This document shows positions 1 through 64,000 of a stretch of DNA of 64,000 bases, one piece after another. Each line of letters starts with the position of its first letter. Position 1 is the first letter of the stretch. The position numbers and the translations under genes were made by a program. The stretch is from Planctomycetota bacterium (GTDB taxonomy: Bacteria; Planctomycetota; Planctomycetia; Gemmatales; Gemmataceae). The notes below the pieces were generated by a model. It was not told where the DNA came from. It made no database searches and saw only the letters and a program-made list of their open reading frames with translations. The stretch spans positions 1 through 64,000 of the forward strand of contig JACPPF010000091.1 in the NCBI GenBank assembly GCA_016191165.1. The letters are read 5' to 3'.

Positions 1-316
1 ACAACCGAACCTCGCGGCGCCACAAGAGCATCGTCGCTTCGCGACTCATCAAGCCTGCGAAGTGCCCCTGAAAAAAACTTCAAGAAAAAGGGGAAGAATC
101 AGCGTGCGCGCTCTTGACCGGCGGGCCATGATATGGGTTAGGCGGCTTGGCGAGCTGGGCGAGCGCATTTCGCGAGACTTCAGTATTTTCGGACCCTGCC
201 ATTCGACGAAACCCTGGCAGCCGGGGATCGTCTTTTTGCTTGCCTTCGCGTTTGCGGCGCGCGACAATCCACTTCTGGATTTCCCATGCGCAGGATTTCT
301 TCCCCCCCAGCCGCTC
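1..316. other. Left-edge stretch with no supported gene
   Basis: The sigma-factor frame stays open upstream to position 62, but that part has no recognisable protein homology and the sigma domain begins after 317. I see no tRNA, terminator or convincing promoter here. Confidence 0.4.
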
Positions 317-898
317 ATGGAAAACGCCCTGTCCTCCCCCGATGTCACCACCTTGCTTCGGCTCATGCGCGAGGGGCCTGAAACCCAGAAACGCGACGCG
401 GCCGATCAGCTCTTTCGGCTCGTGCATGATCGGTTGCATGATTTGGCCGAGATGTACCTGCACAAGGAAGGGCGGGCCAATCCGCTGCTGCAACCGACCC
501 TGCTGGTCACCGATGTTTTTCAAAAACTGGTGGGAGGCAAGAAGATCGGCCCGAGCGACCGCAAGGAGTTCTTTGCTTTCGCGCGCCGGGCGATTCCGCA
601 GATTTTGATCGATTATCATCGACAATTTGCGTCGCGAGCCGGCAAAGCTCCGCATATATCCTTGAACGGGGCGGGCGATGTCGCGGAATCTTCCTCATCG
701 CTAGACCTCGCGGCCTTCCAGGATGTGCTCAACGAACTGGAAACGCTCGACCCGGATCAGCATCGCGTTGTCGTCGATCGCTTCTGCCTTGGACGCACGT
801 TGCAGGAGATCGCCGACGAGATGGAAAGGCCGTTGATCTTTGTTCGGCGCAAGTGGAATGCGGCCCGCGTTTGGCTGCATCGGCGGTTGACGAAGTAA
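317..898 (+). CDS. ECF-family RNA polymerase sigma factor
   Basis: A 193-residue cytoplasmic sigma factor of the planctomycete ECF type (Sigma70_ECF). The region-2-like part (about residues 15-100) has the family pattern LHDLAEMYLHKEG, then LLVTDVFQKLVGG and FFAFARRAIPQILIDYHRQ. The region-4 helix-turn-helix (about 130-190) contains LDPDQHRVVVDRF, LGRTLQEIADEM and the recognition helix up to RKWNAARVWLHRRL. The ATG at 317 is preferred because the open upstream extension lacks homology. It lies 73 bp ahead of a large Ser/Thr kinase on the same strand. Planctomycete ECF factors are often paired with such kinases, so kinase-controlled sigma activity is likely but inferred. No anti-sigma factor is seen. 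Family assignment is solid; the regulon is unknown. Confidence 0.88.
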   Translation: MENALSSPDVTTLLRLMREGPETQKRDAADQLFRLVHDRLHDLAEMYLHKEGRANPLLQPTLLVTDVFQKLVGGKKIGPSDRKEFFAFARRAIPQILIDYHRQFASRAGKAPHISLNGAGDVAESSSSLDLAAFQDVLNELETLDPDQHRVVVDRFCLGRTLQEIADEMERPLIFVRRKWNAARVWLHRRLTK

Positions 899-924
899 GG
901 CGATTGCGGTTTCGCGCTGGCGTG

Positions 925-947
925 GCGCCTTGCGAACGCCAAGGCGC
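925..947. repeat. Small hairpin in the sigma-kinase gap
   Basis: GCGCCTTG (925-932) and CAAGGCGC (940-947) form an 8-bp stem with a 7-base loop just before the kinase ribosome-binding site. It could be a repeat remnant or a translational control hairpin. Confidence 0.45.
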
Positions 948-971
948 GAGCGGCGAGACGGAGAAAACGTT

Positions 972-3900
972 ATGAACCCCACCTTCTATCGTCGCGCATG
1001 TGGTCTCGTGGAAGAGGCGCTCGAAATGAACCCGGCCGAGCGCACGGCCTTTCTCGCGCGCGAATGCGGCACTGATGCGGAGCTGCGCGCCGAGGTCGAA
1101 TCGCTCCTGTCTCATGCGGCCAAGGTGCCGAACAGTTTCCTGGCTAGCCCGATTCTCTATCCCGACGAGGCGCCGTCAACGCTGGACGCCGTGTCGCTGG
1201 CGTCAACGATTGATTTCCCCGCCGGCTTCGACCACCCTTACACGCTCCAGGAGGTTCCGAACTATCGGGTCCTTCGAACGCTCGGCAAAGGCGGCATGGG
1301 CGTGGTCTATCTCGCGCAGGATTTGAAGTTGCCGAGGCAGGTAGCGCTGAAGATGATCCGCGCCGGCGTCGATGCGGACGAGAAGCAAAAGCAGCGTTTT
1401 CAGGGCGAGGCCCGCGCGGTCGCCAGGCTCGGGCATCCGAATATCGTGCAGATCTACGAGGTGGGCGAGCACGCGGGAAACCCTTACTTCGCGCTGGAAT
1501 ATGTTGGAGGCGGCACGCTGGCGCAAAAGCTCGACCACAAACCGATGCCGGCCGAGGACGCGGCCCAGATCGTGCTCACGCTGGCCAGGGCCGTCGAGGC
1601 AGCACATCAGGTCGGCATCATTCATCGCGATCTCAAACCCGCCAACGTCTTGCTCACGTCCGACGGCACTCCCAAGGTCACCGACTTCGGCCTGGCCAAG
1701 CAGCTCGACGCCGATCAGGCCCTGTCGCATACCGGGGACATCATGGGCACGCCGTCGTACATGGCGCCCGAGCAAGCGTTTGGCCGCATTCAGGACATCA
1801 GCCCAAAAACCGACGTGTACGCTCTGGGCGCCATTCTTTATGAAGCGTTGACCGGCAAGGCGCCGTTCAAGGGCGAGAACACGCTGGAAACGCTCGATCA
1901 GGTCCGCCACCAGGAACCGATCCCGCCGCGCAAACTGAAACCCACGGTGCCCCGCGAACTGGAGACGATTTGTTTGAAGTGCCTCCGCAAGGAACCCGCG
2001 GGACGCTACGAGACCGCGCTGGCGCTGGCGCAGGACATCGAGCGTTACCTTAAAGGTGAAGCGATCCTGGCTAGACCTGAAGGCGTGCTGGCCGCGCTGA
2101 ATCGCAAGGTGCGCCGGCATCGCGGAATCGCCATCGCCACCGGTGTCGCGGCGACGGTCATTCTGATTGTCGCCGTCAGCGCGGTTGGCGTCATTCTGAA
2201 TCGCAGCGGGCGGCTGGCGCGCATCGAACAGCTCGAGGCACAAATCAAGCTCGATCGCGAAGACGCCAGACGAACGCAGTGGACCGACGCGGACATTGAA
2301 AACCATGAAGCCCTGATCAAGACGTTGGCCCATGAAGCACCGGACAACCCGAAGCGCATCGCGCTGGCGCGCCAGCAATTCAGTGCGGCCCTGCTCCAGT
2401 CGGCGCACGATCGCCTCCGGGCGGACGCCGCGTTGGATCTGGAAGCCAAGGCGTATGTGCAGAAGATCATCAACGACTTGAACCAGCGCGATGCGATCCG
2501 GGCGAAGGAATTGGCTGAACTATTCAAATTGCGCTTGCGCGACGTCTGGGACGAAGTAACGCCCAAGTTCGAGCCGATGAAGGCCGACTTCCTGTTGCCG
2601 AAATTCAAACGCCAGCGCCGCCCGGACGACCTGGTCCTGATCAACCGGCGCAGCGAGGGCAATGTGAGCGTGGAAGTGACCTGGGACAAATGGGAAAATG
2701 CCAGGCAGTTGGCGGTGGCGTTACACGGCGACAACGATCCCGAGATGACCGGGTATGTCTTTTTGATCGAAGTGGCGCAAGCCACGAAAAAGGATGCCAC
2801 TTTCGCTGATTTGCGTGGTATTCAAACCAAGGAGGTCGGCAAGGATGTGCTGCGCGTGCAAATCCTCCGCAACGGCGTGACGCTGGCGCGGGCCGACAAC
2901 CTGCGCATCGACGCTTTGCCCCGCGGACCCTTACGCCTGACCGGGGAAAGGGAAAACGATCGGGTTCGCTTCCTGGTGAATCAGAAGGAGGTCCTCAAGG
3001 CGCGCGATCTCGTGCCGTTGCCGCCGCGGGGGTTTTTCGGCTTCCTCAGGCCAAAGGATGTCTACCCGAAGAGCGTGGCGGCCCGCAAGCAGGCGTTACC
3101 GGGCAAGCCGAGCAAGGTGGAGTTGGGAGACAACCTTTTCGCGCAGGGCAAATTCGCTGACGCGGAGGAGTTTTACGCCAAGCAGGCCGTTCGCCTGTTG
3201 GGCACCACCGACTGGGCCGAGGCCCGTTTCAAGAGTTCGCTGGCATTGGAGGAACTCAACCAGCGTGACAAGGCAATTCAGGGGTATGAACAGATCGTCA
3301 AGCAGGGCGATGTTCAAAAAGAGAACCAATACGTGTTCCTCGCGCTATTTCAGCTTCTCGTTCACCGCCTGCGCGACAAGAACCTGGACCAGGCCGACTT
3401 CTTGTTGACCAAGCTGAAGGCGATGGGCCGCCAGAAGGAACTGATGCTCTTTGTCCCCCAGGAAGTGCGCGACCAGATCATGGAAGCCTATTCCGACGAC
3501 AGCGGTGGACTTGGTTTATGGCGCCCCAATCCGCGCCGGCTGGAAAACGCTCGCCGGCGGATCGAAGTGCAGGAACTGATGGAAATCCCGGCCATGTACG
3601 TCGGCTGGAGTCAACTAGCCCTGCTGCGTGTACTCCGCAGTGAAGGCCATCTCGATGAAGCCATTCTCACCGTGCGCAACTGGCTCGACCATCTGCCGGC
3701 CGATGATACCCTTTTCGGCGCTCTCTTCACAGCCGAATACGGCTGGATGATGCGCGAGAAGGGCACGCCCGGAAAAGCGCTCGACGAAATTCAACGCCGG
3801 CTTTTTATCAACGAGGGGCCTTTTCGCCAGGCGAACGCACCGTTGCTGCTTGAACGAGCCAGACTCCATGCGGTCATGAAAAACTGGGTCCTCGCCGAGC

Positions 3901-4418
3901 AGGATGTCGAGAGATTCCTGGCCGTGGCCACGCCGGGACAACGCCACTTTCGGCACCTTTCCGACGCCAACATCATGCTCGGCCTCATTCGAGAAGCCCG
4001 GGGCGATTTCGACGGCGCAATGCGAATTTGGCGGCAAGGAAAATATCGGGGTGACCTCAACGACATCGGGTTTGGCGGCGAAATGGCCGGGGGCATCGGC
4101 GTTGTCAACCTCCTCATCCTGGACACCCTTTGCCGCGATCTCGACGAGCCACGTCTGGAAGCCGTCGTGCGCAACTACCTGCGAAACCAGCCCCAGGTTC
4201 TCGGCGTGCTAAACGCATTCGATCCCAAGGGCCTGTTTCGGCTCGGCGCCGCCGTCGGCAATCGCATGTGGTATTCTCCCAGGGGAAAAGCGGTATTGCG
4301 CAAAGTTGCTTTTCAGGATTGCTCCCTCAAGGAATTCTTTGCCCTGCCCGGCAAGGTGGCGGCAATCGAGGTCATCAGTGACGAGGCCCTCGCCGGGAAA
4401 ATGACCAAGGAACAGTAG
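972..4418 (+). CDS. Receptor-like Ser/Thr protein kinase with C-terminal sensor region; frame cut by amber codon
   Basis: A 1148-residue membrane kinase (Pkn family). Residues 1-95 are a helical leader typical of planctomycete kinases. The kinase domain spans about 98-365, with glycine loop LGKGGMG, VALKMI lysine, catalytic HRDLKPANVLL, TDFGLAK and MAPEQ. A juxtamembrane part is followed by one membrane span at about 393-415, then a coiled coil. A long extracytoplasmic part holds a beta-rich LamG-like stretch and TPR-like helices. The ATG at 972 has GGAG eight bases upstream. It follows the ECF sigma gene in the same direction. The frame ends at TAG 4416-4418, but the same frame then continues with protein-like sequence to 4727 (next entry). 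The gene may therefore be truncated or read through. Kinase call is secure; ligand and substrate are unknown. Confidence 0.9.
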   Translation: MNPTFYRRACGLVEEALEMNPAERTAFLARECGTDAELRAEVESLLSHAAKVPNSFLASPILYPDEAPSTLDAVSLASTIDFPAGFDHPYTLQEVPNYRVLRTLGKGGMGVVYLAQDLKLPRQVALKMIRAGVDADEKQKQRFQGEARAVARLGHPNIVQIYEVGEHAGNPYFALEYVGGGTLAQKLDHKPMPAEDAAQIVLTLARAVEAAHQVGIIHRDLKPANVLLTSDGTPKVTDFGLAKQLDADQALSHTGDIMGTPSYMAPEQAFGRIQDISPKTDVYALGAILYEALTGKAPFKGENTLETLDQVRHQEPIPPRKLKPTVPRELETICLKCLRKEPAGRYETALALAQDIERYLKGEAILARPEGVLAALNRKVRRHRGIAIATGVAATVILIVAVSAVGVILNRSGRLARIEQLEAQIKLDREDARRTQWTDADIENHEALIKTLAHEAPDNPKRIALARQQFSAALLQSAHDRLRADAALDLEAKAYVQKIINDLNQRDAIRAKELAELFKLRLRDVWDEVTPKFEPMKADFLLPKFKRQRRPDDLVLINRRSEGNVSVEVTWDKWENARQLAVALHGDNDPEMTGYVFLIEVAQATKKDATFADLRGIQTKEVGKDVLRVQILRNGVTLARADNLRIDALPRGPLRLTGERENDRVRFLVNQKEVLKARDLVPLPPRGFFGFLRPKDVYPKSVAARKQALPGKPSKVELGDNLFAQGKFADAEEFYAKQAVRLLGTTDWAEARFKSSLALEELNQRDKAIQGYEQIVKQGDVQKENQYVFLALFQLLVHRLRDKNLDQADFLLTKLKAMGRQKELMLFVPQEVRDQIMEAYSDDSGGLGLWRPNPRRLENARRRIEVQELMEIPAMYVGWSQLALLRVLRSEGHLDEAILTVRNWLDHLPADDTLFGALFTAEYGWMMREKGTPGKALDEIQRRLFINEGPFRQANAPLLLERARLHAVMKNWVLAEQDVERFLAVATPGQRHFRHLSDANIMLGLIREARGDFDGAMRIWRQGKYRGDLNDIGFGGEMAGGIGVVNLLILDTLCRDLDEPRLEAVVRNYLRNQPQVLGVLNAFDPKGLFRLGAAVGNRMWYSPRGKAVLRKVAFQDCSLKEFFALPGKVAAIEVISDEALAGKMTKEQ

Positions 4419-4727
4419 GACCTGCTCGATCACCTGGGAAACGAAGGTTACAAGGCTCTCCTGGCCGGCAAGGTTACGGAGATCCAGATAGGTGAAATGA
4501 TCTATCTGTGGAAACGAGGCCGTCTTCCGATCTTCGGCATCCAGACGTTGACTCGGCTCGACCCGTCCATCCGCGGCCAGGCGGCTTACTTTATGGGTTT
4601 GCGATTTCAGCGTATGGGCCGCCCTGCGGAGCAGGTTTTCAACGTCGCATTGAAGACCGCGGGGCCCGGTTCGTCGTTGGAGCGTTTGACGAAGCGCGAA
4701 CTTGGCCGGCCCACGAAGAAAAAGTAG
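4419..4727 (+). pseudogene. In-frame 102-codon continuation of the kinase beyond an amber codon
   Basis: Directly after the TAG at 4416-4418 the kinase frame is open for 102 codons and ends at TAG 4725-4727. The translation begins DLLDHLGNEGYKALLAG and contains GQAAYFMGLRFQRMGRPAEQ, which looks like the helical repeats of the kinase sensor region. It ends in a basic tail. There is no start codon with a ribosome-binding site at its head; an ATG at 4497 lies inside. The simplest reading is a full protein of 1251 codons with CAG changed to TAG. Suppression, sequencing error and recent decay are all possible. Confidence 0.6.
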
Positions 4728-4839
4728 CCACAAGGTTTTTGTCCAGCACTTCCACCCCCCAAGTTCCCCATCGTTCGACGAGGCGTTCAGGGCGAAGTTT
4801 TTTTTTTGGTTTTTTCGGTCTCTTCTCCCGCGAACACGT

Positions 4840-4845
4840 TATAAT
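4840..4845 (+). promoter_or_regulatory. Possible -10 element before the giant membrane-protein gene
   Basis: A perfect TATAAT lies in an A/T-rich island (about 4797-4866) inside G+C-rich DNA, 70 bases before the GTG start at 4916. No good -35 is seen at 16-18 bp. An 11-base T tract at about 4799-4809 may end transcription of the kinase gene. Confidence 0.3.
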
Positions 4846-4915
4846 GCAAAAAGTTTGCAATAACTAACTTGCAACGAACCCATCGTCCGATGGCTACAGA
4901 TCGGGGGGATACGCC

Positions 4916-7900
4916 GTGGAGATTCTCGCGGGCCTTGTCTGTTTCGTGGTCGTCCTCGCCCTGTTTCTGGCGATCATCGCCGTCGTCGGGCATGGGCTTT
5001 GGCTGATGGCGGCCGGCATTTTTGGGCGGGATCATGCGAACGCGACGCCGCGCTCGCGATCTCGCCTTTTTCGCGCCTGCGTCGGCTGTGGCGATGAATT
5101 TCGGTCGGACGAAAACTGTTGCCCCTGGTGCGGCCTTGATCCGCATGGCAAATCCGCGCATGAACTCAACGACCTCGAAGCGGCCGCGCGCATGGTGCAG
5201 CGGCTGCGCGATGACGGGACATTGGCAACGGAGACGGCCGAGGCTGTGTATCAGGGCATCGAACGGCGGCAGCGGGAATTGCTCCCGACACGCTCGTCGC
5301 GGCGGACGGTGGAGCCGATTCGCGAACCGGAGGCCGGGCCGAACGCGCAACTGGAGGCGTGGCTGGGCGTCGATCTTGGCGTTGGGCTGACCGTGGAACG
5401 TAAACAGAAGGCGCTTGCGCTGCTGCGAGCGTTGTCGCCCGAGGACTTGCGGACGCTGTCCGCCGCGACACTCGCTGGCGCGGCACGTTTGCAAAACGCG
5501 GTGGGTTTGATGAGCCGGGCGCGCGAGACCTACCAGATGGTCCTTGAATGCCACCCGGAGTCGGCATGGGCGGCCCAGGCCGCGCTCGAGTCCCTGCGCC
5601 TCGCACTGCGAGTTGAGGATCAAGCGACAGCCGGCGCGCTCGCGGAGGTTGTCGAAAAAAGGCCTGACTGGATTGCCGCGGCGCCCGAGCTCGCGGGTCT
5701 GGTCGATCGTGTCCTGGGCAAAGAAGCGGAGGTTGTCTCCGAACCAGCGCCGGCCCCCGCGCTGGAAACCGTGAACCCAGGTGTCCCGTCCCTGCCGCCC
5801 TTGCCAATCGAAACGCCGGCGGCGCCCCCACCGCCGCGGCGCAGTTTCGCTGAATGGATCGGCGTATTCATGGAGGAACGCAACATCCTCTGGGGCGAGT
5901 TGATCGGCGGCACCCTGATCGTCGGCTGCTCGATCGCGCTGGTCATCAGCCTGTGGAAGACGCTGGAAGGAATCGAATTTTTCCCGTTCCTCATCCTGGC
6001 GGCGATCACCAGCGCACTTTTCGCGGCGGGTTTCTACACGTTGCATCACTGGAAGCTGGAATCGACGAGCCGCGGGCTCCTATTGATTGCCACACTGCTC
6101 GTGCCGTTGAGTTTCCTGGTGCTGGCCGGGTTGATCGAGACGGAAAGCGCGGGGTTGCTTTACTATGCGACCGGCGGAGCGTCGCTGACTCTCTTTGGCT
6201 GGCTACTGCTTCGGTCGTCGCGCATCCTTATTCAAGCGCCGCTTGAAATCCCCGGCAGTGCCCTGGCCGTCGCGCTGGCGGTGCTCGTCCCGGCCGGGGC
6301 GCAACTGGCGGCGCCGCTCGCGCTTGCCGATGACTCCCGCAGATTGACGTTCCTGTATCTCCTGAGTCTCTTGCCTGCACTGGCCCAGGCGAGCGTTCTC
6401 GGCTGGCTGCTCCTGCGGTTGAGCGATGCAAAGTCGTGGAGCATCGCCCGGCTCGTCGCAATGCTCATCGCCCTGGGCAGCGTGACGTTTGCATGCGGGT
6501 CGGTATTCGGCTTCTTGGTTGGCTACCCGCTGCGCTTCGTCGATCTATCACAACTGTTGGTGCCGCTCGCGCCGGCACTCACGTTGATGGGCACGCCGAT
6601 CCTTTTCTCCGGCATCTTGACGCGCCGCAAGCTCAGGACTTCCCCAAGCCCCGAGATGATTGAGGCGAATCCCGGGGAGACCGACACCGCCGGCCTATGG
6701 CGCACGCTCGGCACCGCGCTGGGGTTGACCGGCATCGTCGTCATGTTCGGCGGCTTCGTGATTTCGATCGACGACCCGATCCATCGCGGAATCGCCGGCT
6801 CGATCAACCTGGCAGCGCTGCTGAGCGCCGCCTGGGTATTGCGCGTGCCCGTGCTGCATGGTCCGGCGCAAGTTTACCTTGCCGCGCTGGCGATCTTCGG
6901 TTGGGATTTCGATCCGTTGAGATTGATCGAGAGCCCGGCCTCGGCCCTCAAGTTGGTCGGCCTGCTGGCGGTCCAGGTTGCGCTGGCGGAATGGTTGGCG
7001 CGGAGGAATCGGGGCCTGGACGCTCGCTTTTATGCCGCGGGCGGCGCGGTCTCAACGGGGCTGGCGTTGCTCCTGAATTTCCCGTTCTGGTTCACGGATC
7101 CGGGCATCGCCGCGCTGGTGTTCGGCTCGGTCGCGGCGATCTGGTGGGCCGCCAACCTGCGCTGGCGTCTGGCCGAAATCTCCTACGCGTGTTCCACGGC
7201 ATTGGCGGTGGCAATCTACTTTGCAAGTCGCTACGCGCTGGATTTGCCAATGGTGGAGCGCATGCTCTGGGTTCTTCTGACCCATGCGACGATCTGCCTC
7301 GGCGCATGCGTTGGTTTGCGCCTTGGCCCGGCCCGGCTGAATGATTCCTTCCGTGTGCCGCTGGAAATCGCGGGTCTGATCGCCACGGGACTGGCGGCCG
7401 GGGTCATTGGCATCGAGCTTTTCGACGAGGCAGCAAGCTGGGCGACGCTGTGTCAGGCCAGCGCGTGGCTGGCGGGGTTGTGGCTGATGATCGCGGTTCT
7501 CGAATCGCTGCCTCTGCTCTTCGCGGGGTTTCAGATTGCCCTGAGTTTGGTCTGGTTCTTCGGCGCGGCCGCGTGGCTTACCATACAGGGTTGGCACTGG
7601 CGCGAGCCACATAGCGTGCAAATCCACCTGCTTGGGCTCGCGACCCTTGGTCTGTTCTGGGAGGTGATTCGGCTGGGTGCATCGTCGCGACCCCGATTGG
7701 CGAGGCTTGTGGTGCCGACCTTTTGTGGAGTGGATCGCGTCATCACCGGTGGGGTGTTCGTTGTTTACTACGTACTTTGTCTATCGGTAGTTTCCTGGAG
7801 CGTTGGCCGTGAATTGACGCCGACCGCCGATGGCTGGCGCCTTTTCCCGGCGGACTGGCAGGCCCAGGCGTTTTCGATCTGGGCGTGGCTGCCGCTGGCG

Positions 7901-10900
7901 CCGCTCGTGGGGGTCTTGTTGCTGCGTTTTCGGCAACGCGAGGTTGCCTTGCCGTTGCTTGGCTGCACATTGCTGGCGTTGGCGCTTCCGACCCTGGCTT
8001 CGGGGACATGGTTTGACGCCGATCTGGCCGGCGCGTCCGCGCTGCGCTGGGGCTTGATGTTGTGCTATGCGCTGGGCGGCGTGTTGCTTTGGAACCGCCG
8101 TTTGCTTGGCGCAAAGGCCGAGCGCGTGCCGTCGCGCGCGATTCGGGGGCTTCTCGCGTTCGCCGCGCTGGCGCCGGTGCTGGTCATCACGCTGATCGTC
8201 ACCGCGACGAAGTTGTCCGGGCTACCGCTGGGCGGACCGGAGAGCGGCGTTTTTCAAGCGATGGGCGGGCCGGCATCGCTGTTGATTCCTCTTGCGCTTT
8301 TGAGCGCGACGCTGGCCGGGCATGGGCTGCGTGAACGCCTGGCGTACTATCTGCTTGCCGCGGGAATGTTGCTGACCGCGACGAGCGTCGGCGCTTACTT
8401 TCTCGCCTTGCAACGAATGGAACAGCCCTTCGATCAGGCATGGGTCGCGCCGGTCGCGCTTATTTTGGCCACGGGAACGATCTGGCTTGCGACCATCGGC
8501 TGGACCTGGGTTGCCAGTGTTTTGGAATTGAGCGAACCGAGGCCGTTGCTGGATTCAACGCTCCTGTCGCTCCTTGGTTTTCTGGGCGCTGTCCTCTTTG
8601 CCGGCGTTCTGGGCTCGGCTTTGCTGTGGATCATGTTCGGCAGCGGCGACGATGGCCGCACCTGGACCCAAACGGTCGGCTCGCCGTGGAGTTGGCTGGC
8701 GTTCGCGCTGCTGGCGTTTGGTTCGTGCTTCCTGCACTGGCAACGCCGCGCGGCAGTACCGCTGCATTTGCTGGGCTTTCTGGGCATGGCCGCGGTCGGC
8801 GTGGCGGCGTGCAGCGTTGAAGTGCTTTTTCGCGATCAGGGGTTTTCCGCCTTGATGTTCCTGAGCGGCGTGTTCGCGTGCGGCTGGGTGGCGAGTCAAC
8901 TTTACCTTGATCCGAAGCGTGCGCCGAGCTGGCTGACGTGCAGCCAGGACCTTCATGAATCCATTTGGTACGCCGTCCTGCCCGGCGGGCTGGCGATGTT
9001 TCTTGGCAGCGCGGCATTGTTTGACGGCACGAAACCGGCCGTCTGGTCCGCGGAGTCGATCGTATTGGCCGCGTGCGCGAGCGGACTGCTCGCCTATCAA
9101 CGCAAGAAGGAGCTCTGGGCGTCGTTTGCGACGATGTTACTCCTGCCGGCCTGTACGATTTTAGTTTTGCATTTCGACGCGGAAAATCCCAGTCGCTGGC
9201 TGCGTGTCATTCAGCTTGATCTGGCGATTCTCGGCGGCATGTCGATCGTGAGGCTCGGGTTGCGACGGCATCTGGCAATGACCGACTCCGTGCGAGCGCT
9301 CCGGCATCTTCCGATCCAGCTCGGCCTGGGACTGGCCGGTATCGGAATCCTGTATTTCATCGCCGCCCTCTCTTTCGCGCCGCAACCAGCGCAGCCGGGG
9401 GAGTGGCTCTCGCTGTCCGCGGACTGGGCCGGCTGGCTGGCGCTCGTTACGAACGGGGCCGCGGCACTTTGGTATTTCGCGCTGGTAGCCCCACGTCATA
9501 TCGTGCATGTGTTTACCGTGCTCGGGCTCATGGCTGGCATCGCCATCGCAGGCAGCGCGGAAATGGGATTCGGTGGCGCCTGGGTTGCCCATCACGTTCT
9601 GACGTTGACCTGGACGTTGCTTGGTTTGGTGGTGCTGATCCTCGCCTGGACCGGGCAAACGCAAATCGGCATCGGGCCGCGGTTTTGGCCTGCTGAACGC
9701 CGTTCGCGTTGGGCGGACTTTGTTCGGCAATGTTTTCCGGCGCTGACGGCGCGCGTCTGGGTGACCCTGTGTGGCGGCCTGGTCGTGGCGCTCCTGTTGC
9801 GCGCGGCGTCGGTCGAACCCGGGAGAGTGGCGTGGTCCGTGGGGAACACGCTGGCCGTCAGTGTCCTGCTGGGCGCCCTGGCGATCTGGGCACGGGCGTC
9901 GTTTTTCGTCTACGCGTCCGGGTTGCTCTTCAATGTCATCGGCCTGCTCCTTTTTTCCGCGTGGTCGTCCCACCGCTTCAACCTGCGCGGGCCCATGCTG
10001 GGCAACGATGAATGGCTCAGCTACGGCATCCTCGCGCAGGTCCTGAGCTTCGGCGTCGCCGCCATCGTCTGGTCCATGCTCGAACGCAAATTGCACGGCA
10101 AGGGCTTTGACCTCGAACGCGATGATTCACTATCCTTCCCGCAATTCGCCCTGAATGCGGGGATTCACCTGCTCGCCGTCGGTGTCGTGCTATCCAATGG
10201 CTTGCATCTGGCGGGGGAGGAAATTCGCATTGGCATGACGCTGGCCTGGATCGCCCTTGGCGTGTTGGCGCTGGCGGTCGGCTTCGAATTTCTGCGCCCG
10301 CAGGCACGCGGGTTCACGCGCCATCAATTCTACACCTGTGGCCTTTTGGCAATCGGGCTTGGCCTGCACGGTCTGGCGCTGCCCAACGCCGACTGGTTGC
10401 GCTTCGCAACGCTGATGTTGGCCGGCTACGTGCTCCTCATCGTCGTGCTGGCCCGGCTCATTCATGCCATACCCAAATTGCGGGGGTTGTCGGAACTGTC
10501 CGACGGCCGTTGGTTCTGGAATTTCCAGCTCGGCACGGTTGCGTTGATCGGGATTTTGTCAACCTGGCTTGCACTGACCCAGACGACGGCGATGAATCGG
10601 CTGGCCGGCGCACTCGGGTGCGGGATCGTCGCCCTGGCGGCTTACCTGCTGATTCATCCGTGGCCGAGAATTCATGGGCACATCAGCGCCGTGCCGATCT
10701 GGATGGCGCTGGTGCTCGCGCTCGCCAGCATGGTCAATGCCTGCTGGGGATGCATCGATCTCGACATGCCCGCGATCTGGCTTCAGCGTACCGGCGCCTT
10801 GATGGGTGTACTCGGCCTGGCAACGCTGGCCCTTCGCCTCGGCCCGGCACGCTGGTTGAACGCCACGGTCTGGACGACGCCGATGCAAGCGCTCGGCTCC

Positions 10901-12040
10901 ATGCTGGGCGTGGTCAGCGTGGTGTGCTTGCTGGGCTTGCTCGGACAGGAGTTCGTTTTCTATGACGCCGCAGTGCGCAGAACGCTGCTTCGGCTGGAAT
11001 GGGGCATCTTCAGCAGCCTGGCGATCTTTGGCGTGACGGCGCTGGCTCTTCACTCAGCGCTCGCAACGGGAGCCGACCCGTATGGCATCGAAGGGGAGCG
11101 CCGTTCTGTTTATGTTTATCTGACGGAGTTTCTCGCCCTGGCGCTTCTCGCGCATTTGCGATTGAACTTACCGGCGCTTATTCCGCCGGTGCTCGGGCAA
11201 TACTGGTTTCTTTCGGTGATGGTGCTGGCGTTCCTTGGCATTGCGCTGGGAGATCTATTCACACGCCGTGGCCTTCCGGTCCTGGCGACGCCGATCAAAC
11301 GCAGTGCGATGGTGCTGGCGTTTGTTCCGGTGTTGGCGTTTCGGCTGGTCATGTTCAGCGACGTGTTGCAACCGCTGGCCGGGCCGATACCGGGTTTGAC
11401 GCCGTTCCTGGCCTACCTCGCGCGCATGTCCGCCAATTATCCGATGGAGGCATTGTGCTGGGTCTTGCTCGGGGTGTTCTTCGGCTGGCTCGCGAAACTG
11501 CGCGATTCCGCCAACCATGGCGTCTTCGCGGCACTGTGGATCAACTTTGGCGTCTGGGTCTTGCTCGGCCATGAAGACGCCACGACGTTCTTGCAGCGGC
11601 CGCAACTCTGGTTGATTCCGCTGGGGCTGATCATTCTGGTCGCGGAGCATGTCAATCGCGATCGCCTCGGCTTTTGGCCCAGCCTGTCGGTGCGCTACAG
11701 CGGCTTGCTTTGCATTTACCTTTCATCGACGATCGAAATGTTCATGGAGGGTCTGGGCGCAAACCCGATCTTTCCGATCGCGCTGGCCCTGCTGGCGGTT
11801 GTCGGCATGATGCTTGGCATTCTATTCCGGGTGCGCGCCTTTCTTTTGTCGGGCTTCCTGGCGCTGCTTGTCGTCGTGTTCGCACAAATCTGGCATGCCG
11901 CGGTGGATCGGCATCACACCTGGATCTGGTGGGCCTGCGGCATCCTGCTGGGCGTGATCATCCTGGCGACGTTCGCACTTTTTGAAAAACATCGCAACGA
12001 GGTGCTGAAGGTGCTTGACAACATGAAGCGCTGGCATTGA
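4916..12040 (+). CDS. Giant polytopic membrane protein with N-terminal zinc ribbon (2374 aa)
   Basis: Residues 1-35 form a membrane segment. A zinc ribbon follows, with pairs C55/C58 and C69/C72. A soluble helical part (about 75-300) contains a helical-repeat-like stretch and ends in a proline-rich linker. From about residue 325 to the end the chain is almost continuously hydrophobic, with dozens of probable membrane helices separated by short Arg-rich loops. The GTG start at 4916 follows a G-rich stretch (gatcgggggg) that can serve as ribosome-binding site. I recognise no catalytic motif. The architecture resembles the uncharacterised 'predicted membrane protein' families in bacteria that repeat a multi-helix unit. 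It follows the kinase gene but with its own promoter-like island, so co-function is only a suggestion. Coding status is certain; function is unknown. Confidence 0.9.
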   Translation: MEILAGLVCFVVVLALFLAIIAVVGHGLWLMAAGIFGRDHANATPRSRSRLFRACVGCGDEFRSDENCCPWCGLDPHGKSAHELNDLEAAARMVQRLRDDGTLATETAEAVYQGIERRQRELLPTRSSRRTVEPIREPEAGPNAQLEAWLGVDLGVGLTVERKQKALALLRALSPEDLRTLSAATLAGAARLQNAVGLMSRARETYQMVLECHPESAWAAQAALESLRLALRVEDQATAGALAEVVEKRPDWIAAAPELAGLVDRVLGKEAEVVSEPAPAPALETVNPGVPSLPPLPIETPAAPPPPRRSFAEWIGVFMEERNILWGELIGGTLIVGCSIALVISLWKTLEGIEFFPFLILAAITSALFAAGFYTLHHWKLESTSRGLLLIATLLVPLSFLVLAGLIETESAGLLYYATGGASLTLFGWLLLRSSRILIQAPLEIPGSALAVALAVLVPAGAQLAAPLALADDSRRLTFLYLLSLLPALAQASVLGWLLLRLSDAKSWSIARLVAMLIALGSVTFACGSVFGFLVGYPLRFVDLSQLLVPLAPALTLMGTPILFSGILTRRKLRTSPSPEMIEANPGETDTAGLWRTLGTALGLTGIVVMFGGFVISIDDPIHRGIAGSINLAALLSAAWVLRVPVLHGPAQVYLAALAIFGWDFDPLRLIESPASALKLVGLLAVQVALAEWLARRNRGLDARFYAAGGAVSTGLALLLNFPFWFTDPGIAALVFGSVAAIWWAANLRWRLAEISYACSTALAVAIYFASRYALDLPMVERMLWVLLTHATICLGACVGLRLGPARLNDSFRVPLEIAGLIATGLAAGVIGIELFDEAASWATLCQASAWLAGLWLMIAVLESLPLLFAGFQIALSLVWFFGAAAWLTIQGWHWREPHSVQIHLLGLATLGLFWEVIRLGASSRPRLARLVVPTFCGVDRVITGGVFVVYYVLCLSVVSWSVGRELTPTADGWRLFPADWQAQAFSIWAWLPLAPLVGVLLLRFRQREVALPLLGCTLLALALPTLASGTWFDADLAGASALRWGLMLCYALGGVLLWNRRLLGAKAERVPSRAIRGLLAFAALAPVLVITLIVTATKLSGLPLGGPESGVFQAMGGPASLLIPLALLSATLAGHGLRERLAYYLLAAGMLLTATSVGAYFLALQRMEQPFDQAWVAPVALILATGTIWLATIGWTWVASVLELSEPRPLLDSTLLSLLGFLGAVLFAGVLGSALLWIMFGSGDDGRTWTQTVGSPWSWLAFALLAFGSCFLHWQRRAAVPLHLLGFLGMAAVGVAACSVEVLFRDQGFSALMFLSGVFACGWVASQLYLDPKRAPSWLTCSQDLHESIWYAVLPGGLAMFLGSAALFDGTKPAVWSAESIVLAACASGLLAYQRKKELWASFATMLLLPACTILVLHFDAENPSRWLRVIQLDLAILGGMSIVRLGLRRHLAMTDSVRALRHLPIQLGLGLAGIGILYFIAALSFAPQPAQPGEWLSLSADWAGWLALVTNGAAALWYFALVAPRHIVHVFTVLGLMAGIAIAGSAEMGFGGAWVAHHVLTLTWTLLGLVVLILAWTGQTQIGIGPRFWPAERRSRWADFVRQCFPALTARVWVTLCGGLVVALLLRAASVEPGRVAWSVGNTLAVSVLLGALAIWARASFFVYASGLLFNVIGLLLFSAWSSHRFNLRGPMLGNDEWLSYGILAQVLSFGVAAIVWSMLERKLHGKGFDLERDDSLSFPQFALNAGIHLLAVGVVLSNGLHLAGEEIRIGMTLAWIALGVLALAVGFEFLRPQARGFTRHQFYTCGLLAIGLGLHGLALPNADWLRFATLMLAGYVLLIVVLARLIHAIPKLRGLSELSDGRWFWNFQLGTVALIGILSTWLALTQTTAMNRLAGALGCGIVALAAYLLIHPWPRIHGHISAVPIWMALVLALASMVNACWGCIDLDMPAIWLQRTGALMGVLGLATLALRLGPARWLNATVWTTPMQALGSMLGVVSVVCLLGLLGQEFVFYDAAVRRTLLRLEWGIFSSLAIFGVTALALHSALATGADPYGIEGERRSVYVYLTEFLALALLAHLRLNLPALIPPVLGQYWFLSVMVLAFLGIALGDLFTRRGLPVLATPIKRSAMVLAFVPVLAFRLVMFSDVLQPLAGPIPGLTPFLAYLARMSANYPMEALCWVLLGVFFGWLAKLRDSANHGVFAALWINFGVWVLLGHEDATTFLQRPQLWLIPLGLIILVAEHVNRDRLGFWPSLSVRYSGLLCIYLSSTIEMFMEGLGANPIFPIALALLAVVGMMLGILFRVRAFLLSGFLALLVVVFAQIWHAAVDRHHTWIWWACGILLGVIILATFALFEKHRNEVLKVLDNMKRWH

Positions 12041-12121
12041 GGGCGCGGGCAAGGCCAGGCGGCGGCGCACGGAAGGATCCGCCAACCTTCGCTTGCGCCG
12101 CAGCGTCGGAAAGGTCGGCCT

Positions 12122-12219
12122 GGCTCAAGTGAAGGTCCAAGCGAGCCGCCGGGTTTGTCGCGGCGGTGCAACTCGATTCGGCCTGGTTTACCGCAAGGAC
12201 AAGACCGGTGGCCCGCGGA
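12122..12219. repeat. 98-bp dispersed repeat with hairpin arms, copy 1
   Basis: Aligned by eye it matches 13491-13588 at roughly three quarters of positions, without gaps and in the same orientation. It begins GGCTCAAGTGAAGGTC and contains GCGAGCCGCC near one end and GGTGGCCCGC near the other, which pair as a long stem. The two copies bracket the SH3-like gene. Confidence 0.75.
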
Positions 12220-12239
12220 TGGTCGGTTCCCCTGATGGC

Positions 12240-13298
12240 TCAGCGCTGGGCATCCGCCACGGCGACGTGCGACGCGACCACGTATTGCAAACGGACCGCG
12301 CTTTCGGGTCGCCACATCGTTGGGCCATAAACCGCGATGGTTCGCCCAAGGTAGGAATTCAACGACTTGCCCGGATTCGTCGTGATGTAGGTCAGCACGC
12401 GTCCCTGGTTGTCCTCCAGGGAATAGATTGGCTGGTTGTCCTCGCGCGTCATGCGGGTATCGCGCAGTCGGCCGTAGGTCGTCCAGGCTGCCGCCTGCAA
12501 TTGTTGAAGGTTGCCCAGCGCGCCTGGCGTGAAAGCGCTGCGCGACTGGTCCGGCTTTTGCCCCGACGTCGGCGTGAGCGGGCTCTGCGACAGGGTCGCC
12601 AGCCGGTTCATGGCCAGGTACTTTGCGTTTTGATCGGTCGAGTTGTTGGCGACCAGCTGAAAAAGCTGGCGCGCGCCATTGATATCGCCCGCTTGCAGCG
12701 CCTGCTCCGCCTTGGCAAGATCGGCGTTGGCGCCCATGCCGTCCGGCGTGCGATTCCAGGACGGCGGGCCACTCGTGGTCGAGACCACCGGCGTGGGGCT
12801 TACGGAATCCTTCGGAATATAACGCACCTCGCTCGGATGCGGCTGAATCGGCAGCCACGTGTCACCGTTGATCGTCAAGGGCCGATCGACTACGACGACA
12901 ATGGTCCCGGTGGTCAACTTCATGCTCTCGCGATTGGGCGCCTGATTGACCAGCGTGCTCCCCGGCAAAATCGACACCGGACGGGTCGGGTCGGCGTCCA
13001 CGAAGCCCAGTCGATCCCCCTGCTTGGCGAAGCGAACCGATCGCCCGCTGATCCAGCTAAACGAACCCGTCGGCGGCATCACTTCGAGCCAGCCCGGCGC
13101 CTCCTTGGATTCCCGCAGCACGAAGACGCGGTCGTTGCGCTGCAACTTCGACGTCGGGTAAAACTGCTTGCTCGGCCCGCTGCGAACCTCGACTTCGCTT
13201 TGCAAGATTATGGCCTGCCCCTGCGTCACCTGCCCAGCCGCCGGCGCGGCCGCGGCCAGGATGCCCAACATCGCCGCCAGCCATGTTCGTTGTCGCAT
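12240..13298 (-). CDS. Secreted protein with SH3-like domains
   Basis: A 352-residue exported protein. Residues 1-22 (MRQRTWLAAMLGILAAAAP...) are a signal peptide. Residues of about 25-90 form a bacterial SH3-like domain: EVEVRSGPSKQFYPT, then VFVLRESKEAPGWLEVMPP and SWISGRSVRF. A second, more degenerate SH3-like unit lies at about 95-165. The C-terminal half has a helical part (LAKAEQALQAGDINGARQLFQLV) resembling a TPR. I chose the ATG at 13298 over an upstream GTG at 13322 because AGAGG lies nine bases before it and a promoter fits upstream. SH3-like domains of this kind bind cell-wall or surface ligands, but the ligand here is unknown. The gene is flanked by 98-bp direct repeats. Confidence 0.82.
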   Translation of the reverse strand: MRQRTWLAAMLGILAAAAPAAGQVTQGQAIILQSEVEVRSGPSKQFYPTSKLQRNDRVFVLRESKEAPGWLEVMPPTGSFSWISGRSVRFAKQGDRLGFVDADPTRPVSILPGSTLVNQAPNRESMKLTTGTIVVVVDRPLTINGDTWLPIQPHPSEVRYIPKDSVSPTPVVSTTSGPPSWNRTPDGMGANADLAKAEQALQAGDINGARQLFQLVANNSTDQNAKYLAMNRLATLSQSPLTPTSGQKPDQSRSAFTPGALGNLQQLQAAAWTTYGRLRDTRMTREDNQPIYSLEDNQGRVLTYITTNPGKSLNSYLGRTIAVYGPTMWRPESAVRLQYVVASHVAVADAQR

Positions 13299-13338
13299 GG
13301 TCCAAGTCCTCTTGATTTTCACGATCCGGAGCCGACCG

Positions 13339-13366
13339 TTTATAATAAGATCGACCTTTCAATCAA
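13339..13366 (-). promoter_or_regulatory. Candidate promoter of the SH3-like protein gene
   Basis: On the minus strand, TTGATT (13361-13366) and TATAAA (13339-13344) are 16 bases apart. The predicted leader to the ATG at 13298 would be about 35 bases and carries the AGAGG site. Confidence 0.45.
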
Positions 13367-13490
13367 GCCCACATCAGTGAAATGCCCGGGGGGCACAACC
13401 GCGCAGCAAAATGGCCTGAGCAAACCGGGCGAACTGGGCAAACGCCCTGCCCGGGTTCCGCCGGTCTGCGGACCGCAAACGGGAGGGCTT

Positions 13491-13588
13491 GGTTCAAGTG
13501 AAGGTCACAGCGAGCCGCCGGGCTCGTCCCGCCGGTGCATCCCGATCCGCCTTGTTTCACTGTCGGGACAAGCCGGGTGGCTCGCAGA
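13491..13588. repeat. 98-bp dispersed repeat with hairpin arms, copy 2
   Basis: Partner of 12122-12219. Its arms are better preserved: GCGAGCCGCCGGGCTCGTCC on the left pairs with GGACAAGCCGGGTGGCTCGC on the right over about 20 bp with few mismatches, leaving a loop of roughly 35 bases. It ends about 60 bp before the pepE start. Confidence 0.78.
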
Positions 13589-13646
13589 TTGTTTGTTACC
13601 GTAAAATCGATGGATTTGAACCAGGCCAACGGGAGACCAAACCAAG

Positions 13647-14363
13647 ATGCGCATCCTCCTTGGCAGCGGCGGCTTTCGCACGGACGATAGGGTTCGCAAT
13701 TTGCGCGCACACCTTCGCAGCCATCTTGGCTCGATCCAGCGTATCCTTTTCATCCCATACGCCCTGGCCGATCACGAGAAATACGCGCAGACCATGATCG
13801 AGCGCGGCCTGAATGCCGACTACGAACTCATCGGTATCCACCGCTGCGCCGACCCGGTCGCCGCCGTGCAGGCTGCCGAGGCGATCTACGTCGGCGGGGG
13901 CAATACGTTTCGTCTGCTCACCGCACTTTATCAGCAGGGGCTACTCGAACCGATCCGGGAGCGCGTCGCGGCGGGAGTGCCCTACGTCGGCGTCAGTGCC
14001 GGATCGAACGTCGCCTGTCCCACGATCATGACCACCAATGACATGCCGATCGTCCAGCCGCCGACCTTCAAGGCGCTCGGCCTGGTGCCGTTTCAGATCA
14101 ACGCCCACTATTACGCCGGTCACAACTGGATCAAGGCGGGCGACACGCTCATCGAACATTTCGGCGAAACCCGCGACGACCGCCTGCGCGAATTCCACGA
14201 GGTGAACGACACTCCCGTCGTCGGGCTTTATGAGGCCGGTGTTCTGGTGTGCGACGGCGCGACCGTCCACCTTCACGACGCGCCGGCGAGGCTTTTCCGC
14301 AAGGGCCAAGAGCCGATTGATGTCGCACCGGGAGCGGAGCTAATGCGCTACTTCGGCGGCTGA
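13647..14363 (+). CDS. pepE: Alpha-aspartyl dipeptidase (peptidase E, S51 family)
   Basis: A 238-residue cytoplasmic serine peptidase that cleaves dipeptides with N-terminal aspartate. The start MRILLGSGG, the central IYVGGGNTFRLL and the nucleophile elbow VGVSAGSNVACPTIMTTND are characteristic of peptidase E. The serine of SAGSN is the expected nucleophile. The later NAHYYAGHNW stretch carries the expected histidine region, although the canonical order of aspartate and histidine should be checked by alignment. Length agrees with PepE (about 230). It is a stand-alone gene, convergent with priA, and a short palindrome lies between the two stops. The ATG follows GGGAGACC, a modest ribosome-binding site. 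Confidence 0.88.
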   Translation: MRILLGSGGFRTDDRVRNLRAHLRSHLGSIQRILFIPYALADHEKYAQTMIERGLNADYELIGIHRCADPVAAVQAAEAIYVGGGNTFRLLTALYQQGLLEPIRERVAAGVPYVGVSAGSNVACPTIMTTNDMPIVQPPTFKALGLVPFQINAHYYAGHNWIKAGDTLIEHFGETRDDRLREFHEVNDTPVVGLYEAGVLVCDGATVHLHDAPARLFRKGQEPIDVAPGAELMRYFGG

Positions 14364-14414
14364 ATAAGACACCTCCGCGTGCGGCTTGGCTTTCGCAAAT
14401 CGCCATGCGAACGC

Positions 14415-14432
14415 TACGCCGCAAGCGGCGTA
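14415..14432. repeat. Perfect palindrome between convergent pepE and priA
   Basis: TACGCCGC-AA-GCGGCGTA-type hairpin with an 8-bp stem in the 89-bp gap between the two stop codons. It could act as a transcription barrier. It resembles GACGCCGCGTGCGGCGTC at 53084. Confidence 0.5.
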
Positions 14433-14452
14433 TGCGTAATACGTATTGTTGC

Positions 14453-16822
14453 TTACAGCATATCCTGCGGATCGATATCCACCGTCAACTCAACGCCGCT
14501 CGGCAATCGCACGGTTGGCAGCACGGCGCGCAGGACCTGGTGTAATAAGCTGGAGCTGGCGCTGTGCATCTGGAAGTGGAAGCGGAAGTTGCCCTTGAGC
14601 CGAAACACCGGCGCTTCCGCGGGACCGAGCAGACGCAGGCCGGCTCTCGCCCCCGACCCTTCTCCCGGAGGGAGAGGTTGGCCGGCGTGGCGCTCAAGTT
14701 CAAGGCGAAAGCCGTCGGCGAGGCGATCGGCATAATCGTTGCCCGCCTTCTCGTCTTTGGACCGCACGATGAGCCTCGCCATGCGCTGGATTGGCGGATA
14801 GTTGTGTGCCTTGCGCTGCTGCATCTCTTCATGGGCGAACGTGAGGTAGTCGTGCTGGGCGGCGAGGATGATCGCGGGATGTTCGGGTTGCCAGGTCTGA
14901 ATGTAAACGAAGCCCGCCTGATCGCCGCGGCCCGTGCGACCGGCGACCTGGGCCAAAAGCTGAAACGTCCGCTCCGAAGCACGGAAGTCGGCATGGTGCA
15001 ATCCCACGTCCGCGTTGACGACGCCGACCAGCGTGACATTCGGAAAATCGAGCCCCTTGGCGATCATCTGCGTTCCCAGCAAGATCTGGATCTCGCCGCG
15101 GCGAAACGCCTCGAGCACTTTCTGATGGCTGCCAGGACGCTTCATCGTATCGCTATCCATGCGTTCGACCGCCTTGTGCGGAAATTTCCGCTCGATTTCC
15201 GCTTGCAGTTTCTCCGTACCCATGCCCTGATAGAGCACCTGCCCCGCGCCGCACACCGGACATTTGTCGGGCGGCTTTTGCTCGAAGCCGCAGTAGTGGC
15301 ACATCGTGACGTGCCGTTCCTTGTGGTAGGTCATCGACAGATCGCAAAACTTGCACTGTTCGACGTGCCCACACGCCGGGCAGTGCAGATAGGTCGAGAA
15401 CCCGCGGCGGTTCAGTAGCAGCATCACCTGCCCGCCAATGTCAAGGGCGTGTTTCATGGCGCGTTCAAGCGTGGGACTGATGCCGTGCGGCTTCTTGTCG
15501 GCATGGCGATCGTGCCTGAGATCGATCAGTTTCACCACGGGCAGCGGTCGATCCATGACCCGTTTGGGCAGTGTTAGCAGCGTGTACTGTCCGCGCAGGG
15601 CATTGTGCCAGCTTTCCAGCGACGGGGTCGCCGAGCCCAGGATGATCGGGATGTTCTCCAGGCGTGCGCGCATGACGGCAACATCGCGGCCATGATAGCG
15701 CGGCGTCTTCTCCTGCTTGAAGCTGGTCTCGTGTTCCTCGTCGATGACGATCAGGCCGAGGTTTTTCGTGGGCGCCAAGACGGCGCTGCGGGCGCCGATG
15801 ATGACCTGCACTTCGCCGCGCGCGATGCGCCGCCAGTGGTTGCCCCGCTCCGCGGTGTGCAAATGGCTGTGCAAGATCGCGATATTCTGGCAGCGGCCCT
15901 TGAAGGCGGCAATCGTTTGCGGCGTCAAGCTGATCTCGGGCACGAGGACGAGAGCTTCCTTGCCCTGACGAACGACTTCCTCGATGGCGCGGAGATAGAG
16001 CTCCGTCTTGCCGCTGCCAGTGATGCCGTGCAGGAGAAAGGGATGAAAACCCCCGGCTTGTAGGATCGGCTCGATCTTGGCCCAGGCGGCGGCTTGATCG
16101 GCGGTCAATTCGATTGCGCCGCCGTGTTGCCGTTCGCCTTGGGCGAACGGGGGTTCCGTGGGATCGTTTGGATTCGCGCTCGCCAGAGGCGAGCGGCTAA
16201 ACGGTTGCGAGATCGTGGTCGCGGTCTCGACGCGCCCGGCCTTGCGACGGGCCAAGCCCTTTTCCACCAGCGCCTCGATCGGGGCCGCGCCGCACCCGGT
16301 TTCGGCCGTCACCTGGCGAAGTTCGACCGGCGTCGGATGCGTTTGCAGATACTCGAAAACTCGCTTCTGCTTGGGCGAGAGATGCGGCAACGGAATGGGA
16401 AGTTGGGATTCTGGAACCAATTCCAGCAAGGGAACTTGTTTTGTGCCCGCCAGTTTCTTGACGCCGGCCGGGACAACCGCGTTGAGCACCTGGCCCCAGC
16501 CGCAGAGGTAATAATCCGCCATCCAGCGCGTCAACTTGAGCAGGTGTTCGGTCAGCAACGATTCATCATCAAGCACCTGGAGGATCGATTTGACTTTGCG
16601 CTCGGGCTTCGCGTAAGCCACGCCGACGCAGAAGCCGATCGTCTGGCGATCGCCGCGCCCAAACGGCGCTAGCACGCGCTTGCCGACGCCGATCTGGTCG
16701 AGCAGCGAGCCAGGCACGGCATAGGTGTAGGCGTGATCGAGCGGGCGGTCGAAGACGATCTCGGCGAAGCTCGTCTCGACCGAGGTGGCGATTTCATAAG
16801 GCTGGAAAAGGGTCGGTTGCAT
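14453..16822 (-). CDS. priA: Primosomal protein N' (replication restart helicase PriA)
   Basis: A 789-residue superfamily 2 helicase that reloads the replisome at stalled forks. The N-terminal DNA-binding part begins EIVFDRPLDHAYTYAVP. The helicase has Walker A GITGSGKTELYLRAI (about 266-280), IIGARSAVLAP, the DEEH box, LGSATPSLES and, further on, VAGRTGRGDQ. Zinc-binding cysteines are seen in CPACGHVEQCKFCDL and HYCGFEQKPPDKCPVCGAG. The C-terminus LLGPAEAPVFRLKG matches the family. Two repeat-derived peptides are inserted: residues about 205-234 (palindromes at 16130-16203), between the winged-helix part and the helicase, and about 714-727 (QPLPPGEGSGARA), just before LGPAEAP. The ATG at 16822 is chosen over a TTG at 16834; neither has a strong ribosome-binding site. 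Confidence 0.93.
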   Translation of the reverse strand: MQPTLFQPYEIATSVETSFAEIVFDRPLDHAYTYAVPGSLLDQIGVGKRVLAPFGRGDRQTIGFCVGVAYAKPERKVKSILQVLDDESLLTEHLLKLTRWMADYYLCGWGQVLNAVVPAGVKKLAGTKQVPLLELVPESQLPIPLPHLSPKQKRVFEYLQTHPTPVELRQVTAETGCGAAPIEALVEKGLARRKAGRVETATTISQPFSRSPLASANPNDPTEPPFAQGERQHGGAIELTADQAAAWAKIEPILQAGGFHPFLLHGITGSGKTELYLRAIEEVVRQGKEALVLVPEISLTPQTIAAFKGRCQNIAILHSHLHTAERGNHWRRIARGEVQVIIGARSAVLAPTKNLGLIVIDEEHETSFKQEKTPRYHGRDVAVMRARLENIPIILGSATPSLESWHNALRGQYTLLTLPKRVMDRPLPVVKLIDLRHDRHADKKPHGISPTLERAMKHALDIGGQVMLLLNRRGFSTYLHCPACGHVEQCKFCDLSMTYHKERHVTMCHYCGFEQKPPDKCPVCGAGQVLYQGMGTEKLQAEIERKFPHKAVERMDSDTMKRPGSHQKVLEAFRRGEIQILLGTQMIAKGLDFPNVTLVGVVNADVGLHHADFRASERTFQLLAQVAGRTGRGDQAGFVYIQTWQPEHPAIILAAQHDYLTFAHEEMQQRKAHNYPPIQRMARLIVRSKDEKAGNDYADRLADGFRLELERHAGQPLPPGEGSGARAGLRLLGPAEAPVFRLKGNFRFHFQMHSASSSLLHQVLRAVLPTVRLPSGVELTVDIDPQDML
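14641..14678. repeat. C-rich element inside priA
   Basis: Plus-strand CCCCCGACCCTTCTCCCGGA followed by GGGAGAGG, with CTCCCGGAGGGAG as palindromic core. It belongs to the same family as 26548-26590 (selA) and 48505-48542 (DUF1501 gene). Here it is read antisense and encodes about LPPGEGSGARAG near the PriA C-terminus. Confidence 0.75.
16130..16203. repeat. Two palindromes of the TTTAGCCGCTCGCC family inside priA
   Basis: 16130-16150 is a perfect hairpin: CCGTTCGCC, TTG, GGCGAACGG. 16173-16203 reads GCGCTCGCCAGAGGCGAGCG followed by GCTAAAC. Both are in frame in priA and translate to about residues 205-234, a stretch not expected in PriA. Confidence 0.8.
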
Positions 16823-16831
16823 GGAATTACT

Positions 16832-16870
16832 CAAGCCCGATCGTGAGCGCAGCGAACCTGCGGGATCCCG
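16832..16870. repeat. TGAGCGCAGCGAA-loop repeat in the priA leader
   Basis: CCCGATCG TGAGCGCAGCGAA CCTGCGGG. The loop is identical to the copies at 21544-21621 and 55516-55548, but the left arm no longer matches the right arm. It sits ten bases upstream of the priA ATG. Confidence 0.6.
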
Positions 16871-16979
16871 TCATTTCCTCCACTTTACGCGGGAAAACTG
16901 TGAAACGCGAGGTCAGTTGTGACTACTCGTATTGGGTCGGATCCCGCGCGGTGTCGCGCGGGCGCTAAATGGGGAAAGG

Positions 16980-18788
16980 TCAGTCCTGGGGCCGAGCTTC
17001 GCGCATGACGCTGTAGTGGTAGCCGAAGCCGAAGTAAATACACATCCCCAGCGCGAGCCAGGCGAAAAGGCGCACCCACGTCATCACGGGCAGGAAGAGC
17101 ATGAGCAGGACGTTGACGGCAATGCCCAGCGGCGCGACGATGTGAACGGCAGGACATTTGAACGGCCGATTGGCGTCCGGTCGCTTGATGCGAAGAATCA
17201 AGACGGCGGCGCAGACCACGGTGAACGCGAACAGCGTACCGATGTTGACCATCTTTTCCAGATCGGCAATCGGCGTGAAGGCGGCGACCAGGGCCATCGC
17301 CGAGCCGGTGAGCATGGTCGAGATGTGCGGCGTGCGAAATTTGTCGTGAACCGCGCCAAAGATAGCGTGAGGCATCAGGCCATCGCGTGCCATCGCGAGG
17401 AAGATGCGGGCCTGACTCAAGAATGTGATCAACAGGACGCTCGTCAAACCCGCCAGCGCGCCCGCGGCAATCAGGCCGCCCGAGGCCCGCAGCACCCAGC
17501 TATCCGTTGCCTTGGCCTGATCGGTAAACGCCGACGCGATGGCGGCGTGCGTGTCGATTTCGGGATACGGAACCATCCCCGTGATGACCGCGGACACGCC
17601 CAGATACAAGAGCGTGCAAATCACCAGCGACGCCAGGATGCCGATCGGCACGTCGCGTTGCGGTTTGATCGCCTCTTCGGAATGCGTCGAGATTGAATCG
17701 AAGCCGATGAAAGCGAAAAACACGAGGGCCGCGCCAAGCATGACGCCCGAGATGCCGTAGGGCATGAAGTTGTTGCTGGTCCGTTCATCGACCTTCTTGA
17801 GTGTCGCGTTCAGGCCCAGCTCGGCGATCATGCCCCACTTCTCGACGTTCATTTCGTCGATGAGTTCCTTGTTCTTGGCTTCATGCAGAACCGCCTCGGC
17901 CGCCGCGACGTCCTCCTTGGCAGCGGGGACGTCGTTGATGTATTTATGATGCAGCGCCTTCCAGAATTTTGCGCTCTTGGCGTCGGCCGCGTCCTGATGT
18001 TTCTCTGCCAGGCGAGTGAAGAGCAAGGCGTTCGCGTGTTTGGTGAGTGTGCTGCCATCAACGGCGTGTTTTTTTGAGTAGTCGGTGACGGCCTTGTCAA
18101 GAAGTATCTGCTCGGGAGTGCGGCGTGCCTCGGTCGGTATATCGTACCAGTTCGCCGGATCGACATAGGCCACGCCGACGACGATAACAAAGACCACCAC
18201 GCCAAGTTTCACCAGCACGAGCGCGGTGTTGGAGGCGGCGCTCTCGCGAATGCCGATCACCAGGATGGTCGTGCAGGCAATCAAGATCAGCGCGCCGGGC
18301 AGATTCATGATGCCGCCAGGGGTCGTGAAAGGTTCATTGCACCAGGCGGCGGGCACTTGCGGAATGTGGAGCACCTCCAGCAACTTGTTCAGATACTTCG
18401 CCCACACCGCGGCGACGACGGCGCCAGCCATCGAATATTCGAGAATCAAATCCCAGCCGATGATCCAGGCGATAATCTCGCCCAGCGTCGAATAGGCGTA
18501 GGTGTATGCGCTGCCCGCGACCGGCGCCATGGCGGCGAATTCGGAGTAACAGAACGCTGCCAGCACGCAGGCGATGGCGGCCACGACGTAGGACAGCAAC
18601 ACGCTCGGCCCCGCGTCGTTGGCGGCGACTTCGCCCGTCATCACGAAGATGCCCGCGCCGATGATCGCCCCGACGCCTAGCGACGTCAGCCCGACCGGAC
18701 CCAGCACGCGGCGCAGGCGGTTCTCCCCCTTGGCCTCCTCATCGAGCATTTCCAGCGTCTTGGTCGCGAAGATGCGGTTCCAGAACAT
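16980..18788 (-). CDS. APC-family amino acid permease with a 125-residue hydrophilic insertion
   Basis: A 602-residue inner-membrane transporter of the cationic amino acid/polyamine type. Family landmarks are GVGAIIGAGIFVMTG at about 38-52, SEFAAMAPVAGSAYTYAY at 82-99 and VFFAFIGFDSISTHSEEA near 356-372. In relatives the loop after VDPANW runs directly into the next membrane helix (here FMPYGISGVMLGAALVFFAF). Here a Lys/Glu/Ala-rich helical segment of roughly 125 residues (about 214-340) separates them. The ATG at 18788 is preceded by CGGAG; an upstream-extended frame only translates a palindromic repeat. It follows the NSS transporter and its small subunit in the same direction, so the three may be co-transcribed. 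Substrate is unknown. Confidence 0.9.
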   Translation of the reverse strand: MFWNRIFATKTLEMLDEEAKGENRLRRVLGPVGLTSLGVGAIIGAGIFVMTGEVAANDAGPSVLLSYVVAAIACVLAAFCYSEFAAMAPVAGSAYTYAYSTLGEIIAWIIGWDLILEYSMAGAVVAAVWAKYLNKLLEVLHIPQVPAAWCNEPFTTPGGIMNLPGALILIACTTILVIGIRESAASNTALVLVKLGVVVFVIVVGVAYVDPANWYDIPTEARRTPEQILLDKAVTDYSKKHAVDGSTLTKHANALLFTRLAEKHQDAADAKSAKFWKALHHKYINDVPAAKEDVAAAEAVLHEAKNKELIDEMNVEKWGMIAELGLNATLKKVDERTSNNFMPYGISGVMLGAALVFFAFIGFDSISTHSEEAIKPQRDVPIGILASLVICTLLYLGVSAVITGMVPYPEIDTHAAIASAFTDQAKATDSWVLRASGGLIAAGALAGLTSVLLITFLSQARIFLAMARDGLMPHAIFGAVHDKFRTPHISTMLTGSAMALVAAFTPIADLEKMVNIGTLFAFTVVCAAVLILRIKRPDANRPFKCPAVHIVAPLGIAVNVLLMLFLPVMTWVRLFAWLALGMCIYFGFGYHYSVMREARPQD

Positions 18789-18814
18789 GCGGGCTCCGGC
18801 AAAGGGTGAATTCG

Positions 18815-18878
18815 GTTTAGCCGCTCGCCTCTGGCGAGCGCGAAGGTTTAGCCGCACGCCACAGGCGAGCGGCTAAAC
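18815..18878. repeat. Tandem pair of TTTAGCCGC palindromes
   Basis: Copy one is 18815-18840 (GTTTAGCCGCTCGCC then TCTGGCGAGCG). Copy two is 18846-18878 (GTTTAGCCGCACGCC, then ACAGGCGAGCGGCTAAAC). The right end of copy two supplies the TAG stop (18873-18875, minus strand) of the small transporter-subunit gene. Confidence 0.82.
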
Positions 18879-19049
18879 GGGCCGATCGGTGATGCCGGGG
18901 TCACCCGGCTGGACATCGGTCGGCCCCGACGGCTCCTCAGGCCCGCTCAGCGGGCGCGCGGATGTCAGCAGCTTGAAGAAGCAGTAACCCGTCATGACCA
19001 GAATGACAGACCATACCACCAGCATGAAGATCAGGGCCGACGTGTTCAT
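18873..19049 (-). CDS. Small single-span subunit of an NSS transporter (MetS-like)
   Basis: A 58-residue protein: MNTSALIFMLVVWSVILVMTG makes one membrane span, followed by CFFKLL and a short acidic/proline-rich tail. This is the pattern of the MetS family, small subunits needed by some sodium-dependent methionine/alanine importers. Its ATG overlaps the stop of the adjacent NSS transporter by four bases (ATGA), which indicates translational coupling. The stop codon is formed by a palindromic repeat, so the last residues may have been altered by that insertion. The larger frame upstream of 19049 overlaps the transporter gene and is not used. Family assignment is by pattern and context. Confidence 0.75.
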   Translation of the reverse strand: MNTSALIFMLVVWSVILVMTGYCFFKLLTSARPLSGPEEPSGPTDVQPGDPGITDRPV

Positions 19050-20959
19050 GGAGAGTGTCCTTTCGAAGCGCGCTTCCTCCAGGCGACAAACACCAGGATC
19101 GAGAAGAACGCATAGGCGCCGACCATGACCAGGCGATCCAGGTCGCGCCACATCGGCAAGCGTTCGTAAAACTCCTCCGCCAGGCGCCGTTCGGCGATCA
19201 ATTCCTGCGTCCGGGCGTCGCGCTGCGATGGCGTCAGTTTGCCCGCGTCAATCAGGCCCTTCCGTTCGGCGTTCAGCGTCAATTTCTTGGCATCGCGCTC
19301 GTAGTCGCGCAGGTTGCTTTGCGTGTCGAGGTCGGCGATTCTCTTGTTGAGGTCCGCGACACGCTTCTCCCGGTCCGTCGCGTTGAGCGCGACGTTGGTC
19401 AATTTGCTCTGGAAATTCTTCAGCTTGCTCTCCCGGGTTTCTTCGACATCGACGTGCAACAGCTTGCCGATCATGCCGTCGCCCGACCATTCCCACGCCG
19501 GCGCGGGCGTGCCGTTCGTGAACGCTTCGACGTAGGCATTCCACCCACTCTTCGGTAAGAACGTGAAGCCAAGCAAGATCACGAGCAGGAATACGGGCGT
19601 GACGTATTTGATGATGAAGAAGAAGATTCGTGGAATCGCCAGTTCCGCGCCGTTGGTCATCTCCTTCCAGCCAAGGTCCATGCCGAAAACCCACGCGAAC
19701 AGGATCGCCTCCCCCAGCGCGAAAACCACGAGCATGAACGTGCCCGCCCAGAAGTCGAACTCGTCAAAGAACGTGTTGCCATGCATCAACGCGACGGGTA
19801 ACGCCAGCGGCAGAAGGCACAGGCCAAATGCCAGGGCGGCCTTGTCACGGTTGAGGCCAAACTCCTCTTGCAAAAAGCCCATGAGGGGCTGACCCATCGC
19901 CAGTGAACTCGTGATGGCCGCGAAAAAAAGCAGTCCGAACCACATGAACCCCGCCACCGGCGCGAAGGCGCCCCATTTGTTGAACAACGTCGGGAACACC
20001 ATGAAGCCGAGCGAAAAACCGGAACCGCCTTCGGTTCGATTGACCACTTCCGGCAAGCCGAGGTAGGCAACGGCAATGGGGATCAGGATGGTGCCGCCAA
20101 GGATGACTTCGCAGAATTCGTTCGTCCAGCCGGCGGTTGCGCCGGTCAAGGCGACATCATCGGTTTCGCGTAGATAGGAGGCATAGCAATGGATCGAGCC
20201 CATGCCGATCGATAGCGTGAAAAAGATCTGTCCCGCCGCGGCAAGCCAAACGGAGGGATCCTTGAGCGATTCAAAACGAGGTTCCCAGATGAAATTCAGG
20301 CCATCCAGCGCCGGCTGCACGGCGCCTTGCGGGTCGTCCGGATCGGGCGTGATGAAAATGCCGCGCACGGCCAAGATGGCGGCGAAAATAATCAGCAACG
20401 GCATGCCGATCTTGGAGACGATCTCGATCCCCTTGGCCAAACCGCGCGACAAAATATAGACGTTGAGCGAAATGCAAAGCATGAACAGAATCATGCCCCA
20501 CCAGCTAAAGGCGAAGAGGTGATAGTCGCGTTCACCGGTAAGGGAGCCGAAGAATTCTCCAGGATTGGTCGCCTTCTCGCCGGTGAACCCGCCGACGAGC
20601 GAGTAGCCGGCGTAGGCCAGGGTCCAGGTTTCGATGTACAGGTAGAAAGCCGCGATAACCAGGCAGGACCAAAGGCCCATGACGCCGAAGTATTTCCAGA
20701 GCGGGTTTTTGCTGAACGACTGAAAGATGCCCGGCGTGGAGTGATGCCCCTTCTGCCCGCCGAAGCGGCCCATGGCCCATTCGACCCAGATCAACGGCAA
20801 GCCAAGAACCACGAGCGCGACGAGGTACGGGATGAGAAAAGCCCCGCCGCCGTTTTTGGCGGCCTGGGCGGGAAAGCGCAAAAAATTACCCAGGCCGACT
20901 GCGTTGCCTGCCATCGCCAGGACCAGGCCGACGCGTGACGCCCATCGTTCTTTGGCCAT
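19046..20959 (-). CDS. Sodium-dependent neurotransmitter:sodium symporter (NSS/SNF family)
   Basis: A 637-residue inner-membrane symporter, probably for amino acids. The first helix signature GNAVGLGNFLRFPAQAAKNG with GGGAFLIPY holds sodium and substrate ligands of the LeuT fold. About eleven further helices follow. Between the penultimate and last membrane helices lies an extra hydrophilic stretch of about 90 residues (around 500-590) rich in Lys, Glu, Arg and Leu and predicted coiled coil, for example DREKRVADLNKRIADLDTQ. The family does not usually carry this. The last helix is LVMVGAYAFFSILVFVAW. Its stop overlaps the start of the MetS-like subunit, with the APC permease downstream. The start MAKERWASRVG is the family-typical N-terminus. 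Confidence 0.92.
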   Translation of the reverse strand: MAKERWASRVGLVLAMAGNAVGLGNFLRFPAQAAKNGGGAFLIPYLVALVVLGLPLIWVEWAMGRFGGQKGHHSTPGIFQSFSKNPLWKYFGVMGLWSCLVIAAFYLYIETWTLAYAGYSLVGGFTGEKATNPGEFFGSLTGERDYHLFAFSWWGMILFMLCISLNVYILSRGLAKGIEIVSKIGMPLLIIFAAILAVRGIFITPDPDDPQGAVQPALDGLNFIWEPRFESLKDPSVWLAAAGQIFFTLSIGMGSIHCYASYLRETDDVALTGATAGWTNEFCEVILGGTILIPIAVAYLGLPEVVNRTEGGSGFSLGFMVFPTLFNKWGAFAPVAGFMWFGLLFFAAITSSLAMGQPLMGFLQEEFGLNRDKAALAFGLCLLPLALPVALMHGNTFFDEFDFWAGTFMLVVFALGEAILFAWVFGMDLGWKEMTNGAELAIPRIFFFIIKYVTPVFLLVILLGFTFLPKSGWNAYVEAFTNGTPAPAWEWSGDGMIGKLLHVDVEETRESKLKNFQSKLTNVALNATDREKRVADLNKRIADLDTQSNLRDYERDAKKLTLNAERKGLIDAGKLTPSQRDARTQELIAERRLAEEFYERLPMWRDLDRLVMVGAYAFFSILVFVAWRKRASKGHSP

Positions 20960-21044
20960 GATGTGTCCTTCATCGTGGTGTTTGCAAATGACGTGATAAG
21001 ACTACCAACTATTCAAGGCATCGGCAAAGGTCATTTTGGCGTTT

Positions 21045-21084
21045 ACGTTTAGCGAGCGCGTGGGATACTGCGGGCGCTAAACGT
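21045..21084. repeat. Hairpin ACGTTTAGCG...CGCTAAACGT after dtd
   Basis: A perfect 10-bp stem (21045-21054 with 21075-21084) lies just beyond the dtd stop and near the start of the divergent NSS gene cluster leader. It shares the TTTAGCG/CGCTAAA ends with the TTTAGCCGC palindromes. It may also end dtd transcription. Confidence 0.6.
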
Positions 21085-21089
21085 GTACG

Positions 21090-21530
21090 TCATTTGCTTT
21101 CCACAATCAGCGTCACCGGTCCATCATTCACCAACTCCACTTGCATGTCCGCGCCGAACCGCCCCGTCGCAACCGGAATGCCCAGGGACTTGACGCCGTT
21201 GATGAATGCTTCATACAAAGGAATCGCCTGCGCCGGCGGCGCGGCGTCGATGAAGCTGGGGCGCTTCCCTTTGCGGCAATCGCCATAGAGTGTAAACTGA
21301 CTGACGATCAGCATCGAGCCGTTGACCTCCACGACGTCGCGATTCATCTTGCCCTCGGCATCGTTGAAGATGCGCAGGCCGGCGATCTTCTCGGCAAGCC
21401 ACTGGGCCCGCTCCGGCGTGTCGTCGTGCGTGACGCCGACCAAGACGGCCAGCCCCGTGTCGATGGCGCCGACTTTTTCGCCGGCGATGATGACGCTCGC
21501 CCGGGCGACGCGTTGCACGACGGCTCGCAT
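21090..21530 (-). CDS. dtd: D-aminoacyl-tRNA deacylase
   Basis: A 146-residue cytoplasmic enzyme that hydrolyses D-aminoacyl-tRNA and also removes glycine mischarged on tRNA-Ala. It starts [13 protein letters not shown] and carries the two family signatures: [17 protein letters not shown] (active-site Thr/Ser region) and the cross-subunit motif seen near the end as NDGPVTL. Length equals the family norm (about 145). The ATG at 21530 is chosen because the longer open frame merely translates a palindromic repeat. It is divergent from the 92-residue protein at 21634, and a 33-bp inverted repeat fills the region between them. Confidence 0.95.
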
Positions 21531-21543
21531 GGTGTAATCCTTG

Positions 21544-21621
21544 AAGCCCGCAGGTGAGCGCAGCGAACCTGCGGGATCGTGTTTCACATCCCGCAGGTTC
21601 GCTGCGCTCACCTGCGGGCTT
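21544..21621. repeat. Inverted pair of TGAGCGCAGCGAA hairpin repeats in a divergent promoter region
   Basis: Two identical 33-bp copies face each other (21544-21576 and 21589-21621) with 12 bp between. Each copy is CCCGCAGG, loop TGAGCGCAGCGAA, CCTGCGGG. The whole stretch can form one very long perfect hairpin. It occupies most of the 103-bp gap between dtd and the 21634 gene. Confidence 0.88.
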
Positions 21622-21633
21622 CCGGTTATTTCC

Positions 21634-21912
21634 ATGAGCGATGCCAAACCCAAGCGCGACTACACCGCCAATCAACAGAAAATCATCAAGCGATATTACG
21701 ACAACCTCGACACGATCTCGCTGGATCGCCTGGCGGAACTCGTGGGGGAATTGTACCTGGCGGAGGGCAAGAAGAAAGAAAAAGCCTGGCAAGCAGCCAT
21801 CAAGGTGATGCACACGCTCGAGGTTCCGCAGTCGCGCATCGACAACCTGGCCCAGCGTCAGGATCCGACTCTGGTCGCGGAACTCGTAAAGGAATTGCAA
21901 ACGAAGAAATGA
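21634..21912 (+). CDS. Small conserved-looking hypothetical protein, 92 aa
   Basis: Starts [20 protein letters not shown], followed by [20 protein letters not shown], and is mainly helical and highly charged with a Lys-rich middle (EGKKKEKAW). No catalytic motif or membrane segment is seen. The protein-like composition begins at the ATG at 21634; upstream codons only translate the inverted repeat. The ribosome-binding site is weak (GGTTATTTCC). It is divergent from dtd. I do not recognise its family; the look is that of a small cytoplasmic helical adaptor or nucleic-acid-associated protein. Confidence 0.7.
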
Positions 21913-21986
21913 CGACAATCGCCGCGGGCGGGCGGGCATTCGTAGGGCGCGAGGAAAATGCCAGGCCGCGAGGGACGCGGGCATCA

Positions 21987-22931
21987 TCATTCAAAATGCG
22001 TATGGATCAACCCGCCCAGTCGTCCGCCCATCCCGTTGATGGCGCCGGCGATTCCGTGACTTGCCGCCGCTGGTTCACCGTGGGGCAGAACGAGATACGC
22101 CGCGTCTAACTGCGAGGCGCACGCGCCAAGCAAGGGCATGGCATCCGCAGTGGGCCCATGAACGAAGATCACATCATGGCGTGCTCGGAGGCAGCCAAGG
22201 ATCCACGCGAGGACTTCTTTGCCTGGCGTGATCGCTGATTTCCCTCGGCCAAGAAAATTCAACGAAGGAATCCCCATCGGCATGATGGCCTGGTCCAGCG
22301 CGAGCGTGCCGGCAAGGACCTCGGCGAGTCCGGACGACGCGGGGCAACTCAGGCGCTCCGCGAGACTGCCGCGAAGGTCAACGACCGCCACGCGCGATTT
22401 TTGGCGCAGAGCCGCGGTGGCGGCCAGGTTCAGCAGCACCGTGCCCGTGCCAACGTTGGGCCTCAAGCCCGAGAGCAGTAGCGCAACGGGAGTATTGGCT
22501 TTGAGACTTTCGAGCATCGCGCCGAGAAGGTCCGCGTATTGTTTGCTGGCGGGGTGGTCGGGCTGATGGCACGCGACCACGTCAGAAGGAATGGTCAGCA
22601 ATGCCGGCGCCGGCGCGGGCCACGGTTCGAACGCCGCAGTCAATGGCCTGGGCTCGGTGAGATACACGCCCGTCGATTTCGCCGCGGCGGGAATCTTGAT
22701 CTCGCCCGGCAGGTGGGGCGGGCGCGACGCCGGTTGAGGCGGATGGACCTGCAAGCCCGGCGAAAGCTCGACTTTTTTGCCCGGGCCGCCGACCTCGACG
22801 AACGGAACTTCCGCGCCGATCTCCCAATCGACGACGCAATCCTGCACGGGGGTTGCATCGACTGGTTTGTCCATTGTCAACGGCGCCCGCCGGCCTTCGC
22901 CGAACTTCAAAGTATCGAGCATCCTGCCCAT
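21987..22931 (-). CDS. CpsD/ParA-like P-loop protein with degenerate Walker A
   Basis: A 314-residue protein. Residues 1-115 are proline-rich and likely unstructured. Residues of about 130-310 match the BY-kinase/ParA fold: KQYADLLGAMLESLKAN, then ALLLSGLRPNVGTGTVLLNLA in the place of the P-loop, RVAVVDLRGSLAERLS for the second strand, and DVIFVHGPTADAMPLLGACA for the third. The P-loop lacks the lysine expected in G-x(4)-GK-[ST], so ATP hydrolysis is doubtful. It lies 117 bp downstream of an ExeA-like ATPase in the same direction; such pairs occur in exopolysaccharide loci, but no glycosyltransferase is nearby. The start at 22931 follows GAAGG at ten bases. Confidence 0.78.
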   Translation of the reverse strand: MGRMLDTLKFGEGRRAPLTMDKPVDATPVQDCVVDWEIGAEVPFVEVGGPGKKVELSPGLQVHPPQPASRPPHLPGEIKIPAAAKSTGVYLTEPRPLTAAFEPWPAPAPALLTIPSDVVACHQPDHPASKQYADLLGAMLESLKANTPVALLLSGLRPNVGTGTVLLNLAATAALRQKSRVAVVDLRGSLAERLSCPASSGLAEVLAGTLALDQAIMPMGIPSLNFLGRGKSAITPGKEVLAWILGCLRARHDVIFVHGPTADAMPLLGACASQLDAAYLVLPHGEPAAASHGIAGAINGMGGRLGGLIHTHFE

Positions 22932-23048
22932 GGATTTGGTACCTTCGTTCCGTTTGATGTCGCCGTCCAAGCGTGAGCGCCAGTAAACGACTGGCACTCG
23001 GATCGCCCCATGCCCATTGCACGCGCTCAGGCTCGGACCAGGGCGATA

Positions 23049-23927
23049 TTACGCCGTCCGCAGGAAACTCTGGATTTTCGGGTGGTCCGTCGCCGCTTCC
23101 GAAGCTTCTTCCTCGCCCGAGCTCATGCCGAGCATCGATAGCGCTTCCAGTGCTGCTTCGGCATCGACCTTCGGCAATTCGCCTTCCTCCGCCAGCACCA
23201 GGGCTTGATGGGCGGCTTGATTCAGGCAGCGCGGGATACCTTGCGCTCCGCGCGCAATTACCTCCAGCGCCGTGTCATCGAAGACCTTTTCGGCCTTCGC
23301 GCCCGCGCACCGCAAATGATGCAGCAAATAGTCGCAAGCCTCTTCCACCGGCAAAGGACCCAGGGCCGAGCGCACCGCAATGCGTTGTTGGAGCCCGCTC
23401 ATCTCGGGTTGCTTGAGCGCCCGTGCGATATCCGGCTGCGCGCACAACACGAACTGCACCGCCTTGTCACTGCCCGCTTCCAGATTGGCCAGGAGCCGAA
23501 GTTCTTCCAGCAGGTCCACGCTCAGGTGATGGGCTTCATCGATCACGACGATCGTGCGTCGCTGGGCGGCGCAATTCTTGAGCAGTTGATCGGTCAAGCG
23601 CAGCCGAAGCGTTTGCTCCCGGGCGTCGTCATGGGGCAAGCCGAGATCGTAGAGGATCGCTTGCAGGAGCGAGGACCGATCTGGAAAGTGACTGTTAGTA
23701 AGAAACGCGCTGGCGGTTTGGTCGCCCAGACGTTCCAGGAGTGCGTAGGCGAGCAGCGTTTTCCCGAGGCCGGCATCCCCCGTGAGCAGGACGAAGCTTT
23801 CCCCATCTTCCAGCCCCCGGCCCAGCGCGGTCAGCGCCGCCTCGTGGAGTGAGGAAGGATAGTAAAGGCTGGTATCCGGCGTCGGCGGGAAAGGCCGGCG
23901 CTTGAGACCGAAACGTTGTAGTTCCAT
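23049..23927 (-). CDS. ExeA/GspA-like AAA ATPase
   Basis: A 292-residue ATPase starting MELQRFGLKRRPFPPTPDTS, the usual opening of the ExeA/TniB-like family (FGL...PF...PD). Walker A is GDAGLGKT (about 50-57) and Walker B IVVIDEAHHLS (about 133-143). Sensor and arginine regions follow (LCAQPDIARAL, QQRIAVRSALGPL). The C-terminal lid has GIPRCLNQAAHQALVLA. No peptidoglycan-binding domain is attached, unlike ExeA itself. It is 117 bp upstream of the CpsD-like gene. In PEP-CTERM/exopolysaccharide systems an ExeA-like ATPase and a CpsD-like protein occur together, so a secretion or polysaccharide role is a reasonable guess. Confidence 0.85.
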   Translation of the reverse strand: MELQRFGLKRRPFPPTPDTSLYYPSSLHEAALTALGRGLEDGESFVLLTGDAGLGKTLLAYALLERLGDQTASAFLTNSHFPDRSSLLQAILYDLGLPHDDAREQTLRLRLTDQLLKNCAAQRRTIVVIDEAHHLSVDLLEELRLLANLEAGSDKAVQFVLCAQPDIARALKQPEMSGLQQRIAVRSALGPLPVEEACDYLLHHLRCAGAKAEKVFDDTALEVIARGAQGIPRCLNQAAHQALVLAEEGELPKVDAEAALEALSMLGMSSGEEEASEAATDHPKIQSFLRTA

Positions 23928-24047
23928 GGAACCGATTCCCCCAGCCGACGACACGGGATGGGACGCCAACTTTGCATCGGAAGAACGGCGCGTCAAAGTT
24001 TAGGTTTCCGTGCAAATCGGTGCGGTTGCCGTCGGACGCATTGCCCA

Positions 24048-24074
24048 GTTTAGCCGTTCGCCGTGGGCGAGCGC
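24048..24074. repeat. TTTAGCCG palindrome upstream of the PLP-enzyme gene
   Basis: GTTTAGCCGTTCGCC, GTG, GGCGAGCG, a member of the family at 18815 and 28756, about 65 bp before the ATG at 24138. Confidence 0.7.
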
Positions 24075-24137
24075 GAAGGTGCGCTGGATTTCCCGATTAC
24101 GGTTCGTCGCATACAACAACCGCCAAGGAGAATCCGA

Positions 24138-25094
24138 ATGCAAACCTACGCCATCACCCTCGACGACGTGAAGGCCGCCGCCCGGCGCATCGAGGGCATC
24201 GCGCATCGCACACCCACCTTCACCTGCGCGACGCTGGATCAGCTGGCTGGGCGAAGTCTCTACTTCAAGTGCGAGCAATGGCAAAGGGTCGGGGCGTTCA
24301 AGTTCCGCGGCGCCTGCAATGCCGTGATGAAGCTGAGCGACGCCGATGCCGCCCGCGGCGTGGTCACGCATAGCTCGGGGAATCACGCGCAGGCGCTGGC
24401 GCTGGCGGCGAAGCAGCGCGGCATCCCGGCGCACATTGTGATGCCGAGCAATGCCACACCCGTGAAACGCAAGGCCGTCGAGGGTTATGGCGCCAACGTG
24501 ATCGAGTGCGAGCCAACCTTGATCGCGCGCGAGGTGACCGTCGCCCGGGTGCAGGCGCAAACCGGTGCGATCCTGATCCCGCCATTCAATCATCCCGACG
24601 TGATCGCCGGCCAGGGGACCGTCGCCCTGGAAATGCTCGCCGACCTGCCCGAACTCGACGCGATCATCGCCCCAATCGGCGGCGGCGGCCTGATGGCTGG
24701 CGTCACGTTGGCCGCCAAGGCGCTCAAGCCGACAATCCGCCTCTTCGCGGCCGAGCCGTTGAACGCCGACGACGCCGCCCGCTCGTTTGCGCGGAAGGAG
24801 TTTGTACCGCAGACCGATCCGAAAACGATCGCCGATGGATTGCTAACCAGCATGGGCGATCTGACCTGGCCGGTCGTTCGCGATCTGGTGGAGGCGGTCA
24901 TTACGGTGCGCGAGGACGAAATCGTCGCCGCAATGCGCTTGACCTGGGAGCGCGCCAAGTTGCTGATCGAACCGAGCAGCGCCGTCGCCGTCGCCGCCGT
25001 GTTGACGCCCGCGTTTCGGGACCTCCCGGGCCTGAAGCAGGTCGGCGTGGTGCTGAGCGGGGGTAACGTGAATCTGGATCGGCTGCCGTGGTAG
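24138..25094 (+). CDS. PLP-dependent threonine/serine dehydratase-type enzyme
   Basis: A 318-residue fold-type II PLP enzyme of the threonine dehydratase, serine racemase and hydroxyaspartate ammonia-lyase group. The PLP lysine lies in RVGAFKFRGACNAV (near residue 55). Further signatures are TCATLDQLAGR, SSGNHAQALALAAKQRGI, the phosphate-binding PIGGGGLMAGVTLAAK and VLSGGNVNLDRL at the C-terminus. No C-terminal ACT domain is present, consistent with the catabolic or racemase type. Clear AAGGAG sits seven bases before the ATG at 24138. It stands alone, so the exact substrate (threonine, serine or hydroxyaspartate) cannot be decided. Confidence 0.9.
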   Translation: MQTYAITLDDVKAAARRIEGIAHRTPTFTCATLDQLAGRSLYFKCEQWQRVGAFKFRGACNAVMKLSDADAARGVVTHSSGNHAQALALAAKQRGIPAHIVMPSNATPVKRKAVEGYGANVIECEPTLIAREVTVARVQAQTGAILIPPFNHPDVIAGQGTVALEMLADLPELDAIIAPIGGGGLMAGVTLAAKALKPTIRLFAAEPLNADDAARSFARKEFVPQTDPKTIADGLLTSMGDLTWPVVRDLVEAVITVREDEIVAAMRLTWERAKLLIEPSSAVAVAAVLTPAFRDLPGLKQVGVVLSGGNVNLDRLPW

Positions 25095-25164
25095 CGAATC
25101 CCTTTGGTTGGACCGCTCTGGAGTCGCCGCCGAGGTAGAGTCCCTGTTGCGGTCGGGGCTACCC

Positions 25165-25491
25165 TCACGCCGCTCGGGGTAGCGATTCCGCGGCCCAGCG
25201 CTGGTGGAAGAACTGCATCAGGCCGGCGCCGAAATGGATTTCGATGATCTCGTCGTCGATGCCGGCGCCGAAATCGCGCATCAGGGCGTCCTTGACGCTC
25301 AACGTGTCGTCCAGCTCTTCGTGATAGATCAGATGGGCGTCCGCCTGCTCCTGCACAATCGCGGCGAGCGCCTCGGCCAGGTCAGGCCATTCCCATTGGG
25401 TAAAATCTGTGCCAGGAAATAGCGATGACAACATTTCACCGAAACGCTGGCCGAGTAAATGACGAGAGGGAAGCACGTAGAAGGTGGCCAT
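25165..25491 (-). CDS. Hypothetical protein, 108 aa
   Basis: Starts MATFYVLPSRHLLGQRFGEM and continues with acidic alpha/beta sequence (PDLAEALAAIVQEQADAHLIYHEELDD) and DDEIIEIHFGAGLMQFFHQRW. No membrane segment, signal or catalytic motif. The leader contains AAAGGA eight bases before the ATG. The composition suggests a real small cytoplasmic protein; I do not recognise the family. Its upstream gap carries a palindromic TCAGGCTTTCCAGCCTGA-type repeat. Confidence 0.7.
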   Translation of the reverse strand: MATFYVLPSRHLLGQRFGEMLSSLFPGTDFTQWEWPDLAEALAAIVQEQADAHLIYHEELDDTLSVKDALMRDFGAGIDDEIIEIHFGAGLMQFFHQRWAAESLPRAA

Positions 25492-25512
25492 GCTGCGAGT
25501 CCTTTCGCCACA

Positions 25513-25574
25513 TAGGTCAGCGTTTCCAGGCTGACACGAATCGTCGAAAAAGTCAGGCTGGAAAGCCTGACCTA
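25513..25574. repeat. Palindromic TAGGTCAG...CTGACCTA repeat
   Basis: Left arm 25513-25535 (TAGGTCAGCGTTTCCAGG then CTGAC) and right arm 25552-25574 (GTCAGGCTGGAAAGCCTG then ACCTA) pair over 23 bp with a few mismatches and a 16-base loop. It fills much of the selA to 25491 gap. Confidence 0.78.
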
Positions 25575-25638
25575 CTTGAGGATCGGCCGCGCGTGCGCAG
25601 CGATTTGAACGGATGTGCCAGGACTTCGCGCCCGGGCG

Positions 25639-27081
25639 TCAAGGATTTGCGGGCATTCCGCACATGCCGCACAATTTGACGGCTTGCACCAGCGAATCGA
25701 TCTGGTCGGGGAAGATCGTGCGGACGTCGAACACGATTTTGCCGTCGCGAACCCTTGCCATCACGGCCGGGGCGCCGAGCCGCAGGCGCTGGGCGAATTC
25801 GGCGTCGCTCAAGGTCTGTGGTTTGACCTCGACGATCCAGGTCCGCATCGTCTGATCGGGCAGCGACCCGCCGCCGACATAGGCGACATCCTCGGCCATC
25901 GCGACCGATTCCAGACTCCCAAGAGCCGTCAACCGGGAAGCGAGGTCCTCGGCGCGCGTTTTCAATTCTTCACTCGTCATGCTCAATAACCGTAGTACGG
26001 GAATGTCGCGCAGAGCGGCGTCCTCGTTGAGATAGATGCGTAAGGTCGCTTCGAGCGCGGCGAGCGTCATCTTGTCGCAACGGAAGGCGCGCATGAGCGG
26101 ATCCTTCTCGATGCGCTGGATGAGTTCCTTCCTTCCGGCGAGGATGCCCGCCTGCGGGCCACCAAGCAACTTGTCGCCGCTGAAGAGGACGAGATCGGCG
26201 CCGGCGGCGACGCTGGCCCGCGCGATCGGTTCGCCGGTGAAGCCGAAGCGGTTGAAGTCGAGCAGGGCGCCGGAGCCGATGTCGTCGATCACGGGCAGGT
26301 TGTGCTTTTTGCCGAGCGTGACGAGTTCCTCGGTCGTGACCGACTGGGTGAAGCCGGCGATGCGATAGTTGCTGGTGTGGATTTGCATGAGGGCGGCGGT
26401 TTGGGGACCGATCGCCTTTTCGTAATCGCTCAAGCGCGTGATGTTGGTGGCGCCGACTTCACGCAGCGTGGCGCCGGACACGGCCATGATCTCCGGGATA
26501 CGGAAGCTGCCGCCAATTTCGATAAGCTGGCCGCGTGACACGATCACCTCCCCTCTCCCTCCGGGAGAGGGGCCGGGGGTGAGGGTGAGCGTGCGCAGGG
26601 CGATGACGGTTGCCGCCGCGTTGTTGTTGACGACGGTTGCGGATTCCGCGCCGGTGAGGCGCGTGATCCATTCACGGATTGGGTCCTGGCGACTGGAACG
26701 TTTGCCCGTGTCGAGATCGAGTTCGAGATTGAGGTAGCCGCGCGCCGCGTCGTAGGCGGCTTTTGCCGCTTCCTCGGCGATGGGGGCGCGGCCCAGGTTG
26801 GTGTGCAGGACGATGCCGGTGGCGTTGATGACGCTGCGCAAGCGCGGTTGAAGATCAACGCGAAGGCGATTCTGCACGCGCAGGGCGATTGCCTCGGCGC
26901 CAGGGGCTCCGTTGCGGGATTCGCCGTCAAGGACCTTAACGCGAATAACCTGGAGTTCCGCGCGGATGGCGTCAACGATCAGGTCATGCGCGTGGCGCGT
27001 CTGCAATTCTTTGATCGCATCGGTGTCCAGAATCTGCGTCACCGACGGCAACCGGCGCAAGGGATTGTCAGATCGGCTCAT
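25639..27081 (-). CDS. selA: L-seryl-tRNA(Sec) selenium transferase
   Basis: A 480-residue PLP enzyme that converts Ser-tRNA(Sec) to Sec-tRNA(Sec). Family landmarks are LPSVTQIL at the start, INATGIVLHTNLGRAP, VNNNAAATVIAL, SRGQLIEIGGSFRIPEIM, SNYRIAGFT and the PLP-lysine motif LFSGDKLLGGPQAGI. Between VNNNAAATVIALRTL and VIVSRGQLIEIGG there is an extra peptide (about 166-178, LTPGPSPGGRGE) encoded by a C-rich repeat; relatives have only a few residues there. The ATG at 27081 is used; an in-frame ATG at 27114 adds 11 residues without homology. No selB, selD or tRNA(Sec) is present in the window. Confidence 0.94.
   Translation of the reverse strand: MSRSDNPLRRLPSVTQILDTDAIKELQTRHAHDLIVDAIRAELQVIRVKVLDGESRNGAPGAEAIALRVQNRLRVDLQPRLRSVINATGIVLHTNLGRAPIAEEAAKAAYDAARGYLNLELDLDTGKRSSRQDPIREWITRLTGAESATVVNNNAAATVIALRTLTLTPGPSPGGRGEVIVSRGQLIEIGGSFRIPEIMAVSGATLREVGATNITRLSDYEKAIGPQTAALMQIHTSNYRIAGFTQSVTTEELVTLGKKHNLPVIDDIGSGALLDFNRFGFTGEPIARASVAAGADLVLFSGDKLLGGPQAGILAGRKELIQRIEKDPLMRAFRCDKMTLAALEATLRIYLNEDAALRDIPVLRLLSMTSEELKTRAEDLASRLTALGSLESVAMAEDVAYVGGGSLPDQTMRTWIVEVKPQTLSDAEFAQRLRLGAPAVMARVRDGKIVFDVRTIFPDQIDSLVQAVKLCGMCGMPANP
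26548..26590. repeat. C-rich element inside selA
   Basis: Plus strand CCCTCTCCCTCCGGGAGAGG followed by GGCCGGGGGTGAGGGTGAG. It is the reverse complement of the 48505 copy and carries the same CTCCCGGAGGGAG-type core. It is read in frame in selA as about LTPGPSPGGRGE. Confidence 0.8.
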
Positions 27082-27171
27082 GTTGTTCCACAGGTTTGGC
27101 GGCCGCGAGGTCATATCGGAATGACGCCTTGCAGCAACGACGGATCGTTGACGATATCGTACCAGGATGAG

Positions 27172-27441
27172 TTAATCACCGGATTCCTCGTCGCTGGAAA
27201 TCAGGGCCCATTCACTGGCAGAAAGGCCGAGGTCCTTTGGCGCCTCGACGAAACCCGCGAATTTTGCAACGCCGCGGGCAATCACCTTGTCCGGCACTGA
27301 CGGCACAAAGTCGTATTCCGCCTCCGGAATCAGCGGCAGCACCTCCTCGCGCTCCTGGCTGATTTCCTCCACTCTGGCGGAAAGGTCCTCCAGCTTTTTC
27401 TCAAGCCCGTCCAGGCGTTCCTCGATTTGCTCGTCCAGCAT
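27172..27441 (-). CDS. Small coiled-coil hypothetical protein, 89 aa
   Basis: Residues 1-35 (MLDEQIEERLDGLEKKLEDL...) form a strong acidic coiled coil. The rest is short alpha/beta with FVPSVPDKVIARGVAKFAG and an acidic tail ESGD. GGGAG lies about eight bases before the ATG. It precedes selA by 90 bp on the same strand and could be co-transcribed. It resembles no family I can name. Confidence 0.7.
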   Translation of the reverse strand: MLDEQIEERLDGLEKKLEDLSARVEEISQEREEVLPLIPEAEYDFVPSVPDKVIARGVAKFAGFVEAPKDLGLSASEWALISSDEESGD

Positions 27442-27563
27442 GAATGGCTCCCGAATTCAACGTATCGGCACCACCGGCTTCATGTTACAGTCTACCTGGC
27501 GCGGGGTTGATTCTCAATAGCCAAAGAATCGCCACGGGTTGGCCGTGGTCGGCCCGTTCGTTC

Positions 27564-27569
27564 TATAAT
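27564..27569 (+). promoter_or_regulatory. Possible -10 box for the secreted toroid protein gene
   Basis: TATAAT 35 bases before the ATG at 27604. TTGGCC at 27539-27544 is a weak -35 candidate with a long 19-bp spacer. Confidence 0.35.
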
Positions 27570-27603
27570 CGACGGTTCCTCCGATGCCTGGGCAGGTGTT
27601 GCC

Positions 27604-28710
27604 ATGCGGATGCTGTTCACCTTGTTCCTGTGCCTGACTTGCGCGCCGCTGGTTCGCGCTCAGGGCGCCAGGGCGGACAAGTATCGCCCCATGATCGACA
27701 AGGCGTTGCACTGGCTCGTCCAACAACAGGAGGCGGACGGTAGCTGGTCAAAGGACAACAACGGCTTTGCGACCGCGACCACCGCCTTCGCCGGCATGGC
27801 CCTGATGGCGGACGGGCACACGCTCAGCACCGGGAAATACGCGCCGCATCTACGCCAGGCGTTCTTCTGGTTCCTCGCCCAGCGACCCAAAGACGCCCGC
27901 CACCGCGGCCTACTCGGAAATGATCCCAACGGCCCGGGCAGCTCGTTCTGCTACATGCCGCAGCACGGCGTGGCGATGTCGTTCCTCGCCAAGCTCTACG
28001 GCGAGACGGAGGACAAAAAAGAACGCACGGCCCTGCGCGATCTCTTGCGCAACGGGGTCGCCTTTTCCGTCAAAGGACAAGCAGCCACCGGCGGATGGTT
28101 TTACACCTCGACCATCGAAGGACACAACGCGACCGAAAACGTAGCCACGATGCTCGTCTTGCAAGGCTTGATCGACGCGCGCAACGCCGGCATCCCCGTT
28201 CCGACGGAAACGCTCCGGCGGGCGTACACGTACCTGCAAGGTTGCACCACCCCGAAGGGCGGCATCGTCTATAGTGCAGGGCCAGAAAGTAAGAGACCGC
28301 TCGTGGGCGGGGAGCGCCCCACCATCACCGCCATGGCGCTGGCCGCCTATTCAGGCAACGGCCCGCAAGATGAGACGCAACGGCGCTGGCTGAAGTTCTG
28401 CGCGGGGGCGAACCCCTTGAACGTCACGGACCTGAAACGCTATCCCGATTTCTTGCCGCACTATTACTTCAGCAAGGTCGTCTATCACCTGGATGAAAAG
28501 GCGACGCGCGCCCTTTTCCCGGATAAGAAGATTCCCCAGCATCTCATCTGGGCGAAATACCGGACCGCGCTCTTTGATTACCTGCAAAGCGAACAGACGA
28601 AGGACGGTCATTGGCCCGCGCAATGGACACCGGGGCGAATCTTTAACGCCAGCCTGGCTCTGAACATCCTTCTCTACGAGAACTCGGTTCCATTTCAGTT
28701 GTCGCGTTGA
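27604..28710 (+). CDS. Secreted alpha/alpha-toroid (prenyltransferase/squalene cyclase-like) repeat protein
   Basis: A 368-residue exported protein. Signal peptide MRMLFTLFLCLTCAPLVRAQG is cleaved near residue 20. The mature chain has QW-like repeats such as ALHWLVQQQEADGSW, VKGQAATGGWFY and EQTKDGHWPAQW, typical of the terpenoid cyclase/prenyltransferase toroid found in many planctomycete and myxobacterial secreted proteins. No catalytic DxDD motif was seen, so a binding or structural role is likelier than cyclisation. The start is the only plausible one for the signal peptide. Transcription is probably from a TATAAT box 35 bases upstream. Confidence 0.82.
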   Translation: MRMLFTLFLCLTCAPLVRAQGARADKYRPMIDKALHWLVQQQEADGSWSKDNNGFATATTAFAGMALMADGHTLSTGKYAPHLRQAFFWFLAQRPKDARHRGLLGNDPNGPGSSFCYMPQHGVAMSFLAKLYGETEDKKERTALRDLLRNGVAFSVKGQAATGGWFYTSTIEGHNATENVATMLVLQGLIDARNAGIPVPTETLRRAYTYLQGCTTPKGGIVYSAGPESKRPLVGGERPTITAMALAAYSGNGPQDETQRRWLKFCAGANPLNVTDLKRYPDFLPHYYFSKVVYHLDEKATRALFPDKKIPQHLIWAKYRTALFDYLQSEQTKDGHWPAQWTPGRIFNASLALNILLYENSVPFQLSR

Positions 28711-28726
28711 CGGTTCCTGGTACAAT
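28699..28726 (+). promoter_or_regulatory. Candidate promoter of the RspA/ManD-like gene
   Basis: TTGTCG (28699-28704), 16-bp spacer and TACAAT (28721-28726) at the end of the preceding gene, about 70 bases before the ATG at 28798. Confidence 0.42.
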
Positions 28727-28755
28727 CGGGTCGATCCTGTTTGGTGCGAAAACCC

Positions 28756-28781
28756 CGCTCGCCAAAGGCGAGCGGCTAAAC
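28756..28781. repeat. TTTAGCCGC palindrome in the RspA/ManD-like leader
   Basis: CGCTCGCCAAAGGCGAGCGG followed by CTAAAC, a perfect 9-bp stem. It lies between the candidate promoter and the start codon, so it would be transcribed as a leader hairpin. Confidence 0.8.
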
Positions 28782-28797
28782 TTCACGAGGGACCACC

Positions 28798-30162
28798 ATG
28801 GACCGCCGGGAATTTGTGCGCATGTCGTCGGCCACGTTCAGTGCCGCGGGATTACCGATGCTGGCCGCCGCAGAGCAGGGGGTGTTCTCGCGCAACGGCC
28901 CAAACGCCGCCGCTCAGGGGCGCCGCCTGCCGCCGTTGCGCATCACCGACGTGCGGACGATCCTCACGCAACCAGCGAACATTCGCCTCATCGTGGTCAA
29001 GGTGCAAACGAACGAACCAGGGCTCTACGGTTTGGGTTGTGCGACTTTCACGCAGCGGGCTCGCGTCGTCGAGACGGCGATCGATCGCTACCTCAAGCCA
29101 TTCCTCATCGGCAAGGATCCGCTGCAAATCGAGGACATCTTTCAATCGTCCTTCGTCAGCTCCTACTGGCGCAACGGCCCGGCCCTGGGCAACGCGCTGT
29201 CCGGCGTCGATATGGCCTTATGGGACATCGTCGGCAAACGCGCCAACCTGCCCGTCTATCAACTCTTCGGCGGCAAATGTCGCGATGCCGTCGATACCTA
29301 CGCGCACACCAATGGCCGAACATTCCAGGAAGTCGAAACCGCCGCCCGCCGCGCCCGTGAGCGCGGCTATCGGCACATCCGCATTCAGGTTGCGGTGCCC
29401 GGTATGACCGGAACCTATGGCGTCGGTGGTCAGGCGCAGGCGCCGGCGGACGTGCCGGTCAATCGCCGCGGCGGTTTGTGGGAGCCGGGGCCCTACGTCC
29501 GCATCGTGCCACGCCTGTTTGAACACATGCGCCGCGCGATGGGCGATGATGTGGAGTTCCTGCACGACGTTCACGAACGCGTGCCGCCGATCCTGGCGAT
29601 CCAGCTCTGCCGCGATTTGGAACGCTTTCGCCCGTACTTTGTGGAAGATCCGTTCAGCCCCGAGGATGTCGGTTACTTCGAGAAACTGCGCGCGCTCACG
29701 TCCTGCCCCATCGCGATGGGCGAGTTGTTCAACAATCCGAACGAGTACTTACCGTTGATCTCGAATCGCTTGATCGACTTCATCCGCATCCACATTTCGC
29801 AGATCGGCGGGCTGACGCAAGCGCGCAAAGTCGCGGCCCTGTGCGAGTGGTTCGCGGTCCGTACTGCCTGGCACGGGCCGGGCGATGTTTCGCCGGTGGG
29901 CCATGCCGCGAACGTGCATCTGGACATCGCATCGCCGAACTTCGGCATCCAGGAGTCGCGCGAATTCACGCAAGCGGAGCAGGACGTGTTCCCGGGCTGC
30001 CCGGAATTGCGCAACGGCTACTTCTGGGCCAGCGATCGCCCGGGCCTCGGCGTGAATTTGAATGAGACCGCCGCGCGTCGGTTCCCGATCACCGACGATC
30101 CGCCGTTCGACATGCGCTGGGGCAACTATCGCCGCCGCGATGGCGCGGTCGTACGGCCATGA
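28798..30162 (+). CDS. RspA/ManD-like enolase-superfamily dehydratase with Tat-type signal
   Basis: A 454-residue enolase-superfamily protein (mandelate racemase/mannonate dehydratase group). Residues 1-25 carry DRREFVRMSS and a hydrophobic stretch, a Tat-like signal. Family landmarks are LYGLGCATFTQR, GVDMALWDIVGKRANLPVYQ, FLHDVHERVPP, YFVEDPFSPEDVGYF and HGPGDVSPVGHAANVHLD. The last motif holds the histidine expected in ManD-like enzymes. E. coli RspA and characterised ManD are cytoplasmic and about 400 residues long, so the export signal is the odd feature. The gene is followed by a GC hairpin and then tRNA-Phe on the other strand. Confidence 0.88.
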   Translation: MDRREFVRMSSATFSAAGLPMLAAAEQGVFSRNGPNAAAQGRRLPPLRITDVRTILTQPANIRLIVVKVQTNEPGLYGLGCATFTQRARVVETAIDRYLKPFLIGKDPLQIEDIFQSSFVSSYWRNGPALGNALSGVDMALWDIVGKRANLPVYQLFGGKCRDAVDTYAHTNGRTFQEVETAARRARERGYRHIRIQVAVPGMTGTYGVGGQAQAPADVPVNRRGGLWEPGPYVRIVPRLFEHMRRAMGDDVEFLHDVHERVPPILAIQLCRDLERFRPYFVEDPFSPEDVGYFEKLRALTSCPIAMGELFNNPNEYLPLISNRLIDFIRIHISQIGGLTQARKVAALCEWFAVRTAWHGPGDVSPVGHAANVHLDIASPNFGIQESREFTQAEQDVFPGCPELRNGYFWASDRPGLGVNLNETAARRFPITDDPPFDMRWGNYRRRDGAVVRP

Positions 30163-30172
30163 AAAAGAAGCA

Positions 30173-30195
30173 CGCCCGGGGAACGCCCCCGGGCG
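30173..30195. terminator. GC hairpin after the RspA/ManD-like gene
   Basis: CGCCCGGGG and CCCCGGGCG form a 9-bp stem ten bases after the stop codon. It has no T run, so its role as terminator is uncertain. Confidence 0.35.
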
Positions 30196-30346
30196 CCTTC
30201 AATTGGGGAAGAGTTGGTGCCGAACGTATTGAGTCGGTGCTCACGAAACGTGAGCCCCGGTTGAGGAAGCCAGGCTCTTTTTCGTTACACGCCTCGCTTC
30301 AAGGCAGGAACGCCACGGATGGGAACGCTTGCGCACCAATTGCGGA

Positions 30347-30379
30347 TTTTTTCGGCTTCAAGCCGGCGAAAAAAAAGAG
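30347..30379 (-). terminator. T-tract and hairpin downstream of tRNA-Phe
   Basis: On the minus strand a T8 tract begins a few bases past the tRNA 3' end, then CGGCTT and AAGCCG pair as a hairpin with A-rich flank (30353-30365). The order is not that of a classic terminator. Confidence 0.35.
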
Positions 30380-30452
30380 TGGTGAGAGTCGGGATTGAAC
30401 CGACGACCCCAGCCTTTTCAGGGCTGTGCTCTACCAGCTGAGCTATCTCACC
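30380..30452 (-). tRNA. tRNA-Phe (GAA anticodon)
   Basis: Read on the minus strand: acceptor GGTGAGA pairs with TCTCACC, D arm GCTC...GAGC, anticodon stem CAGCC/GGCTG with loop CTGAAAA (anticodon GAA), and T arm GTCGG-TTCGAAT-CCGAC. The discriminator base is A and the CCA is not encoded. All stems close without mismatches that I can see. Confidence 0.96.
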
Positions 30453-30974
30453 GATGTCACGTTCTCGTACTGATCCATTATCAATTCACCTTGCCGCAAA
30501 ATGTCAGGCGTCCAAGGAGGACGCCCGAAGACGGCGCCCGTTGGCCGTCGAGCCATTTTGGTTGCCAAAGAGGCGCGGATAATCCAATTGAGAACGTCAT
30601 GACAATGGCCAATTCTATCGCGTCCAACACGCCTCGGAAACCCAACTTTCCACTTTTCTCGCTACGAATCGGCCAAGGAGCAAAGGAATATCGCCAAAAA
30701 TAAGGAACCACGCCCGCGGCAAGTTGCTTCCGCGGCCGCCTACTCCATGCGTGGCTTTATCTTTTAGGCACTGACGCAACATCTGAAATTATTGGGTGTT
30801 AGGTCTCCGGTCGTCGCAAAGACTGGCTTAGGTCCAAACCTTGTTCCGTAGGCGGCCCAGAAATCACGGGGCAAAGCCGGTCAACCTCAAATAGGCGAAA
30901 TGCCGAAGATATGGATTGTATCGATTGTACGGACACGTTTTGTCGACTCGAAGTGACACGTGGAGCGCGCCGTC
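30453..30974. other. 522-bp stretch without a supported gene
   Basis: It holds the upstream region of tRNA-Phe and the leader of the outer-membrane efflux gene. Short open frames on both strands lack ribosome-binding sites and protein-like composition. It is slightly richer in A/T than its neighbours; a small RNA cannot be excluded. Confidence 0.4.
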
Positions 30975-32687
30975 ATGAAAGACTTTTCGGGGGCCACCCT
31001 GGCAAATCAGGAATTCCAACCCAGCCACGTCTCGCCTTATGCTTGGCTGGGCCGGGTTTGCTTTGTGGTGCTGATTGCGTGGCTAAGTGGGTGTACGTCC
31101 GTATCGGGGTTTGTTCGCAACGGTTTCAAGGTTGGACCCAACTTCCAAACGCCGCCGGCGTCCGTGGCGCCCAGGTGGATTGACGCCGCCGATATGCGTG
31201 TGCGTAGCGAGACCGACGACCTGAGCCAATGGTGGAAGGTTTTTGATGATCCCGTGCTGGACGATCTTATTTGCCACGCTTATCGGCAAAACCTGACGCT
31301 GCGCGAGGCGGGGTTCCGCGTCATGGAAGCTCGCGCCGAGTATGGCGTGGTGGTGGGTGGCTTCTTCCCGCAATCGCAAACAATCAGCGGAGGTTACAAT
31401 CGAAACGCCACGAGCATCGCTCAGCTTTTGGGCGGGTCGTTTGGATCCTTCGCTTCCGGCAGCCCCGGCGGTGCCCCGAATATTCGGCGTTTCTTCAATC
31501 AGAATACGATGAATTTCGGACTGGCCTGGGAGTTGGATTTCTGGGGTCGGTTTCGGCGTGCGATCGAGGCGTCGTCCGCCGACCTGGACGCGTCGGTTGA
31601 TAACTACGACGATGTGCTCGTGACGCTGCTGGGGGATGTTGCCGCCAACTACGTGCAGTTTCGGGTTCTGGAGAAACAGATCGAATATTTGAACGAGAAC
31701 GCGAATGTGCAGCGAAAAACGTTGAAGATCACCAAGGCCAGGTTTGACGCCGGCGCCAAGGATTCAGAGATCGATTACCCGCAGGGCAAGACCACGCTGG
31801 CGCAGACGCTCGCCCAGATTCCGCCCACGGAGGCGCGCTTGCGCATCCGCACCAATCGGATATGTGTGTTGTTGGGCATTCCGCCGGAAGAGTTGCAGCA
31901 GCGTCTTAAAAAGGCAACGATCCCAAACGCCCCGAAGCAAGTGGCCTCGGGAATTCCCGCCGATCTTCTGCGCCGCCGGCCCGATGTGCGCCGTGCCGAA
32001 AGGATCGCCGCGGCCGAGAGCGCCCGGATTGGCGTCGCTCAGGCGCAACTTTATCCGCATATCTCAATCAATGGAACCTTCGGCTGGCAGGCCCCGCTGC
32101 TCAAGCAAATGTTCACGCCGCCCGCGTTCCAGGGGAACTATGGCCCATCGATTCAATGGGATGTTCTCAACTACGGCCGAAACCTCAACAAGATCCGCTT
32201 CCAGAAGGCTCGCTTTGAAGCCGTCGTGACCACCTATCAAAACAAGGTCCTGATAGCGGCCGAGGAAGTGGAGAACGGCCTGATCGCGTTCACGAAATCG
32301 CAAGAGCAAGTCCAACACCTGATCGAAAGCGTCAGGGAAGCCAAAAAAGCCCGTGACGTTCTCGCCAATCAACTCGTCGCCGGCAAAATCGATTTCAATC
32401 GCCTGGCCGTTCTTGAACTGAGCCTGGTGCAACAGCAGAACCTCCTGGCGCAGGCGCAGGGAGACGTGGCCCTGGGCCTCGTCCAGGTGTACCGCGCGCT
32501 CGGGGGCGGCTGGCAGATTCGAGAAAAGGGTTGCGAACCGTCCGGCGCCTTTCGGCCGGGGAGCGCCGCGTCGGATGTCGAGAGTCCCACCTCGGCGAAT
32601 AACGGCGGCCTTGTCGAGAGCCAGCCCGCCGCTTTGAACCGGGTTCGCTTCGGAGCGCCCCTGGCGGCGCCGCCGGCACGGAATTAG
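30975..32687 (+). CDS. Outer-membrane efflux lipoprotein (TolC/NodT family)
   Basis: A 570-residue RND-type outer-membrane factor. After an N-terminal segment and hydrophobic stretch the lipobox LSGC puts the lipid cysteine at about residue 40. The mature part starts VGPNFQTPP, the family's usual beginning, then SQWWKVFDDPVLDDLI and the two OEP repeats with coiled-coil tunnel helices: FGLAWELDFWGRFRRAIEAS and LLRRRPDVRRAERIAAAESA. Further motifs are LYPHISINGTFG and QWDVLNYGR. ATG at 30975 has GGAG eight bases upstream and is preferred over the GTG at 30960. No inner-membrane pump or adaptor gene is next to it. The following lipoprotein gene is separated by 135 bp. Confidence 0.92.
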   Translation: MKDFSGATLANQEFQPSHVSPYAWLGRVCFVVLIAWLSGCTSVSGFVRNGFKVGPNFQTPPASVAPRWIDAADMRVRSETDDLSQWWKVFDDPVLDDLICHAYRQNLTLREAGFRVMEARAEYGVVVGGFFPQSQTISGGYNRNATSIAQLLGGSFGSFASGSPGGAPNIRRFFNQNTMNFGLAWELDFWGRFRRAIEASSADLDASVDNYDDVLVTLLGDVAANYVQFRVLEKQIEYLNENANVQRKTLKITKARFDAGAKDSEIDYPQGKTTLAQTLAQIPPTEARLRIRTNRICVLLGIPPEELQQRLKKATIPNAPKQVASGIPADLLRRRPDVRRAERIAAAESARIGVAQAQLYPHISINGTFGWQAPLLKQMFTPPAFQGNYGPSIQWDVLNYGRNLNKIRFQKARFEAVVTTYQNKVLIAAEEVENGLIAFTKSQEQVQHLIESVREAKKARDVLANQLVAGKIDFNRLAVLELSLVQQQNLLAQAQGDVALGLVQVYRALGGGWQIREKGCEPSGAFRPGSAASDVESPTSANNGGLVESQPAALNRVRFGAPLAAPPARN

Positions 32688-32822
32688 TGCCTGGAACCAG
32701 GACGAGTCCCCGCGCTTCAACCTTGACGACTGAAGCCCCGAGGTCGGCCGAGAGCCCGTCTCGTTCGACGCTTCGGAGAAACAAAGAACAGCGTTTTTCA
32801 GAAAACGCGCAAGGGTCTTATC

Positions 32823-33911
32823 ATGCTCGAATTTCGCAAAACCCTCGGTTTCGTCTTGCTCGCCATGGCGACCACAGGTTGTCGTTCGCAGCAACTCGCC
32901 CACGATCAGGATCATATCCGTTCGGCGGTGATGCACCTTCACGAAAACCAGATCATGGACAACCTTGTTCGGGCCAGAAAGGGCCTCCCAATCCTGCATT
33001 TGGATTATGTCAACATGACCGGGACCATCACGCAAACCGGCAACGCTGCTGGTGGCGGTAGCTATTCCGCAGCGTCGAATCGGTTCGCCAGTCTTCCAGC
33101 ATCCGCGCTCGCGCTCTCGCGTGTCGTGACCGGTGCGGGCAATTTGAGCGCAGGGGCGACCCAGGTCAATCAGCTGACGATCACCGCGCAGCCAGTCAAT
33201 GGCGCGCCCGAGGTGTATAACGCTTACCTTTCCTTTTTGAAGGACCCGGACCGACTGCGGGAGGGGCCGCAACCCCCTGGCTGCGACGAAGCGCTGATCT
33301 TTCGTTGTTATGAGGACCCCTGTCCCGAACCGTGCGGAACCAGGGCGTGGGGCTCGTGGTTCCATAAGCGAGTAAGTGCAAAGACCTACTACTGGATTCC
33401 GCGCCAACATGCGGATGCGTTTCGAGAGCTTAGCGTTTACGCCGTCGCCGTTCGCGGCCAGGCGGCGCCGCTCTCGTCGAATTTCGACGTTACCGCCTTG
33501 GGCGTCAAAAAGTTTGACCCCATAGCCCAAAATGACAAGGACAACTATGAGCTCTACGTCAAGATTGACCGCAAGATCCCCAACGACAAGGGATACCTGG
33601 TCATGACCATCAACGGCAAGCTCTACGAGGAAAAAGGACTCCTCACCGTTTTGATCAACTCGATGGGCGGATTGAAGCGAGCGCAGCCCGGCCTGGTACT
33701 CGAGCCTGAAATGCTGACCAATGTGATCCGCCTGAGTATCAACCTGAAAACGCTCGGCGTCGCCAGGATTGACGACGTTGTCATGGCTCTCGATAACAGA
33801 AGAATCGGCATTCGGTTGGAGAACTTCGTGCCAACCGCATCGCCGACGGATCGGGTGCTTCAGGACCTTCGCATGCAAGCGGAGCTTTTCCGCCTGGGAC
33901 AGGTCAAGTAG
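32823..33911 (+). CDS. Lipoprotein of unknown function
   Basis: A 362-residue exported protein. MLEFRKTLGFVLLAMATTGC gives a lipobox with Cys20. The mature chain begins RSQQLAHDQDHIRSAVMHLH, then has a Gly/Ser/Ala-rich middle (NAAGGGSYSAASNRF), a cysteine-rich loop (CDEALIFRCYEDPCPEPCG) and an alpha/beta C-terminal half. No enzyme motif is seen. It follows the NodT-type channel in the same direction and is a candidate periplasmic or outer-leaflet partner for it. The ATG is preceded by AAGGGTC at a workable distance. Confidence 0.75.
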   Translation: MLEFRKTLGFVLLAMATTGCRSQQLAHDQDHIRSAVMHLHENQIMDNLVRARKGLPILHLDYVNMTGTITQTGNAAGGGSYSAASNRFASLPASALALSRVVTGAGNLSAGATQVNQLTITAQPVNGAPEVYNAYLSFLKDPDRLREGPQPPGCDEALIFRCYEDPCPEPCGTRAWGSWFHKRVSAKTYYWIPRQHADAFRELSVYAVAVRGQAAPLSSNFDVTALGVKKFDPIAQNDKDNYELYVKIDRKIPNDKGYLVMTINGKLYEEKGLLTVLINSMGGLKRAQPGLVLEPEMLTNVIRLSINLKTLGVARIDDVVMALDNRRIGIRLENFVPTASPTDRVLQDLRMQAELFRLGQVK

Positions 33912-33992
33912 GCGAAGTGACCGAGGTTGATCGACCCAAGAAGCCGCGCGTAATAACCCTCGGTTTGAGGATTGATAGGAGCCGCCACCGTC

Positions 33993-34020
33993 AGGGAGCG
34001 GTCTGGACAGGCCGCTCCCT
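33993..34020. terminator. Hairpin AGGGAGCGG...CCGCTCCCT
   Basis: A 9-bp stem with a 10-base loop, 80 bp after the lipoprotein stop. It lacks a T tract. Confidence 0.35.
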
Positions 34021-34089
34021 AACGGTCTTACGGTCGCGGCTCGTAAGCGATAATTGACGCGCAACGCCTAATTCCCCGGAAGGTGACCC

Positions 34090-34335
34090 ATGGCCGCTCC
34101 CACTGCCGAGCCGATGGTGCGACTGACCTTGACGACTTCGTTCGATCAACAACTCCTTGAGATCGAGGGGAAGAGCGAGGCGACGGGACGATTGTACAAT
34201 GGCGACTTCCGTGGTGAACTGGCGGCGAGTTTGCTGGAGAAATTGCTTCCTCAAATAGCGGACCACCTGCGTCAGAAAACGGCGGTCCCCATCAAGGTCG
34301 ATCGAAGTAACTACACCATTCTCCCCGACCAATGA
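34090..34335 (+). CDS. Small hypothetical protein, 81 aa
   Basis: Starts MAAPTAEPMVRLTLTTSFDQ and shows alternating beta/alpha character (LLEIEGKSEATGRLYNG, ELAASLLEKLLPQIADHL). GGAAGGTG lies five bases before the ATG, a convincing ribosome-binding site. No signal or membrane segment. It ends 151 bp before the following enolase-superfamily gene. Family not recognised. Confidence 0.65.
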   Translation: MAAPTAEPMVRLTLTTSFDQQLLEIEGKSEATGRLYNGDFRGELAASLLEKLLPQIADHLRQKTAVPIKVDRSNYTILPDQ

Positions 34336-34485
34336 TTGCCCGGGCACAACAAGCAATTCGCCGGGGACCATTCGACGTTTTGCCGACCTCGGTATTGGTC
34401 CACCGAGCCCTACCTGACCGCGCGAGCTTGCCCTGCCTGGTTCAATATACTGTCGCGGTCGCCCTGGCCCATCGACGGTCTTCCC

Positions 34486-35562
34486 ATGCAAATCACCGAC
34501 GTACGCGCCGTGCAGTTGACGCGCCACCTGGACCGGCCACAACGCAACTCACGGGAATCGCGCAGCGAACGCACTTTCACCTTGGTCCTTGTCGAAACCG
34601 ACGCGGGGCTGACCGGCCTGGGGGACGCCTATGGCGACCAGGCGCTCATGCCCACCATCATCGAGCGGCGGCTGCGGCCCATGGCGCTGGGACTCGACCC
34701 TTGCCAGATCGACGCGGTCTGGCGGCGGCTGTTCGCGTCGCGCGCTTTTTGGGAGACAGGCGGGTCCGTCCTGTGCGGCATCAGCGCCATCGAAGTCGCG
34801 TGCTGGGACATTCGCGGCCAGGCCGAGGGTGTCCCGGTCGCCGAACTGCTTGGCGGCCGAAAACGCGACTGGATCGAAGCCTACGCCAGCGACTTGCACT
34901 GGGAGGAACCGCCGCGCATGGCGGAGACGGCCGCACGTTACGTGGAGCAGGGCTACCGCTGCGTGAAGACCCACATCGGTGCGCCGGGAGAAGGGGATCG
35001 CGACTTGCAACGTGTTGAAGCCGTCCGCCAGGCGATTGGTCCGGACGTCGGTTTCATGATCGATGTGAATACCGTCTTCGGGCCGGAGCAGGCCCTGGCG
35101 TTTGGCCGAGCCCTGATCCTGTTTCGCCCCTATTGGTACGAGGAGCCCGTCTGGCCCGTGGATGCCTCCGGTCACGCCTGGTTGCGCGCACGGCTGCCGC
35201 TCAAGATTGCCACGGGCGAGAACCTCTATCTGTCCCAGGGGTTTGAGCCGTTGTGGACGCACCAGGCGTGCGATTACGTGATGCCGGACATCCTCCGCTG
35301 TGGCGGAATCGAGCAAACCCGCCAAATCTGCCAGACGGCGCTGCGACACGGGGTGATCCCCAGTCCGCACAACTTCTCCAGCGGTGTCGGCCTGGCCGCA
35401 ACGCTACACCTGATGGCGGCGCTGCCCGAAACCGAATGGCTGGAATTCGATCCCACCGGCACGGCGATCTACGAGGAGTTGTTCATCGAACCGCTGCAAG
35501 TGGAGCGCGGCCGCGTGCGGGTTCCGACGACGCCGGGCCTTGGCGTGCGGCTGAGGAAGTGA
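34486..35562 (+). CDS. Mandelate racemase/muconate lactonizing enzyme family protein
   Basis: A 358-residue cytoplasmic enolase-superfamily enzyme. The N-terminal capping domain runs MQITDVRAVQLTRHL to VLCGISAIEVACWDI. In the barrel, VKTHIG takes the place of the KxK base motif. The three metal ligands lie in FMIDVNTVFG, WYEEPV and IATGENLYL. The conserved late histidine lies in VIPSPHNFSSGVGL, and the C-terminus is VRVPTTPGLGVRL. These features suit a sugar-acid dehydratase (galactonate/glucarate-like group), but the substrate is not determinable. The ATG at 34486 starts the family-typical sequence; upstream codons have no homology. Confidence 0.88.
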   Translation: MQITDVRAVQLTRHLDRPQRNSRESRSERTFTLVLVETDAGLTGLGDAYGDQALMPTIIERRLRPMALGLDPCQIDAVWRRLFASRAFWETGGSVLCGISAIEVACWDIRGQAEGVPVAELLGGRKRDWIEAYASDLHWEEPPRMAETAARYVEQGYRCVKTHIGAPGEGDRDLQRVEAVRQAIGPDVGFMIDVNTVFGPEQALAFGRALILFRPYWYEEPVWPVDASGHAWLRARLPLKIATGENLYLSQGFEPLWTHQACDYVMPDILRCGGIEQTRQICQTALRHGVIPSPHNFSSGVGLAATLHLMAALPETEWLEFDPTGTAIYEELFIEPLQVERGRVRVPTTPGLGVRLRK

Positions 35563-35632
35563 TGGACCTACTTTTGCGAAACTTGCTCCAGGGTCGCCGC
35601 GGTACGTCCCTACGATTCGACATGGGCATCAA

Positions 35633-35638
35633 TATAAT
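35633..35638 (+). promoter_or_regulatory. Possible -10 element before the deacetylase-fold gene
   Basis: TATAAT in an A/T-rich island 36 bases before the ATG at 35674. No good -35 was found at normal spacing. Confidence 0.3.
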
Positions 35639-35673
35639 AGCTATATCCCTTCCCCTCCAAAAGGACGGTGCCC

Positions 35674-36510
35674 ATGAAAATCTTCTACCGTCCGGAACAG
35701 ACCGCGCTCAAGAACGCGGATTGCATGAGCCCGAGCGCCCAGAAGCCGGCCCAAGTCGTTGCCAGCTGGTTGAGTCTCCATCCGACCGCCGACCTGATCG
35801 GCTTTGAGCCTCTGACCCGTACCGACCTGGCCCTGGCTCACGACCGCAACTATGTCAATGGCGTGCTCGATCTCGAAATCCCCAATGGTTTCGGCAACAA
35901 ACTGCCCGAGATCGCGGATTCCTTGCTTTACACCACGGGGTCTTTCTACGCCGCGGCATGCCACGCCTTCACGACGAAAGAGTCGGCCGCCAGTCCCACT
36001 TCGGGGTTTCATCACGCCGGCTACGATTCCGGTGGCGGTTTCTGTACCTTCAACGGCCTCATGATTGCGGCGCAAAAACTCCGGCAGGAACAAGGCGCCG
36101 CCAGCGTCGGCATCCTGGACCTCGACCGACACTACGGCGACGGCACGGACGACATTACCTGGCGTCTGGGCCTCGAAAACTACATCGTGCATTACACGTT
36201 TGGCGGCGAGCGAATTACTCAGGGAAATGCCGAGGAGTGGCTCCAAAACCTGCCAGGCATCCTCGATCGTTTCGCGGCCTGCGACGTCGTTCTCTACCAG
36301 GCCGGCGCGGACCCGCACGTCCATGATCCGTTGGGCGGCATCCTGACTACCGAGCAACTTTACGAACGGGATCGCATCGTATTCAGGACGTTTTTGGACC
36401 TCGGCGTGCCCGTCGCCTGGAACCTCGCCGGCGGTTACCAAAAACCGCTGCGCAAGGTACTGGACATTCATGACAACACGGCCCGAGCTTTCGTGGCCGC
36501 GTTCGGTTGA
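35674..36510 (+). CDS. Histone deacetylase-superfamily (acetoin utilisation/amidohydrolase-fold) protein
   Basis: A 278-residue protein of the arginase/deacetylase fold that removes acetyl groups from lysine or polyamine-like substrates using zinc. Landmarks are PTSGFHHAGYDSGGGFCTFN (catalytic His pair and Gly-rich loop), the metal site in ILDLDRHYGDGTDDI and the third ligand in VLYQAGADPHVHDPLGG. The C-terminal glycine loop reads AWNLAGGYQK. The usual DxDxHxGxG pattern here appears as DLDRHYGDG. AAGGACGG lies just upstream of the ATG at 35674; a GTG at 35668 is also possible. Substrate unknown. Confidence 0.88.
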   Translation: MKIFYRPEQTALKNADCMSPSAQKPAQVVASWLSLHPTADLIGFEPLTRTDLALAHDRNYVNGVLDLEIPNGFGNKLPEIADSLLYTTGSFYAAACHAFTTKESAASPTSGFHHAGYDSGGGFCTFNGLMIAAQKLRQEQGAASVGILDLDRHYGDGTDDITWRLGLENYIVHYTFGGERITQGNAEEWLQNLPGILDRFAACDVVLYQAGADPHVHDPLGGILTTEQLYERDRIVFRTFLDLGVPVAWNLAGGYQKPLRKVLDIHDNTARAFVAAFG

Positions 36511-36541
36511 ATTTGGGATTTCAAAAAGGCGGGAGTGTGAC

Positions 36542-36979
36542 ATGGCCGACGAAGCTACGGGAATCACCACGAACGATCCTTGGTGCTTCGCCGTTCAACT
36601 CGGCGCGGGGCGCTTGATTGAGATTAACGGCGTGATGTCTTACGTCGATGGCTACTGCGACAAGATCGAGTTTCCTGGTTTCATGACGCGCTCCGGGGCG
36701 AGTTTCGGCGTCACCGCGACTTTCCACTTTGTCGAGAAAGCCTGGCCAGACGGTAACCTGACTCGAGGAAACATTTCGCGCATGGTGATGGTGGAGGGCC
36801 AGCTCATGACAGTCGATACCGTGGCGGAAGGCGTTGAGCTAGTGCGGCAAAGAAGCCGAATCGTTCAACAAACCACGCCGGGCGCGATCATCATTACCGG
36901 GGGCGCCATGCCGGAATTGAAAGGGGAACCAGAGAAAAAGCCGCCGGGAACGGGCGAGCCAGGGCTGGACAAAAAATAG
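36542..36979 (+). CDS. Hypothetical protein, 145 aa
   Basis: Starts MADEATGITTNDPWCFAVQL, with beta-rich sequence (LIEINGVMSYVDGYCDKIEF), a helical middle and a disordered Lys/Gly/Pro-rich tail (EPEKKPPGTGEPGLDKK). GGGAG nine bases before the ATG supports the start. It lies 31 bp after the deacetylase-fold gene on the same strand, so the two may form an operon. No motif recognised. Confidence 0.7.
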   Translation: MADEATGITTNDPWCFAVQLGAGRLIEINGVMSYVDGYCDKIEFPGFMTRSGASFGVTATFHFVEKAWPDGNLTRGNISRMVMVEGQLMTVDTVAEGVELVRQRSRIVQQTTPGAIIITGGAMPELKGEPEKKPPGTGEPGLDKK

Positions 36980-37403
36980 GATTGGAAACGGGAACTACCA
37001 GGGGCCCTTGCCAGGCCGCTGCGCTTGCAGCTGGTGATCACGACACGAATACCTTGATTTTGTCTGGATTTCATCCGTATTTGATCCGTGGCCAAATGGC
37101 TTGACGCGGGAATCTTCGGAAAACCGATCCCTCCCTTGAAGGGGTTGATGGTTTGCTTTCAGCTGGCGCGCCGTGGCGTCGGGCGGATTTTTTTTGCACC
37201 CGTTGCGCTCGAAATTCTCGCCGTCTACACCGCTCCTTCACGGCAGACCGCGGCGCTCCGCCCACGCGCAATACAATTCCGGAACGAAATCCCATTTTCT
37301 CCGAGCGGGGCGCTGTGGACATCCCATCCGCACGCCGCGCAACTCTTGCTCTTTCCGGTTCCTGAAACGAACCCCGCGGGGAATCCGCGCGCAGGAGGAA
37401 AGT
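36980..37403. other. 424-bp region upstream of dnaA
   Basis: No gene is supported. Only one sequence resembles a DnaA box loosely (TGTGGACAT near 37315), and no cluster is present. An 8-base T tract occurs near 37190. The dnaA promoter was not identified. Confidence 0.4.
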
Positions 37404-38786
37404 TTGACTACCACTAATGATGTCGTGGCGGCGGTGGCACAGGCCCTCAGCCAACGGATTGGGGAATCTCGGTTCAATCTCTGGTTTGCCAGCAAAACAA
37501 AACTCGCGCACGCCGATGGAATATTCACCGTCGGCGTCGCGAACTTGTTTTTGCAAGAGTGGCTGCAAAAGACGTTTGGCAACGACGTGCAGTCGGCGGC
37601 GGGCGAAGTGCTCGGCGCGGCGACGCGCGTGCGCTTTATCATCGATCCGCAGCTGTTTCAAGCAACGCACGAGCGGCAAACCGATGCTCGCAAGGACAAC
37701 CCGCCCGGCACGCAAGCCGCGCCGCGGCCAGCACCGGACGTGCACAAAAAACCGCGACGCTGGCGCCTGCTCGAGGATTTCGTTGTCGGGCCGTGCAATC
37801 GCGTCGCCCATGCCTTTGCCCTTGGCCTCATCGAGGCGCCGGGGGAATGTCCCAGCCCGCTCGTCATGCACGGCGCGGTCGGCACGGGAAAGACGCATCT
37901 CCTTGAGGGCATCTGTGCCGGCCTGCGGCGAAGCTTTCCCGAATGGCGCATCCTTTTTCTGACCGCCGAGGAATTCACCAATCGCTTCTTGCAGGCGATG
38001 CACCAGAAAACGCTCGGCGCCTTTCGCAAGCAGTTCCGCGCCTGCGATGCGCTGTTGCTTGACGACGCCGGCTTCCTGGCCAAGAAACAGGCAACCCAGG
38101 AGGAGTTGCTGCACACGCTCGACGCCCTCGTCACCGAAGGCCGGCCCGTCGTGCTGACCACCGACTGCCATCCGCGCCTGGCCGATCACTTTCTGCCCGA
38201 ACTCACCGACCGCCTCGTCGGCGGCGCCGTCTTCAGCCTCGCCACGCCCGAGCGTGCCACCCGGCTCGAATTGCTCCGCGCCAAATCCTTCAAGAACGGC
38301 GGCTTGCCTGGCGACGTGCTCGATTTTCTCACCGACAACTTGCGCGGCAACGTGCGCGAGCTGGAAGGGGCGGTCCACGGCATTGTGCATCTGGCCCGCG
38401 TCACCGGAAAGGCGATCGACCTCGATCTGGCGCGGGAGGCGCTCGGCGATCTCTTGTGCCATTCGATCCGGCTCGTCGCGCTCGACGATGTCGAACGCGT
38501 TGTCTGTGAGGTGCTTGGCACTTCGCGCGAACTGCTCATGGCGAAAAAACGCCAGTGGATCTACGCCTTCCCGCGCATGTTGGCGATGTACCTGGCCCGC
38601 AAGCACACCAGCGCCACCTACAGCGAAGTCGGCACGCACTTCGGCGGGCGCAATCACAGCACGGTGGTCGCCGGCGAGAAACGCGTTCGCCAATGGCTGG
38701 CGGACAACATCACGCTGCAACTGGGCAAGCGCATCATGCCGGTGCGGGACATCGTCGAGCAGATCGAAAGGAAACTTGGCGAATGA
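37404..38786 (+). CDS. dnaA: Chromosomal replication initiator protein DnaA
   Basis: A 460-residue replication initiator. The TTG at 37404 is chosen: AGGAGG (37393-37398) sits five bases before it, and family homology starts immediately (VVAAVAQALSQRIGESRFNLWF, domain I). Domain III has Walker A GAVGTGKT (157-164), Walker B LLLDDAGF (217-224; usually DD[IV]QF) and TTDCHPRLADHF. Sensor II is NLRGNVRELEGAV. Domain IV has the DNA-binding signature HFGGRNHSTVVAGEKRV (412-428). Upstream codons out to 37173 have no homology. Neither dnaN nor an origin accompanies it, which is common in planctomycetes. Confidence 0.94.
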   Translation: MTTTNDVVAAVAQALSQRIGESRFNLWFASKTKLAHADGIFTVGVANLFLQEWLQKTFGNDVQSAAGEVLGAATRVRFIIDPQLFQATHERQTDARKDNPPGTQAAPRPAPDVHKKPRRWRLLEDFVVGPCNRVAHAFALGLIEAPGECPSPLVMHGAVGTGKTHLLEGICAGLRRSFPEWRILFLTAEEFTNRFLQAMHQKTLGAFRKQFRACDALLLDDAGFLAKKQATQEELLHTLDALVTEGRPVVLTTDCHPRLADHFLPELTDRLVGGAVFSLATPERATRLELLRAKSFKNGGLPGDVLDFLTDNLRGNVRELEGAVHGIVHLARVTGKAIDLDLAREALGDLLCHSIRLVALDDVERVVCEVLGTSRELLMAKKRQWIYAFPRMLAMYLARKHTSATYSEVGTHFGGRNHSTVVAGEKRVRQWLADNITLQLGKRIMPVRDIVEQIERKLGE

Positions 38787-38803
38787 ATCGCCCGCCGCCT
38801 GAT

Positions 38804-38935
38804 CTCGTTCCCAGGCTCTGCCTGGGAACGCACTGGCCGACGGGCTCTGCCGGCCGGGGAATGCCGGAGCGGGGGGCGCAAGCGGCGAGGCGGAGCCTCG
38901 CGAAACGTTCATTCCCAGGCAGAGCCTGGGAACGA
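38804..38935. repeat. 132-bp element with inverted TCGTTCCCAGG ends between convergent genes
   Basis: The left end CTCGTTCCCAGGCTCTGCCT followed by GGGAACG (38804-38830) is repeated in inverse orientation at the right end (about 38909-38935). Each end is itself a palindrome (CCCAGGCTCTGCCTGGG type). It fills the gap between the dnaA stop and the DUF1549 protein stop and resembles a small non-autonomous element. Confidence 0.8.
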
Positions 38936-38944
38936 GGAAAAAAA

Positions 38945-41461
38945 TCAATGGTTGTACAAGAATTCCTTGGTATTCAACACCGCCCATAACAGGTCTTCCC
39001 AGCCCTGGCTGGCAGGACGCGCTTCGAGGTAGGAACGCATGCGCGTCAATTCGGCAGTGCTCGGCGTGCGCGACAGGGCGACGAGGTAAAGCTCGCCAAG
39101 GCGCTCATCCAGCGGGCGCTTGTCGCTTGCCAGCTTCCGGGCCCGTTCGCCGGCCACTTTCTTGGCGAGTTCCACCGAGTTCATCAGGTGCAGGCTTTGT
39201 GCCAGGCTGCTGTCGGAGCTGCGCTCGCATTCGCACGCGCTGGCGAAATCGGGTCGGCCGAAGACGCTCAGGAAATAGGATTCAAACTGGTTGTCCGGCA
39301 ACTTGACCGCGCGGGTGCCGACGGGGACCCCCTTGAACGCAGGCCTGGTCAGCGTCACGGCGTCGATCGCGTCAAACAGGATTTCCGCGTTGAGCCGGCG
39401 CGGCAGGAAGCGCGAGTAGTTCTGCCGATCGTCCGCGTTGTGGGCGTTGGGCAACGCGCTGAGGCGATAAGCGTTGGAGGTGCAGATCACGCGGATCAAT
39501 TTCTTCAGATCGAACTTGGAATCCACGAAAGACCTGGCCAGTGCGTCGAGCAACTCCGGGTTCGTGGCCGGGTTGGTGGCGCGCAGATCGTCCTCCGGTT
39601 CGACAAGTCCCCGGCCCATGAAGTGTTTCCAGTAGCGGTTCGCAAGCGTGCGGGCGAAATAGGGATTCTTGGGATCGGCCATCCAATCAACGAGCTTGGC
39701 GCGGGGGTCCTCATCGGTGGGGATGGAAAGCGCTGGCCCGGCGAGACCGGCGGGCTGTACGACGGCATTGGTTTTCGGATTGGTCGCCTGCGCCTTGCCT
39801 GCCTTCAAATTGACCACCCACGACGGCGCCGGACCGGCCGGGCCCTTGTTTTTTTTGCCCTTGTTCTTCACGTTCTTCGGCGCCTTCACCTCGACCCGTG
39901 TGAAGAACGCTGCCAGCGACCAGTAATCTTGCTGATTCCACTTTTCCAGCGGATGATGGTGGCACTTCGCGCAGGCGATGCGCTGGCCCAGGAAGAGCTG
40001 CGAAACATCCTCCACCTGCGCGGCGACGTCCTTCACCTCGCGATACCAGATCACCGGCGGCGACTTGATCGCCTCGCCCTTCGCGGTCAAAACGCCACGG
40101 ACAAATTGGTCGAAAGGGACATTCTTGTCGAGCGCCTCGCGAATCCAGCCGTGGAAGGCGATCGTCGGTCGAGCGTCCTCCTTGGCGGTTGCCCGGCGGT
40201 TGCGCAGCACGGCGCTCCACTTGCTTGCGAACAGGTCGGCATAGTCCGCGCTGGCCAGCAAGCGATCGACCAGCTTCGCATGTCGGTCCGCGTCCTTGTC
40301 GGCCAGGAACGCCCTGGTCTCATCGAGCGTGGGCAGCCGGCCGGCGATGTCGATCGTCACGCGGCGGAGGAACGTGCCGTCGTCACACAATTCCGAGGGC
40401 GGCAGGCCAAGTTTTTGAAGTTGACGATAAACCTGCTCATCGATAAAGTTCTTCGCCGCCGGCAACTTGGCGACCGGCGCTCCCAGCGGGATGAGCGCGC
40501 GGAAGACAGCCACGTGCGTTTGATAACGCGCCATCACCGCGACGATGCCGGGGAGGTTTTTCGTCGATATCAAGCCGGATTCATCAACCTGAGCCAGCTC
40601 GCGCTCGTTGGTCTCGAATTGCGAAAGCCGGGTCACATCGACAGTCGAACCGTCGCTCATCCGCGCGATCACGGTCAGCTGCTGCTGGCTATTGAGATCG
40701 AGCAAGCGTTCGCCGGGGAATACGTCGATACCTGTCACGGTCGGATCGCTGGCCCGGCCGTAGGGCGTGCCCTGCTCGACCCAGCGGAGCATGATGCGGT
40801 AAGGGGCGGACGCCGGGTCGATCTTCTTGCCCCCGCCATGCGCCATGCCGCCGGACGCCTTCAGAAGCAACATGCTATGGGCCGGCGCCGACGGCAAGAT
40901 GCGCCGGCCGCGATTTTCCTTGACGACGTATTCGTAATCCTCTTCCGGTTCGAATCCGAGGAGCGACAGCTTGAAGCCGTTTTGTCCGGAAGCCTTGCCG
41001 TGACAGCCGCCGGCGTTGCAGCCGTACTTGGTGAACAGAGGGACGACCTGGTTGGCGAAGTGGACGGGGATATCGTCGATCAGGTTGGTGACGTTGACGT
41101 CCACATCGGCCGTGATCCCCTTGTGCGTGGCGGTGATGGTGGCCTTGCCCTCTTGGAGGGGGGTGACCAGACCGGCGGCGTCGATCTTGACGATGCCCGC
41201 GGGCGTAGTCGAAAAGGTGACGCCGCGGGTAAGGTCGCGTTCGGGGCCGCTAGCGAAGACGCCAGCGACCTGAAGTTGTTGCCAGGCATCGCGGCCTGCC
41301 AGCAAGAAGGCCCCGTTTTTGACACGGCCCGTATCGATGCGCAGACTTTTGAGCGCGCCGGGTTCGCCGAGGCCCTTGGCGCCGCCCGCGGAAAGATTCA
41401 TGGCGGAAGTCAGGAGCGAAACGACCGCGAGCACGGTGGCCGTGATTTGTGGAAACGTCAT
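38945..41461 (-). CDS. DUF1549/DUF1553 protein with Ig-like and cytochrome-like motifs
   Basis: An 838-residue secreted planctomycete cytochrome-type protein (PSCyt family). Signal peptide: FPQITATVLAVVSLLTSAM. Next comes a bacterial Ig-like (BIG2-type) part at about 35-130 (VTFSTTPAGIVKIDAAGLVT). Heme-type motifs are CNAGGCHG (CX4CH) at about 149-156 and CAKCHHHPLEKWNQQ (CXXCH) in the DUF1549 part. The DUF1553 part has YWKHFMGRGLVEPEDD and RLNAEILFDAIDAV. The ATG at 41461 has GAGG seven bases upstream. It lies 102 bp after a DUF1501 gene on the same strand. The set is usual in planctomycetes; the function is unproven, possibly extracellular electron transfer or carbohydrate processing. Confidence 0.9.
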   Translation of the reverse strand: MTFPQITATVLAVVSLLTSAMNLSAGGAKGLGEPGALKSLRIDTGRVKNGAFLLAGRDAWQQLQVAGVFASGPERDLTRGVTFSTTPAGIVKIDAAGLVTPLQEGKATITATHKGITADVDVNVTNLIDDIPVHFANQVVPLFTKYGCNAGGCHGKASGQNGFKLSLLGFEPEEDYEYVVKENRGRRILPSAPAHSMLLLKASGGMAHGGGKKIDPASAPYRIMLRWVEQGTPYGRASDPTVTGIDVFPGERLLDLNSQQQLTVIARMSDGSTVDVTRLSQFETNERELAQVDESGLISTKNLPGIVAVMARYQTHVAVFRALIPLGAPVAKLPAAKNFIDEQVYRQLQKLGLPPSELCDDGTFLRRVTIDIAGRLPTLDETRAFLADKDADRHAKLVDRLLASADYADLFASKWSAVLRNRRATAKEDARPTIAFHGWIREALDKNVPFDQFVRGVLTAKGEAIKSPPVIWYREVKDVAAQVEDVSQLFLGQRIACAKCHHHPLEKWNQQDYWSLAAFFTRVEVKAPKNVKNKGKKNKGPAGPAPSWVVNLKAGKAQATNPKTNAVVQPAGLAGPALSIPTDEDPRAKLVDWMADPKNPYFARTLANRYWKHFMGRGLVEPEDDLRATNPATNPELLDALARSFVDSKFDLKKLIRVICTSNAYRLSALPNAHNADDRQNYSRFLPRRLNAEILFDAIDAVTLTRPAFKGVPVGTRAVKLPDNQFESYFLSVFGRPDFASACECERSSDSSLAQSLHLMNSVELAKKVAGERARKLASDKRPLDERLGELYLVALSRTPSTAELTRMRSYLEARPASQGWEDLLWAVLNTKEFLYNH

Positions 41462-41563
41462 GGAGTCCTCACGAAGGTGGGGCGGAAAAAGGCGGGGGTT
41501 TGCCGCTTGCGGCCTGGCGTTCGCGGATGGTCCTGCGAACGCCGAGCCGCCCGTGGCGAAATG

Positions 41564-42982
41564 TCAAAACAATTCGCGAATGGTCTCGCCGCCACCGGAG
41601 CCAATGGCGTTGGTGACATCGCGCGGGAATTCGGAGGCCACGCGGACTTCGCCGGTGTTGAGCAGTGTTTCCATGACGGTGCCGAGGAGGTGCTGCGGGG
41701 TGTAACGCTGCGTCGCGGGCCGGCCTGCTTGACGGTCGGATTGGCCGATGACCTGACCCATGCGCAAGCCGCCGCCGGCAAGCAGGAGCGGCGTCAGGCT
41801 CGCCCAGTGATCGCGCCCGCCTTCGCGGCCGATGCGCGGCGTACGGCCCATTTCGCCGGTGACCACCAGCAGAATCTTCTCGCTCAGGCCACGCACCTCG
41901 ACGTCGTTGAGGAAGGCAGCGACGGCGTGATCGACCTGCGGTCCCAGCCAGTACATGCCGCCCAGGTTGCGCGGGCTGTTGCTATTGGAGTGCATGTCCC
42001 AGCCTGCGTCCATGACGGTCACGAACCCGCAGCCTTGCTCGACCAGGCGGCGCGCAAGCAGCATCTGTTTGCCAAGCAGATTGGAGGAACGTCGCATGTC
42101 GCCCCAGCGATTGACCTCGGCCTGATCAAAACAACCGGCCGTGTCATAGCTGGACACGACGCGCGGATCTTCACGCGACAGGTCAAATGCCTGCGACACG
42201 CCACGCATCAACAACTCATATGCCTGTTGTTCGTAAATGCCGGCGTTCTCGAACGCGCCGGTGCGGTCGGCCTCGCGGCGGAACGTGTCGAGTTGACTGA
42301 GCAGGGCCCGGCGATCGGTGAAGCGATTGCGCGGCAGGCGCAGCTCAAGGTTCTGCCGGAGCTCGCCGCCGCCGGATGGATCAAAGAACGAGTAATTGGC
42401 GCCCAGATTCGCACTGGCGTTGATGAGCTTGTTCAGCGAATCGGTCTCGAAGTTGCGAGGCAACCTCATGCCGGGGTTGACCGCTTCCGGTGGCAGGATG
42501 ACGTTGTTTGGGATGCCCGTGCGCGGATGGTTTGGTCCGGCGATGCGCGCGTAGAGCGTGCCCATCGGAGCGCGCGTCGGGTTGCCGCCGCCGGCGACGG
42601 TCATGTAGTTCTGGTGATCGGCATTGCCCGAGGCGAAGGAACGTACGATCGCCAGTCGGTCCGCCATCGCCGCAAGTTTCGGGAACGTGCCGCCGAAGGT
42701 GACGCCGGGCAGGCGCGACTGCACTTCGCCGGTGATGCTGCGGATCTCGGCCGGGGCGGTCATCTTGGGATCGAATGTCTCGATTTGCGATGGCCCCCCT
42801 TGCAAGAACAATAACACGACCGCCTTGTCCTTGACCAGCCGACGGGCGCCTTCGGACGCGCGGCTTTGCAGCAGCTGCGGAAGCGTCAAACCGCCGAGGG
42901 CCAGGCTGCCGATGCGTAAGAATTCACGCCGATTGACGCCCTGGCAGGTCCGCACGCTCCGTTCGCCGGTGATCTGGATCAT
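41564..42982 (-). CDS. DUF1501 family protein (Tat-exported, sulfatase-like fold)
   Basis: A 472-residue protein with Tat signal NRREFLRIGSLALGGLTLPQ. DUF1501 is distantly related to alkaline phosphatase/sulfatase. Landmarks are FLQGGPSQIETFDPKM, VTVMDAGWDMHSNSNS and TGEMGRTPRIGREGGRDHWA near the C-terminus. The ATG at 42982 with AAGGA eight bases upstream is chosen; the open frame extends much further upstream to 43336 but without homology. It heads the two-gene set with the DUF1549 protein. Codon use is like its neighbours. Confidence 0.9.
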   Translation of the reverse strand: MIQITGERSVRTCQGVNRREFLRIGSLALGGLTLPQLLQSRASEGARRLVKDKAVVLLFLQGGPSQIETFDPKMTAPAEIRSITGEVQSRLPGVTFGGTFPKLAAMADRLAIVRSFASGNADHQNYMTVAGGGNPTRAPMGTLYARIAGPNHPRTGIPNNVILPPEAVNPGMRLPRNFETDSLNKLINASANLGANYSFFDPSGGGELRQNLELRLPRNRFTDRRALLSQLDTFRREADRTGAFENAGIYEQQAYELLMRGVSQAFDLSREDPRVVSSYDTAGCFDQAEVNRWGDMRRSSNLLGKQMLLARRLVEQGCGFVTVMDAGWDMHSNSNSPRNLGGMYWLGPQVDHAVAAFLNDVEVRGLSEKILLVVTGEMGRTPRIGREGGRDHWASLTPLLLAGGGLRMGQVIGQSDRQAGRPATQRYTPQHLLGTVMETLLNTGEVRVASEFPRDVTNAIGSGGGETIRELF

Positions 42983-43342
42983 GGTTTTTTCCTTGCGCCA
43001 ATACAGGAAAGGACATTTTGGGGTGGGAAGGCGAGCAACAACAAGCCTTTGATGAAACACCGAGCTGTTGCCCGAGTTTCGGCCAAGCAGGCCTATTTCT
43101 TTGAGGTCCATGTTAGTTTGCGCGATTTCGGGGGAGGTTGCAACGGAAAATGAGGTTTTTTGTCTCGGGCGGCTTTCTACAAGAACTGGAATCAAGCGAT
43201 GCACGGCGTGAAGTCCCCCGTGTTGCCAGCACCACCCATCTTCCGGATGATAAGCATTTGCTCTTGAATCTTCCCGGCGGATGTGCCAAAAGCCAGACTT
43301 GACCCGGAATTCGGGCCGCTCTCGGTTTATTGGCAACGGCTT
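42983..43342. other. Divergent intergenic region, 360 bp
   Basis: This gap holds the leaders of the DUF1501 gene (minus) and the TPR gene (plus). It is richer in A/T in its left half (about 42985-43160). I found no clear pair of promoter boxes and no gene. Confidence 0.35.
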
Positions 43343-45793
43343 ATGACACCTTCGACAACTCCTATCGGCGCCAGGGTCGGGCGGGCACGCCGCGGCGTCG
43401 GGCAGCTCTGGCAGGTGCCGACGTTTCTTTTCGGCCTGCTGGCCGTCCTGGGCGTCGCCGCCAGTTCTCCCTGGCGCCAGACGCCACAGTGGCGCGAGTT
43501 TGACGGCTTGATCTCATCCCTGCGCGTCGGACTCGACAAGGGCGAACCGACCGATTCACTGGTCGGCCTGGCCGAACAAATTCACGCGCATATGGCCGCT
43601 TTCCCGGGCCGCAAGGCCGAGGCCCATTTCCTGATCGGCTCCGCCCTTTACCAGCAAGCGCGTGCGAACCCCGCTTCCACCGCGCACGACATTTGGCCTC
43701 GCGCCATGGACCATCTGGAGCAGGCTTTCACCCTCGGCGTCCGCGAACACGATCGGCCCGCCTTGCATTACCGGCTAGGGTATTGTTGGTATCAACAAAA
43801 AACGAATGTGCCGCGCGCCCTGGAGTTGATGACGCAGTCCGTTGACAAGGGAGCGCGGCAGCCGCTGGAGGGGTACCGCTTGCTGATCGAGGCGTATTTG
43901 CAACAGCAACCGGTCAACCTGGATGCGGCCCTGGCGGCATGCCGGCGCGTTCTCGATTTGACGCCCTCAAAAGACGCCGACGCTCAGGCGCGGGCTCGCT
44001 TGCAGATCAGCCAGGTCCTGTTGCGCAAGGGCCAACGCGCCGACGCGAACAAGGAACTGGCACGCATCGGCGCCAAGGCGCCCCGAGCGATTCGCCTTCA
44101 AGCTCGTCTCCTGCAAGCGCAGGCCTACGAGGAGGACAACCAATGGACCGAAGCGATCACGATCTGGCGCGGCTTGCTCGCTGACGCCCCCCACGTCGAG
44201 GGTGGACGTGTCCGCATCTGCTACGCCCTGGGCAAGTGCTTGCAACAAAAGGAACCGCCCGACAACGCCGAGACGATGCGCGTCTGGGCGGACGCGCTTC
44301 GCCTGGGCGGCCCGGCCGGGCAGGCGGCGGGTTTGCGCCTCGGACAGTTGCGTCTGGTGCTCGATGGCGCGCAGGCCGGGCAGGCGCTGGCGGACTGGAA
44401 AACCGCTCTGGCAAACGTCAAGATCCCGGCCGATTTCCGCAATCCATTCGTCAAAACCCAGGAATTGCGAGCCTGGTTCGATCACGCAATCGAACGTTTT
44501 CAGGCGGCGCAGGACCCGGAAAAGACTCAGGCCGTGGCCGAGCTTTATCGCAAGATCGCCCCAGGGGACGAGGCCGACGAGCGCATCGCGCGCGCGGCGG
44601 AATCGCTGGCTCAACAGTTGGCCGCCAAGCACAAGGCGATGCTCGACAACATCCAGGCGGAGGATGTGCAGGCCCAATATCGCCGCGCCGGCGCCGCCTG
44701 GGAACACGCGGCTCAGTCGCGCCCCGCGGCTCAGCGCGCCGATTCATTTTGGCGCGCCGCCCAGTGCTACCTGGCGGCCCGAGATTCCGCGCACGCCCAG
44801 CAAGTCCTGCAGCAATTTGTCAAGATCGAACCCAACGACCGCCGCCTCGCCGAGGGCTGGCTCGCCCTGGGCGACCTCTATCGCCACGCAGGCGATCAGG
44901 ACAGCTCCCACAAGGCGTATCACAAATGTATCGAGATTCCCAGCACCGAGTTCGCCCACCGCGCGCGCCTGCACCTGGCCATCGCCCAGAAGAAACAGAA
45001 CAACCTCGTCAAGGCTCGTGAAATCCTCGATCAAATCCTCACCAATCAAGGTCCGCAACTCGATCGGCCCACGCAGGAAAAGGCGCTCTACCAAATGACC
45101 CTGGTCCTCATGCTCATGAAAAACCACGGCGAGGCGCGCATTCACCTCAAGAACTTCGTCCAGAACTTTCCGGAAAACCCCAACGTCCTGGTGGCACGCG
45201 AACGGCTCGGCGAATGCGCCCGCCAGCTGGCCAAGTTCGAGTTCATCGAGGGGGACAAGCTGCGCTCCACCATCAAGGTCGGCATGCCGCTCGAAGTTCA
45301 GCAGGGCGTCGAGGAGCGCATTCGCGCCCATCGCTCCGCGGGCAAGGCTCTGCTCAAGGAGTCGGCAAACGATTATCAACGGTTGGTCGATGAACTGGAA
45401 ACCAAGGCCCGTAGCAAAAACTCGCTGACCGACGTCGAGGCGATGTTGCTGCGCCGCGCCTGGTTCGGGATAGGTGATTGTTATTACGATGACGAGGAGT
45501 TCACCGAATCGCTGCGTATCTTCACAAAACTTCAGGAATCCCACCGCCGCACCGTCGAGGGCCTTTTCGCAGCCACGCGCGTCTGTGGTCTGGCCACCCT
45601 GCTGCGCCAGCCGATGACGGGCCTGCGTTCGATTCGCATGTTGCAGGAAGACCTCAAGGCAATGCCGGAAAATGATGAGGTCTTCCGCACCGCGGACGTC
45701 CCCACCCGCGAAGTCTGGCAGCGCTGGTCGCAGGACACCGAACGCCGGCTGTTGACGCCGCCACGCAAGGACACCGGGCCGGTGTTTCGCTGA
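43343..45793 (+). CDS. TPR-repeat protein with one N-terminal membrane span
   Basis: An 816-residue protein. A short cytoplasmic start is followed by the membrane span VPTFLFGLLAVLGVAASS (about 23-40). The rest is helical with many TPR-like units, for example AHFLIGSALYQQARANP, YCWYQQKTNVPRALELM, ARAEILDQILTNQ-like segments and LALGDLYRHAGDQDSSHKAY. The ATG at 43343 is chosen; an upstream GTG (43283) lacks a ribosome-binding site. The extracytoplasmic TPR array suggests an assembly scaffold or partner of secreted complexes. No enzymatic motif. Confidence 0.82.
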   Translation: MTPSTTPIGARVGRARRGVGQLWQVPTFLFGLLAVLGVAASSPWRQTPQWREFDGLISSLRVGLDKGEPTDSLVGLAEQIHAHMAAFPGRKAEAHFLIGSALYQQARANPASTAHDIWPRAMDHLEQAFTLGVREHDRPALHYRLGYCWYQQKTNVPRALELMTQSVDKGARQPLEGYRLLIEAYLQQQPVNLDAALAACRRVLDLTPSKDADAQARARLQISQVLLRKGQRADANKELARIGAKAPRAIRLQARLLQAQAYEEDNQWTEAITIWRGLLADAPHVEGGRVRICYALGKCLQQKEPPDNAETMRVWADALRLGGPAGQAAGLRLGQLRLVLDGAQAGQALADWKTALANVKIPADFRNPFVKTQELRAWFDHAIERFQAAQDPEKTQAVAELYRKIAPGDEADERIARAAESLAQQLAAKHKAMLDNIQAEDVQAQYRRAGAAWEHAAQSRPAAQRADSFWRAAQCYLAARDSAHAQQVLQQFVKIEPNDRRLAEGWLALGDLYRHAGDQDSSHKAYHKCIEIPSTEFAHRARLHLAIAQKKQNNLVKAREILDQILTNQGPQLDRPTQEKALYQMTLVLMLMKNHGEARIHLKNFVQNFPENPNVLVARERLGECARQLAKFEFIEGDKLRSTIKVGMPLEVQQGVEERIRAHRSAGKALLKESANDYQRLVDELETKARSKNSLTDVEAMLLRRAWFGIGDCYYDDEEFTESLRIFTKLQESHRRTVEGLFAATRVCGLATLLRQPMTGLRSIRMLQEDLKAMPENDEVFRTADVPTREVWQRWSQDTERRLLTPPRKDTGPVFR

Positions 45794-45926
45794 GAGTGCC
45801 TGGGGTGGACGGGCAGCCAACTTTCCGTTTTTTTCCATCTTCACGTTTTTTGCAATTGCTTCGCAGTTTTGTAAAGCCGATGATGAAGAAAGTGTGAGCC
45901 CGATTGTAATGACGGGATCTTCACTT

Positions 45927-46156
45927 CGTCGCTTGCGCTTCCGGCTAACACCGCCTGCGGTTAGGCGAGCGGCAGGAAAAAATATCCCCACCAGCCCGGA
46001 GCGCACGCGACGGGTCCAGCGGACATCTGCCCCGTCGCTTGCGCTCCGGGCTGGTAAGTTAATACCGACCGCTCGCCTTAGCCGGAAGCGCAAGCGACGG
46101 ATGAATGGAATTTACAAACAATACCAGTCAATCCGCCGCTTGCGTTTCCGGCTAAC
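45927..46156. repeat. Nested inverted repeats: one palindrome inside another
   Basis: Outer arms 45927-45948 and 46078-46099 are perfect 22-bp inverted repeats (CGTCGCTTGCGCTTCCGGCT type), extended by a second 12-bp pair (45961-45972 with 46069-46080). Inside them, 45990-46014 and 46031-46055 form a separate 25-bp inverted pair (ACCAGCCCGGAGCGCACGCG type, one mismatch). A lone extra copy of the outer arm is at 46133-46156, just before the 46170 gene. Confidence 0.87.
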
Positions 46157-46169
46157 GACTCGTAATCAC

Positions 46170-46475
46170 ATGACGAAACGTCTCCCCCGATCCCTGCGTC
46201 CATTTTTCTGGGACTACGACTTCGCGCGCCTGTCCTGGAAAGCTGACCGCGATTTGATTATTGGCCGAATCCTCGCGGTTGGCACCTGGGACGCGCTGCG
46301 CTGGTTGCGGCGTCGAGTGCCGGACGCGGAATTGCGCGCCTGGCTGGAGCATCGGCGCGGGGCGGGGTTGAGCAATCGGCACCTGCGGTTCTGGGAACTC
46401 ATCCTCAAGATTCCGCGGCGTAAGGTCAATGCTTGGTTCGCCGATCCCGCGCGGCAGATTTGGGAGGGGCGATAA
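46170..46475 (+). CDS. Putative antitoxin, DUF6922-like (101 aa)
   Basis: Starts MTKRLPRSLRPFFWDYDFAR, then LIIGRILAVGTWDALRWLR and a helical basic tail ending RQIWEGR. The RPFFWDYD...LSW...LIIGRIL...GTWDALRWL pattern is that of small proteins found beside AbiEii-type nucleotidyltransferases, which I recall as DUF6922. The stop is five bases before the nucleotidyltransferase start, so the two form an operon. The longer frame upstream of 46170 only translates repeats. An antitoxin role is inferred from position. Confidence 0.72.
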   Translation: MTKRLPRSLRPFFWDYDFARLSWKADRDLIIGRILAVGTWDALRWLRRRVPDAELRAWLEHRRGAGLSNRHLRFWELILKIPRRKVNAWFADPARQIWEGR

Positions 46476-46480
46476 CGCGC

Positions 46481-47113
46481 ATGGCCTGGCATCCCGAAAT
46501 TCTGGCGCAACGGCAGCAACGTGTGCTGGCCCAAATCGGGCCAGCGCTGGCGCAACGCGGTTTCTACCTGGCCGGCGGCACTGCCGTTGCGCTGCACCTT
46601 GGACACCGCCGTTCGGTCGACCTCGATTGGTTCGCGCCTGAACTGACTGATCCCGAGCGCCTGGCCATCGACCTTCGTGAGCAGGCCATTCCCTTCGCCA
46701 CCGAAGACGTGGCTCCGGGAACTCTGCACGGCGCCGTTTGTGGCGTTCGTGTAAGTTTGTTGCGTTACCGTTACCGGATGCTTTCTGGTTTGCGCACGCT
46801 ACCCGGCGGGATTCCCATCGCAGGCCGTGCCGACCTCGCGGCCATGAAATTGTTGGCAGTCGCCCAGCGGGGCGCCAAGAAGGACTTCGTGGACATCTAC
46901 GCCCTGGGCAGACGAGCCAAGTCGTTGCGGCAAATGTTGCGGTGGTATAAGGGCAAATTCGCGGTTGAGGACGTTGCCCATCTCCTGCGCAGCTTGGCCT
47001 ATTTCGACGACGCCGACCGGGAACGACTGCCACGGATGTTGTGGGATGTGCGCTGGCGGGATATTAAAGAGACCATACAGCGCTGGGTCCGCAGGGTAGC
47101 GCAGTACGCATAA
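46481..47113 (+). CDS. AbiEii-type nucleotidyltransferase, putative toxin
   Basis: A 210-residue protein of the AbiEii/AbiGii toxin family. The nucleotidyltransferase core shows FYLAGGTAVALHLGHRRSVD and LDWF; the GGT and SxDLD pattern holds metal-binding acidic residues. The second half contains ADLAAMKLLAVAQRGAKKDF with VDIYAL, which is typical for the family. AbiEii toxins add nucleotides to tRNA ends or other targets and act in type IV-like toxin-antitoxin systems. GGGAGGGG overlapping the end of the previous gene is its ribosome-binding site. A shorter upstream GTG (46433) is rejected because it would overlap the previous gene. Confidence 0.82.
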   Translation: MAWHPEILAQRQQRVLAQIGPALAQRGFYLAGGTAVALHLGHRRSVDLDWFAPELTDPERLAIDLREQAIPFATEDVAPGTLHGAVCGVRVSLLRYRYRMLSGLRTLPGGIPIAGRADLAAMKLLAVAQRGAKKDFVDIYALGRRAKSLRQMLRWYKGKFAVEDVAHLLRSLAYFDDADRERLPRMLWDVRWRDIKETIQRWVRRVAQYA

Positions 47114-47132
47114 TACCTTACGAGATTCAGGA

Positions 47133-47498
47133 TCAAGGTTTGGCCGTCGGTTTGCGCATGCGATGCCGACCGGGTTCGACGACCACGAATGCCATTTGCA
47201 AATCTGCCTCCGGGTAAAGAGACAATACACGTTCAAGCTCGGCATGAACGGCGTCGCGAGTCGATGGCAGAATCCGTAGATAAATGACGCCCGGCGCGTT
47301 GCCCTGCACAAAGACGAGGCTGCCGAAATCGCGGTCGCGCGTCACGAGGATGCGCCCGTGTTGTTGAGCCAGTTTGAGTAGATCGACGTCGTCGGCCTGC
47401 GCCAAGCCAAGTTCGGACGCTGTCACTACGTCCTGGCCCAGCCCACGAAGGAATACCGTCGTGGCGGCCCAAACGTCTTGATCGGTGAGAAACTTCAT
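47133..47498 (-). CDS. DUF5615 family PIN-like toxin
   Basis: A 121-residue protein of the PIN-like DUF5615 family, a predicted ribonuclease toxin. The acidic positions lie in KFLTDQDVW, ASELGLAQADDVDLLKLA and ILVTRDRDFGSLVF. The gene overlaps the end of the DUF433 antitoxin gene by four bases (ATGA) and is therefore the second gene of the pair. Its stop is 19 bp from the stop of the AbiEii-like gene, so the two modules face each other tail to tail. Confidence 0.88.
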   Translation of the reverse strand: MKFLTDQDVWAATTVFLRGLGQDVVTASELGLAQADDVDLLKLAQQHGRILVTRDRDFGSLVFVQGNAPGVIYLRILPSTRDAVHAELERVLSLYPEADLQMAFVVVEPGRHRMRKPTAKP

Positions 47499-47725
47499 GG
47501 CGTTGCGGCCAGGTGAATGTCTTCAAGAGCCACGACGTCCATCGCATATTGAATGCACGCACGAATGTCGTCCGGTTCCAGGTCGGGGTAATAATCGCGG
47601 ATGATGTCGGCAAACGGCAAGTTCTCGCGAACCAGTTCCAGCACGCTCTGCACGGGAATGCGCGTGCCGGCCACGCACGGTTTGCCGAAGTGAATTTGCG
47701 GATTGACGGTGATGCGGGGGGTCAT
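47495..47725 (-). CDS. DUF433 family antitoxin
   Basis: A 76-residue protein: MTPRITVNPQIHFGKPCVAG, TRIPVQSVLELVRENL and FADIIRDYYPDLEPDDIRA. This is the usual DUF433 winged-helix antitoxin sequence (GKPCxxGTRIPV). Its stop overlaps the start of the DUF5615 toxin, giving a translationally coupled pair. The ATG at 47725 has GGAAG upstream; longer frames start in an A/T-rich stretch without homology. Antitoxins of this type normally autorepress their operon. Confidence 0.9.
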   Translation of the reverse strand: MTPRITVNPQIHFGKPCVAGTRIPVQSVLELVRENLPFADIIRDYYPDLEPDDIRACIQYAMDVVALEDIHLAATP

Positions 47726-48167
47726 GGATAATACTTCCTTTGGCGGAATCGATACAAGACAATTATCTTGGTTTACACAAGGTGTCACAAGGGGAAATTC
47801 CGATATGCCGGATCACAGGGTGGCCGTGCTCAAGACCTGGGCAACGCTCGGCGCCAAATTCATCGCGATCCGTTGGTGGGCGGCATATTGTTGTCTCACA
47901 TGGCATTCCGAAGATCCAAAGCTGTCGTGTTGCATCAGCGAAAACTTTCCCACGCGAAAATTGGCGACGGGAATACACGAGAGGTTTCGGCGAATCAACG
48001 CCAAGGCTTTGTGGGTTGACGACAGGGAGGTCGGCATTAGTTTGGAACTAAAACCCGAGGCAGGAGCTTGTTTTGAAGAGATATTGGAGGGCCTGTCGGT
48101 GCAATGGATTAAGATCTGGAAGAAAGCAGGAGGAATGAAACAGGTCCTTAAGGAATGTAGCGTATGA
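47724..48167 (+). CDS. Doubtful hypothetical gene beside the toxin-antitoxin modules
   Basis: A frame of about 147 codons opens opposite the DUF433 start and includes MPDHRVAVLKTWATLGAK, GIHERFRRINAKALWVDDR and VQWIKIWKKAGGMKQVLKEC. The last third looks like real protein; the first third does not, and composition shifts to lower G+C. An internal ATG at 47805 is a possible start. It could be a decayed gene with a frameshift, part of the small accessory island. No ribosome-binding site is convincing. Confidence 0.3.
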   Translation: MDNTSFGGIDTRQLSWFTQGVTRGNSDMPDHRVAVLKTWATLGAKFIAIRWWAAYCCLTWHSEDPKLSCCISENFPTRKLATGIHERFRRINAKALWVDDREVGISLELKPEAGACFEEILEGLSVQWIKIWKKAGGMKQVLKECSV

Positions 48168-48423
48168 AAGTACCGGGCCGTTCTCGCTCCGGCAGACTGC
48201 CAGGCATCATGCGTCCATTATTGTCAAGCTCCGTTGGACAGTGCTTCGCGCCCGTGCTAACATGTCCCCAACGATCAACCCAGTAATCCTGGGCCGCTGT
48301 GGGACCATCGGAACGTGTGCCCCTGGTTGTTTCGATCTCCGGAAACGCTGGAAAAACCGTGGTTTTTGGGGTTTTCCAGAGGCGCACGGTGGTTGCGCCC
48401 CTTTTCGAACTGAGGCTCCTGTC
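48168..48423. other. Leader of the DUF1501 gene with alternative hairpins
   Basis: AAAAACC-GT-GGTTTTT (48352-48367) and CTGGAAAA...TTTTCCAG (48348-48379) overlap and cannot form together. They lie about 45 bp before the ATG at 48424. Either may be chance. Confidence 0.3.
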
Positions 48424-49800
48424 ATGCTGACTCGCCGCTCTTTGTTGCAAATTGGCGCCGCGGGCGTTTTCGGGGCGCTGCCGCTGGCGCCTTCCGCAAC
48501 GCCCTCACCCCCGACCCCTCTCCCAGGGGGACAGGGGAGGAGAAGGCGTCGGGCCAAATCGGTCATCTTTCTGCATCAATACGGGGGCCCCAGCCACCTC
48601 GATACTTTTGACATGAAGCCGGCCACGCCGCCGGAGTTTCGCGGCATCTATCGGCCGATTCAAACGTCCGCGCCAGGCATCCAGATTTGCGAAAAGCTCG
48701 CTCGCCTGGCGCCGCACATGGACAAGGTGACGCTCATTCGCACCGTGCGGCACGAGATGCGCAATCATAACTCGGCCGGGTATTACAGCCTCACCGGGTA
48801 CGCACCGCCGACCGACGATCAACGCCTGCGCGATTCGCGCGAGCTTTTCCCAGCGTATGGCAGCGTCGTCGATCGCTTCGGCCCCGCGGAATCCGGAACG
48901 CCAACCTTTGTGTCGTATCCCTACGTCATCGCCGACGGCTCGATCACTCCGGGACAGCACGCAAGTTTTCTGGGGCAGACGTACGATCCGTTCTTCATCC
49001 AGCAAGATCCAAACTCGGACGATTTCCGCCTGCCCGAGCTGAGCCTCCCCGCCGGCGTCACGGCCGAACGCCTGCAAAATCGTCGCGCGGTGATGAACCT
49101 GATCGACCGCTCGACCGAGATTCTCGAAATCTCCGCCCGCGCCCGCGGCATCGACGCCCTGACCCAGCGCGCCATGACGATGTTGACCAGCCGACACTTT
49201 CGCCAGGCGTTCGACCTGTCGAGCGAACCGCTATCGATGCGCGAACGCTATGGCCGCACGACCTATGGCCAGGGCTGTTTGCTGGCACGCCGGCTGGTGG
49301 AAGTGGGCGTCAAATTCGTCACTGTCTATTTCGCGGCCTCGATCGGCGGGCAATCGAAGGTGTCAGGCGGCTGGGACACGCACGGGTTCAACAACGTGCC
49401 GATGTATCCGATCCTCAACGATTACCTGCTGCCGATCACCGATCAAACGCTGCCGACTTTGATCGAAGATCTGCACGTGCGTGGCTTGCTCGACGACACA
49501 CTCGTCGTCTGGGCGGGCGAGTTCGGGCGTGGCCCGCGCATCAACAACATCGCCGGGCGCGATCACTGGCCGCAATGCTACACGGTGCTCATGGCCGGCG
49601 GCGGCGTGCGCGGCGGGCACGTCCACGGCGTCAGCGACCGTGTCGGCGCGTACCCCTCGCGCGATGCCGTGCGGCCCGAGGACCTGTCGGCGACGATGTT
49701 TCATCTCTTGGGCATCGACCCGCACGCCGAGGTGCGCGACGCCCTCAATCGGCCACTGGCGCTTTCGACGGGAAGTGTGATTGACGGGATCCTTCGGTAG
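48424..49800 (+). CDS. DUF1501 family protein with repeat-derived linker
   Basis: A 458-residue Tat-type exported protein (MLTRRSLLQIGAAGVFGALP). Residues of about 25-41 (ATPSPPTPLPGGQGRRR) are encoded by a C-rich repeat and sit exactly between signal and mature part. The mature DUF1501 part has FLHQYGGPSHLDTFDMKP, RHEMRNHNSAGYYSLTGYAP, VSGGWDTHGFNNVP and VVWAGEFGRGPRINNIAGRD. It carries no DUF1549 gene beside it, unlike the other two DUF1501 genes here, and is convergent with the third DUF1501 gene. A bidirectional terminator lies just after the stop. Confidence 0.9.
   Translation: MLTRRSLLQIGAAGVFGALPLAPSATPSPPTPLPGGQGRRRRRAKSVIFLHQYGGPSHLDTFDMKPATPPEFRGIYRPIQTSAPGIQICEKLARLAPHMDKVTLIRTVRHEMRNHNSAGYYSLTGYAPPTDDQRLRDSRELFPAYGSVVDRFGPAESGTPTFVSYPYVIADGSITPGQHASFLGQTYDPFFIQQDPNSDDFRLPELSLPAGVTAERLQNRRAVMNLIDRSTEILEISARARGIDALTQRAMTMLTSRHFRQAFDLSSEPLSMRERYGRTTYGQGCLLARRLVEVGVKFVTVYFAASIGGQSKVSGGWDTHGFNNVPMYPILNDYLLPITDQTLPTLIEDLHVRGLLDDTLVVWAGEFGRGPRINNIAGRDHWPQCYTVLMAGGGVRGGHVHGVSDRVGAYPSRDAVRPEDLSATMFHLLGIDPHAEVRDALNRPLALSTGSVIDGILR
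48505..48542. repeat. C-rich element inside a DUF1501 gene
   Basis: CCCTCACCCCCGACCCCTCT followed by CCCAGGGGGACAGGGGAGG. It is the same element as in priA and selA, in the third reading frame and in sense orientation, giving PSPPTPLPGGQGRR. Confidence 0.8.
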
Positions 49801-49813
49801 GCCGGTTGACAAA

Positions 49814-49845
49814 AAAACGCCCGCGGCGGTTGCCACGGGCGTTTT
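49814..49845. terminator. Bidirectional Rho-independent terminator
   Basis: AAAACGCCCG (49814-49823) and CGGGCGTTTT (49836-49845) form a 10-bp stem. Reading plus, TTTT follows; reading minus, seven T follow. It separates the two convergent DUF1501 genes. Confidence 0.85.
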
Positions 49846-49856
49846 GAAGTTTTGAT

Positions 49857-49878
49857 CCCGCAGCCTTTCGGCTGCGGG
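49857..49878. terminator. Second hairpin CCCGCAGCC-TTTC-GGCTGCGGG
   Basis: A perfect 9-bp stem with a TTTC loop close to the stop of the minus-strand DUF1501 gene. Together with 49814 it gives a double barrier between convergent genes. Confidence 0.6.
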
Positions 49879-49896
49879 CGTTGAAGGATTCTACGG

Positions 49897-51162
49897 TTAG
49901 AACAGCTGCGCGATGGGGGTCGCGGGGCGATCGACGATGCGGATTGGCCGGCCGTTCGGGTGGTGATTCTGGCGGTTGTAGTCGATGCCGAGGGCGCGGC
50001 ACACGGTCGCCATGAAGTCGAGCGTGGTGACGGGGCGATCGACGACGGTGGCGGCCTCGGCGTCGGTGCGGCCGATTACCTGCCCGCCGCGGATGCCGCC
50101 GCCGACCATGACGCTTGACCAGGCGCGTGGGTAGTGATCGCGACCAGGCTGGGCGCCGCGGGCGTTAATGCGCGGCGTGCGGCCGAACTCGCCCATCCAG
50201 ATGACCAGGGTGTTGTCGAGCAGGCGGCGATCGCGCAGATCGCGGATCAGGGCGCTCATGGCCGGGTCCACCTGGGCGGAGAGCTGGCGAACGCGAGCGA
50301 AGTTGTTCTGGTGCGTATCCCAGCCGCCAAGGGTGACTTCGACGAACTTGACGCCGGCCTCGACGAGGCGCCGGGCCATCAAGCAGCCCTGGCCGAACGG
50401 GTTGCTGCCGTAGGCAGCGGCGGAAGCGGCTGGCTCACGTGTGATGTCGAATGCTCGCGTGCCGGTGTCGCGCATCAGGGTGACGGCCCGCTGCGTGGTG
50501 GTGCGGTGCGCCTGAGCCACGTGAGCGTTGTGGTTGCTATGGAAGCCCTGCTCGAGTTCTTCCAGCAGGCCCACGCGGCTGTCGAACTGGGCCTGATTCA
50601 CGCCCGTCCGCAGGTTCTCAACGCCGCGGGCGGCATTGGCGACGATGAGCGGCTGATAGCGGGCGCCGAGGAATCCGGAGCCATAGCTGCGCTGGCCGAT
50701 GGAGACGAAGTTTGGCATGGCCGCGGTTTCGCTGCCGAGTTCTTTGGCGGCGATAGAGCCGATGCTCGGGTAGACAACGCCGCCCTGGCCTTCGCGGTAA
50801 CCTGTGTGGAGGTTGTAGGAAGCGCGAGCGTGAGCGCCTTCGGGGGTGGTCATGCTGCGGATGATGGCGGCATGGTTGGTCAGCCGAGCGAACTGCGGGA
50901 AGTGTTCGCTGATCTGGATGCCGTTGACCGCCGTCTGAATCTGCCGATAGGGGCCGCCGTTGGTCGTGCCGGGGCGGAGATCGAAGGTGTCCTTGTGGCT
51001 GGGGCCACCGGCCATCCACAGGAGAATGCACGATTTGGTTTGCTGGCGAGTCTCGGAGGCGTTGGCCGCGAGAATGGGAAGCCAGTTCGACGCGGACAGA
51101 CCGAGCACGCCGGCGGCGGACGCCTTCATGAGTTGACGCCGACTCATCATTTCATTGTACAT
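49897..51162 (-). CDS. DUF1501 family protein, third copy
   Basis: A 421-residue exported protein with Tat-like signal SRRQLMKASAAGVLGLSAS. Landmarks are LWMAGGPSHKDTFDLRPG, KFVEVTLGGWDTHQNNFARV and VIWMGEFGRTPRINARGAQP with GRDHYPRAWS. It follows the DUF1549/DUF1553 gene on the same strand with a 65-bp gap carrying a hairpin, which is the usual order for this pair. The ATG at 51162 has AGGAG eight bases upstream. Some residues seen in other DUF1501 proteins cannot be checked without alignment. Confidence 0.9.
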   Translation of the reverse strand: MYNEMMSRRQLMKASAAGVLGLSASNWLPILAANASETRQQTKSCILLWMAGGPSHKDTFDLRPGTTNGGPYRQIQTAVNGIQISEHFPQFARLTNHAAIIRSMTTPEGAHARASYNLHTGYREGQGGVVYPSIGSIAAKELGSETAAMPNFVSIGQRSYGSGFLGARYQPLIVANAARGVENLRTGVNQAQFDSRVGLLEELEQGFHSNHNAHVAQAHRTTTQRAVTLMRDTGTRAFDITREPAASAAAYGSNPFGQGCLMARRLVEAGVKFVEVTLGGWDTHQNNFARVRQLSAQVDPAMSALIRDLRDRRLLDNTLVIWMGEFGRTPRINARGAQPGRDHYPRAWSSVMVGGGIRGGQVIGRTDAEAATVVDRPVTTLDFMATVCRALGIDYNRQNHHPNGRPIRIVDRPATPIAQLF

Positions 51163-51200
51163 GGAAGAAACTCCTGAACGAGGGTGGTGATTTAACTAAC

Positions 51201-51230
51201 CCCCGCGAATCGCGGGGCTTGGTTTTTTTA
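51201..51230. terminator. CCCCGCG-AAT-CGCGGGG hairpin with T tract
   Basis: A 7-bp GC stem (51201-51217) followed on the plus strand by CTTGGTTTTTTT. It lies between two co-directional minus-strand genes, so a plus-strand terminator has no obvious gene to serve. On the minus strand it is a hairpin between DUF1549 and DUF1501 reading frames. Confidence 0.4.
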
Positions 51231-52940
51231 GTGGTTCAGCACGAATTCGCTGGTATTCAGCAACGCCCAGAGGATGTCGCCGTACGCGGTGCGCGGCGTC
51301 GAGCCGGGCCGCCGGGCGTAAGTGGTCAGTCGCTCGAGTTCGGCCGCCGTGGGCCGGCGCGACACCGCGGCCAAATAGATGCGCTCGATGGCCTCGGCCG
51401 GGGTCTTGGCTGCCCGGGTGATGTCGGCGGCAATGAACTCGGCACGGTTGGTGAATGGCGAATTCATCATCCGTAGGGCTTGCGGGATCCCGCTCTGGTA
51501 TTCCAGCGGGTTGCCTTCCTCGACGCGGAAGAAGGTGATAAAGGCGTCGCGCGGTGAAGCCGGGCCTTTTTTCGGCTGCTTCTTGGTCTTGGCCCCTGCC
51601 TTGCCCTTCACGGCGCCGAGGATGGTGGTCAAGGAATCGTACATTTGTCCGGGCGACATGACGCGCATCTGCCGCTGGGCGTACAGTTCGTGATCCACCG
51701 AGTCCGCATCGGCAACGGTGTGGCTGCTGCGCTGATAGACCTGACTGTTACAAATGGCCCGCACGAGGAACTTGACGTCGAAGCTATTCAGCTTGAATTG
51801 CTCCGTCATCGTCGCCAAAAGTTCGGGGTGGGTGGCGGTATTGTCGTCGTGCATGTCGTCAACGGGATTCACGATCCCGCGGCCAAACAGTTGATACCAG
51901 AAGCGATTCACCATGGCCCGGGCGAAGAATTTGTTATCCGGGGAGGTCATCCACTTGGCCAGCACTGGGCGGTAGGGTTCGGAGGTGTTCAGCTTGGGCG
52001 ATTCACCCTGAAGGAACTTCGCGGGCACGATCTTGGCGGAAGCGGGCAGGCCGCCTTTCTTGCCACGGCCCTTGCCTGTGTTGACTTCGGAGACGATGAG
52101 TGCTTTGCCCTTCTTCGCCGCCTGTTGGGGCGTGGCGCTCATACGAGTCTTCATGAAGAAGCTGGCCATCGCCCAGTATTCGGTTTGTTTCCAGTCGGTG
52201 AATGGATGGTTATGGCATTGGGCGCATTGCAGCTGAACGCCAAGGAAAACGCGCGTCACGTTGTCAGTGATTTTGTCCACCGTTGGATTACCAACGAAGT
52301 AAACGCCTGCGGGATTTTCGCCCACGGGGCCCGATGCCGTGATCAGGCTGTACACCGTCTTGTTCAACGGCGTATTCTTGTTGAAATGGTCGGCGAGCCA
52401 TGCTTCCAGCGGCTTGGAGTTTAGCAGCCGGTTGTTGGATTCGCGCGGAATCATGACGTTCGCCCACTGCTCCGCAACGTGGCTGCCAAACCGTGAATCG
52501 GCAAGCAACTCGTCAATCAGTTTGGCTCGCTTGTTGGCATCCTTACTCGCCAGAAACGCGGCAAGCTTTTCGCCGGTCGGGATGACGCCGACCAGATCGA
52601 GGTATACGCGCCGCGCGAACTCGGCATCGTCGCAAAGGCCGGACGACTTGGCTTTTTCCTGCGTGATCCGCTTGTTGATTTCCTGATCGATCAGCCTGGT
52701 CAACGCCGCGCCATCAATCTTCACCCCAGCGGTCAAGCTTTTGGCGACTGGAAGGTTCTTCGTCTTGCGCGAAGGCTCGGCCTTCGTCTTGGCTTTGGCC
52801 TTGGGGGCTTGTGCGAGAGCCTGGTCCTGGTCGAAAGCGACCGCGCCCATGGTCAACGCGGAAAACGCCAGCATTACCATGAACCACGCCCGGCTCCAAG
52901 ACCGCTGCGGTGTTCGCGGCAATTGGTTGGTCTTGGTCAT
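51228..52940 (-). CDS. DUF1549/DUF1553 domain protein
   Basis: A 570-residue exported protein. A signal-like hydrophobic stretch (WFMVMLAFSALTMGAVA) is followed by an Ala/Lys-rich linker. The DUF1549 part begins DQEINKRITQEKAKSSGLCD and contains the heme-type site CAQCHNHPFTDWKQTEYW. The DUF1553 part has NRFWYQLFGRGIVNPVDDMH and ends RPGSTPRTAYGDILWALLNT. It lacks the Ig-like part and CX4CH motif found in the other copy. It is the first gene of the pair with the third DUF1501 protein. Confidence 0.9.
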   Translation of the reverse strand: MTKTNQLPRTPQRSWSRAWFMVMLAFSALTMGAVAFDQDQALAQAPKAKAKTKAEPSRKTKNLPVAKSLTAGVKIDGAALTRLIDQEINKRITQEKAKSSGLCDDAEFARRVYLDLVGVIPTGEKLAAFLASKDANKRAKLIDELLADSRFGSHVAEQWANVMIPRESNNRLLNSKPLEAWLADHFNKNTPLNKTVYSLITASGPVGENPAGVYFVGNPTVDKITDNVTRVFLGVQLQCAQCHNHPFTDWKQTEYWAMASFFMKTRMSATPQQAAKKGKALIVSEVNTGKGRGKKGGLPASAKIVPAKFLQGESPKLNTSEPYRPVLAKWMTSPDNKFFARAMVNRFWYQLFGRGIVNPVDDMHDDNTATHPELLATMTEQFKLNSFDVKFLVRAICNSQVYQRSSHTVADADSVDHELYAQRQMRVMSPGQMYDSLTTILGAVKGKAGAKTKKQPKKGPASPRDAFITFFRVEEGNPLEYQSGIPQALRMMNSPFTNRAEFIAADITRAAKTPAEAIERIYLAAVSRRPTAAELERLTTYARRPGSTPRTAYGDILWALLNTSEFVLNH

Positions 52941-53083
52941 AACTTGTTTCTCCAGTTTATGTTGCGATGACGCACTCGAATCGCTTTTTTTGGGCCTGGT
53001 ATATTAACACCATCTTATCGAAAAAGTTTCGCATTTTCTAAATGATTCGTGTCACCCGCGGCATTCGTCCGTAAGGTAGGCCT

Positions 53084-53101
53084 GACGCCGCGTGCGGCGT
53101 C
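53084..53101. repeat. Perfect palindrome GACGCCGCGTGCGGCGTC
   Basis: An 18-base perfect inverted repeat about 60 bp before the thioredoxin-like gene start. It resembles the hairpin at 14415. Confidence 0.55.
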
Positions 53102-53162
53102 GCGTTCGGTTGGCGCCTCGCAAGCGGCGCTATCGCTTCACTTTAACCTGAAGGAACATTTC

Positions 53163-54782
53163 ATGCGTAGCGCTCCCACCTTCTGCGCCGCGGCCCTGGT
53201 TTCGGCCGTCCTTTCGTCGCTAAGCTTCGCTGGCGGCGGGGGCGTCGTCGGGAACTGGAAGCTCAGCATTGCCGGGCGGGATCCCCAAAGTTTCTGGCTC
53301 ATTCATCTCGCGATGGGCAAGGACGGTCAAATCACCGGCAGCGCCGATGCCCTCAAGGGTGCGCCCCGCGCCAAGGTCGAAAGCGTCAAGGTTGGCGGCG
53401 ATACCCTTTCGATCAAGCTCCACGCGACGGTTTTCAGCCAGGGACGGCCGCAGATGGTGGTCTTTGATTACGAAGGAAAACTCCCCAAGCCCGGCGCCAA
53501 GAAACTCTACGGCTCCCTGGCCTGGGAAGGCCTGACCATGCCCGCCCTCATGGAGTCAAGCTCGGCCAAAAATCTCTTCGAAATGGACAAGGAGATGCTT
53601 TTGCGTACCCCCTATGATCCCCGCGCGCTGGCGGCGCTGCTCGATCTGATCGACACGGCCAAGGACAACAAGCTTGCGGCCGCGGACCTTCAGAGCCTGG
53701 TGGATGGGTCGTTGAAGGCAGCATCGCAATACGGTCCGCGCATGCACACGAAGCATCAACTGGATACGCTGGACAAACTGCTCAAGCACAAAGTTTATGC
53801 GGAGGTCGCCATCGAGACCGCACGCAAGATTGCCAGGCAAGTGAACGCCACGATGCCGATTGACGCCCAGCTGCAAAGCCTGTCGCGCGCGGCCGCCGCC
53901 CTGCGTCAGGGTGGGCAGGCGAAGGAAGCCGCGGGGCTCGACGCGCGCCTGGATACCCTTGAGGATCAGGCCTTCGCCAGCCATGGGAAGGATGCCCTGA
54001 ACTTCAAGCCCGAGAAGTTCCAGGGTCGAAAGGGCAAGAGCACCCGGGCGGTGTTGGTGGAGTTGTTTACCGGCGCGCAGTGTCCACCCTGCGTGGCGGC
54101 TGACATGGCGTTTGACGGGCTTGAGAAGACTTACGGCCCCGGCGAGGTGGTGTTATTGCAATACCACCTGCACATTCCTGGTCCGGATCCGATGAGCAAT
54201 CGCGACAACGACGCACGCTTTGAATACTACGCCAAGACCTACCCCAACAAGGTTCGCGGCATGCCCACATCCATCTTTGCCGGGAAGCCGGACGCGTCCG
54301 GCGGCGGCTCGCGCGAGGGTGCGCCGGAGAAGTACAAGGAATTCTGCGCCGCGGTCAACAAGAACCTGGAGGTCGCCGCGGAGGCGCAGGTCTCCGCCAG
54401 CGCGGTTCGTACCGGCTCGAAAATCGCCATCCTGGCCCAGGTGAAAAACCTGACCAAGCCTGGTGACAAGATGCGCCTGCGCCTTGCCCTTGTGGAAGAT
54501 TGGGTCCGCTACCGGGGCAACAATGGCCTGCAATACCACCATCGCATCGTCCGAGCCATGCCGGGCGGCGTCAAAGGGATCGCTCTCCCGAAGAAGGAAC
54601 TCGAACACACGGTGACGGTCGATCTCGACGAACTTCGCGCCGGCCTGAATAAATACCTCGACGAAGATTATGATGGTCCGCGTCCCATGCGCCTGCGCAA
54701 TCTCAGCGTCGTCGCGTTCATCCAGAACGACGAAAACGCGGACGTGCTTCAGGCGGTCAACGTCGCGGTAAAAACAAAATAG
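53163..54782 (+). CDS. Secreted thioredoxin-like protein
   Basis: A 539-residue exported protein. Signal peptide MRSAPTFCAAALVSAVLSSLSFAG. The first 320 residues contain a beta-rich part (GVVGNWKLSIAGRDPQSFWL) and helical repeats. A thioredoxin-type part starts at about 296: VLVELFTGAQCPPCVAADMA with a CPPC active-site pair, followed by VVLLQYHLHIPGPDPMSNRD and GMPTSIFAGKPDA (the cis-proline loop). A beta-sandwich C-terminal part follows. CPPC suggests disulfide exchange in the cell envelope. AAGGA lies eight bases before the ATG at 53163. Confidence 0.82.
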   Translation: MRSAPTFCAAALVSAVLSSLSFAGGGGVVGNWKLSIAGRDPQSFWLIHLAMGKDGQITGSADALKGAPRAKVESVKVGGDTLSIKLHATVFSQGRPQMVVFDYEGKLPKPGAKKLYGSLAWEGLTMPALMESSSAKNLFEMDKEMLLRTPYDPRALAALLDLIDTAKDNKLAAADLQSLVDGSLKAASQYGPRMHTKHQLDTLDKLLKHKVYAEVAIETARKIARQVNATMPIDAQLQSLSRAAAALRQGGQAKEAAGLDARLDTLEDQAFASHGKDALNFKPEKFQGRKGKSTRAVLVELFTGAQCPPCVAADMAFDGLEKTYGPGEVVLLQYHLHIPGPDPMSNRDNDARFEYYAKTYPNKVRGMPTSIFAGKPDASGGGSREGAPEKYKEFCAAVNKNLEVAAEAQVSASAVRTGSKIAILAQVKNLTKPGDKMRLRLALVEDWVRYRGNNGLQYHHRIVRAMPGGVKGIALPKKELEHTVTVDLDELRAGLNKYLDEDYDGPRPMRLRNLSVVAFIQNDENADVLQAVNVAVKTK

Positions 54783-54815
54783 TTCGCCTCACGGGAATTT
54801 AAGTCGCGAGCCGGA

Positions 54816-54857
54816 AGCTTGAGCGGCGGTCCCGAGACCCCTCCCGCCGCTCACGCT
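54816..54857. repeat. Hairpin AGCTTGAGCGGCGG...CCGCCGCTCACGCT
   Basis: A 14-bp stem with one mismatch (54816-54829 with 54844-54857) and a 14-base loop, soon after the stop of the thioredoxin-like gene. It may double as a terminator. Confidence 0.6.
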
Positions 54858-55008
54858 ACCAGGTCAGTGAATGGGCACTGGCCATCGCCAGGGTCCGCCC
54901 TACAATGAGCGCGACATTTCGAGACGAGTAGGCGAGCCGATCTCCGCTCATCGGAAAGGGTTTCTTTCCAGGATTCGGCCACAACTCTCTACATTTTCTG
55001 GAGGTTCC

Positions 55009-55500
55009 ATGAAGGCACAATGGTCCAAATGCGGGCGTTTCGCGGGCGTGGTTTGCCTGGCGAGTCTGCTGTCGGTGTTCGTCACTGCGGATCGCGCAGT
55101 CGCCCAGCAGGGCAAGTACATCACCGAGGCCACGGTTGAGTTGATCAAGATGGTCAACACCGCCAACGGCGCGGGTTACAAACTGCAAGACAACTCGTTC
55201 TCCATCGGCGGCGGCTGGCTGCGTCAGAGCGCCAGCACCTGGGTGCCGCTCTACACCGTACAGCTGCAAGGCGGCCGGGATTACCGCTTCCTCGCGTCAG
55301 GCGACGCCGACGCGCGCGATGTCGATCTGCGCGTGCTGGATTCCAACAACCAGGTCGTGGCGTCCGATGCGTCGACGGCTCGCAATGCACTCGTGAACTA
55401 CCGTCCAACCAACACGGGACGCTTCACGGTGCAGATTCGGCTCTACTCCTCGGCCAACAACTTGCCGTGCGTGTGCCTGGGCATCGTGATGTCCAAGTAG
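55009..55500 (+). CDS. Secreted beta-sandwich protein (pre-peptidase C-like)
   Basis: A 163-residue exported protein. Signal peptide MKAQWSKCGRFAGVVCLASL with cleavage near AVAQQG. The mature chain resembles a pre-peptidase C-terminal type beta-sandwich: TVQLQGGRDYRFLASGDAD, ARDVDLRVLDSNNQVVASDA and PTNTGRFTVQIRLYSSANN. GGAGG is five bases before the ATG at 55009, an excellent site. The longer upstream frame is not used. The likely role is binding of ions or surface ligands. Confidence 0.75.
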   Translation: MKAQWSKCGRFAGVVCLASLLSVFVTADRAVAQQGKYITEATVELIKMVNTANGAGYKLQDNSFSIGGGWLRQSASTWVPLYTVQLQGGRDYRFLASGDADARDVDLRVLDSNNQVVASDASTARNALVNYRPTNTGRFTVQIRLYSSANNLPCVCLGIVMSK

Positions 55501-55515
55501 CGTGGTGTGAACTTC

Positions 55516-55548
55516 AAGCCCAGGGGTGAGCGCAGCGAACCCCTGGGA
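55516..55548. repeat. TGAGCGCAGCGAA hairpin with a different stem
   Basis: CCCAGGGG, loop TGAGCGCAGCGAA, CCCCTGGG. The loop equals the copies at 21544-21621, but both stem arms differ and still pair. Confidence 0.85.
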
Positions 55549-55613
55549 CTGGCCGTCCCGAAACGCCATTTCGTCATTCAATTCGTTTTGCCTTTTCCGA
55601 ATCGAAAGTCACG

Positions 55614-56339
55614 CTAGCGCGCCGCTTCAAGCTGGCGCAGAATCGCCTGGGCCGCGGTCGCATAGTCGGCGGCGGTGACTTCGAGAATGCGCAAGCCGCC
55701 TTGCGGTCCGCGCGAAATGTAGCAGGTGAGATGAAGCCCTTCCGGGACCGTGGTTTGCTTCTGATTGACCACGCCCCGATCCTGAAGTTGCCTGGAAAGT
55801 GCAGCATCGCTTGCGGCCGGATTGATGGATGGCGGCGCCTGGATCGGTCCATTCTGCGGCGCCTGCCAAGCGCCGATTGGCGTGGTTTTCGGCTGGTTTG
55901 CGTTCAGGTCCGGGACGGCTTCCACCTTCGGTTTCGGATTGGGGGGCAGGAAGCCTTCGGGCGACTGATGCATTCGGCTGTTGCTGGCCGGGAAGAATGA
56001 AGGGCCGGAATAGTTGTCGTCAATCGCCAGCGGCCTTCCCAGTGGCCCGGTCCAGCTCATGCCCGCCAAGGTGGCGGGATTGGTGGATTTCGGGATGTCG
56101 TCACGCTGGAACGATTGCGTCTCGGCCGGAACCTCGGCGGCGGGATTCTTCGCCGGGCCAAGGTTGGGGAGCGGCACGCTGGGCGGCGCCATCACGCCAA
56201 CCAGCGGATCCGGCCCCTGCGGCGCGCCAACCGCGGAAGTGGTGGAACACCCCGTCAAGGCCAGCATTCCGGCGCAGACCGTCAGTGCGAGCCCGCCATG
56301 AACGAGCCGGGTCGGTCCGATTTGCCGTGCCTTCGCCAT
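55614..56339 (-). CDS. Lipoprotein of unknown function
   Basis: A 241-residue exported protein. MAKARQIGPTRLVHGGLALT followed by VCAGMLALTGC gives a lipobox with Cys31. The mature chain is proline- and asparagine-rich and probably disordered (PLPNLGPAKNPAAEVPAETQ, SPEGFLPPNPKPKVEAVP). Only the last 70 residues look folded (EGLHLTCYISRGPQGGLRI). GGCGGTG lies close to the ATG at 56339. Family not recognised. Confidence 0.7.
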   Translation of the reverse strand: MAKARQIGPTRLVHGGLALTVCAGMLALTGCSTTSAVGAPQGPDPLVGVMAPPSVPLPNLGPAKNPAAEVPAETQSFQRDDIPKSTNPATLAGMSWTGPLGRPLAIDDNYSGPSFFPASNSRMHQSPEGFLPPNPKPKVEAVPDLNANQPKTTPIGAWQAPQNGPIQAPPSINPAASDAALSRQLQDRGVVNQKQTTVPEGLHLTCYISRGPQGGLRILEVTAADYATAAQAILRQLEAAR

Positions 56340-56527
56340 TTTCACACCGCCGCCGATCTTGTGATGCGTCAGGACTCCAATAAAAAGGAATCGACCAGGG
56401 AAACAGGCAAACTTGAGCAAGTTTTCGGGCACGCCCCAGGCGTGAGCCACTTATAGGATTCCGGACCGACCCTCACGCTTCGGATTCGTGGGACCAGCGG
56501 ATTTACCCCAATGGGAGCAACTTGACA

Positions 56528-57592
56528 ATGGCAGATGCGAAAATTGCAGTGGTAGCCGGCGATGGAATTGGCCCGGAGGTGATTGCCCAGGCCATCCGCG
56601 TCACCGACGCTGCCTTGAAACCTGAGGGGATCGCGCTGCGGTGGAACCGGCTGCCGTGGAGTTCCGCGTTTTATAAACAAACCGGGCGGATCATCCCGGA
56701 GGACGGCTGGGACACCTTGCGCGGCCACGACGCCATCTTGTTCGGCGCCATCGGTGCGCCGGACGTTCCCGACACCGTGACCGTCCACGGCCTGCTGCTG
56801 CCGATGCGTCGGAAGTTTGACCTATACGTGAATCTTCGGCCCGCCTACCTCTTTGACGGCGTGCAATCGCCGTTGCGCGACCGGGCGCCGGGCAGCATCG
56901 ACATGCTGGTCTACCGCGAAAACACCGAAGGGGAATACGCCCCCATCGGCGGCCGGCTTTACGCGGGCACGCCTCATGAGTCGGCGGTGCAAACCTCCGT
57001 CTTTACGCGGCGAGGTTGCGAGCGCATCATGCGGGCGGCTTTCGAGGCGGCACGCAAACGCCCGCGCCGCAAGGTCACCTCGATCACCAAATCCAACGCC
57101 CAAATCCACACGCTCGGCCTGTGGGACGAAGTCTTTCGCGACGTGGCCGGCCAATACGCCGACGTGAAAGCGGAAACCCTCCTGGTCGATGCCGCCGCGA
57201 TGGATTTCGTCCGCAAGCCGGAGGTGTTTGACGTGATTGTCGCGTCCAACCTGTTCGGCGATATTCTGACCGACCTGAGCGCGACGATCACGGGCAGCGT
57301 TGGCCTGGGGGCCAGCGCGAACATCAACCCCGAACGGGCATTCCCCAGCATGTTCGAGCCATTGCACGGCTCGGCGCCGGACATCGCGGGCAAGGGGATC
57401 GCCAATCCGCTGGCGGCGATTCTGTCGGCGAAATTGATGCTCGATCACCTCGGGCATGCCAGGGCTGCGGCCGCGCTACACACCGCGGTCGCGCGCGTCC
57501 TGAAGGAAGCGAAAACTCGCACACCCGATCTGGGCGGAAAAGCGTCCACGATTGAGATGGGCGAAGCGGTACTCGCGGCGTTAAATCGATAG
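56528..57592 (+). CDS. Isopropylmalate/isocitrate-type dehydrogenase (tartrate/D-malate-like)
   Basis: A 354-residue NAD-dependent beta-decarboxylating dehydrogenase. Family landmarks are VAGDGIGPEVIAQA at the N-terminus, LPMRRKFDLYVNLRPAYLFD, the substrate loop VYRENTEGEYAPIGGRLYAG, TSITKSNAQIHTLGLW with the catalytic lysine region, DAAAMDFVRKPEVFDVIVAS and NLFGDILTDLSATITGSVGL with metal-binding aspartates. The GLLLPMRRKFDLYVNLRP pattern is closer to tartrate/D-malate dehydrogenases than to LeuB. Substrate is uncertain, because no leu genes are adjacent. The ATG at 56528 has GGGAG about ten bases upstream; a TTG at 56522 is also possible. Confidence 0.87.
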   Translation: MADAKIAVVAGDGIGPEVIAQAIRVTDAALKPEGIALRWNRLPWSSAFYKQTGRIIPEDGWDTLRGHDAILFGAIGAPDVPDTVTVHGLLLPMRRKFDLYVNLRPAYLFDGVQSPLRDRAPGSIDMLVYRENTEGEYAPIGGRLYAGTPHESAVQTSVFTRRGCERIMRAAFEAARKRPRRKVTSITKSNAQIHTLGLWDEVFRDVAGQYADVKAETLLVDAAAMDFVRKPEVFDVIVASNLFGDILTDLSATITGSVGLGASANINPERAFPSMFEPLHGSAPDIAGKGIANPLAAILSAKLMLDHLGHARAAAALHTAVARVLKEAKTRTPDLGGKASTIEMGEAVLAALNR

Positions 57593-57642
57593 CGGGTTTC
57601 GGCGAGCCGAGCTTTGAAGCGCTACAGAGCGCGACGGGGCAA

Positions 57643-58392
57643 TCAAACGGCAAGCCCGCGCCGCACCCGCACGGGCGAGCCATCCGCGACGAACACCGAG
57701 GTTGGCTCTCGCAGCGGCGCCACGAAGTCTTTCCCATAAATCGCCTCGACGTCGCAATCGTAGCGAACAAGGGACGCTTCGTGAATGCGCCAGGAAGGGT
57801 GCTCGACCTGGTATTCCATGGTTGAGCCGTCCTTCTGTTTCGTGTAACCCCAGTAATGCTCCGCGATGAATTCTTCCTCCGAGCCAGGCCGCAGCGGCTG
57901 GGCCGGCCCGTGAGTCGATAGGGTGAGCCCATTCCAGCGCTTGCCGTGCTTCCACTCGTATTCGACAAGGCCATCGCCCCGATCGGTCGGTATTTCAACG
58001 CGCTGGCGCATGGGCATGGTCACGTAGTTCTCGTTATAAAACCAGCGTGCAGCCAGAGAGATCAACAACTTCGGCGCGATTTCGCGCAAGAACACCACGC
58101 CGCGCCGCGGGCCATCCGGCATGGGGCGGACCACGTAGAAACGCAGGTTTACCTCCTCGAAGTGTCGGTGAAACAGCAGCGGAATACCCAGTACGCTGGT
58201 GTTGGCAAACTGAAAACCGACGACACTCACATACGTGCGACCCTGCCAAAAATCGAGTTCCGTGCCCGCCGGGACATGCGGCCGCAAGATGTCGGAATCA
58301 ATCGGGAAGTTTAGCATGGCCAGATGATGCCAGCCCGCGGTCAGGAAGACCCGCGTTGGCGCTGTCGTGGGGATTGCTATCGCCGTGGACAT
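57643..58392 (-). CDS. DUF2071 family protein
   Basis: A 249-residue cytoplasmic protein of the DUF2071 family (YqjF-like, acetoacetate decarboxylase-like fold). Landmarks are FLTAGWHHLAMLNFPIDSD, LRPHVPAGTELDFWQGRTYV, VNLRFYVVRPMPDGPRRGVV and HYWGYTKQKDGSTMEYQV. The ATG at 58392 is chosen, as the family sequence starts there; upstream codons have no homology. Convergent with the dehydrogenase gene. Biochemical function of the family is unknown. Confidence 0.88.
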   Translation of the reverse strand: MSTAIAIPTTAPTRVFLTAGWHHLAMLNFPIDSDILRPHVPAGTELDFWQGRTYVSVVGFQFANTSVLGIPLLFHRHFEEVNLRFYVVRPMPDGPRRGVVFLREIAPKLLISLAARWFYNENYVTMPMRQRVEIPTDRGDGLVEYEWKHGKRWNGLTLSTHGPAQPLRPGSEEEFIAEHYWGYTKQKDGSTMEYQVEHPSWRIHEASLVRYDCDVEAIYGKDFVAPLREPTSVFVADGSPVRVRRGLAV

Positions 58393-58481
58393 CGTGGCGC
58401 CCTGGTTGGGAAACAGGAATGGGGAGCATTGTACCAGGGAGGGAACCGCGAACCCAGGGGTTTCATAACCAGAATTTGCAT

Positions 58482-58545
58482 ACCAGCCCGCGGCGCAAGC
58501 CGGGGGTGAGGACTGTGTACTCCCCGGCTTGCGCCAGGGGCTGGT
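58482..58545. repeat. Long hairpin, 24-bp stem
   Basis: ACCAGCCCGCGGCGCAAGCC with GGGG (58482-58505) pairs with CCCCGGCTTGCGCCAGGGGC and TGGT (58522-58545) with two mismatches and a 16-base loop. It lies between DUF2071 leader and the end of the zinc-ribbon gene. It shares ACCAGCCC and a GCTTGCGC-like core with the inner palindrome at 45990-46055. Confidence 0.85.
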
Positions 58546-58555
58546 GGTTTCAGTG

Positions 58556-58987
58556 CTAGACCTCCCCGGCGGGTTGCAGGGCGCGCCCTTGACCGTCATA
58601 GAAAGCTTCGTGCAGGAGAAAGACCTCGTTCACGTCCAGGCCAAGCGCGACGAGCTGGCGGCGGAGTTGTTCAAACGAATGAACCCCAAGGCGCCGCGCT
58701 ACCAGGGCGCGCAGGTGTTCGGAGCACAATTCCATCTCGATCGGTCGCCGGGAATGCAACGGGAAGGTGACATATCGAACCGCGCCCTGGTGATGGCAGA
58801 CAGCGCAGCGGCGACGGTCGGTACGCACGATCAACGGATCCCCTTCACCCATCGCCAACGCTTCCAGGCAATTCGGGCAGTAGGTCTTCCCCGCGATACG
58901 GTCCCACCAGCGCGATTGATCGCTACAACGGCAACAGGGAATCTTCGGGAAAATGCTGTCCGCCGAAGCCAGTCGAATGCTTTCCAT
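58556..58987 (-). CDS. Zinc-ribbon hypothetical protein, 143 aa
   Basis: Starts MESIRLASADSIFPKIPCCR. Three cysteine groups suggest zinc sites: CCRC, CPNCLEA and CAVCHHQG, with CSEH later. The C-terminal half is helical (ALVARRLGVHSFEQLRRQLV, NEVFLLHEAFY). It may be a nucleic-acid or protein-binding adaptor. The ATG at 58987 starts the cysteine-rich part; the frame extends further upstream without homology. No ribosome-binding site is strong. Confidence 0.72.
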   Translation of the reverse strand: MESIRLASADSIFPKIPCCRCSDQSRWWDRIAGKTYCPNCLEALAMGEGDPLIVRTDRRRCAVCHHQGAVRYVTFPLHSRRPIEMELCSEHLRALVARRLGVHSFEQLRRQLVALGLDVNEVFLLHEAFYDGQGRALQPAGEV

Positions 58988-59326
58988 CAATTGGCACCAT
59001 GAAAGGAGTGGTCTTGAGTCCTGCCAGCTGTCCGCGATCGCGCGGCACGCCAACGGCCATCCATGGTGCGAATGAAGAGGCAAACGATGTCGCGGCTACC
59101 CATCTTACATCGACGCCGCCAGCGCCAATCTGCGCGTGATGGGAGCGAAGTCGTCGAAACGACGGGACCAGCGCCTGCCAAATCCGCAACTTTTCGACAG
59201 GTCGCCCTGAATTCGCTAGTTTGTCCGAGCCGAACTTTCGTTACAATTGATAGAAGAAGGCTTGGCAGCTTCGTAATGCGGGCGGTTCGCCCGCGCGGCG
59301 CGGCAGCCCTCACGTGAGGTATCACC
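58988..59326. other. 339-bp divergent intergenic region
   Basis: Contains the leader of the zinc-ribbon gene and of the thiolase gene. A possible thiolase promoter is TTGTCC (59221-59226) and TACAAT (59242-59247), but the 15-bp spacer is short. No gene is seen. Confidence 0.35.
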
Positions 59327-60487
59327 ATGAGAAACGCCGTCGTAGTCGAAGCCGTGCGGTCTCCAGTCGCGCGGGCCCATGCGGAAAAGGGGTTTTTCCG
59401 CGACGTGCGCGCCGACGATCTGTCCGCGGACATCATGCGCGCGCTTCTCGATCGCGTCCCATTCCCGGCCAATCAGGTCGAGGACATTCAGTGGGGCTGC
59501 GTCAAGCAGGAGAAGGAACAAGGCTTCAACATCGCCCGCATGGCTGCCCTCATCGCCGGCTTCCCCGTCGAGGTGCCCGCGACCACGGTGAATCGACTGT
59601 GCGGGTCCAGCCTGCAGGCGCTCAATCAATCGGCCCAGGCGATCCAGGCCGGCGCGGTGGACGTGCAAATCGCCGGCGGGGTCGAGCACATGCAACACAT
59701 TCCGATGGAGACGGGCTTCGATCCGAGTCTGCGATACCAGTTTCATCACAGCCTCGCCACCCAGCACATGGGTTTGACCGCCGAGAACTTGGCGCGCAAA
59801 TACAAGATCGGCCGGCGCGAGCAGGACGAGTTTGCCCTGCGCAGTCACCAGAAGGCGGCGCAAGCGACCGAATCGGGTGCGTTTCAAAAGGAAATCATCC
59901 CGACGTGGGGCCGCGATGAGCAGGGCCGCCGTGTTCTTATCACGGAGGATCAGTGCATTCGCCGCGACACCAGTCTCGAGTCGCTGGCGGCCTTGAAGCC
60001 GGCGTTCGCGCCGGAGATTGGCACGGTCACCGCGGGCAACTCCAGCCCGCTCAACGCCGGCGCCGCGGCCTTGCTCGTGATGTCGGAAGGTCGCGCCAAA
60101 GAGTTGGGGCTCAAACCGCTGGTCAAGATTCGCGCCACGGCGGTCGCCGGGGTTGATCCGTCGATCATGGGCATCGGCCCCGTTCCCGCGACGCACAAAG
60201 CGCTGGAACAGGCCGGGCTGAAACTCGAGGACATCGACCTGATCGAGATCAACGAGGCCTTTGCCGTGCAGACGCTTTCGGTCATCAAGCTCCTGGGCGC
60301 CGACCGCGAAAAAGTCAACGTGCGCGGCGGCGCGATCGCGATCGGCCACCCGCTCGGCGGCTCGGGCGCCCGCATCGCCACGACGTTGATCCACACGATG
60401 GTGGACCGCAAGGCCCGACTCGGGCTGGCAACGATGTGCATCGGCGCGGGGCAGGGCATCGCGACGATTTTTGAAACGGCTGGATAA
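59327..60487 (+). CDS. Acetyl-CoA acyltransferase (thiolase)
   Basis: A 386-residue thiolase that cleaves or condenses acyl-CoA in fatty-acid beta-oxidation. The nucleophilic cysteine lies in [20 protein letters not shown], the catalytic histidine in [16 protein letters not shown] and the second cysteine in [12 protein letters not shown]. The N-terminus [16 protein letters not shown] and [17 protein letters not shown] are also typical. The motif NRLCGSS suits the FadA-type degradative thiolases rather than acetoacetyl-CoA synthetic ones, but this is not decisive. GAGGT lies eight bases before the ATG. Confidence 0.93.
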
Positions 60488-60494
60488 TGAAAAC

Positions 60495-60620
60495 GCATTT
60501 ACAAATTACAATTAGCAATTTCCAATTGCAAATTGCGTTCACACGGATTGGACTTGCCAGAACTTGGCTCGAACTGCGTTCAATTTTCCATTGAAAATTG
60601 CTGATTGTCAATTGTAAATT
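60495..60620. repeat. A/T-rich inverted repeat
   Basis: Left arm 60495-60540 (CATTTACAAATTACAATTAG then CAATTTCCAATTGC) and right arm 60571-60620 (CAATTTTCCATTGAAAATTG then CTGATTGTCAATTG) are inverted and imperfect copies. They are far richer in A/T than the surrounding DNA and fill the thiolase-regulator gap. Confidence 0.82.
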
Positions 60621-60651
60621 CCCGGTTTGGGAGCGCCGAAAGGTTCTGCCG

Positions 60652-61860
60652 ATGCAAGACACCATCCTGATCGTCGATGATGAAGCCTCGGTGCGCCAGA
60701 CCGTGCGCGAGTGGCTGGCGCAGGCGAATTTGGACTGCGAGATCCTCGACGCTCCGGATGCCGAGGCCGCCCTCAAAATCGCCAACGATCACGCGATCGA
60801 CCTGGCGATCCTCGACTGGAACCTCGGCTCCGGCGACGATGGTCTCCAACTCTTGCAAGACCTGGCCGCGTTCCATCCCGACATCGTGGCGATCATGATC
60901 ACCGGGTTTGCAAACCTGGCGACGCCGCTCGACGCGATGCGCATGGGGGTGCGCGACTACCTCGACAAGAATCACGACTTTAGCCGCGAATCGCTTGCCA
61001 AATCGGTGCGCAGGCAACTCGACCTGATTCGCCCCGCGAAGCAGCTTCGGCAGCTGCACCATACGCTGGTGACGTTTCGCAACGCGGTGGAGCAGGTGGT
61101 GCCGCTGGTGCAGTCGGCGGCGGCGCTGAACGAACCGGTGCCGCTGCCCGACGCCATCCGCAGCCTGGTGCGATTTTTGATGCAGGTGACGCGCGCGAAG
61201 GACGGCTTGCTGCTCGTTCGGCACTACGACGCTCAGCGTCAACCGGCGGAGATTTGCCGGGTGTACGATGCGGACGGCCAGGCGTTCCATGCTGACGGCG
61301 TGCCATTTGCGCGCTCGGTCGCCGGTGGGGCGGCCAGCCTGGGACAGCCGAGCGTGATGAACGATCTCCAGGCGATCCCCGCCGGCGCCCTGGAATTGCA
61401 GAGTTTTGAACGCTCCCATCGCAACCTGCTTGCCGTGCCGTTGACCCTCGCGGCCGGGACCCAGGTGGTGATTGAGTTATTCGACAAGCCGACCAATTTC
61501 AGCGCGGATGATCAGCATGTCGCGCGCTCTGCCGCCGACCTCGGCACGGAATTGATGCGGCAAGCGCTGGGGCAGCGCCAGACGCACGCGCTCCTGTTCG
61601 ATGCCGTTGCCGGCGCATTGAAGGCCAGCGAGCAGATGGCTGCGTCGATGCAGGGCGTCGCGGCGCCGGCGCAGGTGATCGAGCAATTGCGCGCGGGTTT
61701 GCAGAAGGCGCCGGGCGATGCCGCGGTTACCGAGGGAAGCCTGCGTCTGGCGGAGGCGATCCGCGCGTTGTCGGCCCGGCACGGCGAGCCGGCGCTCGAG
61801 CATTGTCTGCAAATGGTCCAGCAAGTGAACGCGCTGCTCGACCGCGCGACCGGCGTTTAG
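60652..61860 (+). CDS. Response regulator with REC and GAF domains
   Basis: A 402-residue signalling protein. REC domain about 1-125: TILIVDDEASVRQTVREWLA, phosphorylation aspartate in LAILDWNLGSGDDGLQLL, and FANLATPLDAMRMGVRDYLD with the conserved Lys nearby. A GAF domain (about 175-310) has AKDGLLLVRHYDAQRQPAEI and NLLAVPLTLAAGTQVVIELF. The rest is helical, with no DNA-binding output seen, so a protein-partner output is likely. The stop TAG lies in a GTTTAGCC palindrome. It is followed at 95 bp by a Ser/Thr kinase, which may work with it. Confidence 0.85.
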   Translation: MQDTILIVDDEASVRQTVREWLAQANLDCEILDAPDAEAALKIANDHAIDLAILDWNLGSGDDGLQLLQDLAAFHPDIVAIMITGFANLATPLDAMRMGVRDYLDKNHDFSRESLAKSVRRQLDLIRPAKQLRQLHHTLVTFRNAVEQVVPLVQSAAALNEPVPLPDAIRSLVRFLMQVTRAKDGLLLVRHYDAQRQPAEICRVYDADGQAFHADGVPFARSVAGGAASLGQPSVMNDLQAIPAGALELQSFERSHRNLLAVPLTLAAGTQVVIELFDKPTNFSADDQHVARSAADLGTELMRQALGQRQTHALLFDAVAGALKASEQMAASMQGVAAPAQVIEQLRAGLQKAPGDAAVTEGSLRLAEAIRALSARHGEPALEHCLQMVQQVNALLDRATGV

Positions 61861-61864
61861 CCGC

Positions 61865-61935
61865 GTTTAGCCGCTCGCCTTTGGCGCGCGGATGCACCGT
61901 CATGGGCAACGCTCGCCAAAGGCGACCGGCTAAAC
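61865..61935. repeat. Two TTTAGCCGC palindromes before the second kinase
   Basis: 61865-61890 (GTTTAGCCGCTCGCCTTTGG then CGCGCG) and 61911-61935 (GCTCGCCAAAGGCGACCGGC then TAAAC). A third GTTTAG immediately upstream forms the stop of the regulator gene. Confidence 0.75.
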
Positions 61936-61955
61936 TTCAAACTGGTTGACCCACG

Positions 61956-63599
<1,644 letters not shown>

Positions 63600-63786
63600 C
63601 CGTCGCGTTTCCGATTCGTCTGAACCCAAGCCCGTGCGAGGGGCGACACCCGGCCCTTCGCTGGCGCTCCGGCTCGGAATCTGGCCGGGCCCACCATAAG
63701 ATTTGCTGGCAGGATGACGCCAAAATTGTTACCATGATCGGCAGTCGGTCCAGGGAATTCGCTTGACGTTTTTTGGGAGTCCAAAC

Positions 63787-64000
63787 GTGTCGAAATTGCG
63801 CATGGCAATCGTAACCACCATTCTCATCACTGCCCTTGCCGGTATTCGTTTTCTTCCGCTTGATGCCCAGGGAATCAAGAAAGCCAAGAAGGCAACACCC
63901 GCGTGGATCTGGCACGGCACGCAGGCGCAGCCCAACCAGACCGTCTATTTCCGCAAGGAGATCGATCTCAAGTATCGGGTCGTCAGCGCCAAACTCTTCG
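63787..64000 (+). CDS. Start of a secreted protein, cut by the window edge
   Basis: A partial frame of 71 codons from GTG 63787, with GGGAG eight bases before it. MSKLRMAIVTTILITALAGI gives a signal peptide; the mature part reads TPAWIWHGTQAQPNQTVYFR then KEIDLKYRVVSAKLF. The WIWHG...TVYFRKE pattern resembles the N-terminal beta-sandwich of planctomycete PVC-type heme/dehydrogenase or rhamnosidase-like secreted proteins. The 3' part lies beyond the window. An ATG at 63802 is an alternative start. Confidence 0.6.
   Translation, partial: MSKLRMAIVTTILITALAGIRFLPLDAQGIKKAKKATPAWIWHGTQAQPNQTVYFRKEIDLKYRVVSAKLF

Follow-up and report, generated by a model that had tools for sequence, protein, structure and literature searches.

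A BoxC/PIT/triplex-like palindrome within predicted genes of a planctomycete

Three copies of a C-rich palindrome

We analysed a 64,000-nucleotide stretch of planctomycete DNA (the window; G+C content, 62%), in which a C-rich palindrome lies at priA, at selA and at a gene for a DUF1501 protein. The initial annotation had described one such element read in three different frames in these unrelated genes; this was confirmed, and all three peptides are as it had written them. The genes and copies are as follows.

14453..16822, minus strand: priA (primosomal helicase), host gene; Pfam PriA_3primeBD, DEAD and PriA_C; PDB 6dcr_A, E 2.2e-124
14646..14679, plus strand: TM/BoxC-like element, priA copy; diverged, with 19/21 head and 8/10 arm positions matching
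25639..27114, minus strand: selA (L-seryl-tRNA(Sec) selenium transferase), host gene; Pfam SelA, E 7e-142; 3w1h_A, E 8.5e-108
26550..26583, minus strand: TM/BoxC-like element, selA copy; head and arms perfect
48424..49800, plus strand: DUF1501 protein gene; Pfam DUF1501, E 1.2e-94, domain 44-457
48504..48537, plus strand: TM/BoxC-like element, DUF1501 copy; would encode an N-terminal linker

With up to three mismatches allowed, CCCTCTCCCNNNNGGAGAGGG gives six strand-wise matches in the window, exactly at the priA, selA and DUF1501 sites; 0.25 are expected by chance, and the maximum over 100 shuffles was 2. Rfam returned tRNA only for the window. The selA frame is phase 0 of the C-rich strand (LTPGPSPGGRGE). 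Its copy encodes TLTPGPSPGGRG and has displaced four host residues (AQGR-type) at a helix-strand turn; in the structure model of SelA the peptide (residues 178-189) lies between helix 165-177 and strand 190-192, with pLDDT below 50 at residues 183-186. The priA gene reads the strand opposite to the C-rich one, giving PLPPGEGSGAR, and this opposite-strand reading, PLPPGEGSGARAG, falls within the PriA_C domain. The DUF1501 gene would read the same strand as selA in phase 2 (PSPPTPLPGGQG), between a Tat-like signal (MLTRRSLLQIGAAG...) and the Pfam domain that begins at residue 44. All three copies had been placed inside genes, and for priA and selA this stands; translation of the DUF1501 copy is likely if the gene starts, as we infer, at the ATG ahead of the Tat-like motif. 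The gene finder starts this gene at 48613, past the copy, which is therefore tallied as lying outside a gene.

Judged by its sequence, the palindrome is a minimal monomer of the known GC-rich BoxC/PIT/triplex motif (TM). Holder et al. (2015, PMC4666352) describe TMs from E. coli and over 260 bacterial genomes, and report that E. coli TM oligonucleotides form an intrastrand triplex in vitro. The planctomycete element is about 36-40 bp long, with a core of 34-37 bp in a list of 154 copies (the listed length of BoxC is 56), and has the layout CCCTCACCCCCRRCCCCTCTCCC-loop-GGGAGAGGGGAG. The consensus of these copies, aligned with two E. coli copies, contains the triplex-capable blocks CCCTCTCCC, GGGAGAGGG and, on the opposite strand, GGGTGAGGG, and all three match the E. 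coli TM (Table 1 of PMC4666352). The likeness extends to a short variable loop, inverted pairs and a patchy distribution; the TM authors found no transposase and no mobility genes around TMs (PMC4666352). In contrast, the E. coli-form flank GTGCGCGCTGATG, present at two E. coli loci, is missing from the planctomycete copies, whose flanks vary beyond CC.

The initial annotation had likened the element to Rickettsia palindromic elements (RPEs). Its sequence is that of BoxC/PIT/TM, and it works like an RPE without being one, as an in-frame insert in conserved protein genes that appears to be tolerated as peptide. RPEs are described as 105-146 bp long, with terminal inverted repeats, and are named Rickettsia-specific (PMC2229807), whereas the planctomycete element is about 36-40 bp long, of other sequence and found in many phyla. 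GTAG/CGTC REPs (Di Nocera et al. 2013, PMC3733652) are also short palindromes that form dimers; most are intergenic, but some interrupt ORFs, among them genes for DNA repair and tRNA synthetases. Unlike these, no copy in our list, flanks included, ends in GTAG or CGTC. Direct flanking of RAYT genes by the element is rare, one diverged copy excepted, but in this genome several Y1_Tnp genes have a copy within 3 kb. In Enterobacter sp. 638, an identical palindrome forms one hundred copies of CCCTCTCCC-XX(X)-GGGAGAGGG repeats, which differ in often lying at gene 3′ ends with a presumed role in termination (PMC2869309). In the papers searched, the peptide strings of the element were not mentioned. 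The many copies in genes described below warn that recurrent annotation peptides such as LTPGPSPGGRGE are repeat-derived rather than domains.

Copies within genes of this genome

The planctomycete genome carries 154 TM copies in 98 stretches, forming 126 clusters. Genome-wide, 104 perfect hairpins were found in the forward sequence and 0 in a reversed control. The chief multi-copy arrangement is the -+ inverted pair with heads facing inward, seen in 20 of 26 multi-copy clusters. In E. coli MG1655, TM copies are reported to be always intergenic (Holder 2015, PMC4666352). Here, in contrast, 111 of the 154 copies lie wholly within 92 predicted genes, in five frames (random expectation, 120), as do 93 of the 126 clusters. 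This majority was stable under stricter gene calls, with 113/160 and 96/160 copies intragenic, against 72% and 58% at random. For 11 other palindromic families in the same stretches the intragenic share is 0-36%. Pfam matched 39 of the 40 TM-bearing genes scanned, one of them under the curated cut-off. TM, which sits between genes in E. coli, has here reached scores of genes that look intact, where it seems to be tolerated as a small flexible protein loop. Among the hosts are GatA, GatB, PriA, MutL, SelA and three tRNA synthetases; apparently, then, a recent insert of about 10 residues can be borne by core enzymes (aminoacyl-tRNA synthetases, GatA/GatB, PriA, MutL). This intragenic majority, the relatives that lack the peptide and the occurrence of the motif in many phyla, among the matches listed, support the proposal that the module is dispersed and seemingly tolerated at the peptide level.

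It had also been asked whether all six frames lack stops. Five are open in the consensus; the sixth holds a TGA. By frame, intragenic copies number 30/10/15 on the element strand and 25/31/0 on the other, the zero in the TGA frame being partly circular, since such a copy would terminate the called gene. Freedom from stops does not explain tolerance within genes: equally open families in the same stretches, with 5-6 open frames, are only 0-21% intragenic. Likewise dropped was a rule that would hold the element to multiples of three through its loop length and flank: loop length and the number of leading C do co-vary, but they do so in intergenic copies as well.

Empty sites and other genomes

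Aligned homologues are in keeping with a recent arrival: the peptide is missing from the 23 SelA and 25 PriA relatives whose sequence spans the site. Not counted here were PriA L174 (from G295; the contig ends at the site, with other sequence), PriA L176 and SelA L162 (site uncovered). At 12 of 17 comparable sites, the copy is absent from a congener; the congener set for this comparison was G299 plus one G297 locus (L323), which yielded no matches. Site L063 was too divergent for judgement, and L069, with a flank identity of 0.62, may be a paralogue. The coding sequence flanking the inserts remains conserved. Nine single copies show a net gain of 8-13 residues, a range from which L119_5001 (+24 residues) was excluded; this variation led us to reject a fixed quantum of insertion length.

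The best-anchored site is a substitution, not a simple insertion. At the SelA site the window encodes twelve residues, against four in 22 of 23 relatives and five in the remaining one. The net gain is smaller than the element, and in selA host bases are replaced, not duplicated. E. coli sites are varied: at ilvC-ppiC, 55 bp stand in place of 14 in three empty alleles; at pst there is a clean 92-bp difference with an 8-bp direct repeat at its bounds; and phn and one hrpB allele resemble deletions between arms. As regards the target-site duplication of MITEs, selA and ilvC-ppiC thus show replacement, and pst shows the direct repeat.

Wide spread had been predicted, and among the matches listed the motif is indeed present in many phyla. 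The expectation that copies lie mainly inside genes holds for this genome (111/154) and fails elsewhere: outside this lineage the motif is mostly intergenic, with 111 copies in named loci, of which 25 are genic, and two other planctomycetes have 2/43 and 2/41 copies in genes. Mostly intragenic location is a trait of this lineage, and its congeners are less intragenic (G299, 13/26; G295, 15/41). Copy number ranges from 6 to 226 across seven congeners, the present genome included. G310 has near-uniform inverted dimers with related middles (the search string matched 17 of 20 loci). The second element of G299 is AAAGCCCAGGGACGGCCGTCCCTGGGCTTT, not a GGCACGGC repeat.

Accounts of the spread

We favor, with moderate confidence, a substitution-like spread of this known element, recent and repeated, and tolerated as a Pro/Gly-rich loop. 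TM would insert repeatedly, in either orientation and regardless of frame, conserved genes included. Selection would purge copies that shift the frame, meet the TGA frame or strike a site other than a loop, and the remaining copies may be kept because every open frame encodes a flexible peptide of about 12 residues rich in Pro, Gly, Ser, Arg and Glu. Less surely, spread might be by copying and replacement: the hairpin or triplex would stabilise a short single strand or a template switch, with joining at a replication gap, loss of a few to about 15 host bases and no dedicated transposase. In short-patch double illegitimate recombination, a short host segment is substituted at microhomologies; the proposed spread is similar. 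With the motif in 92 predicted genes, there are many datable sites with protein-level anchors for studying how BoxC/triplex elements spread.

A real, though less probable, alternative is that a transposase, of the Y1 (RAYT/IS200-like) or another kind, mobilises the motif in trans as a non-autonomous element, like REPs/REPINs; replaced host bases would then be later decay of the loop sequence. The inward-facing pairs and the G310 dimers fit this account. So does the distribution of Y1_Tnp. This genome has 11 Y1_Tnp matches, and a TM copy lies within 3 kb of 5 of them, against 1.1 expected (p 0.003, at a distance picked afterwards); within 1.5 kb the count is 2/11 (p 0.12). The motif occurs in 11/14 genomes with strong Y1_Tnp versus 4/17 (p 0.004, uncorrected for kinship). 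However, the two strong Y1_Tnp genes here are 2.2 and 2.6 kb from the nearest copy, and only three of 39 Y1_Tnp loci have a motif match in their flanks. Two of these, L039 and L040, match Y1_Tnp weakly; the third, L391, is a strong locus of G314 with a diverged copy about 130 bp beyond the match. Among 21 loci above 60 bits, with flanks of up to 1.5 kb, L391 alone has a relative of the motif, and L366 is flanked by different hairpins of its own. The rarity of direct flanking disfavors a REP with its own RAYT. The missing GTAG or CGTC end, the small net gain in SelA and the similar report of Holder et al. (PMC4666352) also speak against a transposase. The L391 copy and the mild 3-kb excess nonetheless led us to take weight from copying and replacement and give it to this alternative.

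A broader version of copying and replacement seems rather improbable to us. TM would be transposase-free selfish DNA, a self-folding strand patched into replication gaps in many phyla in place of host bases; in this genus, core enzymes could be its habitat because all open frames encode flexible loops. If this held, essential proteins would have in TM a natural source of in-frame loop peptides.

Copying and replacement does not fully explain one result: the genic-to-nongenic ratio is 111:41, which exceeds the ratio of about 1.2:1 expected when random positions are filtered for frame and stops. Retention could produce this excess, with intergenic copies lost faster by indels and genic ones protected by the frame, and would be compatible with copying and replacement as well as with a transposase. 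We consider it unlikely: mean match scores are 29.6 for intragenic and 29.5 for intergenic copies (of 31), and other palindromic families show no such excess.

It is highly improbable that the peptide is functional and selected, having spread as a useful linker or as a regulatory RNA/DNA structure in genes. Changes in intragenic copies are indeed slightly fewer at codon positions 1-2 (59/2108) than at position 3 (50/1111; p 0.014), but five different peptides are in use, orientation relative to the gene is unbiased (55 vs 56), the mean scores are equal inside and outside genes, and the congener site is empty in most comparisons. Convergent low-complexity C/G-rich coding sequence with no mobile repeat, conceivable for a short C-rich sequence at this G+C content, is refuted as chance by the match counts in the window, by the hairpin control and by the same sites standing empty in relatives, and has practically no likelihood left.

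Identity of the element

The element pattern occurs at three places only in the window, with 0.25 matches expected:
14646..14679 (+), copy in priA
26550..26583 (-), copy in selA
48504..48537 (+), copy in the DUF1501 gene
The peptides that the initial annotation ascribed to these copies are all present where it put them. The C-rich strand is the one read in selA and DUF1501, in two different phases, and the opposite strand is read in priA. A tRNA gene at 30380-30452 (-) is the window's sole match to Rfam.

The whole genome of the window's species (7.23 Mb in 183 contigs) has 104 forward matches to the perfect hairpin and 103 on the other strand, mostly at identical places; a reversed-control hairpin had no matches. 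The asymmetric 21-mer CTCACCCCCRRCCCCTCTCCC gave 135 matches with at most one mismatch. From 98 stretches (1.06 Mb) selected around copies we collected 154 copies, whose consensus is CC-CTCACCCCCRRCCCCTCTCCC, a loop mostly of length 3, 5 or 6, GGGAGAGGGG and then often AG. This consensus is open in five of the six frames.

Judged by sequence, the element is a member of the G+C-rich triplex motif (TM) family, formerly BoxC or PIT (Holder et al. 2015, PMC4666352): the E. coli copies tabulated in that paper share its three blocks, and an alignment concurs. According to the same paper, MG1655 has 23 TM copies, always intergenic, and no mobility genes for TM were found. The palindrome has also been noted in Enterobacter sp. 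638 (PMC2869309). The sequence is that of the known family, but location and reading differ in the window's species. Among the papers listed by searches of an open-access library, we recognised none that reports the motif inside genes, and a search there for the element's peptides gave no paper. The window's TM works like the Rickettsia palindromic elements (PMC2229807), to which the initial annotation likened it, and resembles in this the REPs that Di Nocera 2013 (PMC3733652) described inside genes. Being in frame and apparently tolerated, it keeps that much of the likeness, but it lacks their defining size or end-sequence features.

Copies inside genes

Genes were called with a purpose-built simple gene finder, a Markov model trained on long ORFs, which gave a coding fraction of 0.80. 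Against these predictions, 111 of the 154 copies are wholly intragenic, 41 lie outside and 2 straddle gene edges, compared with 119.9, 27.6 and 6.5, respectively, for positions drawn at random from these stretches. The intragenic copies occupy 92 predicted genes, 17 of them with more than one copy, and counting by cluster (n = 126) gave 93 inside, 30 outside and 3 mixed. When genes were called more strictly and the search was widened slightly, 113/160 and 96/160 copies were intragenic (random, 72% and 58%). Eleven other palindromic families in the same stretches are far less intragenic than TM (12/40, 9/48, 37/104, 6/42, 11/62, 0/31, 20/62, 16/78, 1/9, 0/13 and 5/41). Since several of the eleven are open in five or six frames, the lack of stops cannot by itself account for the prevalence of TM inside genes. 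In all, the species' own stretches (L042-L138) and the window hold at least eleven further palindromic families, mostly intergenic, one with a GTAG-type end (GGTCAGGCTGGAAAGCCTGACCTACG).

By frame, the intragenic copies number 30, 10 and 15 on the element strand and 25, 31 and 0 on the opposite strand; the zero, in the TGA frame, is partly circular, because a copy there would terminate the called gene. Orientation relative to the host gene is even (55 versus 56). Substitutions in intragenic copies stand at 59/2108 for codon positions 1-2 versus 50/1111 for position 3 (p 0.014), a slight deficit that is a weak sign of coding constraint.

We scanned 40 TM-bearing genes against Pfam, hand-picked from the 92 together with the window's DUF1501 gene. 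Matches were obtained in 39, one of them (ThuA in locus L048) below the curated cut-off. Comparing positions with domain ranges, the predicted peptide is inside a domain in 19/40, and in two of these 19 it falls between two stretches of one domain. Hosts with the peptide within a domain include PriA, SelA, the amidase GatA, GatB and three tRNA synthetases (valyl-, aspartyl- and tyrosyl-) identified by the domains they carry; it lies between domains in MutL and in a radical SAM enzyme resembling RimO/MiaB. Ten of the 40 are DUF1501 proteins, and in seven of these paralogues (window, L064, L066, L068, L105, L107, L124) the peptide is in the linker directly before the domain, making this linker a permissive hotspot.

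Empty sites in relatives

We compared 24 SelA and 27 PriA loci from relatives; the peptide is absent from all 23 SelA and 25 PriA relatives that cover the site. The window's SelA has TLTPGPSPGGRG between L and E, against four residues in 22 of the 23 SelA relatives and five in the remaining one; in selA about 36 bases took the place of about 12 host bases. Modelled with AlphaFold2 together with 13 relatives (mean pLDDT 78), the window's SelA has the peptide at residues 178-189, between a helix (165-177) and a strand (190-192), with pLDDT below 50 at 183-186. In the alignment of SelA with 3w1h, the gap falls at this same turn.

We then compared the window's species with one relative, the congener G299 (0.72 Mb, 111 queries); at a flank identity of at least 0.6, 19 rows gave 17 sites after two pairs were merged. 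Twelve sites are empty in G299. TM is also present there at two, in the same frame at L058 and a different frame at L084; two others (L129, L137) carry a different palindrome, and at L063 the G299 state is not clear. The net gain is 8-13 residues for single copies (nine sites), 29-30 for copy pairs (two sites) and 24 at L119_5001, extra sequence included. This other palindrome, AAAGCCCAGGGACGGCCGTCCCTGGGCTTT, lies in G299 mutL and a PSCyt2/PSD1 gene (L403, L427) exactly where the window's species has TM; the G299 stretches contain 14 copies, of which 8 are intragenic. Since G299 carries another palindrome at TM sites, the same permissive loops end up with different elements. In L174, from the congener G295, priA ends at the contig end near the window's insert site, and other sequence, AGRASDGVGNPSLAR, is found there, perhaps another repeat.

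Other genomes and proposed mode of spread

Intragenic copies number 13/26 in G299 (random 0.80; 0.71 Mb of stretches chosen irrespective of copies) and, in stretches chosen around copies, 15/41 in G295 (random 0.66), 2/41 in G310, of another genus of the family (random 0.67, gene model from G310 itself), and 2/43 in G320, of another family (random 0.67). A wider scan with one genome per species gave at least 117 stretches with the motif; 78 of 80 named loci were used, two short ones being omitted. Among the matches listed, 25/111 copies are intragenic: Chloroflexota 3/27, Planctomycetota 5/16, Proteobacteria 6/38, Cyanobacteria 0/9 and others 11/21, five of these 11 in one Akkermansiaceae gene. 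The intragenic share in the window's genome differs from that among these listed matches at p about 1e-15. With shares lower in the other genomes compared, the window's species is extreme. A mostly intergenic location, which the initial annotation held would refute it, is thus seen elsewhere and not in the window's species (111/154 inside).

Seven congeners, the window's genome included, have 6 to 226 copies each, and an even sample of the phylum gave a motif match in 14/294 genomes, the window's counted. The Akkermansiaceae gene (L231:2316-4601), with its five copies, encodes an HsdM/N6-methylase with a DUF559 domain; two more TM-bearing genes of that set (L225, L269) are also DNA methylases. 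A further lineage in which genes contain copies is represented by one Prevotella and one Prevotellaceae genome (L242, L250), with the peptide in electron transfer flavoprotein and UxaC-type isomerase genes.

E. coli alleles commonly differ in the presence or absence of TM. At ilvC-ppiC, occupied alleles have 55 bp with TM where three empty alleles all have TAGCGATTCAGAGT, so 14 bases were substituted, the older state being judged by identical 14 bases in divergent strains. The hrpB-mrcB and adk-hemH variants look substitutional; at pst the difference is a clean one of 92 bp, accompanied by an 8-bp direct repeat, and the variant at phn, like one allele of hrpB, resembles a deletion between arms. 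We infer copy-and-replace spread of TM: a TM copy would be joined in and host bases replaced, much as in short-patch double illegitimate recombination. A 2016 paper by Harms and colleagues is reportedly tied to such recombination. For the instability around TMs, Holder 2015 (PMC4666352) proposes replication trouble as the source.

The rival is a Y1 transposase acting in trans. The window's genome has 11 Y1_Tnp matches, five with a TM copy within 3 kb (1.1 expected, p 0.003, distance chosen post hoc) and two within 1.5 kb (p 0.12). Among 31 genomes, the motif is present in 11/14 with Y1_Tnp above 60 bits versus 4/17 others (p 0.004, kinship uncorrected). This proximity and this association speak against the copy-and-replace reading. 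We read 39 Y1_Tnp loci, including flanks of at most 1.5 kb; 21 of the loci score above 60 bits, and the motif is near Y1_Tnp in L039 and L040, both weak matches, and in L391. There, in genome G314, a diverged TM-like hairpin, TCATCCCCCTAACCCTCTCCCCAGAGGGGAGAGGGG (L391:1979; 15/21 head, 10/10 arm), lies about 130 bp past a strong match, and other hairpins adjoin it. The Y1_Tnp locus L366 is flanked by its own hairpins, different from TM.

A variant whose long loop contains CTGAGTACAG forms near-uniform inverted dimers in G310 (L346-L365) and occurs also in G295 (L455-L458). In G320 (L475-L494), nearly all TM copies are intergenic; they lie in a longer conserved context, partly in direct arrays with a spacing of about 200 bp.

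Follow-up and report, generated by a model that had tools for sequence, protein, structure and literature searches.

The window analysed here is a 64-kb stretch of contig C39 in the assembly of a planctomycete (G000; 7.2 Mb, 95% complete). Within it, a cluster of inverted repeats lies between the gene for a TPR-repeat protein and a block in which a DUF6922 gene is followed by an AbiEii-type toxin gene and then by a DUF433/DUF5615 pair, the latter likely a toxin-antitoxin pair. The last repeat of the cluster, a REP, ends 13 bp before the ATG of the DUF6922 gene at 46170. A mechanical open reading frame (45894-46475, forward strand) runs in frame through the REP arms and the MITE described below into this gene, giving it a false N-terminal extension with SRKRKRR and RLRFRLT peptides; the ATG at 46170 is likely to be the true start. 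No promoter was matched, and no Rfam family found, in the repeat cluster.

Synteny breaks at the cluster. In one genome (G004) the DUF6922-AbiEii genes stand beside a DUF1501 gene with other DNA upstream, while in another (G006) the TPR gene has other DNA downstream. The original prediction took the repeats to mark the edge of a toxin-antitoxin island. They do lie at this break, between the TPR gene and the DUF6922/AbiEii plus DUF433/DUF5615 block, but nothing shows that the cluster moves or bounds an island; it is possible that the repeats mark the edge or made it. The features are listed in Table 1.

Table 1. Genes and repeat features of the cluster, in window coordinates
Feature	Position	Strand	Remarks
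TPR-repeat protein gene, upstream neighbour	43283..45793	+	TPR families; homologue with different neighbours in G006
Outer-family REP, right-hand arm type (CGTCGCTTGCGCTTCCGGCTAAC), solitary	45927..45949	+	Family recurs across genome
TTA, left copy of 3-bp target duplication	45961..45963		
114-bp MITE, ISAzo13-type terminal inverted repeats (GGCGAGCGGCAGG...CCGACCGCTCGCC)	45964..46077		12 host copies
MITE left terminal inverted repeat region, 25 bp	45964..45988	+	Planctomycete consensus GGCGAGCGGCAGRNNNNNANNTACC
Inner REPIN (ACCAG...CTGGT), MITE core	45990..46055		Free copies; flanks Y1 gene at G000:C106
MITE right terminal inverted repeat region, 25 bp	46053..46077	-	
TTA, right duplication copy; also bases 2-4 of outer REP tag GTTAG	46078..46080		
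Outer-family REP, GTTAG tag split by MITE	46078..46100	-	
Third outer-family REP; tags-out REPIN together with 46078-46100	46133..46156	+	
DUF6922 gene	46170..46475	+	PF21956, 45.2 bits
AbiEii-type nucleotidyltransferase toxin gene	46481..47113	+	PF08843, 43.2 bits
DUF5615 + DUF433 gene pair	47133..47788	-	PF18480 and PF04255

Two REP families in the cluster

As had been predicted, an inner inverted pair (45990-46014 and 46031-46055; 25 bp, one mismatch) is enclosed by an outer one (45927-45948 and 46078-46099; 22 bp, perfect), and an extra arm of the outer type lies at 46133-46156, with two mismatches to a 19-mer outer-arm probe. With up to three mismatches this 19-mer occurs five times in the 64-kb window, all within the repeat cluster, compared with 0.10 expected per window in dinucleotide shuffles. 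The arms of the supposed outer palindrome are real, but they belong to two REP units that face each other with their tags inwards, rather than to the usual tags-out REPIN: a solitary REP faces a REPIN, the latter spanning 46078-46156. The usual form of the outer family in the host is the tags-out pair GTTAGCCGGAAGCGCAAGCGACGG...CCGTCGCTTGCGCTTCCGGCTAAC. An outer-arm probe with up to two mismatches matches 168 places in the genome, a count that includes the similar inner family. The 95%-complete genome yielded 11 Y1 genes, and no outer-family repeat was seen within ~1.5 kb of these.

Each REP arm folds as a short interrupted hairpin, with the tag GTTAG in the outer family and ACCAG in the inner, and the two hairpins look like sister REP families. 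Because of these tags, neither family fits the described GTAG or CGTC classes exactly (PMC3733652). CGTC-type REPs have a CGTC tag, a stem of 8-9 bp starting with A/T pairs and a loop of 4-5 nt (PMC3733652), whereas here CGTC is found at the inner, stem side of the REP, and the interrupted stem begins with C-G pairs.

The inner hairpin is the core of every host MITE of the window subfamily, and it also occurs free as ACCAG...CTGGT (~19 copies among the fetched loci). It consists of two inverted REPs, is dispersed in many copies, and is linked to a RAYT-like (Y1/HUH) gene: on contig C106 of the host, two inner REPINs with the same loop flank a 150-aa Y1 transposase ORF, one on each side (locus L030, REPINs at ~1268-1331 and ~1843-1906 around the ORF at 1375-1827). 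The gene matches PF01797 (Y1/IS200-like transposase) at 28.6 bits against a cut-off of 23, and its best NCBIfam match is the model for REP-associated tyrosine transposases, NF047646, at 30.9 bits, below the cut-off of 80. The inner element is hence a REPIN by its layout and its RAYT link and, since its tag is ACCAG, not a member of the GTAG family.

Many Y1 genes of the genus (L009-L019, L277-L306) are each flanked on both sides by their own, different palindromic repeat family, i.e. many RAYT-REPIN systems coexist in one genome. At L019 (1229-1258 and 1875-1940) the Y1-flanking repeat, GTTTAGCCGCTCGCCTTTGGCGAGCG, resembles the MITE ends, GGCGAGCGG. A tandem REPIN cluster with a run of N adjoins another Y1 gene of the host (L105, 3020-3390, contig C3) and is probably an unresolved array.

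Insertion of a REPIN-carrying MITE

The inner palindrome does lie inside the outer one, but the inserted unit is larger. It extends from 45964 to 46077, starts with GGCGAGCGG, ends with CCGCTCGCC and has TTA on either side. A search of the host genome with the cluster found 12 places sharing this larger unit. The other 11 copies (113-115 bp, 89-97% identical to the window copy) stand in unrelated surroundings, and the outer arms are absent from all of them. Exact 3-bp duplications (TTA, TAA, CTA or CAA) border 7 of the 12 copies, the remaining five being without one. With a length of 114 bp, perfect 9-bp ends that extend to ~25 bp and no transposase gene, the unit is a MITE; the inner palindrome is its core and did not jump in alone.

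The TTA at the insertion is part of GTTAG, the sequence ("tag") at the outer end of REPs of the outer family. Joined with a single TTA, the flanks read CGTCGCTTGCGCTTCCGGCTAAC-ACCGCCTGCG-GTTAGCCGGAAGCGCAAGCGACG, a 23-bp perfect inverted pair in which the GTTAG tag is intact. The TTA duplication, the restored REP and the occurrence of separate copies show the order of events, with the REP array first and the MITE second. A succession of insertions by related elements had been predicted; the succession stands, and "related" is half right, in that the two hairpins resemble sister families but the mover is a DDE-type MITE with the inner REPIN as its core. We consider the nesting to be a genuine insertion of a REPIN-carrying ISAzo13-type MITE, itself a chimera of two transposition systems, with a probability of about 85%. 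A REP array, consisting of one REP facing a REPIN, would first have lain between the TPR gene and the AbiEii-type gene pair, and the 114-bp MITE with its ISAzo13-type ends would then have entered the TTA of one REP's GTTAG tag, duplicating it. The TPR/DUF6922 junction before insertion would read CACCGCCTGCGGTTAGCCGGAAGC. No orthologous empty site was found among 59 genomes (the host and its relatives), in which the flanking genes were found only apart.

Two other accounts of the nesting were weighed. That the nest moves as a block, as a single BIME-like mosaic, is scarcely credible. REPs in alternating orientation are a known BIME layout (PMC2817692), but the nested arrangement has a single copy in the 7.2-Mb assembly, and this copy number rules out a block. 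Its inner and outer parts each occur separately, and the nested unit is not one element because the 11 other MITE copies lack outer arms and many outer REPs in the host genome, of the kind the original prediction had proposed to look for, lack the MITE; the outcome named there as refuting it, a nested unit that always occurs complete, did not arise. It is also very improbable that a RAYT inserted the REPIN alone into the outer palindrome, without a DDE-type MITE. The free REPINs and those flanking the RAYT would suit such an event, but the target duplication lies exactly at the borders of a larger repeated unit, the 114-bp MITE, the ends of which recur with other cores; a duplication at the MITE ends, and not at the REPIN ends, rules this out.

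The parentage of the inserted MITE can be read from another genome (G059, MAG RH-23may17-685), in which the same 25-bp ends border an ISAzo13-family ORF (PF07592) in a related element of autonomous type. TTA is found on the left of one copy and TAA on the right of another; contig ends divide the copies, and the one readable copy has a broken reading frame, owing perhaps to a frameshift or to an error of assembly. Target duplications of 3 bp are stated for the ISAzo13 family (PMC10045372), and the duplication of the MITE agrees with this value. The window element thus resembles an ISAzo13-family IS in its ends and its target duplication, but is 114 bp long, lacks the PF07592 transposase and is filled by a REPIN. 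No complete ISAzo13 transposase was found in the host assembly. Because that assembly holds only one 57-codon fragment, without matching ends, we infer that an ISAzo13-type transposase acted on the MITE in trans; the host MITEs may be relics, or may depend on a transposase missed by the assembly. No described ISAzo13 MITE was found in the open-licence literature.

The location of the window MITE in a REP looks incidental. A preference of the MITE for palindromic targets would explain it, and REP-targeting IS elements are known (ISPpu9, PMC8450116), while a few other MITE copies also lie in palindromes. We nevertheless regard such a preference as improbable: stems spanning the site were no more frequent at 71 joined sites than at TWA control sites (stems of at least 12 bp at 0.37 of the joined sites versus 0.46 of the controls), and a general preference for hairpin targets, tested on these joined sites, was not found. 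Like ISPpu9 in the REPs of Pseudomonas putida, the MITE is a mobile element within a REP, but ISPpu9 is a complete IS that specifically targets REPs (PMC8450116), whereas the target here is TWA.

MITE ends and cores in other planctomycetes

Public genomes were scanned with a pattern of one MITE end only, blind to the core. At least 116 stretches matched and, among the matches listed, nearly all came from planctomycete assemblies. The matches listed include 54 elements of up to 300 bp, 53 of them with both flanks, and in this set an exact 3-bp duplication borders 42 of the 53 (TTA in 23, TAA in 17) and duplications of 4-8 bp border none. When the right flanks were re-dealt in 2000 trials, the exact duplications numbered 20.6 on average and 31 at most, compared with the 42 observed; the high mean reflects how common TTA and TAA are. 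Where the two ends lay far apart in the public loci, no matching duplication was found.

The cores were analysed in a larger set of 75 elements, selected for having the duplication. They fall into 20 clusters in 20 genomes, some of which are variants of one family, giving a fair range of 15-20. Stronger folding than in 99% of same-length segments from the same loci was seen in 62 of the 75 cores, and core folding was strong by median in 16 of the 20 genomes. No shared sequence could be detected between cores of different clusters. From family to family the end-core junction shifts by a few bases, as would be expected of repeated capture. No coreless MITE skeleton was found. Two core families correspond to RAYT-flanking REPINs of the same genome. 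In a congener of the host (G002), elements with the same ends and with TAA or TTA duplications carry a different REPIN, and the core of a second MITE subfamily there (~35 elements) is 98% identical over 52 bases to a RAYT-flanking REPIN of that genome and also exists as core-only copies. A 1.76-kb pair of ends in G002 contained no recognisable transposase ORF.

Some MITEs have been interrupted in turn. At four loci of G002 (L107, L108, L109 and L120), a longer repeat splits the REPIN of MITE copies between GGGT and TGG. This repeat begins with GTGCGCCGTGCAAG, ends with CTCGACTCTAC and resembles a group II intron; it had no Rfam match. At L129 (7584 to the end, reverse strand) an element that appears to encode a transposase (MAGFATPPVGRSQLVLFPEKL...) interrupts the REPIN of a MITE, a further instance of an element in a REP. 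MAG LH-05nov19-79 (G060, labelled Candidatus Kuenenia) contains at least 40 MITE copies at 98% identity, likely the product of a recent burst of activity, as far as their similarity indicates.

Proposed origin of the chimeras

Planctomycetes may host widespread two-transposase chimeras, i.e. ISAzo13-type MITEs whose middle is a RAYT-dependent REPIN captured recurrently and independently, a tentative reading to which we give slightly less than an even chance. On several independent occasions, RAYT-driven copying would have placed REPINs in short elements derived from ISAzo13, after which a DDE transposase would have amplified the composites; capture and amplification of this kind would account for a skeleton that is shared across planctomycetes while its many palindromic cores differ. 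Two fused MITE ends would form a near-perfect 50-bp palindrome, at whose hairpin apex a transposase with single-stranded substrates could plausibly act; REPIN insertion by a RAYT at this apex is speculation. Alternatively, MITE and core could have co-evolved from one ancestral palindromic core, with the diversity of cores reflecting drift instead of repeated REPIN capture. Nearly all cores are indeed palindromes, and in a few families related genomes have similar cores, but this alternative is unlikely given the absence of detectable shared sequence between clusters and the two matches to REPINs flanking RAYTs in their own genome.

REP dimers inside longer palindromes have been described for A. 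variabilis GTAG-15, H. neapolitanus CGTC-1 and T. roseum GTAG-23, and in the first two of these species no REP-free palindromes were found (PMC3733652). The present finding accords with that remark, the systems being alike in having REP pairs centred in a longer conserved palindrome. They differ in that each of those palindromes was reported with a single REP family and without mention of transposon ends, a target duplication or a transposase, whereas here the outer palindrome consists of DDE transposon ends and the core changes between genomes. With the REPIN/RAYT system of Pseudomonas (PMC3116915), the inner family shares inverted REP pairs, outward tags and a Y1 transposase gene flanked by copies; however, its tag is ACCAG and not GTAG, and a subset of the REPINs is carried by a DDE-type MITE.

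For annotation, the analysis separates three mobile layers in what appears to be a single messy repeat. The more interesting part is the wider pattern, in which many captured hairpins share a single skeleton. The usual view is that only its own RAYT can move a REPIN. If the reading is true, a recurrent DDE-type carrier would be a second route by which REPINs spread, and it would offer a defined genomic setting for studying the sites at which RAYTs insert REPINs. Such a carrier could also account for the REP pairs inside unrelated palindromes that were noted, unexplained, in three other bacteria.
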